A stretch of DNA of 64,000 nt from Pachyseris speciosa. Lineage: Eukaryota > Cnidaria > Anthozoa > Scleractinia > Pachyseridae. The stretch covers positions 297,001 through 361,000 of the forward strand of contig JAEMWC010000625.1 in the NCBI GenBank assembly GCA_016490735.1. The letters are read 5' to 3'. Shown one piece after another: positions 1-64,000 of the stretch. Position 1 is the stretch's first letter; each line of letters begins with the position of its first letter. The translations under genes were made by a program, and so were the position numbers. The notes under the pieces are model-generated. The model was not told where the DNA came from. It did not search any database and saw only the letters and a program-made list of their open reading frames with translations.

Positions 1-892
1 CTCATTATTACTGAGTTTCGGGATTCCAGAATTCTTCAAAAAAGAGTTTAACATATCCTCTGATGGTCTAAGAGGATCACGTTTACAAAGATTGGAATAA
101 AAATTTTGAATTTCCTGCAGAATTTTTTTAGGATCGGTGATTAGCACTCCGTCATTGTTAAAAACCTTGCGAACAGAGCTTGTAGCTTTTTTATGCGTTT
201 CTAGGTTTAAGAAATACTTATTGCTTTTTTCACCTTTCTCATACCAAGTGGCTTTTGATCGAATAATGGCGCCTTTTGCGCTCTGTTCGTAAATAGAGTC
301 ATATTCTATTTTCAACATTTCAAGCTCCTCCTTATTCTCAAGGTTGGTGATTCGTTGCACTTTTCTTCGCAGATCCTCAGAGAGGTCTCAATATCAGATT
401 TCTTTTTTCTTTTTTTACGTGCTTGTTCTTTGCTGTATTTTATTGAAACTTGTCTAATCCTGTACTTGATTGATCCCACAGCAGTCTTTTATCTTTAACT
501 TCATCGAATTCACTTAACCACATAGGCACGCTATCATTACTCAATGTAATAAAATCGTCGTCGTCGGTAAGACTAGCATTAAACTTTCCAAAAAGAGGGA
601 CCGTGCTCCGGTTTGCCTAAGTTGTTAAAATGAAGAAAAATTGCCGAGTGGTCAGAGTTAATCGAAGGAATAATATCAGATTTCTTGATATCATCCTGGC
701 AAGCATCACTGATTAGCCAGTAATCAAGTCTTCTCTGAATAAAAGGATTTTTTGCCTCCACGTAAAACGTTTAGATTCCGGATTTCGTATTCGCCAAATG
801 TCTACTAAATCAAATCGAGACATAAATCTTGTATTTGTTTAACAGAGTCTTTTTTAAATGGTTTGCCACCGAAACAATCAAGGTCAGAGTCG
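1..892 (-). pseudogene. L1/Tx1-like LINE ORF2 fragment: endonuclease C-terminus and linker
   Basis: Minus-strand reading gives the end of an APE-type endonuclease: RRLDYWLISD and SDHSAIFLHF (579-761) are the late catalytic blocks that hold the conserved Asp-His pair. It then runs into the Lys/Arg-rich linker before the reverse transcriptase, which leaves the window at base 1. Several frame breaks are present. The N-terminal half of the same endonuclease lies at 15638-16091, and the two halves join at a 6-bp duplication, so this was one gene before the Polinton inserted. The family would nick genomic DNA and reverse-transcribe its own RNA; this copy is dead. Confidence 0.8.
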
Positions 893-898
893 AGTGTG
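893..898. repeat. Left target-site duplication of the Polinton (AGTGTG)
   Basis: AGTGTG directly precedes the left inverted repeat and is repeated at 15632-15637 directly after the right one. Six-base duplications are the rule for Polinton integration. Confidence 0.9.
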
Positions 899-1310
899 AG
901 TAGTGTATTAGGCACCGGAGACTCCGTTTTTTTGCGGTGGTTTCTCATTAAATTTGCGGTGGAATACATTAATGTCGATGACGTAATTATAGTGGATGTA
1001 TTCCTTTACACAACAGAGACAGTGGATGAATTCCTTAGGATAATAACAGTGGATGTATTCCTTTACATATAAACAGAGACAGTGGATGAATTCCTTCGCA
1101 CACTAATAGCGGATGTATTCCTTTTCAAAACAGAGACAGTGGATGACTTCCTTCGCAACCTCTCGCTGATGTTTGCTAAAGTTATTTTTTTTTAACTCAA
1201 CAAAGACTGTAGTCGTCACGTTATTAATGTGATAATGGTTAATTGAAAACTCGATTGTTTCCCAACCCATAAAAGCGCGTTCTGTGCCGAACACATCATT
1301 CATAAACGTC
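899..1310 (+). repeat. Left terminal inverted repeat of the Polinton
   Basis: About 410 bp, matching the reverse complement of 15023-15631. Between about 990 and 1175 it contains six imperfect copies of GTGGATGWATTCCTT spaced by CA-GAGACA or AATA-rich linkers, a subterminal tandem array. The inner part (1190-1310) carries the stretch ending near the CATCATTCATAAACG block, beside the first gene. Confidence 0.92.
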
Positions 1311-1349
1311 TATCGGTCGAGTTATTTCTTTGGTGAGGTGTTTCCAAAC

Positions 1350-1943
1350 ATGGAAGTTGAATCTAGTTCTAAACCTTTCTTGACGGTTGACGAAGTGGAA
1401 CAAGTTCAACGGCAGAGGATAGCCAGTCTTGTCGGTCAGATATTACAGCTTACTTACGTGGCTATACTAGACTCACTGATCCATGAAGAAAAAGTAAATC
1501 GCTGCAATGGCTGCGCTATTCAACATCCCAGTCAAATACAGCACTCCTGTCTGATGATGGATAGCGAAGATGCTTGGATGTATTTCCGAGATGACGTGTC
1601 GGAGAAAATCAACCTCAACGACGTCCAAAAAATTGCCGAAAGTGTTTGCAGTGCTCTTGGCTTCAAACTAAGCAAATCTTGGAAAGCCTACGTGAGCGAG
1701 CTCGCAAAGACGCCTTGGACCAGTCAATACCTCACATCTCTGGAGCTTGAAGGATGTGGTGAAGTTACTCAAGCGAAACAACTACAAGATCGAATTTTGC
1801 ATTCAGTTTACTATGGCCTCAGTGGTCTCAAGTGGAAAATATCAGTGAAAGAGTCAATTCAGAGAACAATGACCTCAGTGAAATTCAATGTCCTGAAACT
1901 ATTGTCAGAAAAGAAGAAGAACCAATGGACCTTGACCTTGTAA
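1350..1943 (+). CDS. Unknown Polinton-associated protein with a Cys/His cluster
   Basis: First gene inside the left inverted repeat. I chose ATG 1350 (MEVESSSKPFLTVDE) because the longer frame from 1284 starts within the inverted repeat. About 197 residues. A mid-protein block NRCNGCAIQHPSQIQHSCLM has Cys and His spacing that could bind zinc, followed by an acidic helical stretch. The last ~20 residues are Lys-rich, end abruptly and may be frame-shifted. I recall similar frames beside cnidarian Polinton integrases, but no function is known to me. Confidence 0.55.
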   Translation: MEVESSSKPFLTVDEVEQVQRQRIASLVGQILQLTYVAILDSLIHEEKVNRCNGCAIQHPSQIQHSCLMMDSEDAWMYFRDDVSEKINLNDVQKIAESVCSALGFKLSKSWKAYVSELAKTPWTSQYLTSLELEGCGEVTQAKQLQDRILHSVYYGLSGLKWKISVKESIQRTMTSVKFNVLKLLSEKKKNQWTLTL

Positions 1944-2097
1944 TCAATGAAATTCAAAATAAGCTGTTTCTGTAATAAAGCATTTACACGATTTGATTTT
2001 GACCCAGTGTGTGTTTATCTGTCTACACGGTAACATGGGTCTTACTCTTTCTGTTCTTCGGGTACGATTTTACTTTTATTGCCTCGTAGCAAGGAAT

Positions 2098-2319
2098 ATG
2101 TCATCAAGTGACACTGCTTCTCTCACGGAGACATTTTGCGCTTTACCGGGATCTACGCTTGACAAGTTAAAACGTCTTCATTCAGAGGTGTTTACAAAAG
2201 TTCACTGGGGGAAATTATTAGTGTTTTTAAATTTTGTCGAGCAACTGGGACTGACTGACGAGGAATGGGAACAACTGTTTGATTTTCTCATTCCCACTCT
2301 TACCGAAATACAAGAGTAG
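2098..2319 (+). CDS. Small unknown protein upstream of integrase
   Basis: About 73 residues from MSSSDTASLT; the frame is open upstream, but this ATG gives a plausible helical protein ending EEWEQLFDFLIPTLTEIQE. It lies between the Cys/His protein and integrase on the same strand. No domain recognised. It could be a real small Polinton gene or chance; the helical amphipathic composition favours a gene. Confidence 0.4.
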   Translation: MSSSDTASLTETFCALPGSTLDKLKRLHSEVFTKVHWGKLLVFLNFVEQLGLTDEEWEQLFDFLIPTLTEIQE

Positions 2320-2387
2320 ATATATAAGGGAGTGCAGCATGAAGAAAAGTCAGTCGAGTGTCGACGTTCGCAGTAGTCACTTAAGTA

Positions 2388-3572
2388 ATGGGTTGCTGGC
2401 CGTCCTCACCCACTTTGGCATTAGAGCGCATTTTCAAGCGCATTCGCTGCGTATTAGCTTGTTGCGGGGGTCAAGTGATTGTTCAAAACTCCGAGTTCTG
2501 CGATGGAAAAACACTGTCGGGCATATATCTCGACCCAAGTCAACCCGCAAGTTTCGGTGGTTTAGATGCTGTTTACCGAGCGGTCAAAGAAAAAGGAAAG
2601 AATAAGATTTCTCGGTAACAAGTTCAAGATTGGTTGAGTCAGCAAGATGTTTACACGCTTCATAAACCTGCGCGAAGACACTATAAGAGAAGTCGCGTCA
2701 TTGTTCCTGGTATTGATGCACAATTTCAAGCAGATCTGGTCGATGTTCAAAATTTAAGTCGATACAACAAGGGATATAAATACCTACTGACGTGTATAGA
2801 CATCTTTAGCAAGTACGCTTGGGTGGTGCCTTTAAAGACAAAACAAGGCCAAGAACTAATCAAAGCTTTTCAGACGATTCTATCCTCTGGTCGTAAACCA
2901 AACAAGCTTCAAACGGACCAGGGCACTGAATTTCTAAACCGGCTGTTTCAAAACTTTCTTCGCGAGAAGAACATTGACTTTTTTACCGTCAACTCTGGGC
3001 TCAAAGCGTCAGTGGTGGAGCGTTTCAACCGTAAATTTAAGAACAAGATGTACAAGTACTTCACAGCTAAAAACACTCTGACCTATATCGACGTAGTACC
3101 CCAGTTGGTAAAATCTTACAATAACACCTACCATCGTAGCATCAAGATGAAACCAAGTCAGGTGACAAAAGCCAATGAAGCTAAAGTGTGGGATACTTTG
3201 TAAGGCAATGATGTTTACAAGCGTGTGCGATTTAAACTTCAAGTGGGAGATCGCGTTAGGATCAGCAAAGTGAAGCGAATGTTTGAAAAGTCTTACCTCC
3301 CTAATTTTACAGAGGAAATTTTCACCGTGTACAAGCGAATGGTGCGGCAATTGCCCGTTTATAAACTAAAAGATGATGCAGGTGAAATCTTGGAAGGAAC
3401 ATTTTACGAAGCGGAATTACAAAAAGTCCTTAAGAACGATGATGTCTACCGAGTTGAAAAAGTTTTACGTAAACGAAAACGCAAAGGAGTAGTGGAATAT
3501 TTTGTGAAATGGAAAGGATACCCAGACAAGTTTAACAGCTGGGTTGCTGAAAGTGATATCTCGAAATTGTAA
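2388..3572 (+). pseudogene. INT: Polinton integrase (rve, DDE) with chromodomain, two in-frame stops
   Basis: Retroviral-type integrase that would join the element's ends to host DNA. The frame is continuous from 2388 to 3572 apart from TAA codons at 2616-2618 and 3201-3203. The catalytic core shows FQADLVDVQ (first Asp), QTDQGTEFLN (second Asp) and VVERFNRKFKN (Glu). The C-terminus (about 3440-3572) is a chromodomain with YRVEKVL and YFVKWKGYPDKFNSWV, which in such integrases binds histone tails and may guide insertion. The N-terminal part is a short helical region without a clear zinc motif. Two stops in one frame and no frameshift suggest moderate age. Confidence 0.88.
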
Positions 3573-3688
3573 TGTAGGCTTTGTTTTCAAATTCAATAAA
3601 AGAAAGTGAAAATGTTAGTTGGTTGTTGCGTGATTTCTTATAAATTAAGAATACCCAGAGTAAAAATTTCATTTCGACACAAGACACG

Positions 3689-4450
3689 ATGGAGGTAACA
3701 CAGTTTTATCTCCATCTCCCTAGTAATAGTAGTCTCGGTAAGTTTCCAAAGAATACCTTATCCGAGTACAGGGTAGGCTTGCCTCAAACCATCATTTTAT
3801 CGGGTGACTGGGAAGTGGCTTTAACCGACATTCATTATCCACATAGCTGGAATAACGTTCAAGGCGATTTCCGGAATCGATTTTATCTCCGAAATCCAAA
3901 ACTGCATGGTGTGTGGGAGATACTAATTATTCCACCGGGACATTACTCCTCTATCACCGATGTTATAGCAAAGATGAACGAAGTGGTCGATAAAGATGAT
4001 CGATTCAAAGACGACGTACAATTTTCCTTCGATACCCTGAATCGAAAAGTGACCGTTTACGTACAAAACGGCGCCGAAGTATATTTTTCTGACATCGGGC
4101 AAATGCTCGGGTTCTCTTCCAATACTCGGATTTCAAGCACTTCCATCGCCGAGAGAGAAGCAGATTTGGAGCAAGGGTTTCACGATCTTTATGTTTACAG
4201 TGATATTGTTCAAGCACAATTCGTGGGAGATGCTCTGGTTCCTTTGCTTCGAATTGTCCCCGTGCAAGGTGATGACGGTCAACGCGTCAGTAAGTCGTTT
4301 GAGCGCCCGCACTACTTACCTGTCAGCAGAAGAGAGTTTGAAACGATCGAAGTCAATATAAAGCGCGACACAGGAGAATCAGTACCATTTGAGCTTGGGA
4401 AAGTGTTGCTTACACTTCATTTTCGTCAAAGCAGAACAGCGAATTTTTAA
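3689..4450 (+). CDS. Polinton minor capsid (penton-like) protein
   Basis: 253 residues, intact, start MEVTQFYLHLPS. It lies just upstream of the pVI-like and major capsid genes, the position of the minor capsid (penton) gene in Polintons. The sequence is strand-rich with SGDWEVALTDIHYPHSWNN near the N-terminus and IGQMLGF at the middle, features I associate with the single jelly-roll penton family. It would form vertices of a predicted virion. Only a 3-bp gap separates it from the next gene, suggesting co-expression. The assignment rests on position and recalled family pattern. Confidence 0.72.
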   Translation: MEVTQFYLHLPSNSSLGKFPKNTLSEYRVGLPQTIILSGDWEVALTDIHYPHSWNNVQGDFRNRFYLRNPKLHGVWEILIIPPGHYSSITDVIAKMNEVVDKDDRFKDDVQFSFDTLNRKVTVYVQNGAEVYFSDIGQMLGFSSNTRISSTSIAEREADLEQGFHDLYVYSDIVQAQFVGDALVPLLRIVPVQGDDGQRVSKSFERPHYLPVSRREFETIEVNIKRDTGESVPFELGKVLLTLHFRQSRTANF

Positions 4451-4453
4451 AAG

Positions 4454-4903
4454 ATGAAGAAACTTTACACTCCAAACAACAAGTTGTACGAAGACTATTA
4501 TTTAAACCAAGCTAAACAGATAGGAGGTAATTTACCGGCTTTTCACGGATCCCGATTTCAACAAGGCTATGGACTAGGTTCCATATTTAAAGGTCTGTTT
4601 CGCTGGGTAATGCCTCATTTACAGCAAGGCGCTAAAGTGCTAGGCAAAAAGGCTTTACAAACAGGAGTCCAAGTGGCTCAAGATGTTCTTGATGGAGATC
4701 ATGTTAAAACCGCAGTCAGCAAACGGGCAAAACAAGCTCTCAGTGACATGTCTTCCCAGAATTCCTCGCAGTCAGGAGCTGGTCGGAAAGGTACAAAAAA
4801 GAAAGTGCTGGAAACAAAAATCAGTTCACCTCCAGGCAAGAGAGTGAAAGCATCTCCACAACAAAAGAAGAAGAAAGGAGACTTGAGTGAATTTTTTCAA
4901 TAA
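4454..4903 (+). CDS. Basic pVI-like/core protein of the Polinton
   Basis: 149 residues. It contains QIGGNLPAFHGSRFQQGYG followed by GLGSIFKGLFRWVMPHL, a Gly-rich segment then an amphipathic helix, as in adenovirus pVI- and pX-like proteins that link capsid and genome and are cut by the viral protease. The C-terminal third is Lys/Ser rich and ends in a KKKKGDLSEFFQ tail. It overlaps the frame before the capsid gene by a few bases and is sandwiched between penton and major capsid genes. The family is inferred from composition and context. Confidence 0.6.
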   Translation: MKKLYTPNNKLYEDYYLNQAKQIGGNLPAFHGSRFQQGYGLGSIFKGLFRWVMPHLQQGAKVLGKKALQTGVQVAQDVLDGDHVKTAVSKRAKQALSDMSSQNSSQSGAGRKGTKKKVLETKISSPPGKRVKASPQQKKKKGDLSEFFQ

Positions 4904-4910
4904 GGAAATA

Positions 4911-6245
4911 ATGGCCTTTGTTCATCACGAGTCAAGCGAGTGTACTAAATCAGAACTGGATTTGTTTAGCATCCCCTCAACACAAACCTCTATCAGCAAA
5001 GGTCAATGGATTGAGTATCACCCTCTCAGCAACATCACCGACACTGGTCCTATCGAATTTAACGTATCTGGAAGCGGAGAAGAATATCTGGATTTAGCAC
5101 GAACACAACTGTATGTGAAGGCTAAGATCACCAAACCAAACGGTACCAACCTAGACCCAGATACACAAGTGGGACCTGTTAACCTATTTTTACATTCCCT
5201 GTTTTCTCAAGTGGACGTATCCCTAAACGAGCGACTGATCTCCCCCTCCACCAACACCTACCCATACCGTGCCATGCTTGAAACGCTGCTGAATTATGGA
5301 GAAGAAGCCAAGACAAGTAAATTGTCAATGTCGTTGTTTTACAAAGATACCCCAGGCAAGATGGATGTGGTGAATCCAGTGGCTGAAGATGCTGATGCAA
5401 AACTAGGGTTGAAAGCTCGCTATGCTTTGACAGCAAGAAGCAACACGGTGGATATGATGGGTCCCATACACAGCGATCTTTTCTTCCAAGAACGGTTATT
5501 ACTGAATGGAGTCAATTTAAGAATCAGGCTCAACAGAACCAAGACTGCTTTCTGCCTGGTCTCGTCTGCTGTTAATCCTCAATTTAAGGTGGTTATTACA
5601 CAGGCCATCCTATATGTAAGGAAAGTGAAAGTAGCACCCGCCATCAGTCTAGGACATGCGGCCGCATTGAAACAAGCGACCGCCAAGTATCCGATTCGTC
5701 GAATCGAGTGCAAAGTCCTCTCTATTCCCGGAGGTTTCCCTACTTTCACCCCAGATAACATCTTTCTGGGTCAAATTCCCAAGCGTATAGTATTGGGATT
5801 AGTGGATACAGAAGCTTACAACGGGAGTTACGGTACCAACCCCTTCGACTTCAAACATCACAACTTAACCCAAGTAAGAGTGTACGTGGATGGCGAGCAA
5901 ATCCCTCGAAAACCTCTGTTTCTGAAATTTGATGAGGCTGGTGGTCAGAATTTCATAGCCGGCTTTCACAGCCTTTTCTCCGGCATTGGAAAGCTTTCCC
6001 AGGATACGGGCAATCAGGTGACAAGAAGCGATTACGGTCAGGGATACACCTTATTTGCATTTGATTTGACCCCAGATCACTGCCCGGGAGAACATTTTCA
6101 GCTTATAAAACAAGGTAACCTGCGAGTAGAGCTCCACTTCGCTCAGCCACTCGCCAATACAGTCAACCTCATCATCTACGCAGAATTTCAAAATGTGATT
6201 GAGATCGACGCAAGCCGAAACGTTCTGTACGACTACACAACTTAG
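4911..6245 (+). CDS. MCP: Polinton major capsid protein (double jelly-roll)
   Basis: 444 residues from MAFVHHESSECTK; I chose this ATG over upstream codons since they overlap the previous gene. Recognisable blocks are WIEYHPLSNITDTGPIEF near residue 40, LFLHSLFSQVDVSLNERLIS around 90, FFQERLLLNGVNLRIRLNR around 200 and the C-terminal VNLIIYAEFQNVIEIDASRN. This matches the Polinton capsid family, predicted to form trimeric hexons of an icosahedral shell. The frame is intact, in contrast with integrase and polymerase. The protease gene follows after 5 bp. Confidence 0.85.
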   Translation: MAFVHHESSECTKSELDLFSIPSTQTSISKGQWIEYHPLSNITDTGPIEFNVSGSGEEYLDLARTQLYVKAKITKPNGTNLDPDTQVGPVNLFLHSLFSQVDVSLNERLISPSTNTYPYRAMLETLLNYGEEAKTSKLSMSLFYKDTPGKMDVVNPVAEDADAKLGLKARYALTARSNTVDMMGPIHSDLFFQERLLLNGVNLRIRLNRTKTAFCLVSSAVNPQFKVVITQAILYVRKVKVAPAISLGHAAALKQATAKYPIRRIECKVLSIPGGFPTFTPDNIFLGQIPKRIVLGLVDTEAYNGSYGTNPFDFKHHNLTQVRVYVDGEQIPRKPLFLKFDEAGGQNFIAGFHSLFSGIGKLSQDTGNQVTRSDYGQGYTLFAFDLTPDHCPGEHFQLIKQGNLRVELHFAQPLANTVNLIIYAEFQNVIEIDASRNVLYDYTT

Positions 6246-6560
6246 CTAACATGGACACCATTCAGCTGACGCTCAGAAAGGATAAATATACCAGAGGAGT
6301 GTTTCAAGGAGTGTACCCTTCAGACAAACTACCGACCAGTGTTTCGTCTTACCCAGCCCTGTTCATCGCTAATGTGGATACCAGTGACAAGCCTGGATCT
6401 CACTGGGTTGCGTTTTATTTCACCAAGGACCGAGAGGGAGAATTTTTTGACTCTTACGGATTGCCTCCAAGCAATTATTCAAGAACACCACATGAAGAAT
6501 GATCCTCGCAGTTATGAACGCAATTTATGCAATTGCGAAAAGAGGCCTGAAAAAAATTCA

Positions 6561-6615
6561 GGATTTCAACGGGGTTTGAACCCGTGACCTCGCGATTACC
6601 GGTGCGATGCTCTAC

Positions 6616-6634
<19 letters not shown>
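6561..6634 (-). tRNA. tRNA-Thr-like sequence (pseudo-tRNA), copy 1a
   Basis: 74 nt with acceptor pairing GGCTTCA/TGAAATC, A box TAGCTCAGTTGG and B box GGTTCAAACCC. The D-loop reads TTGGGTA instead of TTGGTTA. The anticodon arm is non-standard because the loop has one extra base, so a charged, working tRNA is doubtful. Confidence 0.4.
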
Positions 6635-6649
<15 letters not shown>

Positions 6650-6713
6650 AGGTCAATTGTGGGTTCATATGATCCCGTGAAAGAACCCACAATTGACCTG
6701 CTCCAACGTCAGT

Positions 6714-6787
6714 GGCTTCATAGCTCAGTTGGGTAGAGCATCGCACCGGTAATCGCGAGGTCACGGGTTCAAACCCCGTTGAAGTCC
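6714..6787 (+). tRNA. tRNA-Thr-like sequence (pseudo-tRNA), copy 1b
   Basis: Mirror partner of 1a, sharing its unusual GGGTA D-loop, which implies the palindrome arose by copying one arm from the other. The acceptor stem closes as GGCTTCA/TGAAGTC. Confidence 0.4.
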
Positions 6788-6963
6788 TGAATTTTTTTCA
6801 GGCTTCTTTTCGCAATTGCATAAATTGCGTTCATAACTGCGACGATCATTCTTCATGTGATTTCATTTCCGCAGTTCATATATGATTCATTTCATATATC
6901 ATTCATACTCATTTCTTTCACGGGATCATATGAACCCACAATTGACCTGCTCCCAACGTCAGT

Positions 6964-7029
6964 GGCTTCATAGCTCAGAGCATCGCACCGGTAATCGCGA
7001 GGTCATGGGTTCAAACCCCGTTGAAGTCC
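6964..7029 (+). tRNA. tRNA-Thr-like sequence with D-arm deletion, copy 1c
   Basis: 66 nt. Eight bases of the D loop and stem are missing (CTCAGAGC instead of CTCAGTTGGNTAGAGC), which removes most of the A box. Certainly not a working tRNA. Confidence 0.35.
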
Positions 7030-7520
7030 TGAATTTTTTTTCAGGCTTCTTTTCGCAATTGCATAAATTGCGTTCATAACTGCGAGGATCATTCTTCATG
7101 TGATTTCATTTCCGCAGTTCATATATGATTCATTTCTCATATATCATTCATATTCAAAAACATTTACAAGCTTTTTGAACAATAATTCTGACAGCTGGAT
7201 TTTTAATACCGTGACATTGCAAAGCATAAACTCGAAAGTTTGTGGTCATTGCTGTTTGTATTTTGCCTTATTTCGCTCTAGACAAGTTAACATGAGCAAG
7301 ATTGTACATCGTTTTTCAAGCAATAAAAGTCGAAACGATTTTCTTCTAAAACGGTTCATTGAGAAACATTTCCCTTTAAGTCTTCCGAAATATCGCACTA
7401 ATGTAAAGAAACAAATAGCGATAGCACAACGCAATAAGCACACCATGTAATTTCTTTTCAAAGTATTTTATTGAGTGATCAAAATAAAAAGATAAAATTC
7501 AAGTGTTCTTTTTTTATTGT

Positions 7521-8273
7521 CTATAGTCGCAACCAGCGCACAACCTGAGGGCGCAGACTCTCAACTCTTCGCCTTTTCTTTCTCGTGGGAGATACCGTCA
7601 CAGGTGGAGTAGGTAGCCAACGGGAAGGACTCTCAGGGGTCTCTTCTCGCACTCTTGCTTTAAATTCGCGAATAGCACTCTGCCTCTGGGGATTACGCAC
7701 CAGATTTTCTGGTACATTCATTCGGGCCAGTCCCCTCGCAAACACCGACCATCCCACGGGTTCAAAGCCTTTACGGTGACGCAGCATATCATTGACTAAA
7801 TCCACCACGTGAGAGCCGTTTATAGGTTTGTTTTCGTACAACAACTGGCCTTTATCATTCCAGTTCAACACATCTCGATTTTCTTTAATTTTGTCCAACA
7901 ATTGACGCGCTCCGTTCTTGTAAATCTTGGGTACACTTTTCATCACTTCTTGTTCCACGGCTGTTGAAATCTGAGATTTTTCAGGAGGAGATTCCTCTAC
8001 CTGTTTCTCACTTCCTCTGGATTGGGGGTTTCTGTGGGCTTAACGGCTGTCAGCTTGACGTGGAGGGGTTGACCTTTTCGCTGATCATAATAGGTCAAAT
8101 AGCGCTGCAATACTTGATTATACAGCTTCGCCTTTGCTGGATAAAATGTCGCTCATTTCCCTGTCTAAGGTTCTCAGAGTTTGTGTCACGGGTGGGGTTA
8201 AGATCTGCTGGCGTTGTTGTAATCTTTCCAGTGTGTTCTCAGGCACAAGAACCATGCGCCGAGTATGATTCAT
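7521..8273 (-). pseudogene. Conserved unknown Polinton protein, frame-shifted
   Basis: Reading begins MNHTRRMVLVPENTLERLQQ at 8273 and continues through at least two frame breaks near 8140 and 8005 to the clean frame 7958-7521. The C-terminal part contains LLYENKPINGSHVVDLVNDM and GWSVFARGLARMNVPENLV, then a basic tail TRKKRRRVESLRP resembling a nuclear localisation signal. I recall this as a conserved gene between protease and ATPase in cnidarian Polintons, possibly a core protein, but its function is unknown. The start codon lies directly after the stop of the neighbouring small basic gene. Confidence 0.6.
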
Positions 8274-8276
8274 CCC

Positions 8277-8595
8277 TTACGTAAGGATTGAACTTAACAC
8301 ACGAAGCACGGGTGGTAACAAAACACTTTCCTCCGTGTTGAACCAAAAGTTTCTTTTTCTTGTGGAGCGGTGTACTTTTATCAGCTAGAGCGATCAGCGA
8401 TTTCTTGTGAACTAAAAGCTTTTTCTTGGCTGGTTTACGGACAGGCACTGTTCCTTTCAGAACATTGAAAACACACTCACAAATGGTTCTCACCACAGTG
8501 TCGTCTGCTACTTTCAAAATTGCTTTACGCTGAGCGGGTGTACACTTTACCAGGAGCTTCAAAAAGTCGTGGTTCTTTCTCAGTCGCTGGGCCAT
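8277..8595 (-). pseudogene. Small basic Polinton protein, C-terminal frameshift
   Basis: I chose ATG 8595 (MAQRLRKNHDF). The first ~70 residues are helical (KVADDTVVRTICECVFNVL), then Lys-rich (KPAKKKLLVHKK, LHKKKKLLVQHGG). The open frame runs to 8239, but a Leu-rich hydrophobic ending appears in the neighbouring frame and terminates at 8277, so I think a one-base shift near 8330 alters the tail. A protein of this type (short helical head, Lys-rich middle, hydrophobic tail) commonly sits next to the Polinton ATPase. Function unknown; DNA binding or membrane association is conceivable. Confidence 0.5.
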
Positions 8596-8631
8596 GTTCA
8601 ACTGAAGTAAACTGAAGTGGTTCACTCTTTT

Positions 8632-9384
8632 TTATAGCCTTCTAACATAGGCGCATTGCGTCTCCCCAGGGAAGATGTTACTGCGTAACCGGAAGTCGCT
8701 AGGTGTTTCCGTTTTGAGATCGCATAACAAATAACCATAAGGCTGTTTCGTTGCATCTTGAAAGGCTTCTTGCATGTATTTCACATGACCAGGAAACATT
8801 TGCTTCGCCAAATGATTGACTTGACTGCTATCTCTCGGAGACTTGAACAGTACCAAGTAATGACAATTCAAACTCATATTTCTCAGCTCTTTTCCGCGGT
8901 GAAAAATGTTTTTCAAAATAAAGATGACACTTAGGTTCCGATGATGGCAGCCTTTGGTAAACAAAGTGGTTATTCTCTGGTCGTTACCCAATTCGTGCAT
9001 CAAATCGTCAATGACCACTAAATTCCGAATGGTGGGATTGATCATGGATTCTAAATCACTAGGGACGCCTTCGATAAAGGTGATGTTGGGAATAGTTTTA
9101 AGCATTTCATCGTAGGCTTGTTGGTAAATGCCATAACACCAAATGATATTTTCAGGAGCGCCTTCGATCATGTCTTCTCCTGCTTCGAGTAAACGTTTAA
9201 CAAACTGACTTTTCCCACAACAGGTCGGTCCTGCCACAAGAGCGGGGAAGGGGTGTTTCCATCTTGGATCCATGCTTACAATTGATTGATTGAACGGCAT
9301 GCTCTCATATTTATAGAAAAATCGTTTTGGGTTCAGTCTCTTTGTCATATACGCGAACCACATTGGTGTTTTGTAGTTTCGCAA
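8632..9384 (-). CDS. ATP: Polinton genome-packaging ATPase (FtsK-HerA type)
   Basis: Up to 250 residues. Walker A is GPTCCGKSQF near residue 55 from the longest start, and Walker B is NLVVIDDLMHE. A downstream TTLFTKGCHHRNLSVIFILKN block is the sensor/arginine region typical of Polinton and NCLDV packaging ATPases. The start is uncertain: MTKRLNPKRF and MPFNQSIVSMDPRW are alternatives. The enzyme would pump DNA into a preformed capsid. The frame is intact. Confidence 0.85.
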   Translation of the reverse strand: MRNYKTPMWFAYMTKRLNPKRFFYKYESMPFNQSIVSMDPRWKHPFPALVAGPTCCGKSQFVKRLLEAGEDMIEGAPENIIWCYGIYQQAYDEMLKTIPNITFIEGVPSDLESMINPTIRNLVVIDDLMHELGNDQRITTLFTKGCHHRNLSVIFILKNIFHRGKELRNMSLNCHYLVLFKSPRDSSQVNHLAKQMFPGHVKYMQEAFQDATKQPYGYLLCDLKTETPSDFRLRSNIFPGETQCAYVRRL

Positions 9385-9496
9385 ATTGTAACCAATACTT
9401 GCGTTCTAACTCTGTTAACTCGTGTACTTGAGTTAGATGATTTGCCAAACGAACTAAAATTTTGAACCACAGCCGGGTATGGGACAACTTTTGCAT
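9311..9496 (-). CDS. Possible small protein overlapping the ATPase start
   Basis: 61 residues, MQKLSHTRLWFKILVRLANH onward, helical with a basic and aromatic N-terminus. It overlaps the first ~75 bases of the longest ATPase frame, consistent with the ATPase actually starting later. No family recognised. It may be a small Polinton gene or a chance frame. Confidence 0.3.
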   Translation of the reverse strand: MQKLSHTRLWFKILVRLANHLTQVHELTELERKYWLQFAKLQNTNVVRVYDKETEPKTIFL

Positions 9497-9499
9497 GTT

Positions 9500-9774
9500 C
9501 GCCGCACCATCTTCGCGGTTTGAAAGTTGGATTACAACTGAACAAAACTGTTAATAACACGACATTTATCGGGCCAAGAGGGCCAAGAGAGCCAAGAGGG
9601 CCATTTTTAGCTGTGTTTTCGCTGCGATCGCGCTTTGAGTCAGATATCAAGCCATGTTTAGCATATCAAACTGTATTCATTTTCAAACCATATACAATCT
9701 TTCGGCAAAATTCTACGAGAAAACTATGTCGAGGAAGAAACTATATACAATTGAATTACAATTTATCAAAAATC
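9500..9774. other. Non-coding spacer with a 9-bp tandem repeat
   Basis: Between the ATPase and the polymerase stop. It contains about 3.5 copies of GGCCAAGAG at 9571-9603. The open frames here (both strands) look like chance products of that repeat. Nothing else recognised. Confidence 0.5.
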
Positions 9775-10524
9775 TCAAATTTCGAGCGGAACGGTAGTAG
9801 CGCCATCCGCCAACACTTTCCTTTTTGGGTAGAAGTAGGAAAAACCATCTCGAACTTGTTCATAAGTATACATGCTATTGTTGATTACCCTAAAACCCTT
9901 GTTCATTCCTGCACTACTTTGTTTGGTCAGCAGAACATTCAGATATTTTTCTCTGGTAATGTCATTTGTTTTCTTGTTCACGCCTTTACAACTGAATTTA
10001 TCGTAGGCACCAAAGCAATAATACGTCTTGCTACTTAACCCAATAATTCCCTCCCCCGACCACTCTTCTTTAAAAAGACCGGGTGTCCTCTTATCATAAG
10101 CTTTGTTTTCGGCAGTGTCAGTGCGGGGAAACCAGTTACACTTGTCTTGTTGAAATCTCCCTTTCAGTTGTGTCTTCACTAAGCTCTCTACGCTATCCCC
10201 AGCAATGGCGATATAGGCGCTATCTGTGTCCATTTCACAGTACTGGAAATCACTACGATCAAGATAGTTAACCATGAAATCAAAATAAAACTGTAACATT
10301 CTTAGCTTAGCGTATTGATACACGAAAAAGCCTATTTGCATCGGTAGATTCAACTTGATGGTTTTCTTGCACGATTGAACTTCATAAGTGTTCTCGTCTA
10401 TGGAGTCAAGCTGTCTGAAGAAGGGTTTGTTGATAAGTCTTGAAGCTTTGGTTTCTTCGCAAAACTTGACTTCTCTGTGCCGTTCTTGATCCGTAATGGT
10501 CTTGCCATAACTCGAATTGCCAAC

Positions 10525-10606
10525 CTACAACATCATAAAATAACACATGAGACAGATATAACCAATAAAACAAACAAATACCTTGCTCAAATGGATTCAT
10601 ACTTAC
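10525..10606 (-). other. Spliceosomal intron in the Polinton polymerase gene
   Basis: 82-bp GTAAGT...TTGTAG intron with a TTTTAT-rich 3' end. Removal joins ADTMKL to VGNSSYGK and restores polymerase motif B in frame. Without splicing the frame runs into unrelated residues and misses the catalytic block. Confidence 0.85.
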
Positions 10607-13600
10607 CAATTTCATCGTATCTGCGATGATGGCCTTGTTGGGATCGACATCTCCAGCCCGTCTTGCATTCGAGACAGCCTCTCCAAAGGGTTGGAAGCAG
10701 GGAATGGGTGTGTATTCAACCACTTGGTAGATGTGGGTCACCTCCAGTCCGTGCTCCAAGTACCATTTAATTAGAGGTGTAGCCAACAGAATCTTCTCCC
10801 CAAAGTAGCTACCGATCAAACTCCTTCGGGGTTGAGGCATAATGTTTTGTTTCTCGGCAAACGCTTTCATGTATTCCCCAATGTCATCTCGAGATATTTC
10901 TGTGTTTTTAAAAATGGGGCACATCTCTGCAAACATGGGTTTCAGATGGTCTGGTACCCGAATGTCACACTCCACAACTCCAAAGAGAGACTCGTTTCTG
11001 ATAGCGCTTAGGATCTGAGCTTCCGTTAGGGTCTTGTTATGATCCAGGGGGCGGCTAAACTTGGATGTAAGAAAGTGCTGAACTTGTGAGTTTGTCTTCT
11101 TGAGTCGACGCCACTGGCACCCCCACATTTCAACGAGATGGTACCCCTGAGCTTTGATGTATTTGGAATTAGCTTTGGTCTCTTCCAGTAATTCTTTCAT
11201 GGGTTTCTTTCTTTTTTCATTGACTTCTTTTCCTTTGGTAAGATGACAGTTATGCCCATGCCACCAGCAACCATGGAATTGAAAGACTGTTTGAGAAGGG
11301 CCGCGAAAGCCATCCACTGGAAGTCTCCGCCCCCCGATGCGTTTTTCTGTATCGTTCATTTGGTGTCGAATGTGAATTCCCCGATTTTGAGCCTCCCATT
11401 CTAACCATTCCGTTGCCATCTTTGAGGAACTTTCTTTCTCGAACCCCGTTTCCTCCCTTCGTCTCGTAAACGATCCGGTAGGCATGTTTTGCATGATGGC
11501 CCATAGATACAATGCATTAGCATCGTATCCCACAATCTTTTGGCAGGGTTTTGGTTCTTTTCCCTTATTTAGCATCTCTTTTTCTCTGATTTTGGTCTTT
11601 CCAGCTTCATGGTACCGGTGGAAGATGATACTAGGAACACCCACCATATTTTTCTTGAAGAGGTAGTAGAGATCTTTGTTTTTCTCGTCAAATAAGGAGA
11701 AGAAGATACCAGGTTCCAGAGTTGTGAAAAGGTAAGTTAAGGTCACACCGGGGATAGAGATGCCTTGCCTCAGCATGTCGATATTCTTGTTTTTCCAAAA
11801 CACACACATCTTTTCCAGGGCATCACAGAAGGGTTGGACATCTAGGTTGTTATACCATATCAGGAAATCTTTAAATGTTTGCATGCTGTTGTCAGACTAT
11901 ACTTTTTGGCAGTACTGGTAGTCTTCATCGGAAATATTGGAATTCGTGAGGGATGAGAAGAAGGCTTCATGGGGTGGAAGATAGGTTTGATTTAACTTGT
12001 GCAGCGAGTCCATCCAATCATAGGGGAAGAAGCCTTTGGTTTGAGGACACTCGTAGGCTTTAAGAAACTTGTCGTAGCTGAATTCAGGAGCCAGGAAATT
12101 GGTGACATCTAGGAAGCGTAGGTGTGCCGTCTTCAAGCACATGAAGTTGTTGTTACGTTTCACAGTGAATTGAATTTGTTCATTCTCGACCAGGACTGGA
12201 AAGAGGAACTCTTTGAATGCGTTTAAATCATATTTTCCCGAGTTGAAACCAAGAACCGGTAGCTCTTTTAAGTATTCCTCAAATCTATCTCTCAGTTTCT
12301 TCAAGGGGTGTTCCTTCTTCTTGTCAGGTTCATGGCTTGTCACTTCTGGCTTATCATCCATATTCTCTTGATCAACGTCACTCTGGTCCTCGCGTTCTCG
12401 ATCTAACGCCCAATAAAATGATGGACCTTGCTCTTCCACCTCATCTTCTAGGAAAGCACGATCTTCCTCGGTTTCAGATTCTATGTCTTCTTCATCTTCA
12501 TCATCATCGGTCTCCATCAGATCTTATCCTTCATCTTCACGATCGTTTTGAGCACTCGGGTCTGTGGATGGACTGGGACCGGTTTGTTTCAGTTGCTCTA
12601 GCTTTTCGTAAATCGCCCCAAACAGAAATACATACTCTTCTTTCAATCGGCGATAACTTTCCTTACTGATTTCCACTAGGTAGTCAACCATCTGTTTGAC
12701 AAGTTGTTTTGAATCCCCACCAGACACGAAACACTTTGGTTGATCGTAGCCTGGTACGTTAGACGAGACACTGACGCTCAATGGAATATGCTTGGCATTC
12801 CAAGAAAGTTTTTCCGTATCGTTAAGACCAGTCTGACGATTAAACATACATTCAAAGTCAAAGGTGGCTCTGTATGGGAAGAACTTGAGATGGTCAGGAA
12901 TGGTGAAACCTTCATCCTCTAACAGCTCAAAGATGGTCCGTGGCGTCTTGTACGCACCTCCAGGAAACTGAAAATGAACTTTCGCTTCGCAAGTCTTCTC
13001 GTGCCGATGAAGCATCCCTACATGTTTCCAGAATTTTCCGCATCGAGAGCAGCAGTAAGATTTCGCGTACTTTTTTATATCCTTGATGAAGGAGAAGTGG
13101 TGCTGATAAAGGTTGATATACAGCGTACTCGGGTAGTGACAAAGCGAGCGATGAATCAATTGAGCCGCGATATCAGGTTTGGTATCATCATCTTTATTCT
13201 CCGTGTTATCTTCCTCTTCCCCATCGGGTTTTGTGGGCTCCAGAGAATAGACAAAGATGTTGACTTCATAGAGGTGTTCAAGCTCGGGCAGTTCTTTGAG
13301 CTTTACACCACAAAACTTCTTTTTGTCGGGTCGCGTTTCTCGATACTGTTCGTAGTAATGCTTGGCATCCCGCTCTATATTCTTCGGGTGACAACCGTTA
13401 TGGAGAGCGAGGGCCCGATTGTCACTGTAAGGTTTTCCTGTATTGTGATTTCGATCCAAGGCAACCAAACCACGGTTTTCAGCCATGTAGTCAGGCAAAT
13501 CCGTTCCTCGCCCTATAGGATGCACTCGGAGCTTGGTGACGAAAAACGTCACATTGGTCACGGTATCAACAACCCATTTGGAGTTGGGGCGTCGTTGTCG

Positions 13601-14052
13601 TACCCATTCTAAGACATCGAGATTTTCCAGTGCTTGTCGGACTTGCTGAAGATCAGCTGCCGTTACAATCTGAAAGGGCGCTTCAAAGACTTGTTCGTTA
13701 TTCCGAGAGGCATAATAATATTGTAGTTCGCCAGTCTCGTTGTTTCTAAGGATAAACCCAAAGGACACGTTCATTTTAAATACGGTGGACTGGTCAGCAA
13801 AAATCGCATCAAGGTGGTTGATAAGCTCTTGAGGCTGAAGGGAGATCAGGCGATAATTGTACCAGTCAAGGAGACGGTTTTGACGGTTGAATCGTGTTCT
13901 GATTTGATGCCAATGGCGACCGTACTCGGAAATAAGATTTTGGTGTTCCACGGGCAGATGATCAGTCATGTTTCTGGGGTCTTCTTGCCAGCTAGAACTT
14001 GAAGTTACTGTTTTCTCGATCGGGTATGGCTTCCTTTTCTTAGGATCGGGTC

Positions 14053-14325
14053 CTGAAATCGTTCACAACATTGATTAATCCCTCCCATTAAAACAGAACT
14101 GAATTATTATTGTGTTGTTGTAGCTCAAATTTGCATACAGTTAATCCTTTACCCAAAGACATTATTCCACTTCACTTGTTTCATCCTACATTTATATACG
14201 AATCATCCCGTGAACAAAGGGTAACAAAAGATGTGTTCAAACATGCCCTACCATTTCTTCTAAAATTAACATACGACTTGTCCTATTCGCTAAAGATATA
14301 TTTTAAACATTTGAGAGAGATCTAC
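14053..14325 (-). other. Spliceosomal intron between zinc-finger exon and polymerase exon
   Basis: 273-bp intron, donor CAG|GTAGAT and acceptor TTTCAG. Joins REDESG to PDPKKRK in frame. Two further short introns of the same gene lie at 14663-14739 and 14803-14899, each GT-AG and in frame. Confidence 0.75.
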
Positions 14326-15022
14326 CTGATTCATCTTCGCGTGGTCGTTTTGTGGCCAGAGAAGAGGGTTTAGTGTGGGCTGTTTTCTGATGCGCTCGGA
14401 ATGGAGCCAGATTTTGAAAGACTTCTCCGCAGGTAGTACACTTGTATTCCCGCTGAGCCGCTCGGCGTTCGTGAACTTGTTTCTCGTGACGTTTTAGATC
14501 CGATTTGCGATGAAATGATTTTTCACATTTGGAGCATTGATGTTCTTTCTCTTTCAAATGAGTCCCTTGATGGCGTTTCAGAGCGTCTCCACGCGTGAAG
14601 ACTTTGCCACAGGTTTCACATCCATGACGAGACTTTTTAGTGAGACTATTATCTGCATCATCCTACAAAATTATAAAACAAACCATATAAACGCCTTAAC
14701 AAACTCGGTAACTAATTAAAAGTCATACTTGAAACGTACCTCTGCTAGTCGTTTGCTGCCAGTGCCACATTGTTGATAGTTCGAACAAGGTTCTTGCGGA
14801 TCCTACAGACATTAGGTTTTATTAATAACCATCATAATGACAAACCATGAAATCATCCAAAAGTGTTTCACAACCTATAAAGGATCAAAGAGCACATACC
14901 TGTGGTTCAAACTCTTTCACCCAATCATCCCACGGCTCAAACACTTCCGAAGGAATGTCCTGATCTTCCAAAGCGGTAAACTGGTTGAAAGCCATGACTG
15001 CTACTCAAACTCGTACTACCGA

Positions 15023-15631
15023 AGGTTTGTGAATGATGTGTTTGGCAGAGAACGCGCTTTTATGGGTTCGAAAACAATAGAGTTTTCAATTAACCATTAT
15101 CACATTAATAACGTGACGACTACCGTCTTTGTAGAGTTAAAAAAAGTACAATAGACAAAATACAACATACACCATGATTGGCTCGTGTAGAATCTCTATT
15201 ATATGTTCAAAATAAAAACGCGCTTTTTGTTGGTAGCGTCAACCTTGCTTTCCGCTCCGTTAGTCACTAATTATTCGAAAACAATAGAGTTTTCAATTAA
15301 CCATTATCACATTAATAACGTGACGACTACCGTCTTTGTAGAGTTAAAAAAAATAACTTTAGCAAACATCAGCGAGAGGTTGCGAAGGAAGTCATCCACT
15401 GTCTCTGTTTTGAAAAGGAATACATCCGCTATTAGTGTGCGAAGGAATTCATCCACTATCTCTGTAAAGGAATACATCCACTGTTATTATCCTAAGGAAT
15501 TCATCCACTGTCTCTGTTGTGTAAAGGAATACATCCACTATAATTACGTCATCGACATTAATGTATTCCACCGCAAATTTAATGAGAAACCACCGCAAAA
15601 AAACGGAGTCTCCGGTGCCTAATACACTACT
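15023..15631 (-). repeat. Right terminal inverted repeat of the Polinton, with internal duplication
   Basis: Matches 899-1310 in reverse complement, but is about 200 bp longer. The block TTCAATTAACCATTATCAC...GTAGAGTTAAAAAAA occurs twice (15068-15147 and 15273-15352) with about 125 bp of extra DNA between. The outermost 280 bp align well with the left repeat. Confidence 0.9.
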
Positions 15632-15637
15632 AGTGTG
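15632..15637. repeat. Right target-site duplication of the Polinton (AGTGTG)
   Basis: Exact copy of 893-898. Removing the Polinton and one copy restores the endonuclease block GGDFNVT followed by the downstream half. Confidence 0.9.
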
Positions 15638-16091
15638 ACATTGAAGTCTCCCCCGAAAATTATTCTATGCTCTTCGTCAACAACGAAATCTTCAATTTTC
15701 TTATTTAAAGTGTCAAAAAATTGGCATTGGTCCTGGACCTTGTTGGGAGCATAAATATTGACGAACAAGAACATCGAGCCTCAGCTTCCATTATAATTGA
15801 GCGGCCTTCACTATCTAAATTAACAGATTTTATACTCAAGTCAAGGTCACTTCTCACTAAAATCATCACCCCACAACTGTGATTAGAACCGTGTGCAAAA
15901 AGAAGCTTACCTTAACATTGCGTCCTCCAGATATCTTCAACGTCCACAGTGCTATACGTTTCTTGAAGGAAAATGATATCGTACTTTCGCTCATTAAGCC
16001 AGGTGAACAGGGCTTTCCTTTTTGTTGCAGAACGAATCCCTCGAGCATTTAGAGAAAGTAATTTAAAATTTATATATTCGGAATGGGACAT
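15638..16091 (-). pseudogene. L1/Tx1-like LINE ORF2 N-terminus (APE endonuclease)
   Basis: Starts MSHSEYINFKLLSLNARGIR at 16091. It carries the APE endonuclease blocks LSLNARGIR (Asn), DIIFLQET (Glu) and IIFGGDFNV (Asp-x-Asn), plus VNIYAPN. Two or more frameshifts lie between 15960 and 15780. The downstream half is at 1-892, beyond the Polinton. Confidence 0.8.
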
Positions 16092-16429
16092 TTAAAACCA
16101 GTTGTATATACGATTAACTCGCATTGCAGCTGCGTATAAATTAATATGTGTTAACGATTGAGGCCACAAGAGGTTTCTATACAATACCATAAGACATATT
16201 AAACAAATGACAAAACACATAATGGACATTACACAACAGTGTTTTACACAGAGAGAATAAATGGCAGCGGAGTAATTAACACCTAAAGCTGCCTCGGAGA
16301 TTGGAACAATTGTTCGGGTCTAAACGATCTTACGCAATCTTCCCGTGACAAAATAACACATGATCAATTACATAAATATTTATCTGTAGAGAAACTGTTT
16401 CTGAAAAAAAAATCTAAATGCTCATCAAT

Positions 16430-17324
16430 CTACAGGGGAACAAACTGTCCGTCAATAAACAATTTATCAGGCTCGGGTTTGCTGAAAAACGCTATCTTTC
16501 CTTCTTCCCTGGCTTTCTTTAGCCTTGGCCACTGCTTTTTCCTTCTCTCACTAATTTCCTTGGGAAGATCCGAGTAAACCTTTACATCAGTATTGCCTTC
16601 CAGCTCACGCGCTCGCTCGTCTAAGAACCAGCTCGCGTTCTGGAAATCTCAAGAAACGAACGATGACTGGCCTCGTCTCTCCCGCCTTCTTCTTGCCAAT
16701 TCGATGAGTTCTTTGGAATTCGATATTCTCTGCGTTTTCCACATCCAGCTCTTCCTTGAGAAAATTGCGCATCACGCCAAATGTATTCTCGGCACCAGTA
16801 GTAGATTCGGGGATTCCAAAGAAACGCAAGTTTTCTCTCCTATTGTATACCTCTTGGTACAGCAATTTATCTTCAAGGTCTTTGATTTTATCTTCACTCT
16901 CCTTGTCTTTCTTCTTTAGCCCCTCGATTTCTGCGTTTTCGAACTCCAAAGCCTTGTCAAATTCTTTCGTCCCCTCTTCAATCATTCTCCACTTCTCGTT
17001 CAACTTATTCAGTTCAGTGTAAAGGCTGCTAACCGACCTCTCCAAATCAGAAAAACGCTCAAATATACCTTCGAGTCTCTGTAGTCTGTTTTCGACGCTT
17101 GCAAGTGTTTCGCAGATCATTTCGAGTTGCGAAGCAATCCTTTCTGTCATCTTCACCGCTTCCAGCACTTGGACGTCTTCGCCTTCGTCACTTACTGTGT
17201 TTATATCTGGATCGGAACGTGGGCTACTGCAGACCTTTTTCCCTTCTGGAGAGGAAGTATCGCTATCAAAGCTTAATCTCGTTTTGCGTTTATAGCATTG
17301 GGCCATAGACATGGCCATGGACAT
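16430..17324 (-). pseudogene. L1-like LINE ORF1 (RNA-binding protein), one frameshift
   Basis: L1 ORF1-type protein: a Ser-rich N-terminus, a coiled coil (VENRLQRLEGIFERFSDLER to about residue 140), then the RRM-like block YNRRENLRFFGIPE and RTHRIGKKKAGETRPVIVRF. A frame break near 16610 separates this from the C-terminal block ending KLFIDGQFVP at 16430. The family coats LINE RNA as a trimer and escorts it to the nucleus. It precedes the endonuclease gene on the same strand with a ~340-bp gap, as in a bicistronic LINE. Confidence 0.82.
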
Positions 17325-17344
17325 GAAAATTTTGAAATTTCGAC

Positions 17345-19051
17345 GAAAACAGTACGGGAGTGAAACACGTACGTCTTCACTCGCACATGGTCGCCCCAGT
17401 CTCCCAGGATGTTAATGGCCCTTGAGAATTATACTTTGGATGTGCAGTACAAAAAAGGAGAACTAATGTGGATATCTGATGCTCTTAGTCGAGCGTACCG
17501 AAACACAACCGAGTCATCCCGTCATGACACAGGTCTGGTCTGCGCGTTTGAAACGATTGACCACTCGGAAAACCTCGCCATTGCACCGTACAGGATTACC
17601 GAGTTCAGATTGGAGACAGCAAAAGATCCGGTCTTGCAAAGTCTTATCGCAACCATAAGAAGTGGATGGGCGCCCTCATAGAAACAGTGTAACCGCGAAT
17701 TAACACCGTACTATGACAAGAGAAGCGAATTGGTAGAAGACAACGGACTAGTCTTCCTGGGCGAACGGCTGGTAGTACCTACATCCATGAGGAAAGAAAT
17801 GTTGAAACAAATTCACAAATCGCACATTGGCATCGAAGGATGTCTGCGGCGCGTCAGAGAAGTACTATATTGGCCCCTCATGAATGCCGAAGTAAGGGAT
17901 TTCATTACCAAGTGTTCCATCTGCCAAGCCCAAAAGCCAGAGCAATGCCGCGAGCCCATGCAACCTTATCCAGTCCCATCTCGGCCATGGTCGATTCTTG
18001 GTGCAGACATATTTGAACTGGGACAGCAACAATCTTTTATTCTAGTGGATTGCCGGAGCGGTTTCTTCGAAGTCCAGGAAGTTAAGGAGGCTACGTCTAT
18101 GAGAATCATTACTGCATGCAAAGTCCAGTTTTCGCGACATGGGATACCAGACGTGCTTCTAACCGATAACGAAACTCAGTTTACATCATCGGCATTCAGC
18201 GGATTTGCGAAGGAGTGGCAATTTGAGCATCGGACTTCGAGTCCCTACTACCCCCAGTCAAATGGTCGTGCTGAAAACACTGTGAAGACTTGCAAGAGCT
18301 TAATGAAGAAAGCGAAAACAGATGGGCAGGATCCCCTGCTAGCACTCCTAGATTGGCGTAACACCCCAACAGAAGGCATTGGAACATCGCCAGTGCAGAG
18401 GTTAATGGGACGCAGAGGTTAATGGGACTCGAACTTTGCTGCCCACACATGAAAATCTCCTGATTCACCCATCTGACAAAGAACACCGCCGCCAAACTAT
18501 CCGATCGCAAGTCAAGACAAGTGCGCCAGTACAACAAGAAGTGTCGCCCATTAGAACCTTTGAAATGTGGTCAGACTATCCGAATGAGACTTCCTGGGAG
18601 GCAAGAATGGACCCTGGGGACTTGCACCCGAGTTCTGAAGAATAGGTCGTATGAAGTAGAAGTATGCGGTAGGCACTACCGTCGCAACCGTCGACAATTG
18701 CGACTGACGCCTGAAATGCCCCCTCCATTGAATCCAGTATACCGTGAGCCTGAGCAACTGGAATTCAATCAAAACCCTACAGAAGCGGAGACTGGTCCTT
18801 CCCTTTCGGATCCAAGGCCCCACCCTGTAACTGCAACCGGAACCGAGTTTCAGCCACCGGACGCTGACACAGGACCGGAGAAAGAGCCACTGGAGATGCA
18901 TCCGCGCCGATCGGACCGCAGAAGGCTACCACCTGTTTGGCATCAGGATTACCAAATGTACTGAGACTCACATGAACACTGAGCGTTTGAACCTGTTTTT
19001 ATTTATTTGTTTGGTCGTGTTTAGGATAGTAATCTTATATAAGGAGGGAGA
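17345..19051 (+). pseudogene. Ty3/gypsy pol fragment: RNase H end, integrase; 5' truncated
   Basis: Opens in the end of RNase H (ENYTLDVQYKKGELMWISDA, then ALSRAY). Integrase follows: zinc-binding HKSHIGIEGCLRRVREVLYW and CSICQAQKPEQC, then catalytic LGADIFEL, LTDNETQFTSS and SNGRAENTVK. Breaks occur near 17681 (stop), 18415 (small duplication and shift) and 18640. The last frame (to 18964) is the Pro- and charge-rich tail. Gag, protease and reverse transcriptase are missing, so this is a partial copy that ends at its 3' LTR. Confidence 0.82.
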
Positions 19052-19259
19052 TGTCGCGATGTTGCGTTACTCTGCCACGTGCTCTCAATCACGAGTTTTA
19101 TGTTGTATGATTGCATAACCATATCGAGTGACTTACGGGTGTCATATTGCTAGGAGGATCGTATTGATTCGGTTGGCACGGTTCTTGCTGATTTAGAATT
19201 AAAGTCTTTTTTTATACTCGCCTATTACTGTCGAGTTTTGATGGTTACTTATCGCGACA
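19052..19259 (+). repeat. 3' LTR of the truncated Ty3/gypsy element
   Basis: About 208 bp, beginning TGTCGCGAT and ending ATCGCGACA, a perfect 9-bp inverted pair with TG...CA ends. A polypurine tract AAGGAGGGAGA (19041-19051) directly precedes it. The 5' LTR is absent from the window. Confidence 0.75.
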
Positions 19260-19453
19260 CTTCTTGTCAGGTACGAAGCTAATAGCTGTGTAAGCCATAT
19301 AGTAATACATGAGTGGTTGTTTCTACAATAAATTATCCTCTTTTGTACCGTGTCTTGAATTTCCAAACTATTCATGGAATTTAGGAAGTAAGATTCGCGC
19401 TCTTATAACTTAATTTAATTAAGCTTAAATCAAATCGTGGAAGACAGCTTTTA
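19260..19453. other. AT-rich spacer, possible intron of the transposase gene
   Basis: No gene. It ends in a pyrimidine tract and CAG just before the first recognisable transposase exon near 19475, so it may be the tail of an intron into which the gypsy fragment inserted. Confidence 0.35.
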
Positions 19454-20890
19454 ATGTGCTCTTCGTCTTCTTCAGGGAGGACTAGCGATGAAGCAAATGA
19501 TCCTGATTGTATTCCAAACTTGGCCATGGGCTATGGTGACGATAGCTTGGCTCTTAAATTATCTTTGAAGAAAAAAGCGCGGAACGAACGCAGACTTCGT
19601 AGGTCCCAAGCTAAGGATGACAAAAATATAAAACTATCCAGTGAAGAAGAAACCGGAGATCTGAGGTCGAAAGTGGATGAAATAAACTTCAATTTTGATC
19701 AAGATACAAAAGCCGGCGAAGGTAAAGGCGAATCATGGAAACTGTTCACATATAAAAATAACACAATTGCTTACAGAATACTAAGATATGGATTATGTCA
19801 TAGATGACGATAATCAAAATGTCATGCATGAAATCAATCAATCAATCAAGTTAAAATGTATTGTTTAAAGCGCTGATTAATGCAGCAAAATCTTTTAATT
19901 TTCAAATTTTACAGTAGCATAATTTCAGACATTTTCTTATGGATGATTCTTTATTATGAGTGGGTTTTGTGATTTTAATTCTCCCCACTTTTTCTGTTGT
20001 CCCTTTCTTTAGAAAAGGAAGACACTAAGAGGCGTAATCCTGGTGATCTAATCCAGAAATATCAAGCACTGAAAGAAGAAAAGGAGTCTCTTAATGGAGA
20101 GGTTGAAAGAATCCGGAAAGAAACCGAAAGAAAAATCTCCGATTTAACCATAAAACACCTAGCACAGAAAGAGGAGGCTAAGTCTTTTTATGGAGAACTT
20201 AAAAGACTCCAGGAAGAAAACAGAACCCTGGAAGCTGAACTGGAAAGAGTACAATTTGGAGATCAGTTTCTGAATGAAGGGGACACATCTTTCAAAACTA
20301 ATTTTTTTTACTGGATTTCCTACCTATGAATTATTTAGTTTAGTGGTTACATTTTGTTCATCAGTATTGCCAGTTTCAAAAAAGCTTTCACCTGCCAATG
20401 TGTTGCTTTTGATAAGGATGAAGATCAGACTGAACCAATATTTGGCTTACAGATTTAACATATGCGCATCTGCTGTTTCTAAACTGTTAAACGCTGGCCT
20501 GCCTGCAGTGGCACAAAAACTGTCTTTTTTAGTTAGATTGCCAGCTAAAGAGGAAGTTAATCGAGTATTACCTTCCATTTTTAAACCCTCCTTTAGAAAA
20601 TGTAGAGCACTGCATTGAAGTTTTCTGTGAACGTGCACGAAACTTGACATTAAGAGCCTTAACATGGTCGAACTATAAGCATCACAATACGATTAAGATA
20701 CTGGTTGGGATCTCCCCCACTGGTGCTGTATCTTTTATTTCTAATGCTTTCGGGGAAGGGCGTCTGACAAACTAATAACACAGAAATCTGGTTTTCTCAA
20801 CAACCTGGAGTATATCAAATGAAGAATGATCCTCGCAGTTGTGAACGTAATTTATGCAATTGCGAAAAGAAGCCTGAAAAAAAAAATTCA

Positions 20891-20943
20891 GGACTTCAAC
20901 GGGGTTTGAACCCGTGACCTCGCGATTACCGGTGCGACGCTCC

Positions 20944-20964
<21 letters not shown>
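20891..20964 (-). tRNA. tRNA-Thr-like sequence (pseudo-tRNA), copy 2a
   Basis: 74 nt, acceptor GGCTTCA/TGAAGTC, A box TAGCTCAGTTGG and B box GGTTCAAACCC. GAGC of the D stem is followed by GTCGC rather than ATCGC as in arrays 1 and 3. Confidence 0.4.
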
Positions 20965-20979
<15 letters not shown>

Positions 20980-21142
20980 AGGTCAATTGTGGGTTCATAT
21001 GATCCCGTGAAAGAAATGAGTGTGAATGATATATGAAATGAATCATATATGAACTGCGGAAATGAAATCAAATGAAGAATGATCCTCGCAGTTGTGAACG
21101 CAATTAATGCAATTGCGAAAAGAAGCCTGAAAAAAAAATTCA

Positions 21143-21216
21143 GGACTTCAACGGGGTTTGAACCCGTGACCTCGCGATTACCGGTGCGACGCTCCAACCA
21201 ACTGGGCTATGAAGCC
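21143..21216 (-). tRNA. tRNA-Thr-like sequence (pseudo-tRNA), copy 2b
   Basis: As 2a, but with TAGCCCAGTTGG in the A box, a change that breaks the D stem. The same change occurs in copy 2d, so 2b and 2d are partners in the palindrome. Confidence 0.35.
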
Positions 21217-21364
21217 ACTGACGTTGGGAGCAGGTCAATTGTGGGTTCATATGATCCCGCGAAAGAAATGAGTGTGAATGATATATGCAGTTCATATATG
21301 ATTCATTTCATGTATCATTCACACTCATTTCTTTCACGGGATCATATGAACCCACAATTGATCT

Positions 21365-21379
<15 letters not shown>

Positions 21380-21400
<21 letters not shown>

Positions 21401-21453
21401 GGAGCGTCGCACCGGTAATCGCGAGGTCACGGGTTCGAACCCCGTTGAAGTCC
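21380..21453 (+). tRNA. tRNA-Thr-like sequence (pseudo-tRNA), copy 2c
   Basis: Best-preserved unit of array 2: A box TAGCTCAGTTGG, consensus B box GGTTCGAACCC and an intact acceptor stem. Confidence 0.45.
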
Positions 21454-21630
21454 TGAATTTTTTTTCAGGCTTCTTTTCGCAATTGCATAAATTGCGTTCA
21501 CAACTGCGAGGATCATTCTTCATTTGATTTCATTTCCGTAGCTCATGTATGATTCATTTCATATATCATTCACACTCATTTCTTTCACGGGATCATATGA
21601 ACCCACAATTGACCTGCTCCCAACGTCAGT

Positions 21631-21704
21631 GGCTTCATAGCCCAGTTGGTTGGAGCGTCGCACCGGTAATCGCGAGGTCACGGGTTCAAACCCCGTTGAA
21701 GTCC
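21631..21704 (+). tRNA. tRNA-Thr-like sequence (pseudo-tRNA), copy 2d
   Basis: Carries the CCCAGTTGG A-box variant shared with copy 2b and the GGTTCAAACCC B box. Confidence 0.35.
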
Positions 21705-22129
21705 TGAATTTTTTTCAGGCTTCTTTTCGCAATTGCATAAATTGCGTTCACAACTGCGAGGATCATTCTTCATTTGATTTCATTTCCGCAGTTCATATAT
21801 GATTCATTTCATATATCATTTACAACCTGGAGTATAGAGACCAAGTTCTTGGTGACAGGGGCTTTTGAATTGAAGAAGAATTAGCCTCCACGGGAGCAAC
21901 ACTTGCTATTCCCAGTTTTACAAAAAGAGTCAAACAATTAAGCATGAAAAATGTAGAGGAGTTTAGAAGACTAGCAAGGGTGCAGATTCATGTCGGAAGA
22001 ATGATGGAACGTCTCAAGAATTTTAAAATACTTGCCGGAATATTACCACTTTCCCTTGTTCCTCATATTGACAACATAGTAATGATCTCTGCTGCTGTTT
22101 CAAATTTACAACCTTGTTTAATAAAATAA

Positions 22130-22533
22130 ATGTACATGTATTCTGATGCCTGTTACATCAATACATTATAACTTTTATTAACAGAATGGATTGTATACAT
22201 AAGGATTGCATCACAGACTAAATGTTTCAAAATGCACTGTATGTAACTTGTGGTTTTACTTGATTAAACAGATTGTGTAGGATAAGCGTGTCTGTAGACA
22301 TAAAGTTGCATTGTCACTTAACATTGAGTTGCTTGTTTATTTGCATTTGTGTTATTAATGATAATAAAGTTATTACAATTTGGTGTGAATAAACGTGGTT
22401 ACCAAATTATCAAACACTAATTAACAAGACAGTATTTACTGATAACCATTGCAAGTCTGAATATTAATTGATCACAAAATACTAGTAAGGCTAGGAGGGT
22501 CAATGAAGGAGTATAAGAAGAGTGATCAACTTT
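22130..22533. other. Gene-free AT-rich spacer between convergent transposon genes
   Basis: Holds the 3' region of the transposase (AATAAA-like sequences near 22123 and 22367) and the end of the opposing nuclease gene. Nothing else recognised. Confidence 0.5.
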
Positions 22534-23730
22534 CTAATCCTCATTTTTACAATGTGGACAATACCACTTTCCTTTTAGTTTCCTATGAATGCTGACGCAG
22601 GCATAGTGAAACCACACAATATCACAGGTAGGATTGTCACAAATGATCATTTTTCCATATTCTGGCTGGCTACAGATGCAGTACAACTGCTCCTCATCTT
22701 GCTCACTGTTTCCATCTCCCATCTCTGAAATTTCCAACTTCCTTGTAAGGATCTCTGGAAGAATTGCATTTTCAAAGAAAATGTCCAGTTTGGTAAGGGA
22801 GTGTTCTATAAAATTATTGTTTAAAGGGATTCCCTCCACAATGTGCTAATCTTTGTTGGTGAAGACACAAAAGTCTCCCACTTCCATCCTATTCACATGT
22901 ACCTGTAGTTGTAATTGGGTGTAGTATGCATGTGTCTCTTTCAAATGACTTTTGTCATCTAGTAGACAAAAATCAGGATCACTTTTAGCTGCTTCCATTG
23001 GTAGTACATCTTTATGTTTAAAAGGGCATTTTATTTCAACAACTCTTGGGGGGCAGCATTTGCAAGTAGCAATCCCATCAGCTGATGCTCCCATATATGG
23101 CCTGTCAAGATCTATAACAAAGCCAGACAACCTGCATTCAAAATTCTCATGAGTTAAGTTTTTTTTCTTCTGTATATCTCAGTCGGGCCTTCTCCTCATT
23201 ATCAATACCCCATCGAATCTGCTTAATTTTAGAAAGGTCATAGGCATTGTAACCCATAATTGAGTTCAGTAAGTTCTCAGGAGGCGTACTCTCTTCCTCT
23301 TTAGTACACTGTGTGCTTTGCTTGCTGTGATTCTTCCTTTCCGGTGCTCAAACCATAGGTGGCAGATAGACTGATTCCTGGTAACCTTTTCCAACTTTTT
23401 GCATTGCTCTGGAGTGACTTATTAGCAATTATGAAGGCAAAGCCACGTATCGTGCGGCTGATCGTTAATTCTCTGGGACGGAATTACTTTCCTTTTAATG
23501 AAGCAGTAAGGGATACTGTCTCCAACTGAATGATACCATAATGGTTTAACATGGCCACTGATGACAAACTGATACGCTTCAAGCGACTTGAAGGCCCTTA
23601 GACTCTCCTTAGTGTAAATTCCCGGCGTTTCGATTGAATACGTGTACAGATCCCCAAATGTTAAATCTGGCCAAGAACTGGGATTATTTGTCCATCATTT
23701 CAAATTATATGGGTCGGGAAGGCTACCTGC
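22534..23730 (-). pseudogene. YqaJ-like nuclease with PHD finger (second ISL2EU gene), broken
   Basis: Read from about 23730 down. An N-terminal block includes AYQFVISGHVKPLWYHSV and a C/H-containing DTWLCLHNC (SWIM-like). Then RKGRITASKA, ASADGIATC, VVEIKCPFKH and TQLQLQVHV, which are the conserved blocks of the YqaJ/lambda-exonuclease fold with catalytic Asp, Glu and Lys. The C-terminus (22839-22534) is a PHD finger: CICSQPEY, CDNPTCDIVWFHYACV and WYCPHC. At least four stops or shifts interrupt it. ISL2EU transposons are known to carry a transposase plus a YqaJ protein, so the convergent partner supports the family call. Confidence 0.78.
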
Positions 23731-24006
23731 ACCTTTGTTGTAGTTTAATTTAAAATGATATCGCGATCTTGCAACAGGATCGAGAACGAAGCCGACTTTT
23801 TGCCAACCACTAAAGTGCGAATGTCTAAGAATGACGTCAATGTTTATAAACAAGAAACATCGCTATATGACCCAATCAGAATGCTTGCCCAATAGTCTGG
23901 TTTTTCCGCTGCTTGATCGGAGGGGGGCAATGCCATCGCTCATACGGCTTACTCTTTTTGTTCAATTGGGGTAACACCCTCGTCAAAGTTTGTTCAATTT
24001 AATAAG
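23731..24006. other. Gene-free spacer
   Basis: No frame, repeat or RNA recognised. It may hold the end of the ISL2EU transposon, but I could not find a matching inverted repeat. Confidence 0.4.
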
Positions 24007-24210
24007 ATGGAGTTGTTAAGAAGTGGTGGCAACATTAAATTTATTTGGCCAGGATTGCTTACTTTAGCGGAAAAATTGGCATTTGAAGGGTGGGCAAAAA
24101 CAAATTTGCCAGATGTTGATTATGATTTACATTCAGAAAATGTTTCGGATACAGAAATTGAAACTCCCCAAAAGGGAAATAATAAACATTGTTATTCTTT
24201 TTGGGGTTAG
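24007..24210 (+). CDS. Unknown short ORF, acidic C-terminus
   Basis: 67 residues, MELLRSGGNIKFIWPGLLTL onward. The middle is acidic (LPDVDYDLHSENVSDTEIET). It is convergent with the minus-strand gene at 24214-24905, the two stops lying 3-4 bases apart, which is compact packing typical of a virus-like or transposon genome. No family recognised. Confidence 0.35.
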   Translation: MELLRSGGNIKFIWPGLLTLAEKLAFEGWAKTNLPDVDYDLHSENVSDTEIETPQKGNNKHCYSFWG

Positions 24211-24213
24211 TTT

Positions 24214-24905
24214 TTTCTTAAACTGTTGATTTTTGTTCCGTGTGGCGCGAGAAACATATCAACCAAAGTTCTGATTTTTTCTGCTTTCGCTTTTAAATTG
24301 TCAACGTTACTTTCTTCTGCTGGTGTATTAATAATTTCGTTTAACATCTTCATCCTTTACGTGTTCGCAGCAGCGGTCGCGAAGGGGCAATAGTTCTGGT
24401 TTTGTTGTTTGACGTAATTTTTCGTATTTGTCAACGGGACCCTCTCGACGAGTCCGTACTGCAAACACTTTTGGTTTGCTCTCCGACTCCGACTCTTCAT
24501 CCTTCTTTTTTTTTTTTAATAAAACAACGCTTCCTTTATACATTTCTCAGCTATATTTTTAACCCCCTCAGGTTCGGAACCCGACTCGGACTCAGAATCT
24601 GTTTCATGCTCAGGTAAAATTAAAAACAAGTCATCAATTTCATTTTTAATCTCTTCATCAACTTTTTCATATAACATAATTATTACTTCAGAAAATTGAT
24701 TAGTTCTTTTAACAAGTTCCTTTTTTACTGGTTTTGTTATGTTGCTGTTTTTCATGTTTTTAATAAGCTCTTTTTCTATTTCCTCAAGGTTAAAAAATCT
24801 TGGTTTAAAAGAATACCCATATGTCGCTTCCCGCCGGAAATGTTCTAAAATGTCTTCACAGGGTTTTTTCTGAGAATGGCGCCAGAACTGGCGGTTACCT
24901 TCCAT
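24214..24905 (-). pseudogene. Unknown acidic/Ser-rich coiled protein next to an orphan palindrome
   Basis: Starts MEGNRQFWRHSQKKP at 24905. A helical region (FNLEEIEKELIKNMKNSNIT) is followed by a Glu/Ser repeat HETDSESESGSEPEG and again DEESESESKPK. A run of ten A/T bases near 24510 causes one frameshift and another lies near 24350; the final frame ends HGTKINSLRKN at 24214. The start is about 165 bp inside the palindrome at 25073-25144, an arrangement like the terminal genes of the 31413-59180 element. Function unknown. Confidence 0.45.
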
Positions 24906-25072
24906 AGCTTAACCCATACACCCCGTTCTTCAATTGGACACCCGCTCTCTGCTACGCCCGTTTCCCTTGTGTTCCCGGTTTTACCCGCTTGTTCGCGGTG
25001 TTGCCCTCGTCGCTTCCCCCCGCTTCCCTGTGTTCACGATGTTGCCCTCGTCGCTCCGCTCCTCGGGTGCTG

Positions 25073-25144
25073 AGTAGTAGTAGATGTATTAATTCAATAC
25101 TCACCGGAAGGAGGTGGTATTGAATTAAGACACCTACTACTACT
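25073..25144. repeat. Orphan palindrome with AGTAGTAGTA termini
   Basis: Two 28-nt arms (25073-25100 and 25117-25144) around a 16-nt centre. The arms begin AGTAGTAGTA and end ATAC, exactly the arm length and end bases of the terminal palindromes of the 31413-59180 element, while the inner bases differ. The centre itself starts CACC and ends GGTG. Confidence 0.7.
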
Positions 25145-25864
25145 CTTGAGACATAAGTTAATGGTTCGCGGACGATGAGACAAAAACCCTGAAGAACAAT
25201 GGATTGATAATGCGCGAATTTCAACAATGCTTAAAATAACAAAGCTAAATCACTCAGTTTTTGTCTGACTGATTGTATGTAGTAGATTACGTTTGAGTTA
25301 GTTTTTAAACCCATATACTTATTCTTAAAAGTTCCTCTTGGACGCTTGAGAAGAGTGTGCTAATTGTTTAGCGGTACGCGAGTTTGAATTCAAAGTGAAT
25401 TTTTGCATCAAATGATGCAAATTCCGGCGTGAAAAGGCGCAAATTTTGAAAGCGGTTCAAGAAACAACCCTAAATGGCTCAGTTTTTGTTTATTTTATCG
25501 CAATGGCGATGCATAATTGCGGGAGTGTATATAGATTTAGCCAAGCCTAAAAGCGGAGCTCCACGATTATTATTATTTTTTACTGGTATTGAGCAACACC
25601 GCATAGCTTTCCTTGCGGCAATATTTTATCTTTAGAGCAGTTAACAGGAACCGACTGCGGTTAAAAAACCTCAAAACATTACAAGAAAACAATACATTCG
25701 ACGCGTGTGTTTGTTCGAAAACAAGTTTAGCAATCAAAGAACGGTCAAATATTTTCATCCAACATCGTTGGACAAGGATGTTTGAAGGTTTAGCCACCTC
25801 TCTCAATAGTGCATTAAATGGCTTTCACAACATTGCTGCTAAACAATAAACCATTTAAAGCTTA
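25145..25864. other. Gene-poor stretch
   Basis: Short open frames overlap on both strands at 25573-25849 without a recognisable domain; I cannot call either a gene. Otherwise AT-rich unique-looking sequence. Confidence 0.35.
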
Positions 25865-26060
25865 TTAGTATATACCACACAAATGAATAGTGCTTTTCGC
25901 GCCCTCTGATTGGTTAACTTGGAGGTGATTAGCAAGTACTATTCACCTCCGGGCAGCCGGCGCGCGAGATTTTACAATTTCCGACCGCTTTTCGGTATAT
26001 TGTCACACATAAATTAATGTTTTGGTCTGCTAGTTATTCAACTTGTGTGGTATATACTAA
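25865..26060. mobile_element. MITE with TTAGTATATACCACACAA inverted termini
   Basis: 196 bp with 18-bp perfect inverted ends (25865-25882, 26043-26060). No coding capacity. A second hairpin, ACAATTATTTACCTC paired with GGTGAATAATTGT (about 26062-26120), follows directly, with two more ATTCACCTC/GGTGAATA pairs inside. Probably a non-autonomous DNA transposon; superfamily not determined. Confidence 0.65.
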
Positions 26061-26122
26061 AACAATTATTTACCTCAGTGTCGGTGAAACTATTCACCTC
26101 CACTTCGGTGAATAATTGTTAA

Positions 26123-28030
26123 ATATTGCGTCTAGTTCTTCACTTAATTCATTTTCGAGAGAATTACACAGGTTATTCTTTTATTAAAACATCATCTGTT
26201 ATTCCCAACATGCGGAAAAGGCTACTGCATTGCTTTCGTTGCCCCTCCTTTTCATTATTATACAACATCGAAACTGGACATTTTTTCCATTGAAAAATAA
26301 TACACACAATATGCAAAACCTTCAAATACAGCAAATACATATATGTATCTCTCGTTCTTTAAGCGTCACAAACACCGAATACACGCCCGCCACAACCTCT
26401 TTTCCATACATTCGTTCAATAGGCTCACTTTTATTCTTATTTGACTGTGGGACTGCGGGAGCACTAGTTTCATTGCCCTGCCTTTTCATTCCTCTCCTAC
26501 TTCGGGAGTGTGGGACTGCGGGAACACTAGTTCCATTGCCATGCCCTTTCATTATGCTCCAACTTCGGGAGTGCGGGAGCAGTCGAATTTATAATGCACA
26601 GAGGTGGTGGGTATTATAAAGTTGCTCAAAATCTCCTGTTGAAAGCAAAATTTCCTAATGACAGAAAACGTTCATCTCATGACTGAGCATTTACCTTCCA
26701 TTCTGCCTCTCACGCCTACAGCAAGTCGAGCATCAGCCATTTCATTCGAACCACTTTTGAAAGCCTCTGCGTTCCTCTTTGGCGTCCGAATTGCATTCTG
26801 GGAAACTGTGATGCCACAGATGGAAGTTCCGCCATCTAAAATTTCTAGATTTTTTATAAGTGTCGGGCCACTCAGACCTACTAGCGAAATATTGTAAACG
26901 TCGTGTTCTTTGCAAGTCAAATCTCGCCAAAATTGCCTTGCTAGGTCCAAGAATCCACCGCAGAACGGCGAGAGAAACATCTTCAAGTTCTGAGCCGCCA
27001 TGTTTTGGCACGAATACTTTTGGCGTCCCAGTCGGCATGAAATTATCCCTCAACCCTGGTTTCGTTAAGAGATTTGCCGCTACTCTCCATTTCAGCTTAA
27101 TGATGCCAGACTGGGAGCTTCTGCAGTGGAAAATGGCTCGAAAACACACTTATAAACCGAGTACTTACCGACTAAAAGTTGCTACGCTCGCGAGCAAAAA
27201 TTGGTGACGTCACAATACAATTTGAGTCCTCAGTATTATAGAGCAGCAGACCTCTCAAGGGAGCCCTTCATGTAGGGCAGCTAAATCCAGTTTAATTACC
27301 TGCATTGAGAAAATTGCCTCAAGATCTCAAAGAATTTGCCAGTTAAAGGGTTAACTGAGAGGGGGTTACATGGTAAACAGATGAGCGATTTCATTGACTT
27401 GGCCGGGGTGACTACGGAAGTCCACTGAACTGGGAGCTTCTGCAGTGGAAAATAACAAAACTGCTGTTTGGTACGTTTTTAATTTAGCCTGTGTTTTAAA
27501 CTAAAATATTGGCACATTCGCCCAGTTTTCTGCTGTACTGATCACGCTACTGCTGCTTTAAATCGTCGCTTCGTGGGAGCCCTTCTATGCGTAAACATTT
27601 CATCAACGCCTGATCAAACCGTGACAACGCCCTGATCAAACCGTGACTCTTTTGATTAAAAAAAAACACTAAAGAACTGCGGAAGAACTGCGTGTCTTTT
27701 GATTAAAAAAAAACACTAAAGAACTGCGGCATTCTATCAATAAATAAAATACGACAAAGTAAATTCCCAATAAATAACATCGAATCTATTTTATCGTAGG
27801 ACTTCCAGGAATTGGTTGAAATATTCCGAGAAACGTATCTGCGTTATCGCCGGCTGCAGTTCCAATCTTGTCATCTTACCTCGCTTTCAAACTCTTCGCT
27901 TTCGGAAAAACGTGGCTTGGGAAACGAAACTGGATTTCTCCGCCATAAATTCTTCACGTCACATCCCGTAGTCACGTCGTTTGGGTATTCCCTTTTAATT
28001 TCAGCGCTTAAAATCATCTCTGAATAAATG
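26123..28030. other. Gene-poor stretch with short duplications
   Basis: 26440-26590 holds about two copies of a ~70-bp unit around GGGACTGCGGGA-CACTAGTT. 27638-27720 holds a ~40-bp direct duplication containing GATTAAAAAAAAACAC. The phrase TGGGAGCTTCTGCAGTGGAAAA occurs near 27110 and 27430. Frames at 26672-27149 exist on both strands without recognisable domains. No gene supported. Confidence 0.4.
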
Positions 28031-28104
28031 GACTATGAGTGGTACTAGGGGCCTCGATTTTTGAGGGCCGCCACGAGATCGAGGCAAAATAAGAAATTTA
28101 CATC

Positions 28105-28470
28105 AAAAAATTACAGATTATGCAAGGGCCGCTATGCGGCCTGAGGTATAATATGAATTGTACGAGAACAAAGAGGCAAAATATAACAATGTAACACCAC
28201 TTTATTTCACTCCAAAACAGCGAACATTAGAAGAAAAACCAAATAACAAACACGGGGTTCCTAGGTCCCATAGTCCCGGCTGGCACATGACCAATTCATC
28301 GTTTTCCGCGCCTGAAAAGCAAAGAGAAGAACAATGTTATAACTAAGACTTGAGCTTCATGAGTCTGTAAGGGGTAAAGGCAGGGTCAGCACATTGTTAT
28401 ATCTCGCCTCTTTTATCTTCGTACAATTAATATTATACCTCAGGCCGCTATCCTTGCATAATCTGTAATT
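28105..28470. repeat. Inverted repeat pair at the end of a DIRS-like element
   Basis: About 68 bp at 28105-28172 matches the reverse complement of about 28403-28470 (shared blocks AGATTATGCAAGG and CCTCAGGCCGC). It adjoins the 3' end of the tyrosine-recombinase gene, where DIRS elements carry their terminal and internal complementary repeats. Confidence 0.5.
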
Positions 28471-29358
28471 ATACTTCAGAATGGTCGTCTCGAGAACTCA
28501 TGAAACTCCACCAACAGAAGCCAAAACCCCGAGACCACAACCCAACGTGCAACATTGGGATTGAACACTGGTCTGTAGTAAAATCGTACAAACCTTGAGT
28601 TCTGACACCAGTCAGCAAGCTTAAGAATGTCTTAAGGGAAACCCCTGCATTCATAGCCACTGAAGAGGCAGAACCTCTAATCGAATGTGCCTTAAATATA
28701 CTAGTATTCACCCCCAGCAGAGGACACGAAGGCTACAACCCATCTACTTAGGGTTTCTGAGGAAATAGTTTTATTGGGACGAATATAAGAAAGCAATAGT
28801 TTGTTTGGTTTGGAATTGTCTGGGAAAGGACGAAAGTCCTTTTGAAATCGAGATTTCTTAGTTAACGCTGGGAGGTCAAAGACAACCCCTTTAGGGACAA
28901 AACGTCTCAAAGGTCATAAGCCACAATTTCCGAGACTCTTTCCATAGAAGTAAGACCTAGCAATACCCCCAATTTCTGAGATAGAACTTTCAGTGACAGA
29001 AGGCTGTTAGGCCCTAAAGAGTCTATATAAGCCAGCACTTTCTGTAGATCCCCAGTTCCAGAATAACGTGGCCGTGGAGGTCTGGAATTGAAAATGCCTT
29101 CAACAGTTGGGTGACAAATGGGTGTTCTCCCACTCTAAGGGTGTCAATTTTAGGGTGTGTCATAGAGATAGTCAAGCGATACACATTGAGGGTTCTGTAA
29201 GCTTTCCCCAATTGAAACTGAAAAGCTAGAAACGCTAAAATGGCGGAGATATCTCCTTGAACTGGATTAATTTCCCTTTCTGAATACCAGCCAGCCGATT
29301 TCCTCAAAGCTAAGGCATAAGTCTCTGAAGTGCCTTTCCTCCATGCTGCGAGGAGCAA
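28469..29358 (-). pseudogene. DIRS-like tyrosine recombinase, broken
   Basis: Read right to left. The N-terminal core-binding domain is at 29358-29060 (MLLAAWRKGTSETYALALRK, YRTLNVYRLTISMTHPKID). The catalytic part (29000-28500) includes RRFVPKGVVFDLPALTKKSR and the HSIRGSASSVAMNAGVSL block with the His-x-x-Arg pair, followed in another frame by the YYRP region around the catalytic Tyr. At least three frameshifts. DIRS retrotransposons use this enzyme instead of an rve integrase, leaving no target duplication. Confidence 0.75.
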
Positions 29359-29512
29359 ATTTAGAGTTCATTTTTAAACTCCTCCCTCAGTATAGGATTG
29401 GCTGATAGAAGCCAACCAGCTACCTGGAGGTTGGTGGGTGGATGAAGGTGCCCCTGCATGGATAGAAGGCCTAGAAACTTCGGAATTAACAAGGACTTGG
29501 CTACACACAGGT

Positions 29513-29893
29513 CTAAAAATAGTGATACCATGGTTGTGTTTGCCAGACAGGGGCTATCAGGACTAGAGCTGATACCTCCTCAACAAGAACTTCTTTGAGA
29601 CAGCGCTCCACTAAAGCAAACGGAGAAAAGGCATAGCACGGTACCCTGCTCCAGCCCAGAGAAAACGCATCGAATGCCACTGCTTCTAAGTCTGGTCTCC
29701 AGCTGAAAAATCTTGATAGTTGAGCAGAGAGACGGGAAGCAAAGAGATCTAAGTCGAGAATTCCCCAAGCTTGATTTATGAGATTGAAAACAACCTGACA
29801 TAGTTGCCAGTCGTTGCGATCGAAAAGAGTTCTAGATTCTTGGTCTACTTTGACATTCAACACCCGAGGAATGTGTTGAGCTTCCAACACCAA
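29513..29893 (-). pseudogene. DIRS-like RNase H/C-terminal pol fragment
   Basis: Contains ESRTLFDRNDWQLC, GILDLDLFASRLSAQL and FSWRPDLEAVAFDAFSLGW, a region I associate with DIRS pol C-termini just downstream of RNase H. It is in the same orientation as the recombinase at 28469-29358. The reverse transcriptase is missing: homology stops near 29945 at a poly-C run next to the satellite, so the element is 5'-truncated. Confidence 0.68.
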
Positions 29894-29989
29894 TCTGTGG
29901 TTGAGAGACCATTGCCAAAGGTCTATGGCTAAATGACCGACAGAAGGGGACCTGCCACCCCCCCCCCCCCAACCACTATTTTAAAATTA

Positions 29990-31412
29990 TAACAGCATAT
30001 TGAAAGTAAATGACTTAATAGCTGTGATAAGTACTACTTGCGCGCATGTTGTGGAGCGCGTCCCATCAATTCATGGTTTCCGAGATTTTGACTGTCGGTC
30101 ATAATCTCACTCTTTGAGAACTCTTAAGAGGATGTTGAAAGTAGGTGGTGTTTACTAGCTCTGATGAATACTACTTGTGCGCACGGTGTGGAGCGCATCC
30201 CATCACTTCCTGGTTTCCGAGATTTTGAATCTCGGTAAAAATCTCACTCTTTGAAAACTTGTAAGAGGATGTTGAAAGTAGGTGACGTTTACTAGCTGCG
30301 ATGAGTACTACTTGCACGCACGGTGTGGAGCGTGTCCCATTAATTCCTAATTTCCGAGATTTTGACTCTCGGTCACAATCTCACTCTCTGAAAACTTGTA
30401 AAAAAAATTGAAACCAGCTGCTTTTTCCTAGCTGTGATGAGTACTACTTGTGCGCACGGTGTGGATCGCGTCCAATCAATTCCGAGATTTTGACTCTCGG
30501 TCATGACCTCACCCTTTGAAAACTTGTAAGAGCATGTTGAAAGTAGGTGGTTTTTACTAGCTGTGATGAGTACTACTTGTGCGCATGGTGTAGGGCGCTT
30601 TCTTCTGATTTCCGAGATTTTGACTGTCGGTCAAGATCTCACTCTTCGAAAACTTCTAAAAGCATGTGTAAATTAGGTGCTTTTTACTAGCTGTGATGGG
30701 TACTACTTGTGTGCACGGTGTGGAGCGCTTCCCATTATTTCCTGATTTCCGAGATTTTCACTCTGGGAGATAATCTCACTCTTTGAAAACTTGTTAGAGC
30801 ATGTTGAAAGTAGGTGGTTTTTACTAGCTGTGATGAGTACTTATTGTGCGCACGGTGTGGAGCACGTGCCATCACTTCCTGATTTCCGACATTTTGACTC
30901 TCGGTCATAATCTCAATATTGAAAAGAGTTAAGAGCATGTTGAAAGTAGGTGGTGTTTACCAGCTGTGATGAGTAAAATTTGTTCGCACAGTGTGGAGTG
31001 CGTTCCATCAATTCCTGATTTCAGAGATTTTCACTGTCGATCATAATCTCACCGTATGAAAACTTGTAGGAGCATGTTAAAGGTAGGTGGTTTTTCTAGC
31101 TGTGATGAGTACTTCTTGCGCCCACGGTGTGGAGCTCGTCCCACCAATTCCTGATTGCCGAGATTTTGACTCACGGTCATAAACTACCTCTTTGAAAAGT
31201 TGTAAGGGCAAGCTGAAAGTAGGTGGCTCTTACTAGCTGTGATGAGTACTACTTGTGCGCACGGAATAGATCTCTTCCCATCAATTCATGATTTCCGACA
31301 TTTTGACTCTCGGTCACAATCTCACTCTTTGAAAACTTGTCAGAGCATGTTAAAAGTAGGTGATTTTTACTAGCAGTGATGAGTACTACTTGTGCGCACG
31401 GTGTGGAGCGCG
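29990..31412 (+). repeat. ~137-bp satellite array, left block
   Basis: About ten tandem units with landmarks ATGTTGAAAGTAGG, CTAGCTGTGATGAGTACT, GTGTGGAGCGCG and CCGAGATTTTGACT. Landmark spacing is 134-138 bp. Units differ by several to 15 percent by eye. The array stops exactly at the left end of the Polinton-like element and resumes at its right end. Confidence 0.92.
31408..31412. repeat. Left target-site duplication GCGCG of the Polinton-like element
   Basis: GCGCG precedes the left palindrome; GCGCG also follows the right one (59181-59185). Uninterrupted satellite units elsewhere read GGAGCGCGTCCC, with one GCGCG, which proves the duplication. Confidence 0.88.
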
Positions 31413-31658
31413 AGTAGTAGTATCGGCGTCAAACAAATACCGTATTTTTGCGACACACCCTCCTCGCTTCGCTCGTCGGGTTTTGTCGCAAAAAAACGTG
31501 TATTCGTTTTACGCCGATACCACTACTGAAGTAAAGAAAAACACAAACCAAGGAAAGTGCGTCGGCCTATTAGAGAAAGGGGGGTAAGGGGCAAGAGTGA
31601 TGGCGGTTCAAGTGGAAAACCTTCGTTCAGCAGCAAATAAGTTTTTTGCCGGCGCAAA
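31413..31658 (+). repeat. Left terminal inverted repeat, including a 115-bp palindrome
   Basis: Matches the reverse complement of about 58939-59180. The outer 31413-31527 is a palindrome with 28-nt arms (31413-31440, 31500-31527) and further pairing TTTTGCGACA/TGTCGCAAAA inside, leaving a GC-rich centre around CCTCGCTTCGCTCG. The inner part contains a TATTAGAGAAA motif and the first ~20 codons of the terminal gene. Confidence 0.88.
31568..31578 (+). promoter_or_regulatory. TATTAGAGAAA motif, putative promoter element, site 1
   Basis: Ends 22 bases before ATG 31600 of the first gene. The same 11-mer is placed before other genes at 32167 (AATTAGAGAAA), 32378, 33388 and, inverted, 59017-59027. 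Confidence 0.55.
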
Positions 31659-32157
31659 CAACACATCAGAAACACTGAGACAGCCGCCAGTGCCAGCACT
31701 CCACAGAAAGCGGGCACCAGTGCCGGCCCGTCGCAAGCAGTCGGCGCCACGTCGGAGGTGGAAAGAAATGAAGGAGGAGATCATGCGACTATACCCCCTA
31801 TTCAAGGAGGAAGAAATTAACCAGGTCTCCATTTCACTTCCCCCTGAATTGTCTTTGCTTCGGTGTTGGAAATGCACTGGTTGCAAGGAGAGAACATTTT
31901 GTTTGAGAACCGGTGCTCCCCTCCCTACACCCCTATCTCCCCCCGAGGAGGGAAACTTTATTCCAGTTCGCTACGTGGTCCCTGAAAACTTCAGTTCCTT
32001 TCGTTGTTTGAAATGCACCGGCTGCAACGATGACGACGTCTGTCTCAGAACCGGAGCCCCACCACCCTTTTGGGTTGACAGGGATGTTCCTTCCGCTCGG
32101 ATGTGGGATGAATGGTTTGGGGTTTGGGATGCAGGTGGAGTGGGTGATGTGGAGTAA
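31600..32157 (+). CDS. Unknown protein with two Cys-rich CLRTGAP repeats
   Basis: 186 residues from MAVQVENL; the ATG lies inside the inverted repeat. The N-terminus is shared in part with the polymerase at the other end (AANKFFAGA versus AANNFGAGA). After a basic Pro-rich linker come two related blocks: LRCWKCTGCKERTFCLRTGA and FRCLKCTGCNDDDVCLRTGA, about 65 residues apart. Each has four Cys in a C-x2-C-x2-C-x5-C pattern that could bind zinc or form disulphides. The tail is Trp-rich (WDEWFGVWDAGG). Not recognised; possibly a small regulatory or host-interacting protein. Confidence 0.6.
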   Translation: MAVQVENLRSAANKFFAGANNTSETLRQPPVPALHRKRAPVPARRKQSAPRRRWKEMKEEIMRLYPLFKEEEINQVSISLPPELSLLRCWKCTGCKERTFCLRTGAPLPTPLSPPEEGNFIPVRYVVPENFSSFRCLKCTGCNDDDVCLRTGAPPPFWVDRDVPSARMWDEWFGVWDAGGVGDVE

Positions 32158-32166
32158 CGACACCCC

Positions 32167-32177
32167 AATTAGAGAAA
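32167..32177 (+). promoter_or_regulatory. AATTAGAGAAA motif, putative promoter element, site 2
   Basis: Ten bases after the stop of the previous gene and 18 bases before ATG 32195. One mismatch to TATTAGAGAAA. Confidence 0.5.
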
Positions 32178-32194
32178 GGCATCTTTCAGGTAAG

Positions 32195-32374
32195 ATGGAG
32201 GAGATAGACATGCTGGAAGAGATGCTCTTTGAGATGTGGACATCAGGAATATCACCAGAGATGGCAGGAGCAGTAATGCTTACACTTGTAGCGGAGGAGG
32301 TTGTCCTTGAGGAAGTAGAAACAACCCCTTTCAAACCAGAAGTGGTTCACAACCTTACAGCGGCGGCAGCATAG
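32195..32374 (+). CDS. Small acidic unknown protein
   Basis: 59 residues from MEEIDMLEEMLFEMW; the frame is open further upstream, but this ATG follows the promoter-like motif by 18 bases. Acidic and Met/Val/Leu-rich, predicted helical (MLTLVAEEVVLEEVE). No family recognised. It lies in a compact run of small genes on the same strand. Confidence 0.45.
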   Translation: MEEIDMLEEMLFEMWTSGISPEMAGAVMLTLVAEEVVLEEVETTPFKPEVVHNLTAAAA

Positions 32375-32377
32375 TTG

Positions 32378-32388
32378 TATTAGAGAAA
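32378..32388 (+). promoter_or_regulatory. TATTAGAGAAA motif, putative promoter element, site 3
   Basis: Immediately after the previous stop codon and followed by a GGGG run like site 1. The ATG of the next gene is 52 bases downstream. Confidence 0.5.
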
Positions 32389-32439
32389 TGGGGGGATAGG
32401 GCGACGGCACCGACTGATCTGCTGCGTTACAATGTCAGA

Positions 32440-32703
32440 ATGGCCTTGATCGAAGAGATAAACAAGTGGTTGGGGAGAAAGAAAAACGTGGATTCCCCCC
32501 ACAGAATTTCAATGCGCCATGTGCGCGATTTGTTAAGGCAGGATGTGGCGCCCTGGCAGTACATCAGGAAAACGAGGGACAACCATTTTATTGACGAATG
32601 TGCCCTTTGTTGTTGGATGGTAGCTCATTCTCTTTCCGAAGATGAAAAAGAGTTTATGGATAAATGGCTGACTGACGAGGGGTTTGATGACACGGTCCAT
32701 TGA
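32440..32703 (+). CDS. Unknown small protein with APWQYI motif, paralog 1
   Basis: 87 residues, MALIEEINKWLGRKKNVDSP onward, with VRDLLRQDVAPWQYIRKTRD in the middle and an acidic tail. The next gene carries a comparable block (FVRWLLQNNEAPWQYINNTN), so the two look like tandem duplicates about 25-30 percent identical by eye. Function unknown. Confidence 0.5.
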   Translation: MALIEEINKWLGRKKNVDSPHRISMRHVRDLLRQDVAPWQYIRKTRDNHFIDECALCCWMVAHSLSEDEKEFMDKWLTDEGFDDTVH

Positions 32704-32723
32704 ACAAATGGGAGACAAGATTA

Positions 32724-33071
32724 ATGGACGCCGAACGCTTCATTATATGTCGAAAGTTGGTTCTGAGAATTAACAGATGGCTTAACACTTTGGACAAACT
32801 CAACCTTCCCAAGGAGTATGAGCCAATGTTATTTGTTCGTTGGCTGTTGCAAAACAATGAAGCTCCCTGGCAATACATTAACAACACAAACGTTATACAC
32901 AATATTTGCTACGATGCACCAACTCCCATTCGAGTTGCGGGAGAAAATTTATCGCTACCATGTTCAAAACTAGCTGAAAGAAAGAGAGAAAATGGGCTGG
33001 CGTTGGGTTCACGAAGAACTTTTGGCTCCTCTTTTAAACTTCATTTTCCCAATGTGGTTTGCTTCTCATGA
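32724..33071 (+). CDS. Unknown small protein with APWQYI motif, paralog 2
   Basis: About 115 residues from MDAERFIICRK. The first ~70 residues align with the previous gene at INRWLNTLDKLNLP and APWQYI. The rest is unrelated and may follow a frameshift. It overlaps the end of the previous gene's non-coding gap without its own TATTAGAGAAA motif, so it may be read from the same transcript. Confidence 0.45.
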   Translation: MDAERFIICRKLVLRINRWLNTLDKLNLPKEYEPMLFVRWLLQNNEAPWQYINNTNVIHNICYDAPTPIRVAGENLSLPCSKLAERKRENGLALGSRRTFGSSFKLHFPNVVCFS

Positions 33072-33081
33072 CTATTAAACA

Positions 33082-33411
33082 ATGGCACCCAGAAGACAAA
33101 TGCATCTCTTGGAAAGAGTCAACCAACTCCCACCAGAGCTGAAGGAAAAAAATCCTTCAAGAAAAAATAAAAGCCCAAATTCAAGACAAAAAAGGGGCGG
33201 GTAGGGATGAAGTACACAGAGATCTCTTCTCTTTCTTCGAGGATGCACCTTTTTGTGAAATTGAAAATTGTTATACCTATGTCACATCCTGTGGAAAATG
33301 CTCCTCATGCAGGCTAAATGGTACTTGTTGGGCCTGTTGGTTGAAAAACAGGTACCACCAAGTATGTCTTCCGTATGAGGTGGAGGATATTAGAGAAAGA
33401 TGGAAATGAAT
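33082..33411 (+). pseudogene. Unknown Cys-rich protein, frame-shifted
   Basis: Starts MAPRRQMHLLERVNQLPPEL. A run of seven A near 33150 appears to shift the frame, after which the other frame reads through CGKCSSCRLNGTCWACWLKN to a stop near 33410. The LLERVNQLPPEL segment has an F-box-like look, but that is weak. Six Cys in the C-terminal block recall the Cys blocks of the first gene. Confidence 0.4.
33388..33398 (+). promoter_or_regulatory. TATTAGAGAAA motif, putative promoter element, site 4
   Basis: Overlaps the end of the Cys-rich frame. An ATG follows two bases later (33400), giving a 49-codon frame with duplicated CVGGQ; if transcription starts downstream, another start must be used. 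Confidence 0.4.
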
Positions 33412-33549
33412 GACCTGTACCCATGGTTGCCACATTTCTGCTCGCAATGTGTTGGTGGGCAATGTGTTGGTGGGCAATCGCAATCAAAATACAAGGATGG
33501 CCAAAAACTTTGGAAAGAGTGGTCGCTGACGAATTTCAGCGAGTCGTGA
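33400..33549 (+). CDS. Possible 49-residue protein with CVGGQ duplication
   Basis: Begins MEMNDLYPWLPHFCSQCVGG. It contains a 15-bp direct duplication (GTGTTGGTGGGCAAT twice). The LINE has inserted just after its stop. Too short for a firm call. Confidence 0.25.
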   Translation: MEMNDLYPWLPHFCSQCVGGQCVGGQSQSKYKDGQKLWKEWSLTNFSES

Positions 33550-33789
33550 AAGAACTCAAGAATGACGGTTTGGGGACTGGGTCGGTATGGCGAATGAATA
33601 AGACGTGAAATCTGTTGCTCCGAATGTGGTGTTTCGTATTTCCCTATTTCGCTTGATGTCAACGAAAAGAAAAACCCGATCTCAGTCATCTAGCGTTTCT
33701 ACATCTTCTATATCTTCACCGGAGGAAAAAAGTGTCGTGAAGCTTCTGTAGGCAGCGAGGAACGAGACGAAGTCTTCCAAGCTTTAAAC

Positions 33790-34563
33790 ATGGCGGAGGA
33801 TTTAGGGAGTAAAATTGAAGAAGTGTTAATGAGACTCAAGAAGTTGGATAATATTGAGCACCGATTAATGGAACTTTCATCGACGCTATCAAACATTGAG
33901 GAAACGATAAGCCGATTGGACAGTGACGTGAGCACGTTAAAGGCAAAGAACACCAATCTAGAGAAGACGGTGTACGTATTGAAAGAAGGTGTGAACCTCG
34001 GTGAGGAAGACATTTCTGTTCTAAAGACTGACATGAAGAAAAATGAATTTGAAATTGAAGAGCTTAGAAAACAAATCCTTTACATGGAGGCATACTCTCG
34101 AAGGGAGAATGCCAAATTTATCGGGGTTCCTGAGGAGCTCATCAGCTCTGAAGTCGGCATGGAGCAAGACCGTCCCTCACAGAAGACCGAAAACACCAAG
34201 GAGGTTATCTATAAGTTTATGGAAGAACATCTCCAAATTGAGCATGCAAGTGACAGAATTGAATTCCAAAGGATCCATAGACTGGGTAAACCAGTTTCTG
34301 GAAAATCGCGTCCCATTATAGCAAGGTTTTTGCGGTACAAAGACAAAGTGCTAGTAATGGAACAAGCTCGTAAATTATTGAAAGGCAAGGAATTTTCTAT
34401 GTTTGATGACATACCGAAGGAACTCTATGATTCTAGGAAGAAACAGATAAAGAAATTGAAAGAAGCTAGGAGAAATGGTCTCAATGCGTATTTCAGCAAA
34501 GCCCATCCCGACAACCTTTTTGTTGAAGGACGATATGTTGCCCCCGATGAGCCATTTAGTTAG
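33790..34563 (+). CDS. L1-like LINE ORF1 protein
   Basis: 257 residues, intact. A coiled coil spans about residues 1-95 (heptads through IEHRLMELSSTLSNIEETIS). The RRM-like region has YSRRENAKFIGVPEEL and IEFQRIHRLGKPVSGKSRPI, and the C-terminal domain ends NLFVEGRYVAPDEPFS. It corresponds block for block to the ORF1 at 16430-17324. It would coat LINE RNA. Confidence 0.85.
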   Translation: MAEDLGSKIEEVLMRLKKLDNIEHRLMELSSTLSNIEETISRLDSDVSTLKAKNTNLEKTVYVLKEGVNLGEEDISVLKTDMKKNEFEIEELRKQILYMEAYSRRENAKFIGVPEELISSEVGMEQDRPSQKTENTKEVIYKFMEEHLQIEHASDRIEFQRIHRLGKPVSGKSRPIIARFLRYKDKVLVMEQARKLLKGKEFSMFDDIPKELYDSRKKQIKKLKEARRNGLNAYFSKAHPDNLFVEGRYVAPDEPFS

Positions 34564-35024
34564 TTTTTTTGTTGTTGCTGTTTTTTCTTTTCTTTGCTGT
34601 TTAACGTTTTTAGAAAAGTGGAAAATTTGCATAATTTTCAAGCTTAATAATTGTAATCTGCTTCTGTGCTTTTTTTGTCACCTCCTTCTACTCCTCCGCC
34701 ACCTTTCGCACTATTACGTGACAAGTTGTTAGAGTAATGAAGCATTGTTTGTATCAAATATCACTGCTTTCGGAGCACTTCATTTATGCACGTCTAAGCA
34801 ACGGATATTGAAGGGGCTCTCACAAACACCTTTCGGAGCGCTCTCAGGGGTAAGTAAGCAGTCTGTTTGTCTTTCTATATGTTATGTCTTAATGGCTATT
34901 GTATGTTCTGTTTTGCTTATGTTACACTTTTTCTCACCCCGGATTTTATACTGCTTTTGTCTAAAACCCGATGAGGAAAACCTTCAAAATTACTTATGCT
35001 ATTTAGGCTTAAATTTCTAAAGTT

Positions 35025-38000
35025 ATGAGTGAAAACCTGATAATATGCTCCCTAAACGTTAGGGGCTTAGCAAATGTCTGGAAGAGAAGAGAGACCTTTC
35101 GATGGCTTAGATTGAAAAAATATTCTATATATTTCCTGCAGGAGGTTCATAGCACTATAGATGTCGAGGCGTGTTGGTTAGCTGAATGGGGCTACTCTGC
35201 GATCTTTAGCAGTTTCTCCAGTGCAAGCGCTGGAGTTTGTGTATTATTTAACAACAACTTTGTTTTTAAAATCTTAAGACAGTTCTCTGACCCAGCGGGA
35301 AGATTTATTATAGTTGATATTGAGACCGAAGACCGTGTTCTCACTTTAGTAAATATTTATGCGCCGAACCAGGATACCCCAAACTTTTTTAGAGATGTTG
35401 CTGATCATCTCTGTTCCTTCGAGTGCGAAGAAATATGCTTGGGAGGAGATTTTAACCTGGTATTAGATGTAACCAAGGATAAGAAAGGTGGAAATCCAGT
35501 GACTCACTTCAAATCGGTCATGGAGGTAAAACGCATGATGGCTGAACTTGATTTGACCGACATATGGCGTGATCTCCACCCCGATTCTTACGCAGTTACA
35601 TGGAGAAGAAGAAGGCCGGACATTTGTTGTCGATTAGATTTTTTTTTAATAAGTTCTGGTTTAAGCACAATTTGCATTCAAGCCGATGTCCTCCCTGGCT
35701 ATAGAACTGATCACTCCCTAATAACAATCGAACTCGATAATAAAACAAATCCTAGAGGGCCAGGGTTTTGGAAGCAAAATAATTCGTTTTTACTTGAAAG
35801 CGAGTATGTGAGCTTGATAAGAGAAACGATATCGGAAGTCGTAAATGAATATGCAAATAACGATGATGTGGATGCTGTACTTTTGTGGGATACAATGAAG
35901 ATGAAAATTAGAGCAAAGTCACTGGAGTACGCAAAGTCGAAGAAAAGGAAAGACAATTTTGACGAACAACTTCTCGAGTCAGATATCAGGTCTCTTAGTG
36001 AAAGGTTGGAACAAAAGGACTTATCTGACGGCAAAAGAATGATAATTTTGAACCAAGTTGAGGTTAAGACGGTAAGAAGAGATAAAATTTGCCAACACAA
36101 AACTCGAGGCTCAATAATAAGATCCAAAACGCGTTGGTACAATGAAGGTGAGAAAAATACCAAATATTTCTTAGGTTTAGAAAAAAGACATCACAACAAC
36201 AAAACCATCAAAATACTTCGATTGGCAGATGGTAGCCTTATTAGCACTGATTGTGAGATCCTAGAGGAAGCACAAAGATTTTATCGTAGCCTTTATTCAT
36301 CCTGTATTGCTTCTCAGGTAAATGAGTATGACGATCTTTTCTTTTCGGCGGGAGAAAACATTAAGGTAGCCGAACATGAACAGGGTGAATGTGAGGGTCC
36401 CTCGACTGAATCTGAGTGTTTTGCAAGCCTAAAAACAATGACGTCTAATAAAAGCCCAGGCAGTGATGGGCTACCTGTTGAGTTCTACAAAGTGTTTTGG
36501 AAGGATATTTCACAGTACCTCCTAAAAGCACTGAATGTCTCGTATGCCAAAGGCTGTTTATCTGTTACGCAAAGAAGAGGTCTAATATCATTGATCCCGA
36601 AAAAGAACAAAGATGCTAAATTGTTAAAGAACTGGAGACCAATAACACTTTTAAACTGCGATTATAAAATCGCATCAAAGGCTGTTGCAAATAGATTAAA
36701 GAAATTTCTACCGACACTTATTAATCACGATCAAACGGGCTTTCAAAAAAATAGGTTTATTGGGGAGAATATCAGGTTAATCGACAGTATAATAAATTAC
36801 GCGAAGGAAAAAAATGTACCCGGCCTGTTACTCTTTGTCGATTTTGAAAAAGCCTTTGATTCCCTGGAATGGAACTTCATTGAGAAAACCTTGGCGCATT
36901 TTAATTTTGGACCGTCTCTAAGAGCCTGGATAAGGCTTTTCTACACCGATATAACTAGCTGTGTACAAAATAATGGCTGGTCTTCTGACTTCTTCTATTT
37001 GAATCGCGGTGTTAGACAGGGATGCCCTTTGTCGCCATACTTGTTTCTGTTGTGTGCTGAGGTACTAGGAAATACTGTCCGAAATGATAAACAGATAAAA
37101 GGTATTAAAGTAATTAATTCAGAGTGCAAAATTAGTCAGTATGCTGATGATACTACAATGATTTTAGATGGATCAAAAGCGTCTTTTTTGCGGTCCATTT
37201 TTCTTTTAGATTCCTTCGCTTTAGTCTCTGGTCTACGTGCAAATTATGAAAAAACGGAATGTCTTTGGATTGGATCACGAAGTTCTTCTACAGATATTTA
37301 TTCATCAGGAAAACCAATTCAACTGGCGGATAAAAACGTTTTCGCTCTTGGAACTTGGTTTTCGACTGTTAATGAGCTCAAGCAGGCCAATTGTGCTGAC
37401 AGACTTGAAAAAATGAAAAACATTTTAAACAGCTGGTCAGCGAGGAGATTAACTTTACTGGGTAAAATTACAATTATAAAAAGTTTAGCGGTATCACAAA
37501 TCGTCTACGTATTATCTTCTCTCCCAACTCCCAGAGGTTTGCTGAAGGAAATCAATTCTCTGCTTTACGAGTTTCGGTGGGATGGTAAAGGTGATAAGAT
37601 TAAGAGGACTCAAATCATAAATAAGTATGATGAAGGCGGCTTGAAAATGGTGGACATTGACAGCTTTAGTAAAGCCCTTAAAATAAAATGGGTAGTAAAT
37701 TATCTCAATGACGATAGTCATGGTAAATGGAAGCTGTTTTTTGAATATTACTTGCAAAAACATGGCGGTAAGATGCTTTTCCAGTGTAATTTGAAAATTG
37801 AGGACGTACCTTTGCTTAAACTGCAGAATGCCTTCCTAGAGGAAATTGTGCAAATTTGGACGAATATCAATTATACCAACGAGGAGCAGGACTTCGGTAA
37901 TTCATGCATTTGGTACAATTCGCTGATAAGGATTGGCCACCGCCCCTTCTTCTACCAATCATGATTTAATGCAGGGTTAAAGTTGATTAAGGATTTAATG

Positions 38001-38760
38001 GATACTGATGGTACTTTCCTAAAATATAATGCCTTCCTATCTAAATATAGAATTAAGACCAATTTTCTCAGCTATCATGCTGTTTTATCAGCTTTAAGAA
38101 GTTACAAAGAGACCTTTTCTCCACATCTTAACTGGAGAAAAAAGTAGAAGAGCCAAAACTCTCAGTTCCAGATATGAAATGTAAGAAAATCTACAACATG
38201 CTTATTCAAAAGAAGGTTTCCCCACCAACACGAAGCCAAATAAAATGGTTAGCTGAAGATGCTCTACTGGATTCGTTCCCTGTTAACTGGAAGCAAACCT
38301 ATTCCTTGCCCTTTTTATGTACAAAAGAAACAGAACTTAGGGTTTTTCAATTCAAGTTTCTCCAACGGAGAATCGCAACTAACGACTTTCTTTACAGAAT
38401 TGGGATCGTCCCGACTAAACTCTGCACGTTTTGCGGAGAAGCCCCAGCCAACTCTTTTGGAAAGAGGTCCTGGCATGGATAAAAGACAAGTTTTTTCAGT
38501 CTGAGGGTCACTCTCTTTTCCTGCCTCGGTTTTGTGAGTGAATCTCCTGACCCACTGGTTCAACATCTTCTTCTTATTGCTCGACACTATATATATACTT
38601 GTAAACTTAAAAATACGACTCCAGCGCTGACGGTTTTTATAGAACTAGTTATAAACAGCGCCCGAATAGAGAAAAGGTTTGCTTTTGAGACAAATGCCCT
38701 CGTTATATTTGAAACGAAATGGTCTCGGTTGGGTTCCTTCCTCTTTTCCAGACTGTAGTT
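35025..38760 (+). pseudogene. L1-like LINE ORF2: endonuclease and reverse transcriptase, C-terminus broken
   Basis: Long open frame 35025-37964 (979 codons). APE endonuclease residues 1-240: ICSLNVRGL, IYFLQEVHS, ICLGGDFNLV, RLDFFLIS and DHSLITIE. Reverse transcriptase: KSPGSDGLPVEFYK, IPKKNKDAKLLKNWRPITLL, LFVDFEKAFDS, GVRQGCPLSPYLF and the catalytic SQYADDTTMI. A TGA at 37962-37964 ends the frame, and the C-terminal domain continues in broken pieces to about 38760 (CTFCGE near 38440, then ARHYIYTCKLKN). Family length would be about 1240 residues. Probably inactive unless the stop is recent. Confidence 0.88.
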
Positions 38761-39099
38761 TGCAATCTCTTTTGGAGGTTTAGATGTGGAAAAAAGCAGT
38801 ATCTGGGAGGGGGAGTGTAACATGGGTAAGTAATGCAGTAAAGTGTCAAATGAGTTATAGTATGTAATATAAGTAATTGTTTTTAAATGTAAGTAGTATG
38901 CACCTGTGTCAAAGTAAGATGCCTTCCTGTACTTTACTGTGAACATGTGAACATTGTAGTATAATTTATGTAAAAGTATCTAGTCTTTCCGTAGTAATGT
39001 AAGTTATAAGTGAAACGAAATAAATAAAGAGTAAAAAAAAAAAAAAAGGTAATTCTCAGGTAAAAAAAAAAAAAAAAAAAAAAAGAATGACGGTTTGAT

Positions 39100-39545
39100 A
39101 CCCCCAAACCAAGTTTCTCTTTCGTATTATCGCGTTTCGGGCAAACGCGTGGCCCCACTGTCTCTTGTTCCATGGAATCACGTCAAGCGATTTGACCATT
39201 TTTCGGTCAGCAACATGCTTGCATTTTTTTTTTCGTTCTCGCCGTACTTCTTTGCGCGAAAACCACAACTGCTGTAATCCACATCATGTTGGGTTGTTGA
39301 AATACTTCAAGAATCTCCCCCGTCTCAGGATCAAAGCTTAGCCGTTCCATAGTAGTTGCGCAGGGTTTTCTTCAGAACATCTGCGAAACCATGGTGTTGG
39401 GGATTGGCCTTTCCGAAAGCTTTCAAAAACCTTTTCTCAGTTGCAAACTTTGGCACCAACACACTTTACAAAACAAAACGACGATCGAACAAATTTCCAA
39501 TACCAGCTCCATAACCCTTCCATTTTATCCACGAGCCGTAGCTGC
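39100..39545 (-). pseudogene. Degraded frame of the Polinton-like element, basic
   Basis: Pieces in alternating frames include LWFSRKEVRRERKKKCKHVA and MVKSLDVIPWNKRQWG (39268-39110). Strongly basic, at least four breaks. It lies directly downstream of the capsid-associated gene at 39565 on the same strand. Product unknown, possibly nucleic-acid binding. Confidence 0.35.
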
Positions 39546-39564
39546 GGGTACCTCCTTGTCTTTT

Positions 39565-40059
39565 TTAGTCCGCGTATTGGTGCTTGTATTCAGCCACCAT
39601 AGCCCGTCCCTCCTTTTCTGAAACTTCGGGTCCTTTGGAAAGCTTGGGGTTGGAAACAACATCCCACAACTTTTTGAAATCAACAAAGGGGAAAGGAACA
39701 GGAAGCCCGCGCCCATCCAGGCCTGGTCTGTCAGTTTTGTAGCGGATGTTGGGCCGAATCTTCGTGGAAAGTTGGTTCAAGGCTTCGCTCCCAGCCTTTC
39801 GAAACATGGGCTTACCCTTCTTCACAGCCCAATCGATCGCCTTTCGTTGAAGCTCGGGATTCCTCATCGCTTCCGATGCATGGTATCGTCCCATTTCCAC
39901 TCCCCTTTTTGCGAGATACGGAACCCCATGGTGAAGAAACAAATCCATCGCCGTTCCAGCAATATCCGTGCCAATTCCTTTGCCCTCTGCCGGAGAGGGC
40001 CCCGCTAGTTTCTCGACTTCGGTGAAAAACGTGATTTTGTGATTCCACAAACAGCACAC
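39565..40059 (-). CDS. Putative virion-associated protein of the Polinton-like element
   Basis: Up to 164 residues; the true start is unclear since the N-terminal MCCLWNHK part may be frame-shifted. A helical centre, MDLFLHHGVPYLAKRGVEMG followed by RYHASEAMRNPELQRKAIDW, then LSTKIRPNIRYKTDRPGLDG. I recall this protein type next to capsid genes of cnidarian Polinton-like elements, but know no function. It is part of a minus-strand block with the two genes upstream. Confidence 0.5.
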   Translation of the reverse strand: MCCLWNHKITFFTEVEKLAGPSPAEGKGIGTDIAGTAMDLFLHHGVPYLAKRGVEMGRYHASEAMRNPELQRKAIDWAVKKGKPMFRKAGSEALNQLSTKIRPNIRYKTDRPGLDGRGLPVPFPFVDFKKLWDVVSNPKLSKGPEVSEKEGRAMVAEYKHQYAD

Positions 40060-40497
40060 TTAGCTTTCCACATTTTGTGTCAAACGGTAAAGCTTCACTT
40101 CCCTTGGTCCATACCCCTTCCCGAAAATCTTCTTTAAAGCTTTGTCTGTAGCGAAACTTAGTCCCGCAGTTGCCAAAGCTTTGGCGGCGGAGTTTGCTGC
40201 TGGTACAAGCACCGGCCGAGCCAGACTGAACACCGTTGAAAAAAGATTGCCGCCGCTCTGTGTGAGTTTGGTGATTTGTGTTTTGGTTATCGTGATGTCC
40301 GCAGCGCTTCTCGCTGGCTGCCTTCTTCGCGTGATTGATTTGGGTGGTAGTCAAAAGAAGAGTATCGCCGCGCCCGATTTGTCCGGGTTTGACTCGCAGA
40401 GTCACGGCCGTTCGCGAGGCAACAGCCTTTCGCAGGCTTTAATTCTGGCCATCTGTCAAGGCAATCTGTAACGGACGGTGCTTCGTTGCCATCTTAT
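40060..40497 (-). pseudogene. Putative core/pVI-like protein, frame-shifted
   Basis: Starts MATKHRPLQIALTDGQ at 40497, with TATAAG immediately before the ATG. Shifts near 40445 and 40300 precede LRVKPGQIGRGDTLLLTTTQ and a Thr/Gly region with GGNLFSTVFSLARPVLVPAA and GKGYGPREVKLYRL. The Gly-rich plus amphipathic arrangement recalls adenovirus pVI-like proteins, but the link is by analogy with context. Confidence 0.45.
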
Positions 40498-40520
40498 ACC
40501 AAAGAAAAGAATTTTCTGTC

Positions 40521-41748
40521 TCAAGCCACAACCAACTCGTTTCCAACCGTCTTGATCACAACATCTTCCTCGTTCAAGATGGCTGCGAAAATGATGAAAT
40601 CTTGAGCGTTGGCAGCTTCATTCAACGTCCACTTCAGAACCATTTTCTTCGCATTACCCGTCATACTTTCTTTAGCCGCGCGGAGGTAGAAGTAAATGAT
40701 GTGGTAAAGAAAAGAATGGTTGCTTGGGTTAATTTGGGTTCCTGAGTTGGGGTCGTTCTTCCTGTAACGAAATTCGATCAGATCGTGGCGGATACGTATC
40801 AGATCTTCACCCTCGTAGTCGAGATCGGGGTAGTGCGTTGAACCATACTGCAGTTGGCAAGAGCTCAATTTAGCTGAATTGTCTCCGTCGAGATTGAATG
40901 TGTCGAAGAAGTACGGGTTTTGGTCCAGGGCATTCTCTTTCCGCGACTGTTGGAAGAAGATAAGACGTGTTTTGCGTTTTTGATACCAGGGGAAATTTTC
41001 CAATGACCGCTCGCACTCAGAGGTCAGAGGTCAAGGTTTCTTGCAAGAAGTTTCACAAATTGTTTATTCATCATTTTTTCCCTTCCGGTGTGAGCTCCAG
41101 TTTCGGAATCCACAGGTGAAACTCCACAATTCGCCGCTCTGTGCCATCGTTTTGGTATATCATTTCAGCGTCGTTCTGCAACACAATTTCGAACTCAAGC
41201 TGCATCGGAGGGAGAAGTCTGTTCCAAAGCCCCTCGAAGAACGAAAAACGTCTGAAAGGAATTATGGTTTTTACCGTTCCGGCCCCCTTGAAAGTTTGTG
41301 TCGCTCCACAGTCCCTTTGTTGGCGGCGGCGGCGGGGTTTGTCACAGTCGCGGCAGCGGTCTCGAGATACCAAAATTCATCTTTCGCCACGCTAATCGCG
41401 TAGTCTTGGGAGTCCTCCAACAAGGTTTTGATGAACACCACTTTGTGAATACCATGTGCCTGGTACAGAGGCCTTCCTGCGGACTTCACCGTCGTTTTGT
41501 TGATAAGTGAGAAAGACTCGTTGACTGGCGCCGATTCTGTGTTGTTCGCAATGTTGACCCCATCAGCTATTACTCGACAGCAAAATAGGCGTTGAACCAA
41601 TCGTGGGTGACATCTCTGTTTCTTGAATAAAATTTATACCCCTTCTTGTTCTGGTACTGACCATTTCCTGGAACACGATCGGCGTCTCGAGATCGATGCG
41701 CTCATAGTCCACCTTTTCAAGATACTTTGGCGAACGAAACCAAGCCAT
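40521..41748 (-). pseudogene. Candidate major capsid protein of the Polinton-like element, frame-shifted
   Basis: Starts MAWFRSPKYLEKVDYERIDL at 41748. Pieces in three frames cover the middle (NESFSLINKTTVKSAGRPLY, FFEGLWNRLLPPMQLEFEIV, HLWIPKLELTPEGKK) and the clean C-terminal frame 41003-40521 (NPYFFDTFNLDGDNSAKLSS to LNEAANAQDFIIFAAIL). Length about 400 residues, strand-rich, in the right place for a capsid gene. I recall this family as abundant in cnidarian genomes; the double jelly-roll fold is my inference. At least three breaks, near 41580, 41330 and 41030. Confidence 0.55.
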
Positions 41749-41774
41749 GTTTCGTGCACACTATACAAACGAAA

Positions 41775-42076
41775 ATAATTTCAAAGGCGATTAGCCAAAA
41801 TTTGGGTGAGTTTCCACATCGCATCTCCCCCTTTTGGTCTCCCCATTTGCTCCCTCAACAACTGTCGGATTTTTTTTGCACTTCTTTGCACATTTTTTTG
41901 GGTGATTCATCTGTCACACGTGACAGCGGCAAAACCACTTCTTGTTTCGCTGGCTTCGCAACTTTCGGGCCGATATCCAAGAGCTCATCGCGAATCACGC
42001 CCGACCCTTTGTGCATGTACCGATACCATCCCACACTGGGGTCGAAAATTTTTGTCCACTCACTGGGGTTGTTCAT
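41775..42076 (-). CDS. Small unknown capsid-block protein
   Basis: MNNPSEWTKIFDPSVGWYRY at the start, then GSGVIRDELLDIG and Lys/Pro-rich residues. The open frame stops at 41855; a continuation in a neighbouring frame may run to about 41775. A TTATATACCC element lies just upstream (42082-42092). It precedes the capsid candidate on the same strand. Function unknown. Confidence 0.4.
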
Positions 42077-42099
42077 TTGAGATGGGGTTATATACCCTT

Positions 42100-42450
42100 G
42101 AAAAGAATTTCACTGCACTTCTTTATTCGACTCAACCTCTCGAATCACAATAGCCAAAGTTGTTTCTCCCATCCGTGACACGTACTCAGATCGGGTTGAT
42201 CAAATTTCAAATTTCCGCGGCAGAAGGTTCGACATACCCCGTGTGCGCCTGCAAATACGAGGTGAGGTTGGTGTACCCATACATCCCATCGGGGAACGTC
42301 AAAATTTTCAACTCTTGGCCCTTTTTTCTCCATTTCAGTTGGTTGTTGTTGTATTTTGCCGCCACATTGTGCGACGAATAGGTCATTGTAATCAACTCAT
42401 CGAGGGCGGCTTCGTAGTTCCGCGTTGGTCGAGTTCGATCGGGGGATTAA
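42100..42450 (-). pseudogene. Candidate penton-like protein with internal deletion
   Basis: Contains ITMTYSSHNVAAKYNNNQLK, LKILTFPDGMYGYTNLTSYL and then, after a break, RVTDGRNNFGYCDS. The opening matches the N-terminal strand region of penton-like proteins I associate with this element group, and the last piece resembles their C-terminus. Most of the middle is therefore missing, about 100-120 residues by recollection. Confidence 0.42.
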
Positions 42451-42479
42451 AGAAGATTAGAAAATCGCAAGACTGGAGT

Positions 42480-42738
42480 CAAGAAGCAGGTGAAAAGTCA
42501 TCTTATATAGTCCCGAATTATTTTCCGACCTTGAGCTTGTGTCAACAAGTCAAGTTTGACGAGTTTGGAAACCAACTGCACAATTTCTTTTCGCATCTTG
42601 GATGAGTTGTTTCCCGCTCTCAAAGAGCCAAGCTTCACATACAAATCGTTGATCATTTCTTCTACTTCCGCTTAAACCAAACGGGCTGGCAACAAAAAGT
42701 TTCCATGGATTACTCATCATTTGCGCCATGAAATGCAT
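42480..42738 (-). pseudogene. Small unknown protein fragment of the Polinton-like element
   Basis: Two overlapping frames give LYVKLGSLRAGNNSSKMRKE and LVSKLVKLDLLTQAQG in one, and a longer MHFMAQMMSNPWKLF frame in another. Helical and basic. A TTATATAG element is at about 42500. It borders the LINE insertion, and its true start may be lost. Confidence 0.3.
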
Positions 42739-42739
42739 A

Positions 42740-44795
42740 GAAGAGATTACTTAAAAAAGAAGCAGTTTTGTGCGGCTCCCCTTTGGCTTGGGATCAATAT
42801 AAACGTGCCCGGAACCACACAAACAACGAAAGTAAGAATGCTAAGCGTAAATATTTCACTGACAATCTCGAGTCTAGCAAATCAAATCCTAAAAAAACCT
42901 GGCAATTAAGTAATGAATTGTCCTCGCGACATCCAAACAAAGTGAGGAATATTGCGGAAATTAAGGTTAGGGAGCAAACTATAACTGAACCTTCTGAGAT
43001 AGCCGAAGAACTAAATCTGTATTTCTCAAGCGTTAGTGAGAAACTAGCCTCAGAAACACCGTCATCTAATGTCGAGCCTGAGTCCTACCTTGAAGCAACT
43101 GAAACAACTTTTTCTCTGAAAGATCCATCGGTGAACGTAGTTCCCAAATTGTTGACTAAACTAAACGAAAGGAAAGCTGCGGGCCTAGATAACATTCCAA
43201 CTAGACTTCTTAAAATGGCTGGCAACATAATCGCACCGTCGCTCACTCAAATATTTATAAAGTCGATTAACACTGGTATTTTTCCAACTGAGTGGAAACT
43301 CGCTAGAGTAACTCCTATTTTCAAAAAGGGCAAAGGGGACGACCCGAACAACTATCGACCAATATCCATTATTCCGACCTTTGCCATAATTTTTTCGCCA
43401 AAATTTTCGAAAAAATTATATACGACCAGCTTTGTGACTATCTTAATGATAACAACTTACTAACTCACTGCCAATCTGGATTCCGATCATTACACAGTAC
43501 ACTCACTGCATTGATTGAAGCCACAAATAGTTGGTTGGATAACGGCCTTGTAAATGGTGTAATTTTCATCGATCTGAAAAAAGCCTTCGACACCATCGAC
43601 CAAAGCCTCGGAAGTATGGTGTTGACACGAGTAGTCTCAAATGGTTTGAATCTTATCTCTCTGACCGAAGCCAAAAATGCAGCACAAATGGCCATTTAGC
43701 AAATACTGCCCCAGTCTCTTGTGGCGTCCCACAAGGTAGCAATCTTGGTCCACTCCTATTCCTAGTCTATATTAATTATCTTCCCAATTGCCTCACTTTA
43801 GCCTCTCCTAGAATTTTCGCTGATGATACTAATATGACCTTCGCTTCCAGTACGATGACTGATCTTGAGAATGCTGTAAACTTAGAACTAAGAAATCTTC
43901 AGCGCTGGCTTATAACCAATAGGTTAAGCCTTAATATCGCTAAAACTGAATTCATGGTAATTGGGTCAAATCAACGAATACATGCTCTATCGAATAATCA
44001 GATCGATATTGAGATCGACGGGAAATCGATCAAAAAAGTGGAAGAAGCTAAATCGCTGGGCTTGTTTATTGACGAACACCTTTCATGGACAAAACATATA
44101 GAAGAAATTAGTAAGAAGATATCCTCAGCCATAGGCGCTCTTAACTAATAAGACCATTGATTTCCGAAAGTAGCGCTCTTCAAATCTACCAAGCGTTGAT
44201 TTTGCCACACTTTGACTATTGCTGCCCTGTTTGGGATGAACTCAGCGTTACCTTTAGTGAAAAACTCCAGAAACTCCAAAATAGGGCTGCCAGGGTCATT
44301 ACCCGGTCCAGTTATGACACTAGTGCCAGTATTCTCCTAAATAGGCTCAACTGGGACAATCTTACCACACGAATTGATTTGATTTGATTTGATTTTGATT
44401 TGAAGGAAAAAGCTTAAGGCGATGTTAATGTTTAAAATAGTTAAAGGGCTTTCCCCAGCGTACCTGCAATATTTATTTAGCATCCGTAGTACACCGTATA
44501 ACTTAAGAGATACTGAGATTAAACTAAACCTGCCCAAGCCACGCACGAACTATTGTAAGCGTGCCTTGGGCTACAGCGGGCGCTACTATGGAATAGCCTA
44601 CCCGTAAATTTAAGAAAATCAGACTCTCTTGGATATTTTAAAAGGGAACTTGACAAATTTTACAGCGATTGTCAGTCGGGCTCCCACACGGCAATCTTGT
44701 AAAACAGTGTTGTTTTAATTAATTTTATTAATGTACTACAAACTGAAGATTTTACCGTGTATAAATAAATAAAGTATGTATGTATGTATGTATAT
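42740..44795 (+). mobile_element. CR1/L2-like LINE fragment, 5' truncated
   Basis: Reverse transcriptase only: LNERKAAGLDNIPTRLLKMA, RVTPIFKKGKGDDPNNYRPI, GVIFIDLKKAFDTID, CGVPQGSNLGPLLFLVYI and the catalytic IFADDTNMTF, then the C-terminal LQNRAARVITRSSYDTSASI. Frames change at about 43400, 43465, 43700, 44150 and 44400. No endonuclease. The 3' end is AATAAATAAAG followed by a (TATG)n microsatellite instead of poly(A), typical of the CR1/L2 group. It interrupts the gene whose remaining part is at 44800-45280. Confidence 0.8.
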
Positions 44796-44799
44796 TGTG

Positions 44800-45280
44800 T
44801 ATTTTCCACTTTTTACTATTTCTTGCCCACTGTTTTCCATTTTCGTAACCATGCTGCTGAGCGATCGCAAATCGTCAGACTCGTTGTATGTTTCGAGAAA
44901 CTCCGTTGGCGCTGGTTTCCCCCAACTTTGTCGCGGAGCCTCTTCCTCCATTGGTGGAGGGGTGGGGGAAGTTCGTGGACGTCATCGACGACAGGCGAGG
45001 GAGGAGGTGTGCGGGCTTCTGGCCGAAACCCCTCCTGCCAGTCGAAAGGGTTGATTTTGTCAAACTCCTCCATAGCGTAGTTTGGTCCCTTTTCGGGTGG
45101 TTGTTCAGCCTGGGTTGGGGTTTCCAACCGTTTTGTGATCGGTTTGAAAACCCGCTCCGCTTCGATTTCCCCCAACGCCTTTGGAAGTTTGTCCCGTTTG
45201 AAAGTTTGCCTGATCTCAGCTTCTTGTTTTTCCAGCGCAGCTTCAGCCGCGGCCCGCTCTCGCCTTTTCTTCGGAGACAT
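44800..45280 (-). pseudogene. Charged, Pro-rich protein truncated by a LINE
   Basis: Starts MSPKKRRERAAAEAALEKQE at 45280. Helical and basic at first, then acidic/Pro (EARTPPPSPVVDDVHELPPP). A frameshift near 44945 moves the reading to SWGKPAPTEFLETYNESDDL, which runs to IVKSGKY before entering the LINE microsatellite near 44795. A TTATATATG element precedes the ATG. I recall this as a common partner of the ATPase in cnidarian Polinton-like elements; function unknown. Confidence 0.5.
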
Positions 45281-45338
45281 TATATATGCAGAATGAAAAA
45301 TTCCAAACTATGAACCCAGCTCGGCGGGGAAAAATTGG

Positions 45339-45917
45339 ATGCAGTGCCACCCGTCCATGCCCGAGGATATTTTTCGGATGTTAATTTGTGGACCAAGCGG
45401 TTCCGGCAAGACAAACATTTTGCTCCACATGATTTTAAAGCTGTTGGATTACGACAAGGTTCTGCTTTTCTCGAAGAACCTTCACCAAAACAAGTACCAG
45501 GCCCTTTTGGACCACTTTGCTGAAAAAATCAACCCCAAGGTGGGTTACGAAGTTATTGAGGCGTTTGGAGGGGACGACATCATTCCTCTCGAGGAGCTTC
45601 CCCTCCCCGAGGATGGGCCCGACAACCAGAAGATTGTTGTCTTTGGTGATTCGGTTTGCGAAAAAAACCAAGACAACATTGTGGAATACTTCGTTGGTGG
45701 TCGACACCACAACTGCGCTGTGATTTATCTTTCGCAGGACTTTTTCAAAACCCCCAAAATTATCCGTGACAACTGCAGCCATTTCTGTATTTTAGCTTTC
45801 CCTGAAAGAGAGAACAGACGGATCGCTGCCGATCTGGGGGTGAATCCCGACCTGCTGAAACGCGCAACCGACAAAAATTGTAATTTTTTTATTACGACAA
45901 GCCGAAGAAAGAGATGA
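45339..45917 (+). CDS. Packaging-type ATPase of the Polinton-like element
   Basis: 192 residues, intact. Walker A is LICGPSGSGKTN near residue 17. Walker B is KIVVFGDSV; relatives usually carry two acidic residues here (hydrophobic-D-D), so Gly-Asp is a possible loss of one. VEYFVGGRHHNCAVIYLSQD corresponds to the sensor block. Shorter than the ATPase at 8632-9384 and only distantly similar. It is divergent from the Pro-rich gene with a ~58-bp gap. Would drive DNA packaging. Confidence 0.78.
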   Translation: MQCHPSMPEDIFRMLICGPSGSGKTNILLHMILKLLDYDKVLLFSKNLHQNKYQALLDHFAEKINPKVGYEVIEAFGGDDIIPLEELPLPEDGPDNQKIVVFGDSVCEKNQDNIVEYFVGGRHHNCAVIYLSQDFFKTPKIIRDNCSHFCILAFPERENRRIAADLGVNPDLLKRATDKNCNFFITTSRRKR

Positions 45918-45950
45918 ATAAACATTTCGATTAGAGTATGTAAAAAAGAC

Positions 45951-46552
45951 ATGGGGTGGTTAAACGAACTTCCGGGAAGCTTTTTCCGAAGCGCGGGAGA
46001 AGGAGCCCCCGGTCCTCCTGGTCCTCCTGGTCCGCGCGGTTTACATGGATAGAAGGGGGATCGTGGTCCTGCGGGGCCAACAGGACCAAATCAAAATATC
46101 CATCAAATACTTGATAGATGATGTCGATGAATCTTCGCATGAAAACAACATAACTGTGCACAGTATTTCGAATTTTTCAGCCTCTCCCCACCAAATAAAC
46201 CAATCGGTGTACAATTTTACTCATTGATAACAAAGATGGAACTGAACAATATCGCTTCAGAATTAGTTTCAACCTTTTCAGGCTCCCAATCGGTTTTTAT
46301 ACCTTTGTTGTGGAGTTTTTCCCTCCGGAAATGAGAAATGTCAGCGTTTATGCGACTGCCGACACGGTGTCATTTGGTGCACAAACCTCGAAAACATTCC
46401 AACCAACAGCTTCCATCGCGGCTATGTCAAAATGGTGCTGCACTTCGAAAAACGACAGGCCGGCCAACGAGAATATCTGTATCTGGATCTGCATGGGAAA
46501 ACCGCAAATCACAGGACATATGGTTGTCTACGGTTTGAATGGAACGATATAG
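45951..46552 (+). pseudogene. Collagen-like protein with C-terminal head domain, broken
   Basis: Starts MGWLNELPGSFFRSAGEGAP. Gly-X-Y repeats follow (GAPGPPGPPGPRGLHG, then after a TAG, KGDRGPAGPTGP). Other frames continue with YLIDDVDESSHENNITVHSI and a strand-rich C-terminal part, VEFFPPEMRNVSVYATADTV to GHMVVYGLNGTI at 46552. Collagen stalks with a globular head are a known design for viral fibres. The collagen part is short, so repeats may have been lost. At least one stop and two shifts. Confidence 0.6.
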
Positions 46553-46700
46553 AAAGTGCCTTTCACCGTTTTCGACCAAATTTTCTTTGCACAAGATGGG
46601 CGAATGGTAATGCAAACTGATTTAGATATCAAATGAAGAATGATCCTCGCAGTTATGAACGCAATTTATGCAATTGCGAAAAGAAGCCCGAAAAAATTCA

Positions 46701-46748
46701 GGACTTCAACGGGGTTCGAACCCGTGACCTCGCGATTACCGGTGCGAT

Positions 46749-46774
<26 letters not shown>
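46701..46774 (-). tRNA. tRNA-Thr-like sequence (pseudo-tRNA), copy 3a
   Basis: 74 nt with consensus boxes TAGCTCAGTTGG and GGTTCGAACCC and an intact acceptor stem; among the best-preserved of the nine copies. Confidence 0.45.
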
Positions 46775-46789
<15 letters not shown>

Positions 46790-47003
46790 AGGTCAATTGT
46801 GGGTTCATATGATCCGTGAAAGAAATGAGTATGAATGATATATGAAATGAATCATATATGATTTTCGCAATTGCATAAATTGCGTTCATAACTGCGAGGA
46901 TCATTCTTCATTTGATTTCATTTCCGCAGTTCATATATGATTCATTTCATATATCATTCATACTCATTTCTTTCACGGGATCATATGAACCCACAATTGA
47001 CCT

Positions 47004-47018
<15 letters not shown>

Positions 47019-47044
<26 letters not shown>

Positions 47045-47092
47045 ATCGCACCGGTAATCGCGAGGTCACGGGTTCGAACCCCGTTGAAGTCC
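47019..47092 (+). tRNA. tRNA-Thr-like sequence (pseudo-tRNA), copy 3b
   Basis: Same consensus boxes as 3a. Followed by TGAATTTTTTTCAGGC, a small hairpin plus T run that could serve as a Pol III terminator. Confidence 0.45.
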
Positions 47093-48333
47093 TGAATTTT
47101 TTTCAGGCTTCTTTTCGCAATTGCATAAATTGCGTTCATAACTGCGAGGATCATTCTTCATTTGATTTCATTTCCGCAGTTCATATATGATTCATTTCAT
47201 ATATCATTCATACTGATTTAGATATATTAACACACAGGGTGGTGAACAAAGGGCAGGGTGGGTTTCACATAGAGGATGGGGGCATAACGACCTTGGATGA
47301 ACATTTGAATATGAACGGTTTTCTCCTTTTTCGAGCAAAGGTGGGTACTGGTTTGGATTTGAACAATACCGCTGTCACAAATGGAAATGTCGTTTTGTTT
47401 CAAAGCTCCCCCACGCGGTTGACTATGGGAGTCACTCTCGATATCGGGGGGGGGGGGGGAATTTGGCGACTAATTGGAAATTGAGTAATTCTTTTGACCT
47501 GAACGGACAATACATCACCAACGGAAGTAATGTTTTGTTTGGGGGAAACGATCAACAAATGGTTTTACACACCGACTTGAATGAAAACGGGTACAGTGTG
47601 GTTGGAAAGAATGGGGGCGGCTTTGAAGTAGATGATGATGGTAGAACAAAATTGCATGGTGATTTGGATTTGAACGGGCATAAAATTCATGAAGTCATTG
47701 ATTTTAACGGCGGGCGCCCCAGATTGGTGAACGATTTTTATTTGGGTGGCAGAAAAATAATGAGTGGCAGCACACCGCTGTTGGAATATCGTCAAAACAC
47801 AAGATTCCTCCGGCCGTTTAATCTTCCCGAAACAATGACAATTGTGTTGGAAAGTGATTTCGTTACGAGTGAAGGCACTGGTGGAGCAAATAACCAGAAC
47901 CCGTGGACATTTGTTAGAATTTCAAGACTTTGGCAACCTTACACCGCATTTCAAAGAATATTGAGTGTGAACTCGACTTCTTATAGCGGAGAATTGCCTC
48001 ATAACATAAATTTGAAGATTACTTGCCACATAGGTGATTTTGTTTCCCCCAAAGACAGATGGTTCACGTTTCCGAAAAGAAATGTGTCAAAAAAAATAGA
48101 TGTTAATATGATAATTGAAGATGACTGCAGATATATTGCTTCTTAGTTACAAAACCTGAACAGAAACATCAGGGTAAAACTGCAAGTAACTTTCCGCTCA
48201 TAAATAAATCCTGTTCAAAAAACCCCAACACCACTGTCGTCTGAAATTGTTTCTGACAGAAAGCCGCTCCCTCCCCCTCTCAACATTTTTTACTTCAACC
48301 ACATCGACCCAACCCTTCGAAGGACACCGTCGA

Positions 48334-48736
48334 TATGTTGAAGAGGCTTTATACCTTTTGCCACAAGAAACATTGGGCCTACGACAAACTTTTCCGAACG
48401 TTTCAGCGTAGAAACTTACTTTGCAACGTGGTTGCGGGAAAAGCTGTTGTGACAGGAGCTGTCTCCGGAGGGTTACTCTCCAACCTGCTGTCATTGCCAG
48501 CCTGACAGTGTTTGGTGCTGTTGTCAAAGTTGTCGCGAAGGTGAAGAAGTACGACAGAAAGGCCGAACAAAAAAATACTGGATGCCATCCGGTTCCATCT
48601 CCGGGGAGAACCTTTCGATGTAAAGGAGTTTCTCGACAAGCTGAAAATGATCGACGACTTCGTTTCCGACCACTGCATGGAAATCCCAGAGAAACTACAG
48701 ATAAAGTGCGCCAAACGCTTCGTCGCGGAGCGCTAG
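48334..48736 (+). pseudogene. Unknown protein with hydrophobic segment, frame-shifted
   Basis: Starts MLKRLYTFCHKKHWAYDKLF. A hydrophobic stretch VVAGKAVVTGAVSGGLLSNL could be a membrane segment. Frames then change (near 48500 and 48570) to a helical region FHLRGEPFDVKEFLDKLKMI and EKLQIKCAKRFVAER, ending near 48736. It follows the fibre gene on the same strand. Family not recognised. Confidence 0.42.
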
Positions 48737-48743
48737 ACGCTAT

Positions 48744-49316
48744 TCAAGCCCCACCACCATCCGTCGAAATTTTCTTTCGACGGCGACGTGTTGCTGGGTG
48801 AATTTTTTCGACGGTTGGAAAGAGGTTCGCGAGAATTTCTTTCCTGCGCGGCCAAACACTTTCTGGAACCGCTTGAAAGTAATCGAACAGAAAGCAAACG
48901 TAGTTTACCGATCTGGGGGAAACATACCCTCTGAAATTGTGGATGAGGTTTCCCAAAAACTTCCACCGCGAAAGGTCGTCCAGTTCTCGCCTGGTGTTGA
49001 CGGCGTCGAATATTTCGTGTTTCTTGAGAACTTTGCGTAGATTGGTGTATGAAACGGGGTTGGTTGACCACCCCACGTCCTCCCTGGTTTTGTTTGGGGT
49101 GGCGAGCTCCTCAACTTTCCCACAGTGGTAACACACAAGCTCGAAAGCAACAAAATCATTTTTCATTCTTTCGCCACAACATTTTTTTATGTCCGCAATT
49201 GTTACCTCCACCTCCTCTTCGGATGGAATGTCGAGCCCCTCAGGTTTTCCACAGCGCCGACACATCAACCCGAAACCAACATAATCCTCAATCATTCCTT
49301 CGCCACAACACGTCAT
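48744..49316 (-). CDS. Double zinc-ribbon protein
   Basis: About 190 residues from MTCCGEGM. Two repeats at the N-terminus: CCGEGMIEDYVGFGLMCRRC and CCGERMKNDFVAFELVCYHC, each with two Cys pairs suited to one zinc, followed by GK. Then a helical domain SYTNLRKVLKKHEIFDAVNT to VWPRRKEILANLFPTV and a basic tail. TFIIB- or late-transcription-factor-like ribbons in viruses look like this, so a transcription role is possible but unproven. The gene is divergent from integrase, with starts only 25 bp apart. Confidence 0.6.
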   Translation of the reverse strand: MTCCGEGMIEDYVGFGLMCRRCGKPEGLDIPSEEEVEVTIADIKKCCGERMKNDFVAFELVCYHCGKVEELATPNKTREDVGWSTNPVSYTNLRKVLKKHEIFDAVNTRRELDDLSRWKFLGNLIHNFRGYVSPRSVNYVCFLFDYFQAVPESVWPRRKEILANLFPTVEKIHPATRRRRKKISTDGGGA

Positions 49317-49341
49317 CTTACCCACTGTTTATATGTTCAAT

Positions 49342-50375
49342 ATGGAAAAACACCTTTCAAAAATTTATTACAGCCCGCAAGGTTATTGGAAGGGGTTTGC
49401 CGCGGTGAAAAATCTAGCCCAAGCCGCAAAGGTTAGGAACCTGTGGCCAAACAATGGTTGCAAAGGCAGGCGCTTTGGCAGATCTTTCTTCCCGCGCCGC
49501 GGCCAATTCCTCGATCGAAGTTTGACGTGCTAACACCCAACGCGGTGCACCAAGCCGATCTGCTCTTCATGCCGCACGACAGAATGGGAAGAAAAACTTT
49601 CACATACGCGCTGACTTTGGTTGACGCAGCCAGCTGCTTCAAGGCAGCTGAGCCTCTGACCTCGAAAAATTGTGACGAGGTGACTCGGGCCTTTGAAAGG
49701 ATTTACAAGCGCGGGCATCTCAAGTGGCCAAAGCTGCTGCCAGTGGACCCTGGACGAGAGTTCATGGGTGCTGTTTCAAAAATCATGGGGGCGCGTGGAA
49801 CGAACATCCGCCGTGGACATGTGGAAGTGCATCGCGACCAGGCGATTGTGGAACGCTTCAACCGCATTCTTGCTGCGCGTCTGTTCGGACACCAGTATGC
49901 TGTCGAAATGCGGCTTACGGGTTTGAAACCCACAGATGCGATCCGAGAACAATCCGTTTTTGCACAGCCTGCAACTCCGTATTTCAGGCCTTTTGGCGCG
50001 GCCGAAAAAAAGCTTCCCCTTGGCGTGGAAGTACGCTATCTGTTTCAACCTGGTGAGTTGGAAGGTGGTACGAGAAGGGCCACAGATCCAATCTGGTCTC
50101 TGCAAACTTTCACGGTGGGCAAGGTCATGGTGAAACCCAGCCAACCTGTCATGTATTGGCTTTCCGATGGACCGAAACGAAGCTTCGTGCGCGAAGAGTT
50201 GATGGTTGTCCCCCCGAATACCGAATTACTCCAACCAACCCAAACTAGTTGGAAAGGTGAAACTCAATGGGTTCTGTGTGAATACCATCCGGCAGCACCC
50301 ACCGCTTGTCGTAATAGGCGCTCAGACCCAACTTGTGCTGCTCATACGTCAACATCCGCCCATTCTTCATTCTGA
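49342..50375 (+). pseudogene. rve integrase of the Polinton-like element, one frameshift
   Basis: Starts MEKHLSKIYYSPQGYWKGFA; a two-base shift near 49430 moves to the frame 49443-50375. The catalytic core shows VHQADLLFM (Asp), LPVDPGREFMG (Asp) and VHRDQAIVERFNR (Glu). The C-terminal part has PIWSLQTFTVGK and GPKRSFVREEL, an SH3-like or beta-rich end rather than a chromodomain. Between EMRL and TGLKP the spacing seems shorter than I recall for the family, suggesting an internal deletion. It differs clearly from the integrase at 2388-3572. Its last codons run into the opposing polymerase 3' end. Confidence 0.75.
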
Positions 50376-50872
50376 ACCCTCTGTTCTCTGCTTTGTCATT
50401 TGCCTCGTGCAACGTAGCTTTAAACCTTGCCCATGTCAGTCGGTTCTGCGCTTTGGTCATTCCTTTCGTGCTCAGTTTGTCTGCCGTGGTGTCTGTGGCG
50501 AAACGGGGACCTGGTACGTAGGGAGGGACCCGATTCAATTTTGCCGCCAAACGTTTCTCCTCTTCCCAAACGAACCTGGCTTTTCTCTCAGACAGCTGGA
50601 CCATACGCTTGCCCGCACATTCGCGCCGAAACCGCTCTTTACACCAAGGCACTGGAGTTTTGCTGAAATCTGGCTTTACCTTGTCTTGCTCTTCCATCAA
50701 CTTGGCCAGCTCTTTCTCTGTGAAGTCGTGTTTCTGCCCGGCAACGGAGACGAAATAGCACTTGGACGAAAGGGCAGTCACTTTTTCCCTCTCACACTCC
50801 AACTGAATAGCCCCGGCGTTCGTTTTGTTTCACTGCTTTGCGACAGCCAAAGGTGGTTCTCTCTTTCAAACC
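50245..50872 (-). pseudogene. Polymerase B C-terminus of the Polinton-like element
   Basis: Continuation of the gene at 55668-58996 beyond the gypsy insertion. Contains the SSKCYFVSV block, then TADKLSTKGMTKAQNR and ENRGFRMKNGRMLTYEQHKL, LSAYYDKRWVLPDGIHTEPI, which align in order with the end of the first Polinton's polymerase (MYTYEQVRDGFSYFYPKRKV). A shift near 50815 separates it from KRTPGLF-like residues at the insertion edge. Overlaps the integrase 3' end. Confidence 0.8.
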
Positions 50873-51056
50873 TGTAGTGTACACTGTATTAGACCGGAAG
50901 TTTACCGGAAACCATTTCTGGGTTTCCCAAGATGCGTAGTGGGGTTGGTTGTAATGTGAATGTGTGTGTTCGGGGAAGCCATATTGTGTTAGCGTTAGAC
51001 GTTGTGTTCATCCTGTAACATCGAGGCAGCTAGCCATTAAAGGACGAGATTTCACA
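50873..51056 (+). repeat. 5' LTR of the gypsy element
   Basis: Starts TGTAGTGTACACTG and ends GATTTCACA. Short (184 bp); no clear TATA box seen. Confidence 0.92.
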
Positions 51057-51142
51057 TCTGGCGACGAGGATGGGATGGTAGAGGACACCTTCGTTGTAGT
51101 TTCAAGTGGGCTTCGTATTTTGTGGAGGCACGGGTTGTTGTG

Positions 51143-54100
51143 ATGCCCGGAGGTTCGAGCGAAGCAGGGAGTTCGGCGAGTGCCGCCAGTAGCAGTGAAG
51201 TTTCGACGCCTGTGGCTGTTGAAGTTGGGGGATTACAGCCTTTTCAAGTTAAGGGAGATCCGCATTCCATTTCACAGCGTTGGAAAAAATGGAAAAGGGC
51301 TTTTCAGTTGTACGTGCTAGGAAAAGGAGTCACGAATGATCCGCAGAAACGAGGTCTTCTACTTCACACGGCCGGCCTGGAGGTACAAGAAGTTTTCTTT
51401 ACCCTTGTGTCTGACGGTGAGGACAAGGACTACGCCGCCACTTTAAAGGTATTAGATGATTACTTTATCCCTAAAGCCAACGTGCCTTTCGAAAGACACG
51501 TATTCAGGCAAATTGGCCAAAATAGCGAGGAGACTGTTGATCAATTTGTCTGTCGGTTGAGACAACGTGCAGCCTCGTGTGACTTCGGAGAGCGGGAGGA
51601 TGAGTACATCAGAGATCAGCTAATTGATAAATGCTATTCAGCAAAGTTGCGTAGGAAATTTCTTGAAAAACAAGGCAGTGTTACGTTGAATGACCTTTTA
51701 ATAATTGCCAGGGCACAGGAAGCAGTTGATTTGCAAATGGAAGCAATGGGAGGGAACGCTTGTTCAGAGCAAGTGAACAGTGTCACTGATGTAAAGTTTG
51801 GTGTGAACAGTGAGAAGAGAGAGTGTTTTAACTGTGGTCGGGAGGACCATCTTGCTAGAGATTGGAGATGCCCTGCTAGAGGTCGTAAATGCGATCAATG
51901 TGGAGCAGTCGGTCATTTTAAGGTTAAGTGTCATAAAAGGCCACAGCGAGGTTCCCAACAGTGGCAGAAACAAGGTGCCAGCAGTTGGGGTAGGAAAATT
52001 GATCCAAAAGGAACTGATAGGGGCAGGAAGACCAACACCAATTATGTTGACAGTCACGCTGATGGAGAGGTGGAAAAAGGGGAAAGGCCTAATTCTACAT
52101 ATGAGTATGTGTTTTCTGTGGGAGATGAGGTGAATCACAGTGATGGAATAGTAACCCTGCAGATTGGAGGAGTCATTTTGCCAAATGTTCTAATTGACTC
52201 AGGGGCGACATGCAACCTTCTTGGGAAGGAAACCTGGGAGTGGCTCAAGAATCAGAACGTCCAGTGTCAGACCCGCAAAGAAGCTAAGGCCTTATTTGCA
52301 TATGGAAACACCAGACCACTGCCAACACTAGGAACATTTACAGCGGATGTCTCGTCAGCGGACACAAATGTCACCTGTGAAGCTGATTTCGTGGTCTTGG
52401 ATGGAAATGGCAGAACTCTCCTTTGTCGAGACACAGCTGAGAAATTACATCTGCTGCGTATTGGACCTATGCATGCTGTGAACAGTGTTGGAGCAGAGGC
52501 TATGGGGCAAGATATCAAGGACAAATACAAGGAACTGTTTAATGGTGTAGGTCTCCTTAAGGGCTATGAGTTGAAGCTGAACATCGACGAGTCTGTGAAG
52601 CCGGTGGCACAACCTGTACGAAGGATCCCATTTGCTGTAAGAGAGAAAGTGGAGAGAAAGCTAGATGAATTACTGGTAAATGGAATAATAGAAGAGGTAC
52701 CTGAGGGGCCAACTGGGTGGGTTTCACCACTGGTCGTCGTACCCAAACCTGATGGGGACATTAGAGTTTGTGTCGATATGAGACGTGCAAATCAGGCGAT
52801 TATCAGGGAGCGTCAGCCCATCCCGACAGTTGAAGAAGTTCTCCAAGACCTAAATGGCAGTACAGTGTTCAGTCGAGTGGATCTGAAGTGGGGATTTCAC
52901 CAGATACTTCTTGCAGAAGAAAGCAGGCATGTGACAACATTTGTTACCCACCGCGGCCTTTACAGATACACCCGACTCATGTTTGGAGTGACCTCAGCAC
53001 CTGAAAAATATCAACAAATCATCCGGGATGTACTACGTGGCTGTGATGGTGTGGTCAACATTGCAGATGACCTGGTGATCCATGGAAAGGACCTTGAGCA
53101 GCATGACGAGAGGCTTTTTGCTGTCCTTGACCGGTTGAAGACGGCTGGTTTGACGTTGAACGAAAGCAAGTGTGAGTTCAGGCTACCAAGGTTGACATTC
53201 TTTGGGCATGAAGTAACACAGAATGGTGTGAAACCCAGTGAAGAGAAAATTGCAGCAATCCTACATGCAGACCCACCACAGAATGCCAGCGAAGCAAGAT
53301 CTTTCCTAGGTCTGGTTCAGTTTGTGTCTAAGTTTGTTCCAGACTTGTCATCTGTCGCGGAACCGATCCAGAGACTAACTCACAAGAATGTAGAATTCAA
53401 GTGGCACCCAGAACAGCAGACTGCATTTGAGAAGTTAAAGGAACTGATCACGAGTGCAAATGCTCTGGCTTACTTCAATGTAGGTGGCAGAACAAGAATT
53501 GTTGCAGATGCATCCCCTGTGGGTCTTGGAGCGGTGTTAACTCAGTTGCAGGGCAGTGAGTGGAGAGTGATTGCTTATGCCTCAAGACGGCTGACAGATG
53601 TAGAGAGGCGGTACAGCCAAACCGAGAAAGAGGCCCTCGCTCTTGTGTGGGCTTGTGAACGCTTTAACATGTATGTTTTTGGAAGAGAATTTGAGCTAGA
53701 AACGGATCACAAGCCGCTGGAGTACATTTACTCACCAAAGTCAAAACCTTCAGCCCGGGTGGAACGGTGGGTCCTTCGCTTGCAGGCTTATGACTTCAAG
53801 GTTGTCTACAGGCCAGGCAGAACCAACATTGCAGATGCTTTGTCCAGACTGAATTGCAAGTTCCGTGGTGATGATGGAGAACATTACGACTATGTCCATG
53901 CTGTAGCTGAGAGCAGCGTCCCTTGTTCCCTGATGTCCACTGAAATAGAGGAGGCTTCAGCTGGTGATCTGGAACTAAACCTTATTAAGGAATGTGTGAG
54001 AACGGGAGACTGGAGTAGGTGTAATGTCCCTGCCTACTTGCAAGTGAAGAACGAATTGTGTACCTTTGGTCAGCTGCTGCTGCGTGGTTCCAGGCTGGTA

Positions 54101-55288
54101 ATTCCCAAGGTGCTGAGAGAGCGTGTTTTGCAGTTGGCCCACGAAGGGCATCAGGGCATTGTCAAAATGAAATGCAGGCTACGTAGTAAGGTTTGGTGGC
54201 CCAAGATGGATACCGATGCGGAGAAATTGTGCAAGAGCTGTCATGGTTGCCAAGCTGTCAGTGAATATGCTGCCCCAGAACCTATGGCACGAGCCTTCCC
54301 ACCAAGCGGACCGTGGCAGGATTGCGCTGCAGATATATTGGGCCCTCTACCTTCTGGAGAGAATCTGCTTGTTGTGGTCGATTATTATAGCCGATATTTT
54401 GAAGTAGTTATCCTGAAGTCAACTACAAGTGCCAAGATCATTGATAGCCTTAAACCGATATTTTCTCGATTTGGAGTGCCCTATACACTCAAAACTGACA
54501 ACGGTCCCCAATTTGTTTCAGACGAATTTGAAGCCTTTCTCGCAGAAAATGGGATAGAACACCGCACAACACCACCGTTGTGGCCACAAGCCAATGGGGA
54601 GGTGGAACGCCAAAATCGCACATTGCTGAAAGTGATCCAGATTGCTCAAATTGAAGGGAAAGATTGGCGCAAGGAACTGCAGACATTTCTAATTGCATAC
54701 AGATCAACCCCTCAGATGACAACCGGGGCAACGCCATTTTACTTGATGTTCGGGAGGGAGATGCGAACCAAGCTACCAGACCTGAGGCGTGAGGCACCTA
54801 TCACCAGCGAGGAGATTCGTGACCGAGACTGGGCAAAGAAGCTGTCCCAAAAAGAATATGTTGATGCTAGGAGGCATGCGGTGGAGAACCAAGTAGAAAC
54901 TGGGGATAAAGTCCTCCTGAGAAACATGAAAACAAACAAGCTGTCCCCAAACTATGATCCAAGTCCTTGTGAAGTACTGGACAGAAAAGGAGGAGAGGTG
55001 ACAGTTAGGAACAAAGATGGTGTTGAGATAAAGCGGAACGTGTCATTTGTGAAAAAGTACAATGAGAGACTCGCAGAAAGTGTAAACACTGGACATCTAG
55101 AGCAGCAAGACGTGGTCGAAACAGGGGAAACTAAGGGGGAACGCGAACCCCCAGAGCCGACTTGTTCGACAAGACCTGTGCAGCCCATCGTTAGCCCGAG
55201 TCTGGCTCAGCAGATGACTAGCCCGAGGCCAACTCGAACTATTAGACTACCCAAACGATTTGATGATTATGAACTGTCAAAAAGGTGA
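51143..55288 (+). CDS. Gag-Pol polyprotein of the Ty3/gypsy element
   Basis: About 1381 residues from MPGGSSEAGSS; the upstream GTG codon at 51122 is not needed. Gag: WKKWKRAFQLYVLGKGV region and zinc knuckles CFNCGREDHLARDWRC, CDQCGAVGHFKVKC. Protease: VLIDSGATCNLLG. Reverse transcriptase: VSPLVVVPKPDGDIRVCVDM and the catalytic VNIADDLVIHG. RNase H: IVADASPVGLGAV and ETDHKPLEYI. Integrase: HEGHQGIVKMKCRLRSKVWW, CKSCHGCQ, DILGPL, KTDNGPQFVS and NGEVERQNR. The order PR-RT-RH-IN defines Ty3/gypsy. No stop or shift, so it could be active. Confidence 0.95.
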   Translation: MPGGSSEAGSSASAASSSEVSTPVAVEVGGLQPFQVKGDPHSISQRWKKWKRAFQLYVLGKGVTNDPQKRGLLLHTAGLEVQEVFFTLVSDGEDKDYAATLKVLDDYFIPKANVPFERHVFRQIGQNSEETVDQFVCRLRQRAASCDFGEREDEYIRDQLIDKCYSAKLRRKFLEKQGSVTLNDLLIIARAQEAVDLQMEAMGGNACSEQVNSVTDVKFGVNSEKRECFNCGREDHLARDWRCPARGRKCDQCGAVGHFKVKCHKRPQRGSQQWQKQGASSWGRKIDPKGTDRGRKTNTNYVDSHADGEVEKGERPNSTYEYVFSVGDEVNHSDGIVTLQIGGVILPNVLIDSGATCNLLGKETWEWLKNQNVQCQTRKEAKALFAYGNTRPLPTLGTFTADVSSADTNVTCEADFVVLDGNGRTLLCRDTAEKLHLLRIGPMHAVNSVGAEAMGQDIKDKYKELFNGVGLLKGYELKLNIDESVKPVAQPVRRIPFAVREKVERKLDELLVNGIIEEVPEGPTGWVSPLVVVPKPDGDIRVCVDMRRANQAIIRERQPIPTVEEVLQDLNGSTVFSRVDLKWGFHQILLAEESRHVTTFVTHRGLYRYTRLMFGVTSAPEKYQQIIRDVLRGCDGVVNIADDLVIHGKDLEQHDERLFAVLDRLKTAGLTLNESKCEFRLPRLTFFGHEVTQNGVKPSEEKIAAILHADPPQNASEARSFLGLVQFVSKFVPDLSSVAEPIQRLTHKNVEFKWHPEQQTAFEKLKELITSANALAYFNVGGRTRIVADASPVGLGAVLTQLQGSEWRVIAYASRRLTDVERRYSQTEKEALALVWACERFNMYVFGREFELETDHKPLEYIYSPKSKPSARVERWVLRLQAYDFKVVYRPGRTNIADALSRLNCKFRGDDGEHYDYVHAVAESSVPCSLMSTEIEEASAGDLELNLIKECVRTGDWSRCNVPAYLQVKNELCTFGQLLLRGSRLVIPKVLRERVLQLAHEGHQGIVKMKCRLRSKVWWPKMDTDAEKLCKSCHGCQAVSEYAAPEPMARAFPPSGPWQDCAADILGPLPSGENLLVVVDYYSRYFEVVILKSTTSAKIIDSLKPIFSRFGVPYTLKTDNGPQFVSDEFEAFLAENGIEHRTTPPLWPQANGEVERQNRTLLKVIQIAQIEGKDWRKELQTFLIAYRSTPQMTTGATPFYLMFGREMRTKLPDLRREAPITSEEIRDRDWAKKLSQKEYVDARRHAVENQVETGDKVLLRNMKTNKLSPNYDPSPCEVLDRKGGEVTVRNKDGVEIKRNVSFVKKYNERLAESVNTGHLEQQDVVETGETKGEREPPEPTCSTRPVQPIVSPSLAQQMTSPRPTRTIRLPKRFDDYELSKR

Positions 55289-55478
55289 CTGAACACTGTT
55301 ATTTGGGGACCTGCTAGCAGCTGAACTTTGCATCTTACCGAACTGAACTTTGTTTCATGTTATAGCATTTAAGCTTGTGCTCCTGTTATATATATATATA
55401 TGTATTTTTGTTGGAGTTTTATTCCTTACAACAGCATGCTGTATTGTTTTCCTTAAAAAAAAAAAAAACATGGAGGGA

Positions 55479-55662
55479 TGTAGTGTACACTGTATTAGAC
55501 CGGAAGTTTACCGGAAACCATTTCTGGGTTTCCCAAGATGCGTAGTGGGGTTGGTTGTAATGTGAATGTGTGTGTTCGGGGAAGCCATATTGTGTTAGCG
55601 TTAGACGTTGTGTTCATCCTGTAACATCGAGGCAGCTAGCCATTAAAGGACGAGATTTCACA
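55479..55662 (+). repeat. 3' LTR of the gypsy element
   Basis: Identical to the 5' LTR, preceded by an A tract and TGGAGGGA. Confidence 0.92.
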
Positions 55663-55667
55663 AAACC

Positions 55668-58600
55668 GCTCTCGCATTCTTGGTTTGACCATGTCTTCGA
55701 TTTTGTGGGAGCTGCTCGCCATGTACAGACTGTCGGTGTCCATCTGAATCAGTTCGAAGTTCCGCCGGTCCATGAATGTGAGGAGGAAGTCGTAATAGAA
55801 CTGCAACACCAGCAGCTTTGCCAGCTGATACACCGCAATACCAATCTGAAATGGACGGCTGATCTTTATCTGTCTTTTGCGGGTTTCGATTTCAAATGCA
55901 CCTCCAACGAGATTGAGCGCTGTTGCCGAGCAGTTTGAACACATCTGCCAACAGAGCTTTGTCCCTGTCCTTGCTCCTTCCTTTCTTGCTTCTGTGACTT
56001 GGTCGACAAACCAAACGAATGGTCTTCGGGGGGAGTACTCAATGGTGCCATAAACGGCTGTAATAACAGCTTTGTGTTGCAGATACCAAAACAGTAGCGG
56101 AGCGTAAAGCAAAGTTTTCTCTGTTTTCAAAGCTCAAACCAATCTTCTTCCATTCCCCCTGTTGCGTTTGGTTCTTTTCATGTAATCTTTCATGTGCTCT
56201 GGCACTGCATCCTCAGGAATTTCTTTGTTGACGAAGAAAGGGGGAATTTCCTGAAACACAGGCCAAAGCTGCTTGGGGATTTCGATATCAACCTCAGCAA
56301 AGCCGAACCATTTCTTTGCCAGAACCATTTTTGTGAAGGCGGCAACGTGGTGTGGATCTCCTGGTCTTTCAAAATGTTGAACTTCTCCTTTTCCACAAGG
56401 CATTTCTTTTGCCATTGTGGATAAATACAGGGCGTTGGCGTCGTATCCCAAGATTGCTTCACATTTCTTTGGGTTTTGGTATTGGTGGCCGCGGATGAAC
56501 GTTTCGCCAGCTGCGTGGTAACGGGTGAACACCATACTTGGCCCACCGACAACCGCGCCTTTCACCATTGTGTATGCTTCCTCGTCTGGATTCCACAACC
56601 CTCGGTTTCCTTTCTCTTTTGCAAGTTCGCGGAGTGCTCCGTCCAGAAGATAACGTAGACTGACACCTGGGATTGACAAAGCGTCTTTCAACATGTCGAT
56701 GTTTTTCTCTGCGTAAAACTCTTTCATTTTGGTAATCGCTTCGATACCGGGCCGCACATCCAGATCGTTGTAAAAGCGCAACCAGTCTGAAAAGGTTTTC
56801 ATTCCTTTCTCGTGGAACAACTTCTTGCACTTTTTCCATTCACTGCGCGTCAGAACAAACTTTTCTTTCAACTTCGAATACCAATGTGGATAGTCGGGAA
56901 GACCAGGGAAATCCAGCTTGTCGCCTGAATCAAACCATTCGTATAGCAACCACCATTTCTGCCCTGCACATTTGAAAGATTTTACCCAAGCATCGTAATC
57001 TGTTCCAGGACCAAGATAGTTGATGATGTCAAGAAACAACTGATGTTCTGATGTACATAATTTTGTTGGTTGACTTTGCGACTTGGCAGTCCCCCTCTTC
57101 GTCAGTCATTTTTTCCACAAAGTGACTTTTTATCATGTTGAGGTTGTATTTTTCGCTGTTGAAACCAACCACGGGCACTTGGTGACACCAGTCGAATAGG
57201 TTTTGCTGCGCACTTTTGGGAAGGTATTTGTGGTCAGTGAGGAGGAAATTTTTGAGGACGTTTCCTCTGATTCTTTTTACTCTGGCTTCCAACTCTTCCA
57301 CAGATGCTTTGACCAGCTTTTCTGGGTTTTTGTCCTGCAAGTGGGTGATTCGTTCTTGAAAGTTGTTGCCGATTGAAACAGAAATTGGTGTGTGCGCATT
57401 TACGAAACGGAGATCTGTTGTTGCCCGAAGTTGTTCGTTGTGGTTCATTATCGCTTCGAAATCGAAGAATATGAAGAAGGGATAGATGGTGTGTTTGTAG
57501 TCGGGCATTTGCAGCGGTTTTTTAATGGGTTCGGAATCCCATTCCCATTCCTCACCTTGTGGTTGACTGTTTTCTTGGTCGAACTCACACTCCCACTTCT
57601 CGATCACTTCGAAATCCTCTGCTTCCAATTTTTCTTTGATTGTTTTCGTTTCTTCGAAAAGCTGTCTCGGTGTTTTCCCCTTCTTGGTTGGTGTGTCAAA
57701 CTTGTAACGGTTACAGAAAGGGCAGCCGTGGTAAAAACACCCATGAAAGTGGAAGATCTTTTTGCGTTCCAGGTTGAAACCGTCAACAGGAAACCAAGCC
57801 ACATATCTTTCGCTCCCGTGCCCAAACATTTGATGGTGGATGTGGAACTCCCTTTCTTTCTTTTCCCTTTCAATCCAGATAACAGCTTTGGAGAAAACCT
57901 TGGGAAAGGGAAAGAAGGCAGAGTTTGGCAATTGTGTTGGTTTGTTGGGACAGTTAATTTTTGTTTTCCCTTCGGTGCATCTTTCAAAATGTCTGTGAAG
58001 ATCACAAGATATTGTGAACCGCGCGCGAAAAACCCCACAACCATAGTTTTGATCAGCGTTTGAATTTTCTTGATCAGAAACGCGTGTCATCCCCAATGTC
58101 AGGATTGTTTTCATTTGCTCACATGGTCTTCTTCTCAAATACCAATAAACCTCTTCGTCATCTTGTTTTTCAGGCTCGAAAAATCTGATTCCAATCAAGT
58201 CTGTTATTGGTCGATCTTGGTTCAAAAACTCTTCCACGTTTCCCATCTGTTTCAAAGAAATGGGTGGAGCATCTTTAGCCTTGTTGGTTTGGAAAAACCC
58301 TTTTGCAAGTTGTTGCGCCGTTCTTTCGCAACGATCGATGCGGGCTCCATTGAAAATGGCAGTACAACGCCACACACAAAGGTTGTCGTTCTCCCCATCC
58401 ACTGACACCATTGCGCGACTGTGGGCTTGATTGTTCAACCATTTGAGAAGTTTTCCTTCACCCAACAAAGGTTCCCTGTCGTACACAACTTTCAAATCCA
58501 CAGTTTTGAATTCCACTAACCGCCATTTTCTGTCTGGAAAGAGAAGTGGTTCACTTTCTCTTTCTCCCTCTTTTTCCCTCAGCCAGGCCCTTCCTTCACT

Positions 58601-58996
58601 GATTCTTTGAAAGAGTGGTGAGGTGCGATCCATATGGTATTTCTCAATTTCTGCATCGCCTTCGTCCCGCCCATGTTCTTCTGGTTTCAGCTCAAGTTTA
58701 TAGGAATAGTTGTACACAAGGCGAAATGCCCGTTCTGCGTTTTCACTTATTGCTGTGGTGAATTTTTTTGTCAGATCGTTGGCAAGCCCAGCAGTTGCTT
58801 GCCAAACTGTGAGAGCCTTTCTCCCTCGTCCTCTTTGAAACCCATCATAGCGCAGAATTGATGGATCGCGTGCCCAAGGAGTTGGTATCTCTGTTTTAAG
58901 AATGGTGGTACGCCCAGCCATTCCGCGGGTGGAATTTCTTGCGCCAGCACCAAAATTATTTGCTGCTGGTTGAAGGTTTTGACTCACGGCCGCCAT
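55668..58996 (-). pseudogene. POLB: Polymerase B of the Polinton-like element, main part
   Basis: Starts MAAVSQNLQPAANNF at 58996, 21 bases after a TATTAGAGAAA motif. Frames: 58996-57029, 57039-56134, 56130-55668, with shifts near 57035, 56132 and 55990. Blocks: CDLHRHFERC zinc-like pattern, FHFHGCFYHGCPFC insert, exonuclease FFDFEAIM, second exonuclease block GFNSEKYNLN (Asn where the first Polinton has Asp), motif A GYDANALYLS, motif C IQMDTDSLYM. The motif B region reads GNSA in one frame and then breaks off, a likely deletion. Protein-primed replication is the family role. Confidence 0.85.
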
Positions 58997-59180
58997 CACT
59001 CTTGTCCCTTACCCCCTTTCTCTAATAGGCCGACGCCTTTTCCTTGGTTTCCTTTTTTCTTTACTTGAGTAGTAGTATCGGCGTCAAACAAATACTCGTT
59101 TTTTCCGACAAAACCCGACGAGCGAAGCGAGGAGGGTGTGTCGAAAAAAACCGTATTTGTTTCACGCCGATACTACTACT
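58939..59180 (-). repeat. Right terminal inverted repeat, including a 113-bp palindrome
   Basis: Palindrome arms at 59068-59095 and 59153-59180, 28 nt each. The rest aligns with the left repeat through the TATTAGAGAAA motif into the first codons of the polymerase. Confidence 0.88.
59017..59027 (-). promoter_or_regulatory. TATTAGAGAAA motif, putative polymerase promoter
   Basis: Exact copy of the left-end motif, 21 bases upstream of the polymerase ATG, with the same G-rich spacer. Confidence 0.55.
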
Positions 59181-62100
59181 GCGCGTCCCTTCAATTCCTG
59201 GTTTCGAGATGTTGACTCTCGGTCATAATCACAATCTTTGAAAACTCGTAAGAGAATGTTGAAAATGCGTGGTTTTTACTAGCTGTAATGAGTATTACTT
59301 GTTCGTACGATGTGGAGCACGTAAACAACAATTACTGAATTCCGACATTTTGACTCTCTAAGAGCATGTTCAAAGTAGGTAGTGTTTACCAGCTGTGATG
59401 AGTACAGAGAATTCCTGGTTTCCTTGAAAACTTGTAAGAGGGTGTTGAAAGTAGCAGGTTTTTACTAGCTGTGATGACTATTACTTGTGCGTACGGTGTG
59501 GAGCGCGTCCCATCAATTCCTTATTTCCGAGATTTTGACTCTCGGTCATAATCTCACTCTTTGAAACTTCGTAAGAGCATGTTGAAACTAGATGGCTTTT
59601 ACAGGCCGCGATGAGTGCTTATAGTGCGCACGTTCTGGAGCACGTGACATCAATTCCTGATTTCCGAGATTTTCACTCTCGGTCATAATCTCACTCTTTC
59701 AAAAGTTTTTAAGAGCATGTTGAAAGTAGGTGGTGAGTACTTCCTGTGCCCACGGTGTGGAGCGCGATCCATCAATTCCTAATTGCCTAGATTTTGACTC
59801 ACGGTCATAATCTACCTCTCTGAAAACTTGTAAGGGCATGTTGAAAGTAGGTGGCTTTTACTAGCTGTCATGAGTACTACTTGTGCGCACGGAGTAGATT
59901 TCGTCCCATCAATAAGTGATTTCCGAGAGTTTGAGTCTCGGTCATAATCTCACTCTTTGAAAACTTGTAAGAGCATGTTGAGAGTACGTGGTTTGTACTA
60001 GCTGTGACGAGTACTATTTGTGCGCACGTTGTGCAGCGCATCCCATCAATTCCTGGTCTGCGATATTTTGAATCTTGGTCATAATCTCACTCTTTGAAAA
60101 TTTATAAAAGGATGTTGAACGTAGGTGGTTTTTACCAGCTGTGATAAGTACAACTTGTGCGCACAGTGTGGAGTGCGTTCCATCAATTCCTGATTTTCGA
60201 GATTTTGATCGTCGGTCATCAACGCACGGTAAAACTTATAACAGCATGTTGAAAGTAGGTGCTTTTTACTAGCTCGGATGACAACTATTTGTGCGCGCGG
60301 TGTGGAGCGCGTGCAATAAATTCCTTATTTTGGAGATTTTGAGTCTGGGTAATAATCTCACTCTTTGAAAACTTGTAAGAGCATACTGCAAGTAGTTGGT
60401 TTTTATTAGCTCTGATGAGTACTACTTCTGAGCGCGCTGTGGAGCGCGTCCCATCAATTCCTGATTTTCGAGATTTTGACTGTCGGTCATAAACTCACTC
60501 TCCGAAAACTTGTAATAGGATGGTGAAATTAGGTGCTTTTTACAAGCTGTGATGGGTAGTACTTGCGCGCACGGTCTGGAGCGCGTCCCGTCAATTCCTT
60601 ATTTCCGAAAGTCTCACTCAGGTCGTAATCTCACTCTTTACTCTAGCTATCATGAGTACTTCTTGTGGGCACCGTGTGGAACTCGTCCAATAAATTCCTG
60701 ATTTCTGAGATTGAGAATCTCGGTCATAATCTCACTCTTTGAAAACTTCTAAAAGGATGTTGAAAGTAGGTGGTGTTTAGCTGAGATGATTACTACTTGA
60801 TCGCACGGTGTGGAGCGCGTCTCATTAATTCCTGATATTGAATCTCAGTCCGGATGTTGAATCTCAGTCATAATCACAATCTTTGAAAGCTTCTAAAAGG
60901 ATGTTGAAAGTAGGTTGTTTTTACTAGCTGTGATGAGTACTACTTGTGCGTTTGGTGTGGAGCGCGTCTCATCAATTCCTGATTTCCGATCTCTCTTTGA
61001 AAACTTGTAAGAGCATGCTGAAAGTAACTGGTTTCTACTTTCTGTCATAACTACCAATTGTGTGCTCGGTGTGGAGCGCGTCCCGTGAATTTCTGATTTC
61101 CGAGATTTTGACTCTCGGTCATAATCTCACTCTTTGAAAAGCTGTAAAAGCAATTTGGAAGTAAGCGGTCTCTACCAGCAGTGATGAGTACAACTTGTGC
61201 GCACAGTGTTGAGTGCGTTCCATCAATTCCCGATATCCGAGATTTTGACTGTTGCTCATAATCTCACGGTATAAAACTTGGGAGAGCATGTTAAAAGTAG
61301 GTCGTTTTTCTAGCTGTGATGAGTACTTCTTGTGCCCACGGTGTGTAGCGCGTCCATTCAATTCCTGATATCCGACATTGTGACTCAAGGTCATAATATA
61401 TCTCTTTGAAAACTTGTAAGGGCATGTTGAAAGTAGGTGGCTTTTACAAGCTGTCATGAGTACTACTTTTTCCAACAGAGGAGATCTTGTCGCATCAATT
61501 CGTGATTTCCGAGTTTTTGAATCTCGGTCATAATCTCACTCTTTGGAAACTTTTAAGAGCATGTTGAAACTAGGTGGTTTTTACTAGCTGTCATAAGTAC
61601 TACTTGAGTGCTTATAGTGCCCACGGTGTGGAGCGCGTCCCATCAATTCCTGATTGCCGAGATTTTGACTCTCTCGGTCATAATCTCACTCTTTGAAAAC
61701 TTGTAAGAGCATGTTGAAAGTAGGTGCTTTTTAGTAGCTGTGATGAGTACTACTTCTGACGGCGGTGAGAAGAGCGTCCCATAAATTCCTGCTTTTCGAG
61801 ATTTTCAATCTCGGTCGTAATCTCACTCTTTGAAAACTTCGAAAAAGATGTATAAAGTAGATGGTGTTTACAAGCTATAATGGGTACTACTTGTGCCCGC
61901 GGTGTGGAGCGCGTCCCATCAATTCCTGATTTCCGAGGTTTTCACTCTGGGTCATAATCTCACTCTTTGGAAACTTGTAAGAGCATCTTGAAAGTAAGTG
62001 GTTTTTCTAGCTGTCATGAGTACTTCTTGTGCACACGGTATAGGAGCCTGTCCCATCAATTCCTGATTTCCGATATTTTAACTCTGGGTCATAATCTCTC

Positions 62101-64000
62101 TCTTTGAAAACTTGCAAGAGCATGTTGAAAGTAGGTAGTTTTTACTAGCTGTAATGTGTAGTTATTGTGCGCACGGTGTGGAGCACGTGCAATCAATTCC
62201 TGATTTCCGAGATTTTGACTGTCGGTAATAATCTCACTCTTTAAAAAGTTCTAAAAGGATGTTGAAAGTAGGTAGTTTTCCTAGCTGTGATGAGTACTTC
62301 TTGTGCCCACGGTGTGCAGCGATTCCCATCAATTCCTGACTGCCAAGATTTTGAATCACGGTCATAATCTAGCTATTTGAAAACTTGTAATGGTATGTTG
62401 AAAGTAGGTGGCTTTTACTAGCTGTAATGAGTACTACTTCTGCGCACGCAGTAGATCTTGTTCGATCAATTCGTGATTTGCGAGATATTCACTCTCGGTC
62501 ATTATCTCACTTTTTTAAAACTTGAAAGAGCATGTTGTAGGTAGGTGGTTTGTACTAGCTGTGACGAGTATTACTTATGCGCACGGTGTGGAGCGCGTCC
62601 CATCAATTTCTGGTTTCCGAGATTTTTAATCTCCGTCATAATTCACCCTTTGGAAAGTTCTAAAAGGATGTTGAAAGTAGGTGGTGTTTACTAGCTGAGA
62701 TGAGTACTACTTGAGCGCACGGTGTGGAGCGCGTCTCATTAATTCCTGAATTCCGAGTTGTTGAATCTCAGTCATAATCACAATATTTGAAAACTTGTAA
62801 GAGGATGTTAAAAGTAGGTTGTTTTTACTAGCTGTGATGAGTACTACTTGTGCGTTTGGTGTTGAGCGCATCCATTAATTCCTGATTTCCGAGATTTTGA
62901 CTCTCGGTCGTAATCTCACTCTTTGCAAACTTGTTAGACCATGTTGAAACTAGGTGCTTTTTACTATCTGTCATAAGTACAACTTGTGTGCTCAGTGTGG
63001 AGCGCGTCCCGTGAATTCCTGATTTCCGAGATTTTGACTCTCGGTCATAATCTCACTCTTTGAAAAGTTGTAAGAGCATGTTGAAAGTAAGCGGTTTTTA
63101 CCAGCTGTGATGAGTACAACTTGTGCGCACAGTGTGGACTGTGTTCCATCAATTCCCGATATCCGAGATTTTGACTGTCGGTCATAATCTCACAGTATGA
63201 AAACTGGTAAGAGCATGTTAAAAGTAGGTCGTTTTTCTACCTGTGATGAGTACTCTTGGGTGCACGGTCCATTCAATTCCTAATATCCGAGATTTGACTC
63301 ACGGTCATAATCTACCACTTTAAAAATTTGTCAGGGCATGTTGAAAGTAGTTGATTTTTATTTGTTGTGATTAGTACTACCTCTGAGCGCGGTGTGGAGC
63401 GCGTCCCATCACTTCCTGATGTCCGAGATTTTGACTGTTGCTCATAATCTCGCTCTTTCAAAAGGTCTAAGCGGATGTTGAAAGTAGGTTGTGTTTAACA
63501 GCTGCGATGAGTACAACTTCTGCGCACATTGTTGAGTACGTTTTATCAATTTCTGATTTCCGAGATTTTGACTTTCGGTCATAAAGTCAGGGTTTGAAAA
63601 GTTATAAGAGCATTTTGAAGGTAGGTGGTTTTTACTAGCTGTGATGAGTACTAGTTGTGCGCACGGTGTAGAGCGCGTCCTACCAAATCCTCATTTCCCA
63701 GATTTTTAGTTTCGGTCATAATCTCACTCTTTGAAAACTTTTAAGAGGATGTTGAAAATAGGTGGTGTTTACTAGCTGTGATGAGTACTATTTGTGTGCA
63801 CGGAGTGGAGCGCGTCCTATCAATTCCTGATTTCCGAGATTTTGACTCTTGGTCATAATCTCACTCTTTGAAAATTTGTAAGAGCATGTCGAAAGTTGTC
63901 GGTTTTACTAGCTGTGATGATTACTTCTTGTGGGCACGGTGTGGAACTCGTCCCATGAATTCCTGATTTCCGAGATTTTGACTCTCGCTCATAATTTCAA
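59181..64000 (+). repeat. ~137-bp satellite array, right block
   Basis: About 35 units continuing to the window end. Many are shortened by deletions (for example 59340-59450 and 60600-60700) or have fused landmarks. Landmarks ATGTTGAAAGTAGG, GTGTGGAGCGCG and ATTTCCGAGATTTTGACT recur throughout. The first unit begins with the duplicated GCGCG. Open frames here are chance products. No gene. Confidence 0.92.

Follow-up and report, generated by a model that had tools for sequence, protein, structure and literature searches.

The element at 31413-59180 of the window (the whole stretch of 64,000 nt that was analysed, from Pachyseris speciosa) is a Polinton with palindromic ends predicted to fold into hairpins, and most of the related ends examined in the same genome have kept their palindromes paired while the sequence of the arms has changed. 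The matched arms suggest that an end probably serves as its own template when the element is copied. Our preferred reading, to which we give a probability of about 55%, is that the co-varying ends fold in cis, that the inner arm is the template from which the outer one is renewed, and that a protein-primed start follows. A Polinton with hairpin-forming ends had been put forward in a preliminary description of this DNA and is borne out by the matching boundaries of other copies. The features are listed in Table 1.

Table 1. Features of the window, with positions counted from its first nucleotide
Feature	Position	Strand	Remarks
Ordinary Polinton, used as control	899..15631	.	AGTAGTGTA ends, 6-bp duplication AGTGTG
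Second AGTAGT hairpin end, family D	25073..25144	-	fold z -9.2; its element extends leftward
Left target site duplication GCGCG	31408..31412	.	
Hairpin-ended Polinton	31413..59180	.	basis: TIRs, duplication, genes; broken up by retrotransposon insertions
Left terminal palindrome (115 nt)	31413..31527	+	AGTAGTAGTATCGGCG at start, CACTACT at finish
Left inverted repeat, inner non-palindromic part	31528..31660	+	block GGCCTATTAGAGAAAGGGG; ORF start at 31600
Inserted LINE ORF	35025..37964	+	RVT_1, Exo_endo_phos
RT fragment	43543..44145	+	RVT_1 E 1.9e-12
A32/FtsK-type packaging ATPase	45297..45914	+	Pox_A32 E 2.8e-11
rve integrase	49437..50372	+	rve E 4.6e-4, below Pfam cut-off
Inserted Gypsy element	50873..55662	+	two identical 184-bp LTRs
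PolB, palm part	56137..57105	-	DNA_pol_B_2 E 2.3e-4, below Pfam cut-off
PolB, N-terminal part	57032..59008	-	likely terminal-protein/exonuclease region
Right inverted repeat, inner non-palindromic part	58939..59067	-	
Right terminal palindrome (113 nt)	59068..59180	-	
Right target site duplication GCGCG	59181..59185	.	

As first described, the palindromes are nested in inverted repeats of ~245 bp and the 5-bp GCGCG duplication sits in satellite DNA; the repeats (31413-31660 and 58939-59180) have 87% identity, and the satellite unit is 137 bp. In silico folding as DNA predicts hairpins for the left palindrome (-35.7 kcal/mol, z -7.9) and the right one (-38.2 kcal/mol, z -8.7), with 0 of 200 shuffles as stable as the real sequences. 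It had also been implied that the element departs from the AG start of Polintons and that a 5-bp duplication is abnormal for them. Neither holds, as the element itself begins AG (AGTAGTAGT) and the published range for Polinton duplications is given as 5-6 bp in PMC8547959; (AGT)2 is described in PMC8097293 as a known end motif of Mavericks.

With regard to gene content, the PolB, rve integrase and packaging ATPase genes by which Polintons/Mavericks are recognised are all present, the PolB and rve matches being below the Pfam cut-off. The best 120 of 2595 protein matches to the integrase have 58-62% identity, mostly with PF00665. The PolB gene is split into pieces. Its palm piece has 83% identity over 224 aa to relative C831, the PolB of which matches DNA_pol_B_2 with E 7.2e-11, and the N-terminal part has 70% identity to the C831 ORF that adjoins that PolB piece. 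The N-terminal part gave no match in the Pfam scan, and a protein search gave five relatives, every one with PF03175, including one from Paramuricea clavata, an octocoral. We infer that the PolB is of the protein-primed type. Retrotransposons account for at least about 8 kb of the element's 27.8 kb, and these insertions are later than the Polinton. There was no convincing Pfam or PHROG match to capsid proteins or a maturation protease among the conserved ORF pieces tried, no HUH nickase among the part of the ORF set scanned with Pfam, and no relative of the element was found in viral contigs.

The survey covered 112 related ends, all of integrated copies in the genome that carries this element, and 97 passed a strict palindrome test. 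The 15 that failed comprise seven whose AGTAGT start is mutated but which look palindromic by eye (L051, L059, L066, L070, L085, L115 and L121), five in which the outer arm is missing (L054, L069, L073, L091 and L094), L061, which reads N, and two without any palindrome (L027 and L035). Removal of 11 host duplicates from the 97 leaves 86 independent ends for the statistics. A further 16 ends, duplicates included, are outside the statistics (15 pass and L142 fails; L149 and L150 are read from the inner side), and L143, L145, L148, L155 and L156 of these were used in duplication pairs. The ends found only through sequence outside the palindrome are palindromic in 19 of 21 cases, or 13 of 15 with host duplicates removed. 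Many independent insertions have a palindrome at the left and at the right end. The palindromes range from 51 to 207 nt and differ widely in sequence, and within one group lengths of 84, 116 and 174 nt show insertions and losses in the stem. The short motifs AGTAGTA and CAAATAC recur in both arms, and in the stem between them pairing is conserved with little conservation of sequence. The tip of L026 is, by eye, partly inverted.

Duplications could be compared for 23 end pairs, pairs with a truncated end being omitted and C172 and C75 told apart: 13 are exactly 5 bp, six exactly 6 bp and four imperfect, and in four of the 5-bp pairs (C535a, C408, C535b and C609) a boundary shift by one base would permit 6 bp.

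The arms of the 86 independent ends have 0.92 mismatches per 20 bp, as against 7.30 +- 0.35 when shuffled (minimum 6.13 in 2000 shuffles), and among 46 ends there are 26 different 18-nt stems, all perfectly paired. On trees of the adjoining sequence, parsimony counts about 121 joint arm changes in groups A and B and 30 in group C. Host-duplicated copies have no compensated difference among 25, all being single-arm differences summed over 20 pairs, which indicates that the co-variation arises during replication of the element. It would thus be evidence, in the sequence itself, that the ends fold during that process. In C59 the left palindrome is 116 nt and the right 172 nt with one 6-bp duplication, and pairing is therefore kept within an end. 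When the two ends of an element are compared, 25 of 45 changes are single-arm (20 pairs), and a single pair, read with a shift of register, accounts for 10 of the 15 compensated changes; as left-right differences are mostly single-arm, the argument for action in cis rests mainly on C59. Most ends of groups A and B retain systematic bulges (outer ACAAATAC, inner ATCAAATAC), so that any rewriting of the arms is incomplete.

Two ends in all have over-extended palindromes, L013 by 13 nt (exact) and C75 by 49 nt (46 of 49 nt matching), in which inverted interior sequence runs past the normal tip and AGT repeats stand again at the end. Each has a near-fit 5-bp duplication with one substitution (AAAGG, if the last base at the other end is substituted, and CCATA/CCATG). 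We read these over-extensions as probable fossils of fold-back synthesis, and such re-tipped ends resemble replication intermediates fixed in a chromosome.

On the preferred reading of folding in cis, replication would displace a single strand and each Polinton end is predicted to form a hairpin with itself, presumably on the displaced single-stranded DNA. A polymerase would extend the folded 3' end, making a new outer arm on the inner arm as template, and protein-primed synthesis would then start at the duplex end so restored, with the AGT tip probably laid down by the terminal protein through jumping-back synthesis. The hairpin may in this protein-primed form be an origin. More tentatively, and with rather less than even odds, the process could be a self-templated repair of telomeres, in which each end holds an inverted spare copy, 3' fold-back rewrites the end, the terminal-protein polymerase adds an AGT cap to the result and both arms change together. 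If this is true the end sequence is free to drift, since the arms change jointly. To our knowledge Polinton replication has been inferred and never observed. Polinton particles also have not been observed, as stated in PMC8097293.

Parvovirus (AAV) and poxvirus ends also fold on themselves and exist in flip and flop forms, the poxvirus forms being named in the title of PMC8956199. The preliminary description had likened the ends to these termini, and a rolling hairpin or closed telomere of that kind, in which the end primes its own copying, is nicked and is inverted, would suit both the palindromes and the fold-back over-extension in two ends. However tip orientation is fixed here, being identical in all 59 comparisons made within groups A and C (26/26 and 33/33, host duplicates included) and in all 19 classifiable tips of group B, where 15 more are unclassified and a whole-palindrome score gives 1-3 weak flips of 35 that vary with the reference and are uninformative. 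We therefore reject flip/flop replication and regard hairpin replication of the parvovirus or poxvirus type as very unlikely. There is next to no chance that the palindrome is a separate small repeat captured at 31413-59180: other copies share the boundary, at left and right ends and with duplications, which contradicts that reading, nothing was found in its favour, and we reject it.

It is unlikely, though less so, that the palindrome serves for recognition by the transposition complex, with the rve integrase or a partner binding it, as duplex or extruded cruciform, at integration. In 19 of 23 pairs the AGTAGT boundary is exact with a duplication of 5 or 6 bp, and this and the motifs that recur in both arms speak for recognition, but the stem between the motifs conserves pairing and hardly sequence, and the control Polinton at 899..15631 integrates with an AGTAGT tip and a 6-bp duplication and has no terminal palindrome. 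We also think it improbable that the palindrome is a by-product with no role, made and mended repeatedly by template switching at the replicating end. Template switching is reported in PMC8794818 to mend and create hairpins and can alone keep palindrome arms matched, so that co-variation is no proof of function, and the stem insertions and losses and the L026 tip are in keeping with this. Against it, 97 of the 112 ends, from several groups, keep the palindrome despite large sequence divergence, with their orientation fixed and their bulges retained, and no palindrome was seen in the family of the control Polinton, which is equally AGT-ended.

With regard to known systems, the element resembles Polintons/Mavericks as described in PMC8097293 and PMC8547959 in its PolB, rve integrase, A32-type ATPase, AGTAGT-starting TIRs and 5-6-bp duplications, but its group differs in that the termini are palindromes whose arms co-vary. 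Neither hairpin nor palindrom appears in the main text of PMC8097293, of PMC10120064 or of PMC12220804. The linear telomeres of Streptomyces, as treated in PMC4513846, are also protein-primed, with packed palindromes in the 3' strand, the terminal one complementary to an inner one. Their folded 3' overhangs bind Tap, and in vitro they can be filled in after folding back. They differ in being bacterial, with an internal replication start and Tap/Tpg proteins, whereas we have an integrating eukaryotic element with PolB. By analogy, the best reading is that the hairpin-ended Polinton would work more like these TP-capped palindromic telomeres than like parvovirus or poxvirus ends. The linear mitochondrial plasmid kalilo is protein-primed. 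According to a title cited in PMC11071308, hairpin and duplex DNA are formed by a kalilo deletion derivative. The bidnavirus Bombyx bidensovirus has ITRs and a PolB of Polinton origin (PMC4061559), but its ITRs are said in PMC4061559 and PMC4938981 to form a panhandle and no hairpins. Hairpin-ended Polintons would connect protein-primed with hairpin-ended elements, and the question is approachable with short synthetic DNA.

When 252 further AGTAGT-like sites on both strands of the window were scanned blind, the palindrome test was passed at one other place only, the four overlapping sites around 25073-25144. Of the ends related to this one, L159 and L160 are palindromic, and L158 and L161 are cut within the palindrome.

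The preliminary description had claimed terminal palindromes within inverted repeats, a GCGCG duplication and a satellite setting for the hairpin element, the Polinton with palindromic ends, and all of these were seen, GCGCG lying on both sides of the element in a 137-bp satellite. As a single strand the left end is predicted to fold at -35.7 kcal/mol (z -7.9) and the right end at -38.2 kcal/mol (z -8.7), and 0/200 shuffles fold as stably. The ends of the control, the window's other Polinton, also fold more stably than most shuffles (z -2.8 and -2.9; 0 and 2 of 200 as stable), the folding being far weaker than that of the hairpin ends. No terminal palindrome was found in the control (finder score 17 at both ends, threshold 34), and when one of its ends was searched against the genome, 0 of the 42 matches listed were the reverse self-match obtained with the palindromic groups.

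Window coordinates of the elements, ends and repeats discussed
Feature	Position	Details
Control Polinton	899-15631	start AGTAGTGTA; 6-bp duplication AGTGTG
Hairpin element	31413-59180	palindromes nested in ~245-bp inverted repeat at each end
Left terminal palindrome	31413-31527	inside ~245-bp inverted repeat
Right terminal palindrome	59068-59180	inside ~245-bp inverted repeat
Family D end	25073-25144	AGTAGT hairpin, right end of its element
Gypsy element	50873-55662	184-bp LTRs
Fold-back repeat family	6489-7142, 20814-21824, 46625-47219	unit ~250 bp

With regard to genes, the hairpin element has an A32-type ATPase and an rve integrase by Pfam, along with a DNA_pol_B_2 polymerase in pieces; in the window copy the integrase and polymerase pieces are under the Pfam cut-off and match other proteins with those domains. 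Among the protein relatives listed, the one with a named source is from Paramuricea clavata. In the control, the rve integrase has E 1.4e-12 and the ATPase, which is Adeno_IVa2-like, E 1e-4; Pfam gives no DNA_pol_B_2 hit for the PolB ORF of the control, yet this ORF is 43% identical to the PolB piece of a copy on contig C831. In that copy an A32-type ATPase and a collagen-like repeat are fused in one open frame (L050:94-1710). A LINE ORF and an RT fragment inside the hairpin element are taken as later insertions, as is a Gypsy element, which has identical LTRs and is likely recent.

The 984-Mb genome was searched with the ends as DNA queries, 40 of 124-133 candidates being scored per search and further stretches fetched, and at least 110 ends were collected besides the window's two. 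The expectation that every copy would have the palindrome and a 5-bp duplication held for the most part for the palindrome: 97 of the 112 ends have an AGTAGT-like start with the first 30 nt pairing with sequence at most 330 nt away. Among the other 15, seven have a mutated start but a palindrome visible on inspection, one reads N, five have lost outer-arm sequence and kept a palindromic core, and two (L027 and L035) have no palindrome. As the queries included the palindrome, the fairer count is of ends found via sequence outside it, and of these 19/21 are palindromic, or 13/15 after removal of host duplicates (ends copied with their flank by the host). A further search gave 16 ends, host duplicates included, of which 15 pass. 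Palindrome length is 51-207 nt (median 166.5; 86 ends with different flanks).

The duplication is less uniform. Of 23 left/right pairs readable at AGTAGT, 13 have exactly 5 bp, six exactly 6 bp and four are imperfect; for several 5-bp pairs, though not the window's, moving the boundary by one base would permit 6 bp. Nor is 5 bp distinctive, as had been proposed from a 6-bp norm: according to PMC8547959 the range for Maverick/Polinton and mavirus is 5-6 bp, and according to PMC8097293 intact vertebrate Mavericks have 6 bp, with (AGT)2 as one of their tips.

The two arms of the palindrome have changed together. Over the first 20 positions the arms of the 86 differently flanked ends have on average 0.92 mismatches (one end has 11), as against 7.30 when arms are re-dealt among ends (sd 0.35, lowest 6.13 of 2000); in a smaller set (n=29) arm identity is 0.857, and 0.676 when shuffled. 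Pairing is perfect over 18 nt in 46 ends, which have 26 different sequences. When trees are built from the 150 nt next to the palindrome, parsimony gives about 121 joint changes in sequence groups A+B and 30 in group C, as against 47 and 32 mismatched end-positions; the sequence behind the trees is short, and the counts are inflated by register shifts. The most telling comparison is with host duplicates (L009-L012 on contig C59, L028, L029, L032, L033 and L042 serving as control ends with the flank copied along): 20 pairs with shared flank have 25 stem differences, every one on a single arm. In independent insertions 53% of differences are compensated between close relatives and 80% between more distant ones, the compared pairs not being independent. 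Matching of the arms thus occurs during replication of the element and not within the chromosome.

Two copies have ends that look, from their sequence, as if a 3' end had folded back, gone on copying past the inner arm and received a new tip. In C172 (L013) the palindrome continues for 13 nt beyond the usual AGTAGT as the reverse complement of the element interior and closes with a new AGTAGT; the AAAGG outside equals the AAAGG at the right end, provided that the terminal base of the right end is substituted. In C75 (L108, L124) the extension is 49 nt, 46 of them identical, followed by five AGT repeats, with CCATG beside it as against CCATA on the left. Lesser extensions, 5 nt in L119/L120 and about 6 nt in L121, could be chance.

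Parvoviral and poxviral ends, to which these termini had been likened, occur in two inverted forms. That feature was not seen: orientation is the same in 26/26 group A and 33/33 group C comparisons, host duplicates included. In group B the near-symmetry of the stems makes whole-palindrome scores (26 same, 3 flipped and 6 ambiguous against end L040; 27, 1 and 7 against L030) uninformative, and the tip motif of this group is forward in 19 ends, reversed in 0 and unclassified in 15. Distinct arm features also persist: 74% of the ends in A and 58% of those in B have an extra inner-arm base at about position 22. GCGAAGC, a stable mini-hairpin, is on the strand with its 3' end at the terminus in 4/19 A, 18/34 C and 0/33 B ends, and never on the opposite strand in these. 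By eye, the palindrome tip of L026 looks partly inverted relative to its relatives.

Protein-primed replication yields displaced single strands, and in adenovirus the two ends of such a strand reportedly pair with each other. On contig C59 the left palindrome is 116 nt and the right 172 nt, with a single 6-bp duplication flanking both, which suggests that each end can pair with itself. We propose that the 3' arm would fold onto the inner arm and be repaired by copying it, and that the mended end would present a duplex AGTAGT start to the terminal protein; this would account for matched arms, fixed orientation, stem drift and re-tipped ends. Template switching may be the route by which arms are matched (PMC8794818). 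The nearest studied parallel to this putative mechanism is the Streptomyces telomere, where, according to PMC4513846, the 3' overhang folds, Tap binds and fold-back fill-in is possible in vitro. Bombyx bidensovirus, with a PolB of Polinton origin, has a panhandle and no hairpin according to PMC4061559 and PMC4938981, whereas the ends seen here can each self-pair. The top-ranked papers of the literature searched, mostly outside subscription, have no report of hairpin-ended Polintons, which is weak evidence of absence; word queries of PMC8097293, PMC10120064, PMC12220804 and PMC11071308 gave none, "hairpin" occurring once in the last, in a reference title.

The AGTAGT tip is common to groups A, B and C, assigned by tip motif (L078, L087 and L089 being borderline), and to a fourth family, D. 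Relatives of the family D end in the window have the full palindrome in L159 and L160 and are cut inside it in L158 and L161; in L158-L160 the tip motif is CCTCCTCGCTTCGCTCGTCGGG, or a variant of it. ORFs to the left of the window's family D end match a PHD finger and YqaJ recombinase. The window also has a fold-back repeat family of long nested inverted repeats, one copy of which sits within the hairpin element, and which includes a stretch, GGTTTGAACCC, that is tRNA-like in appearance.
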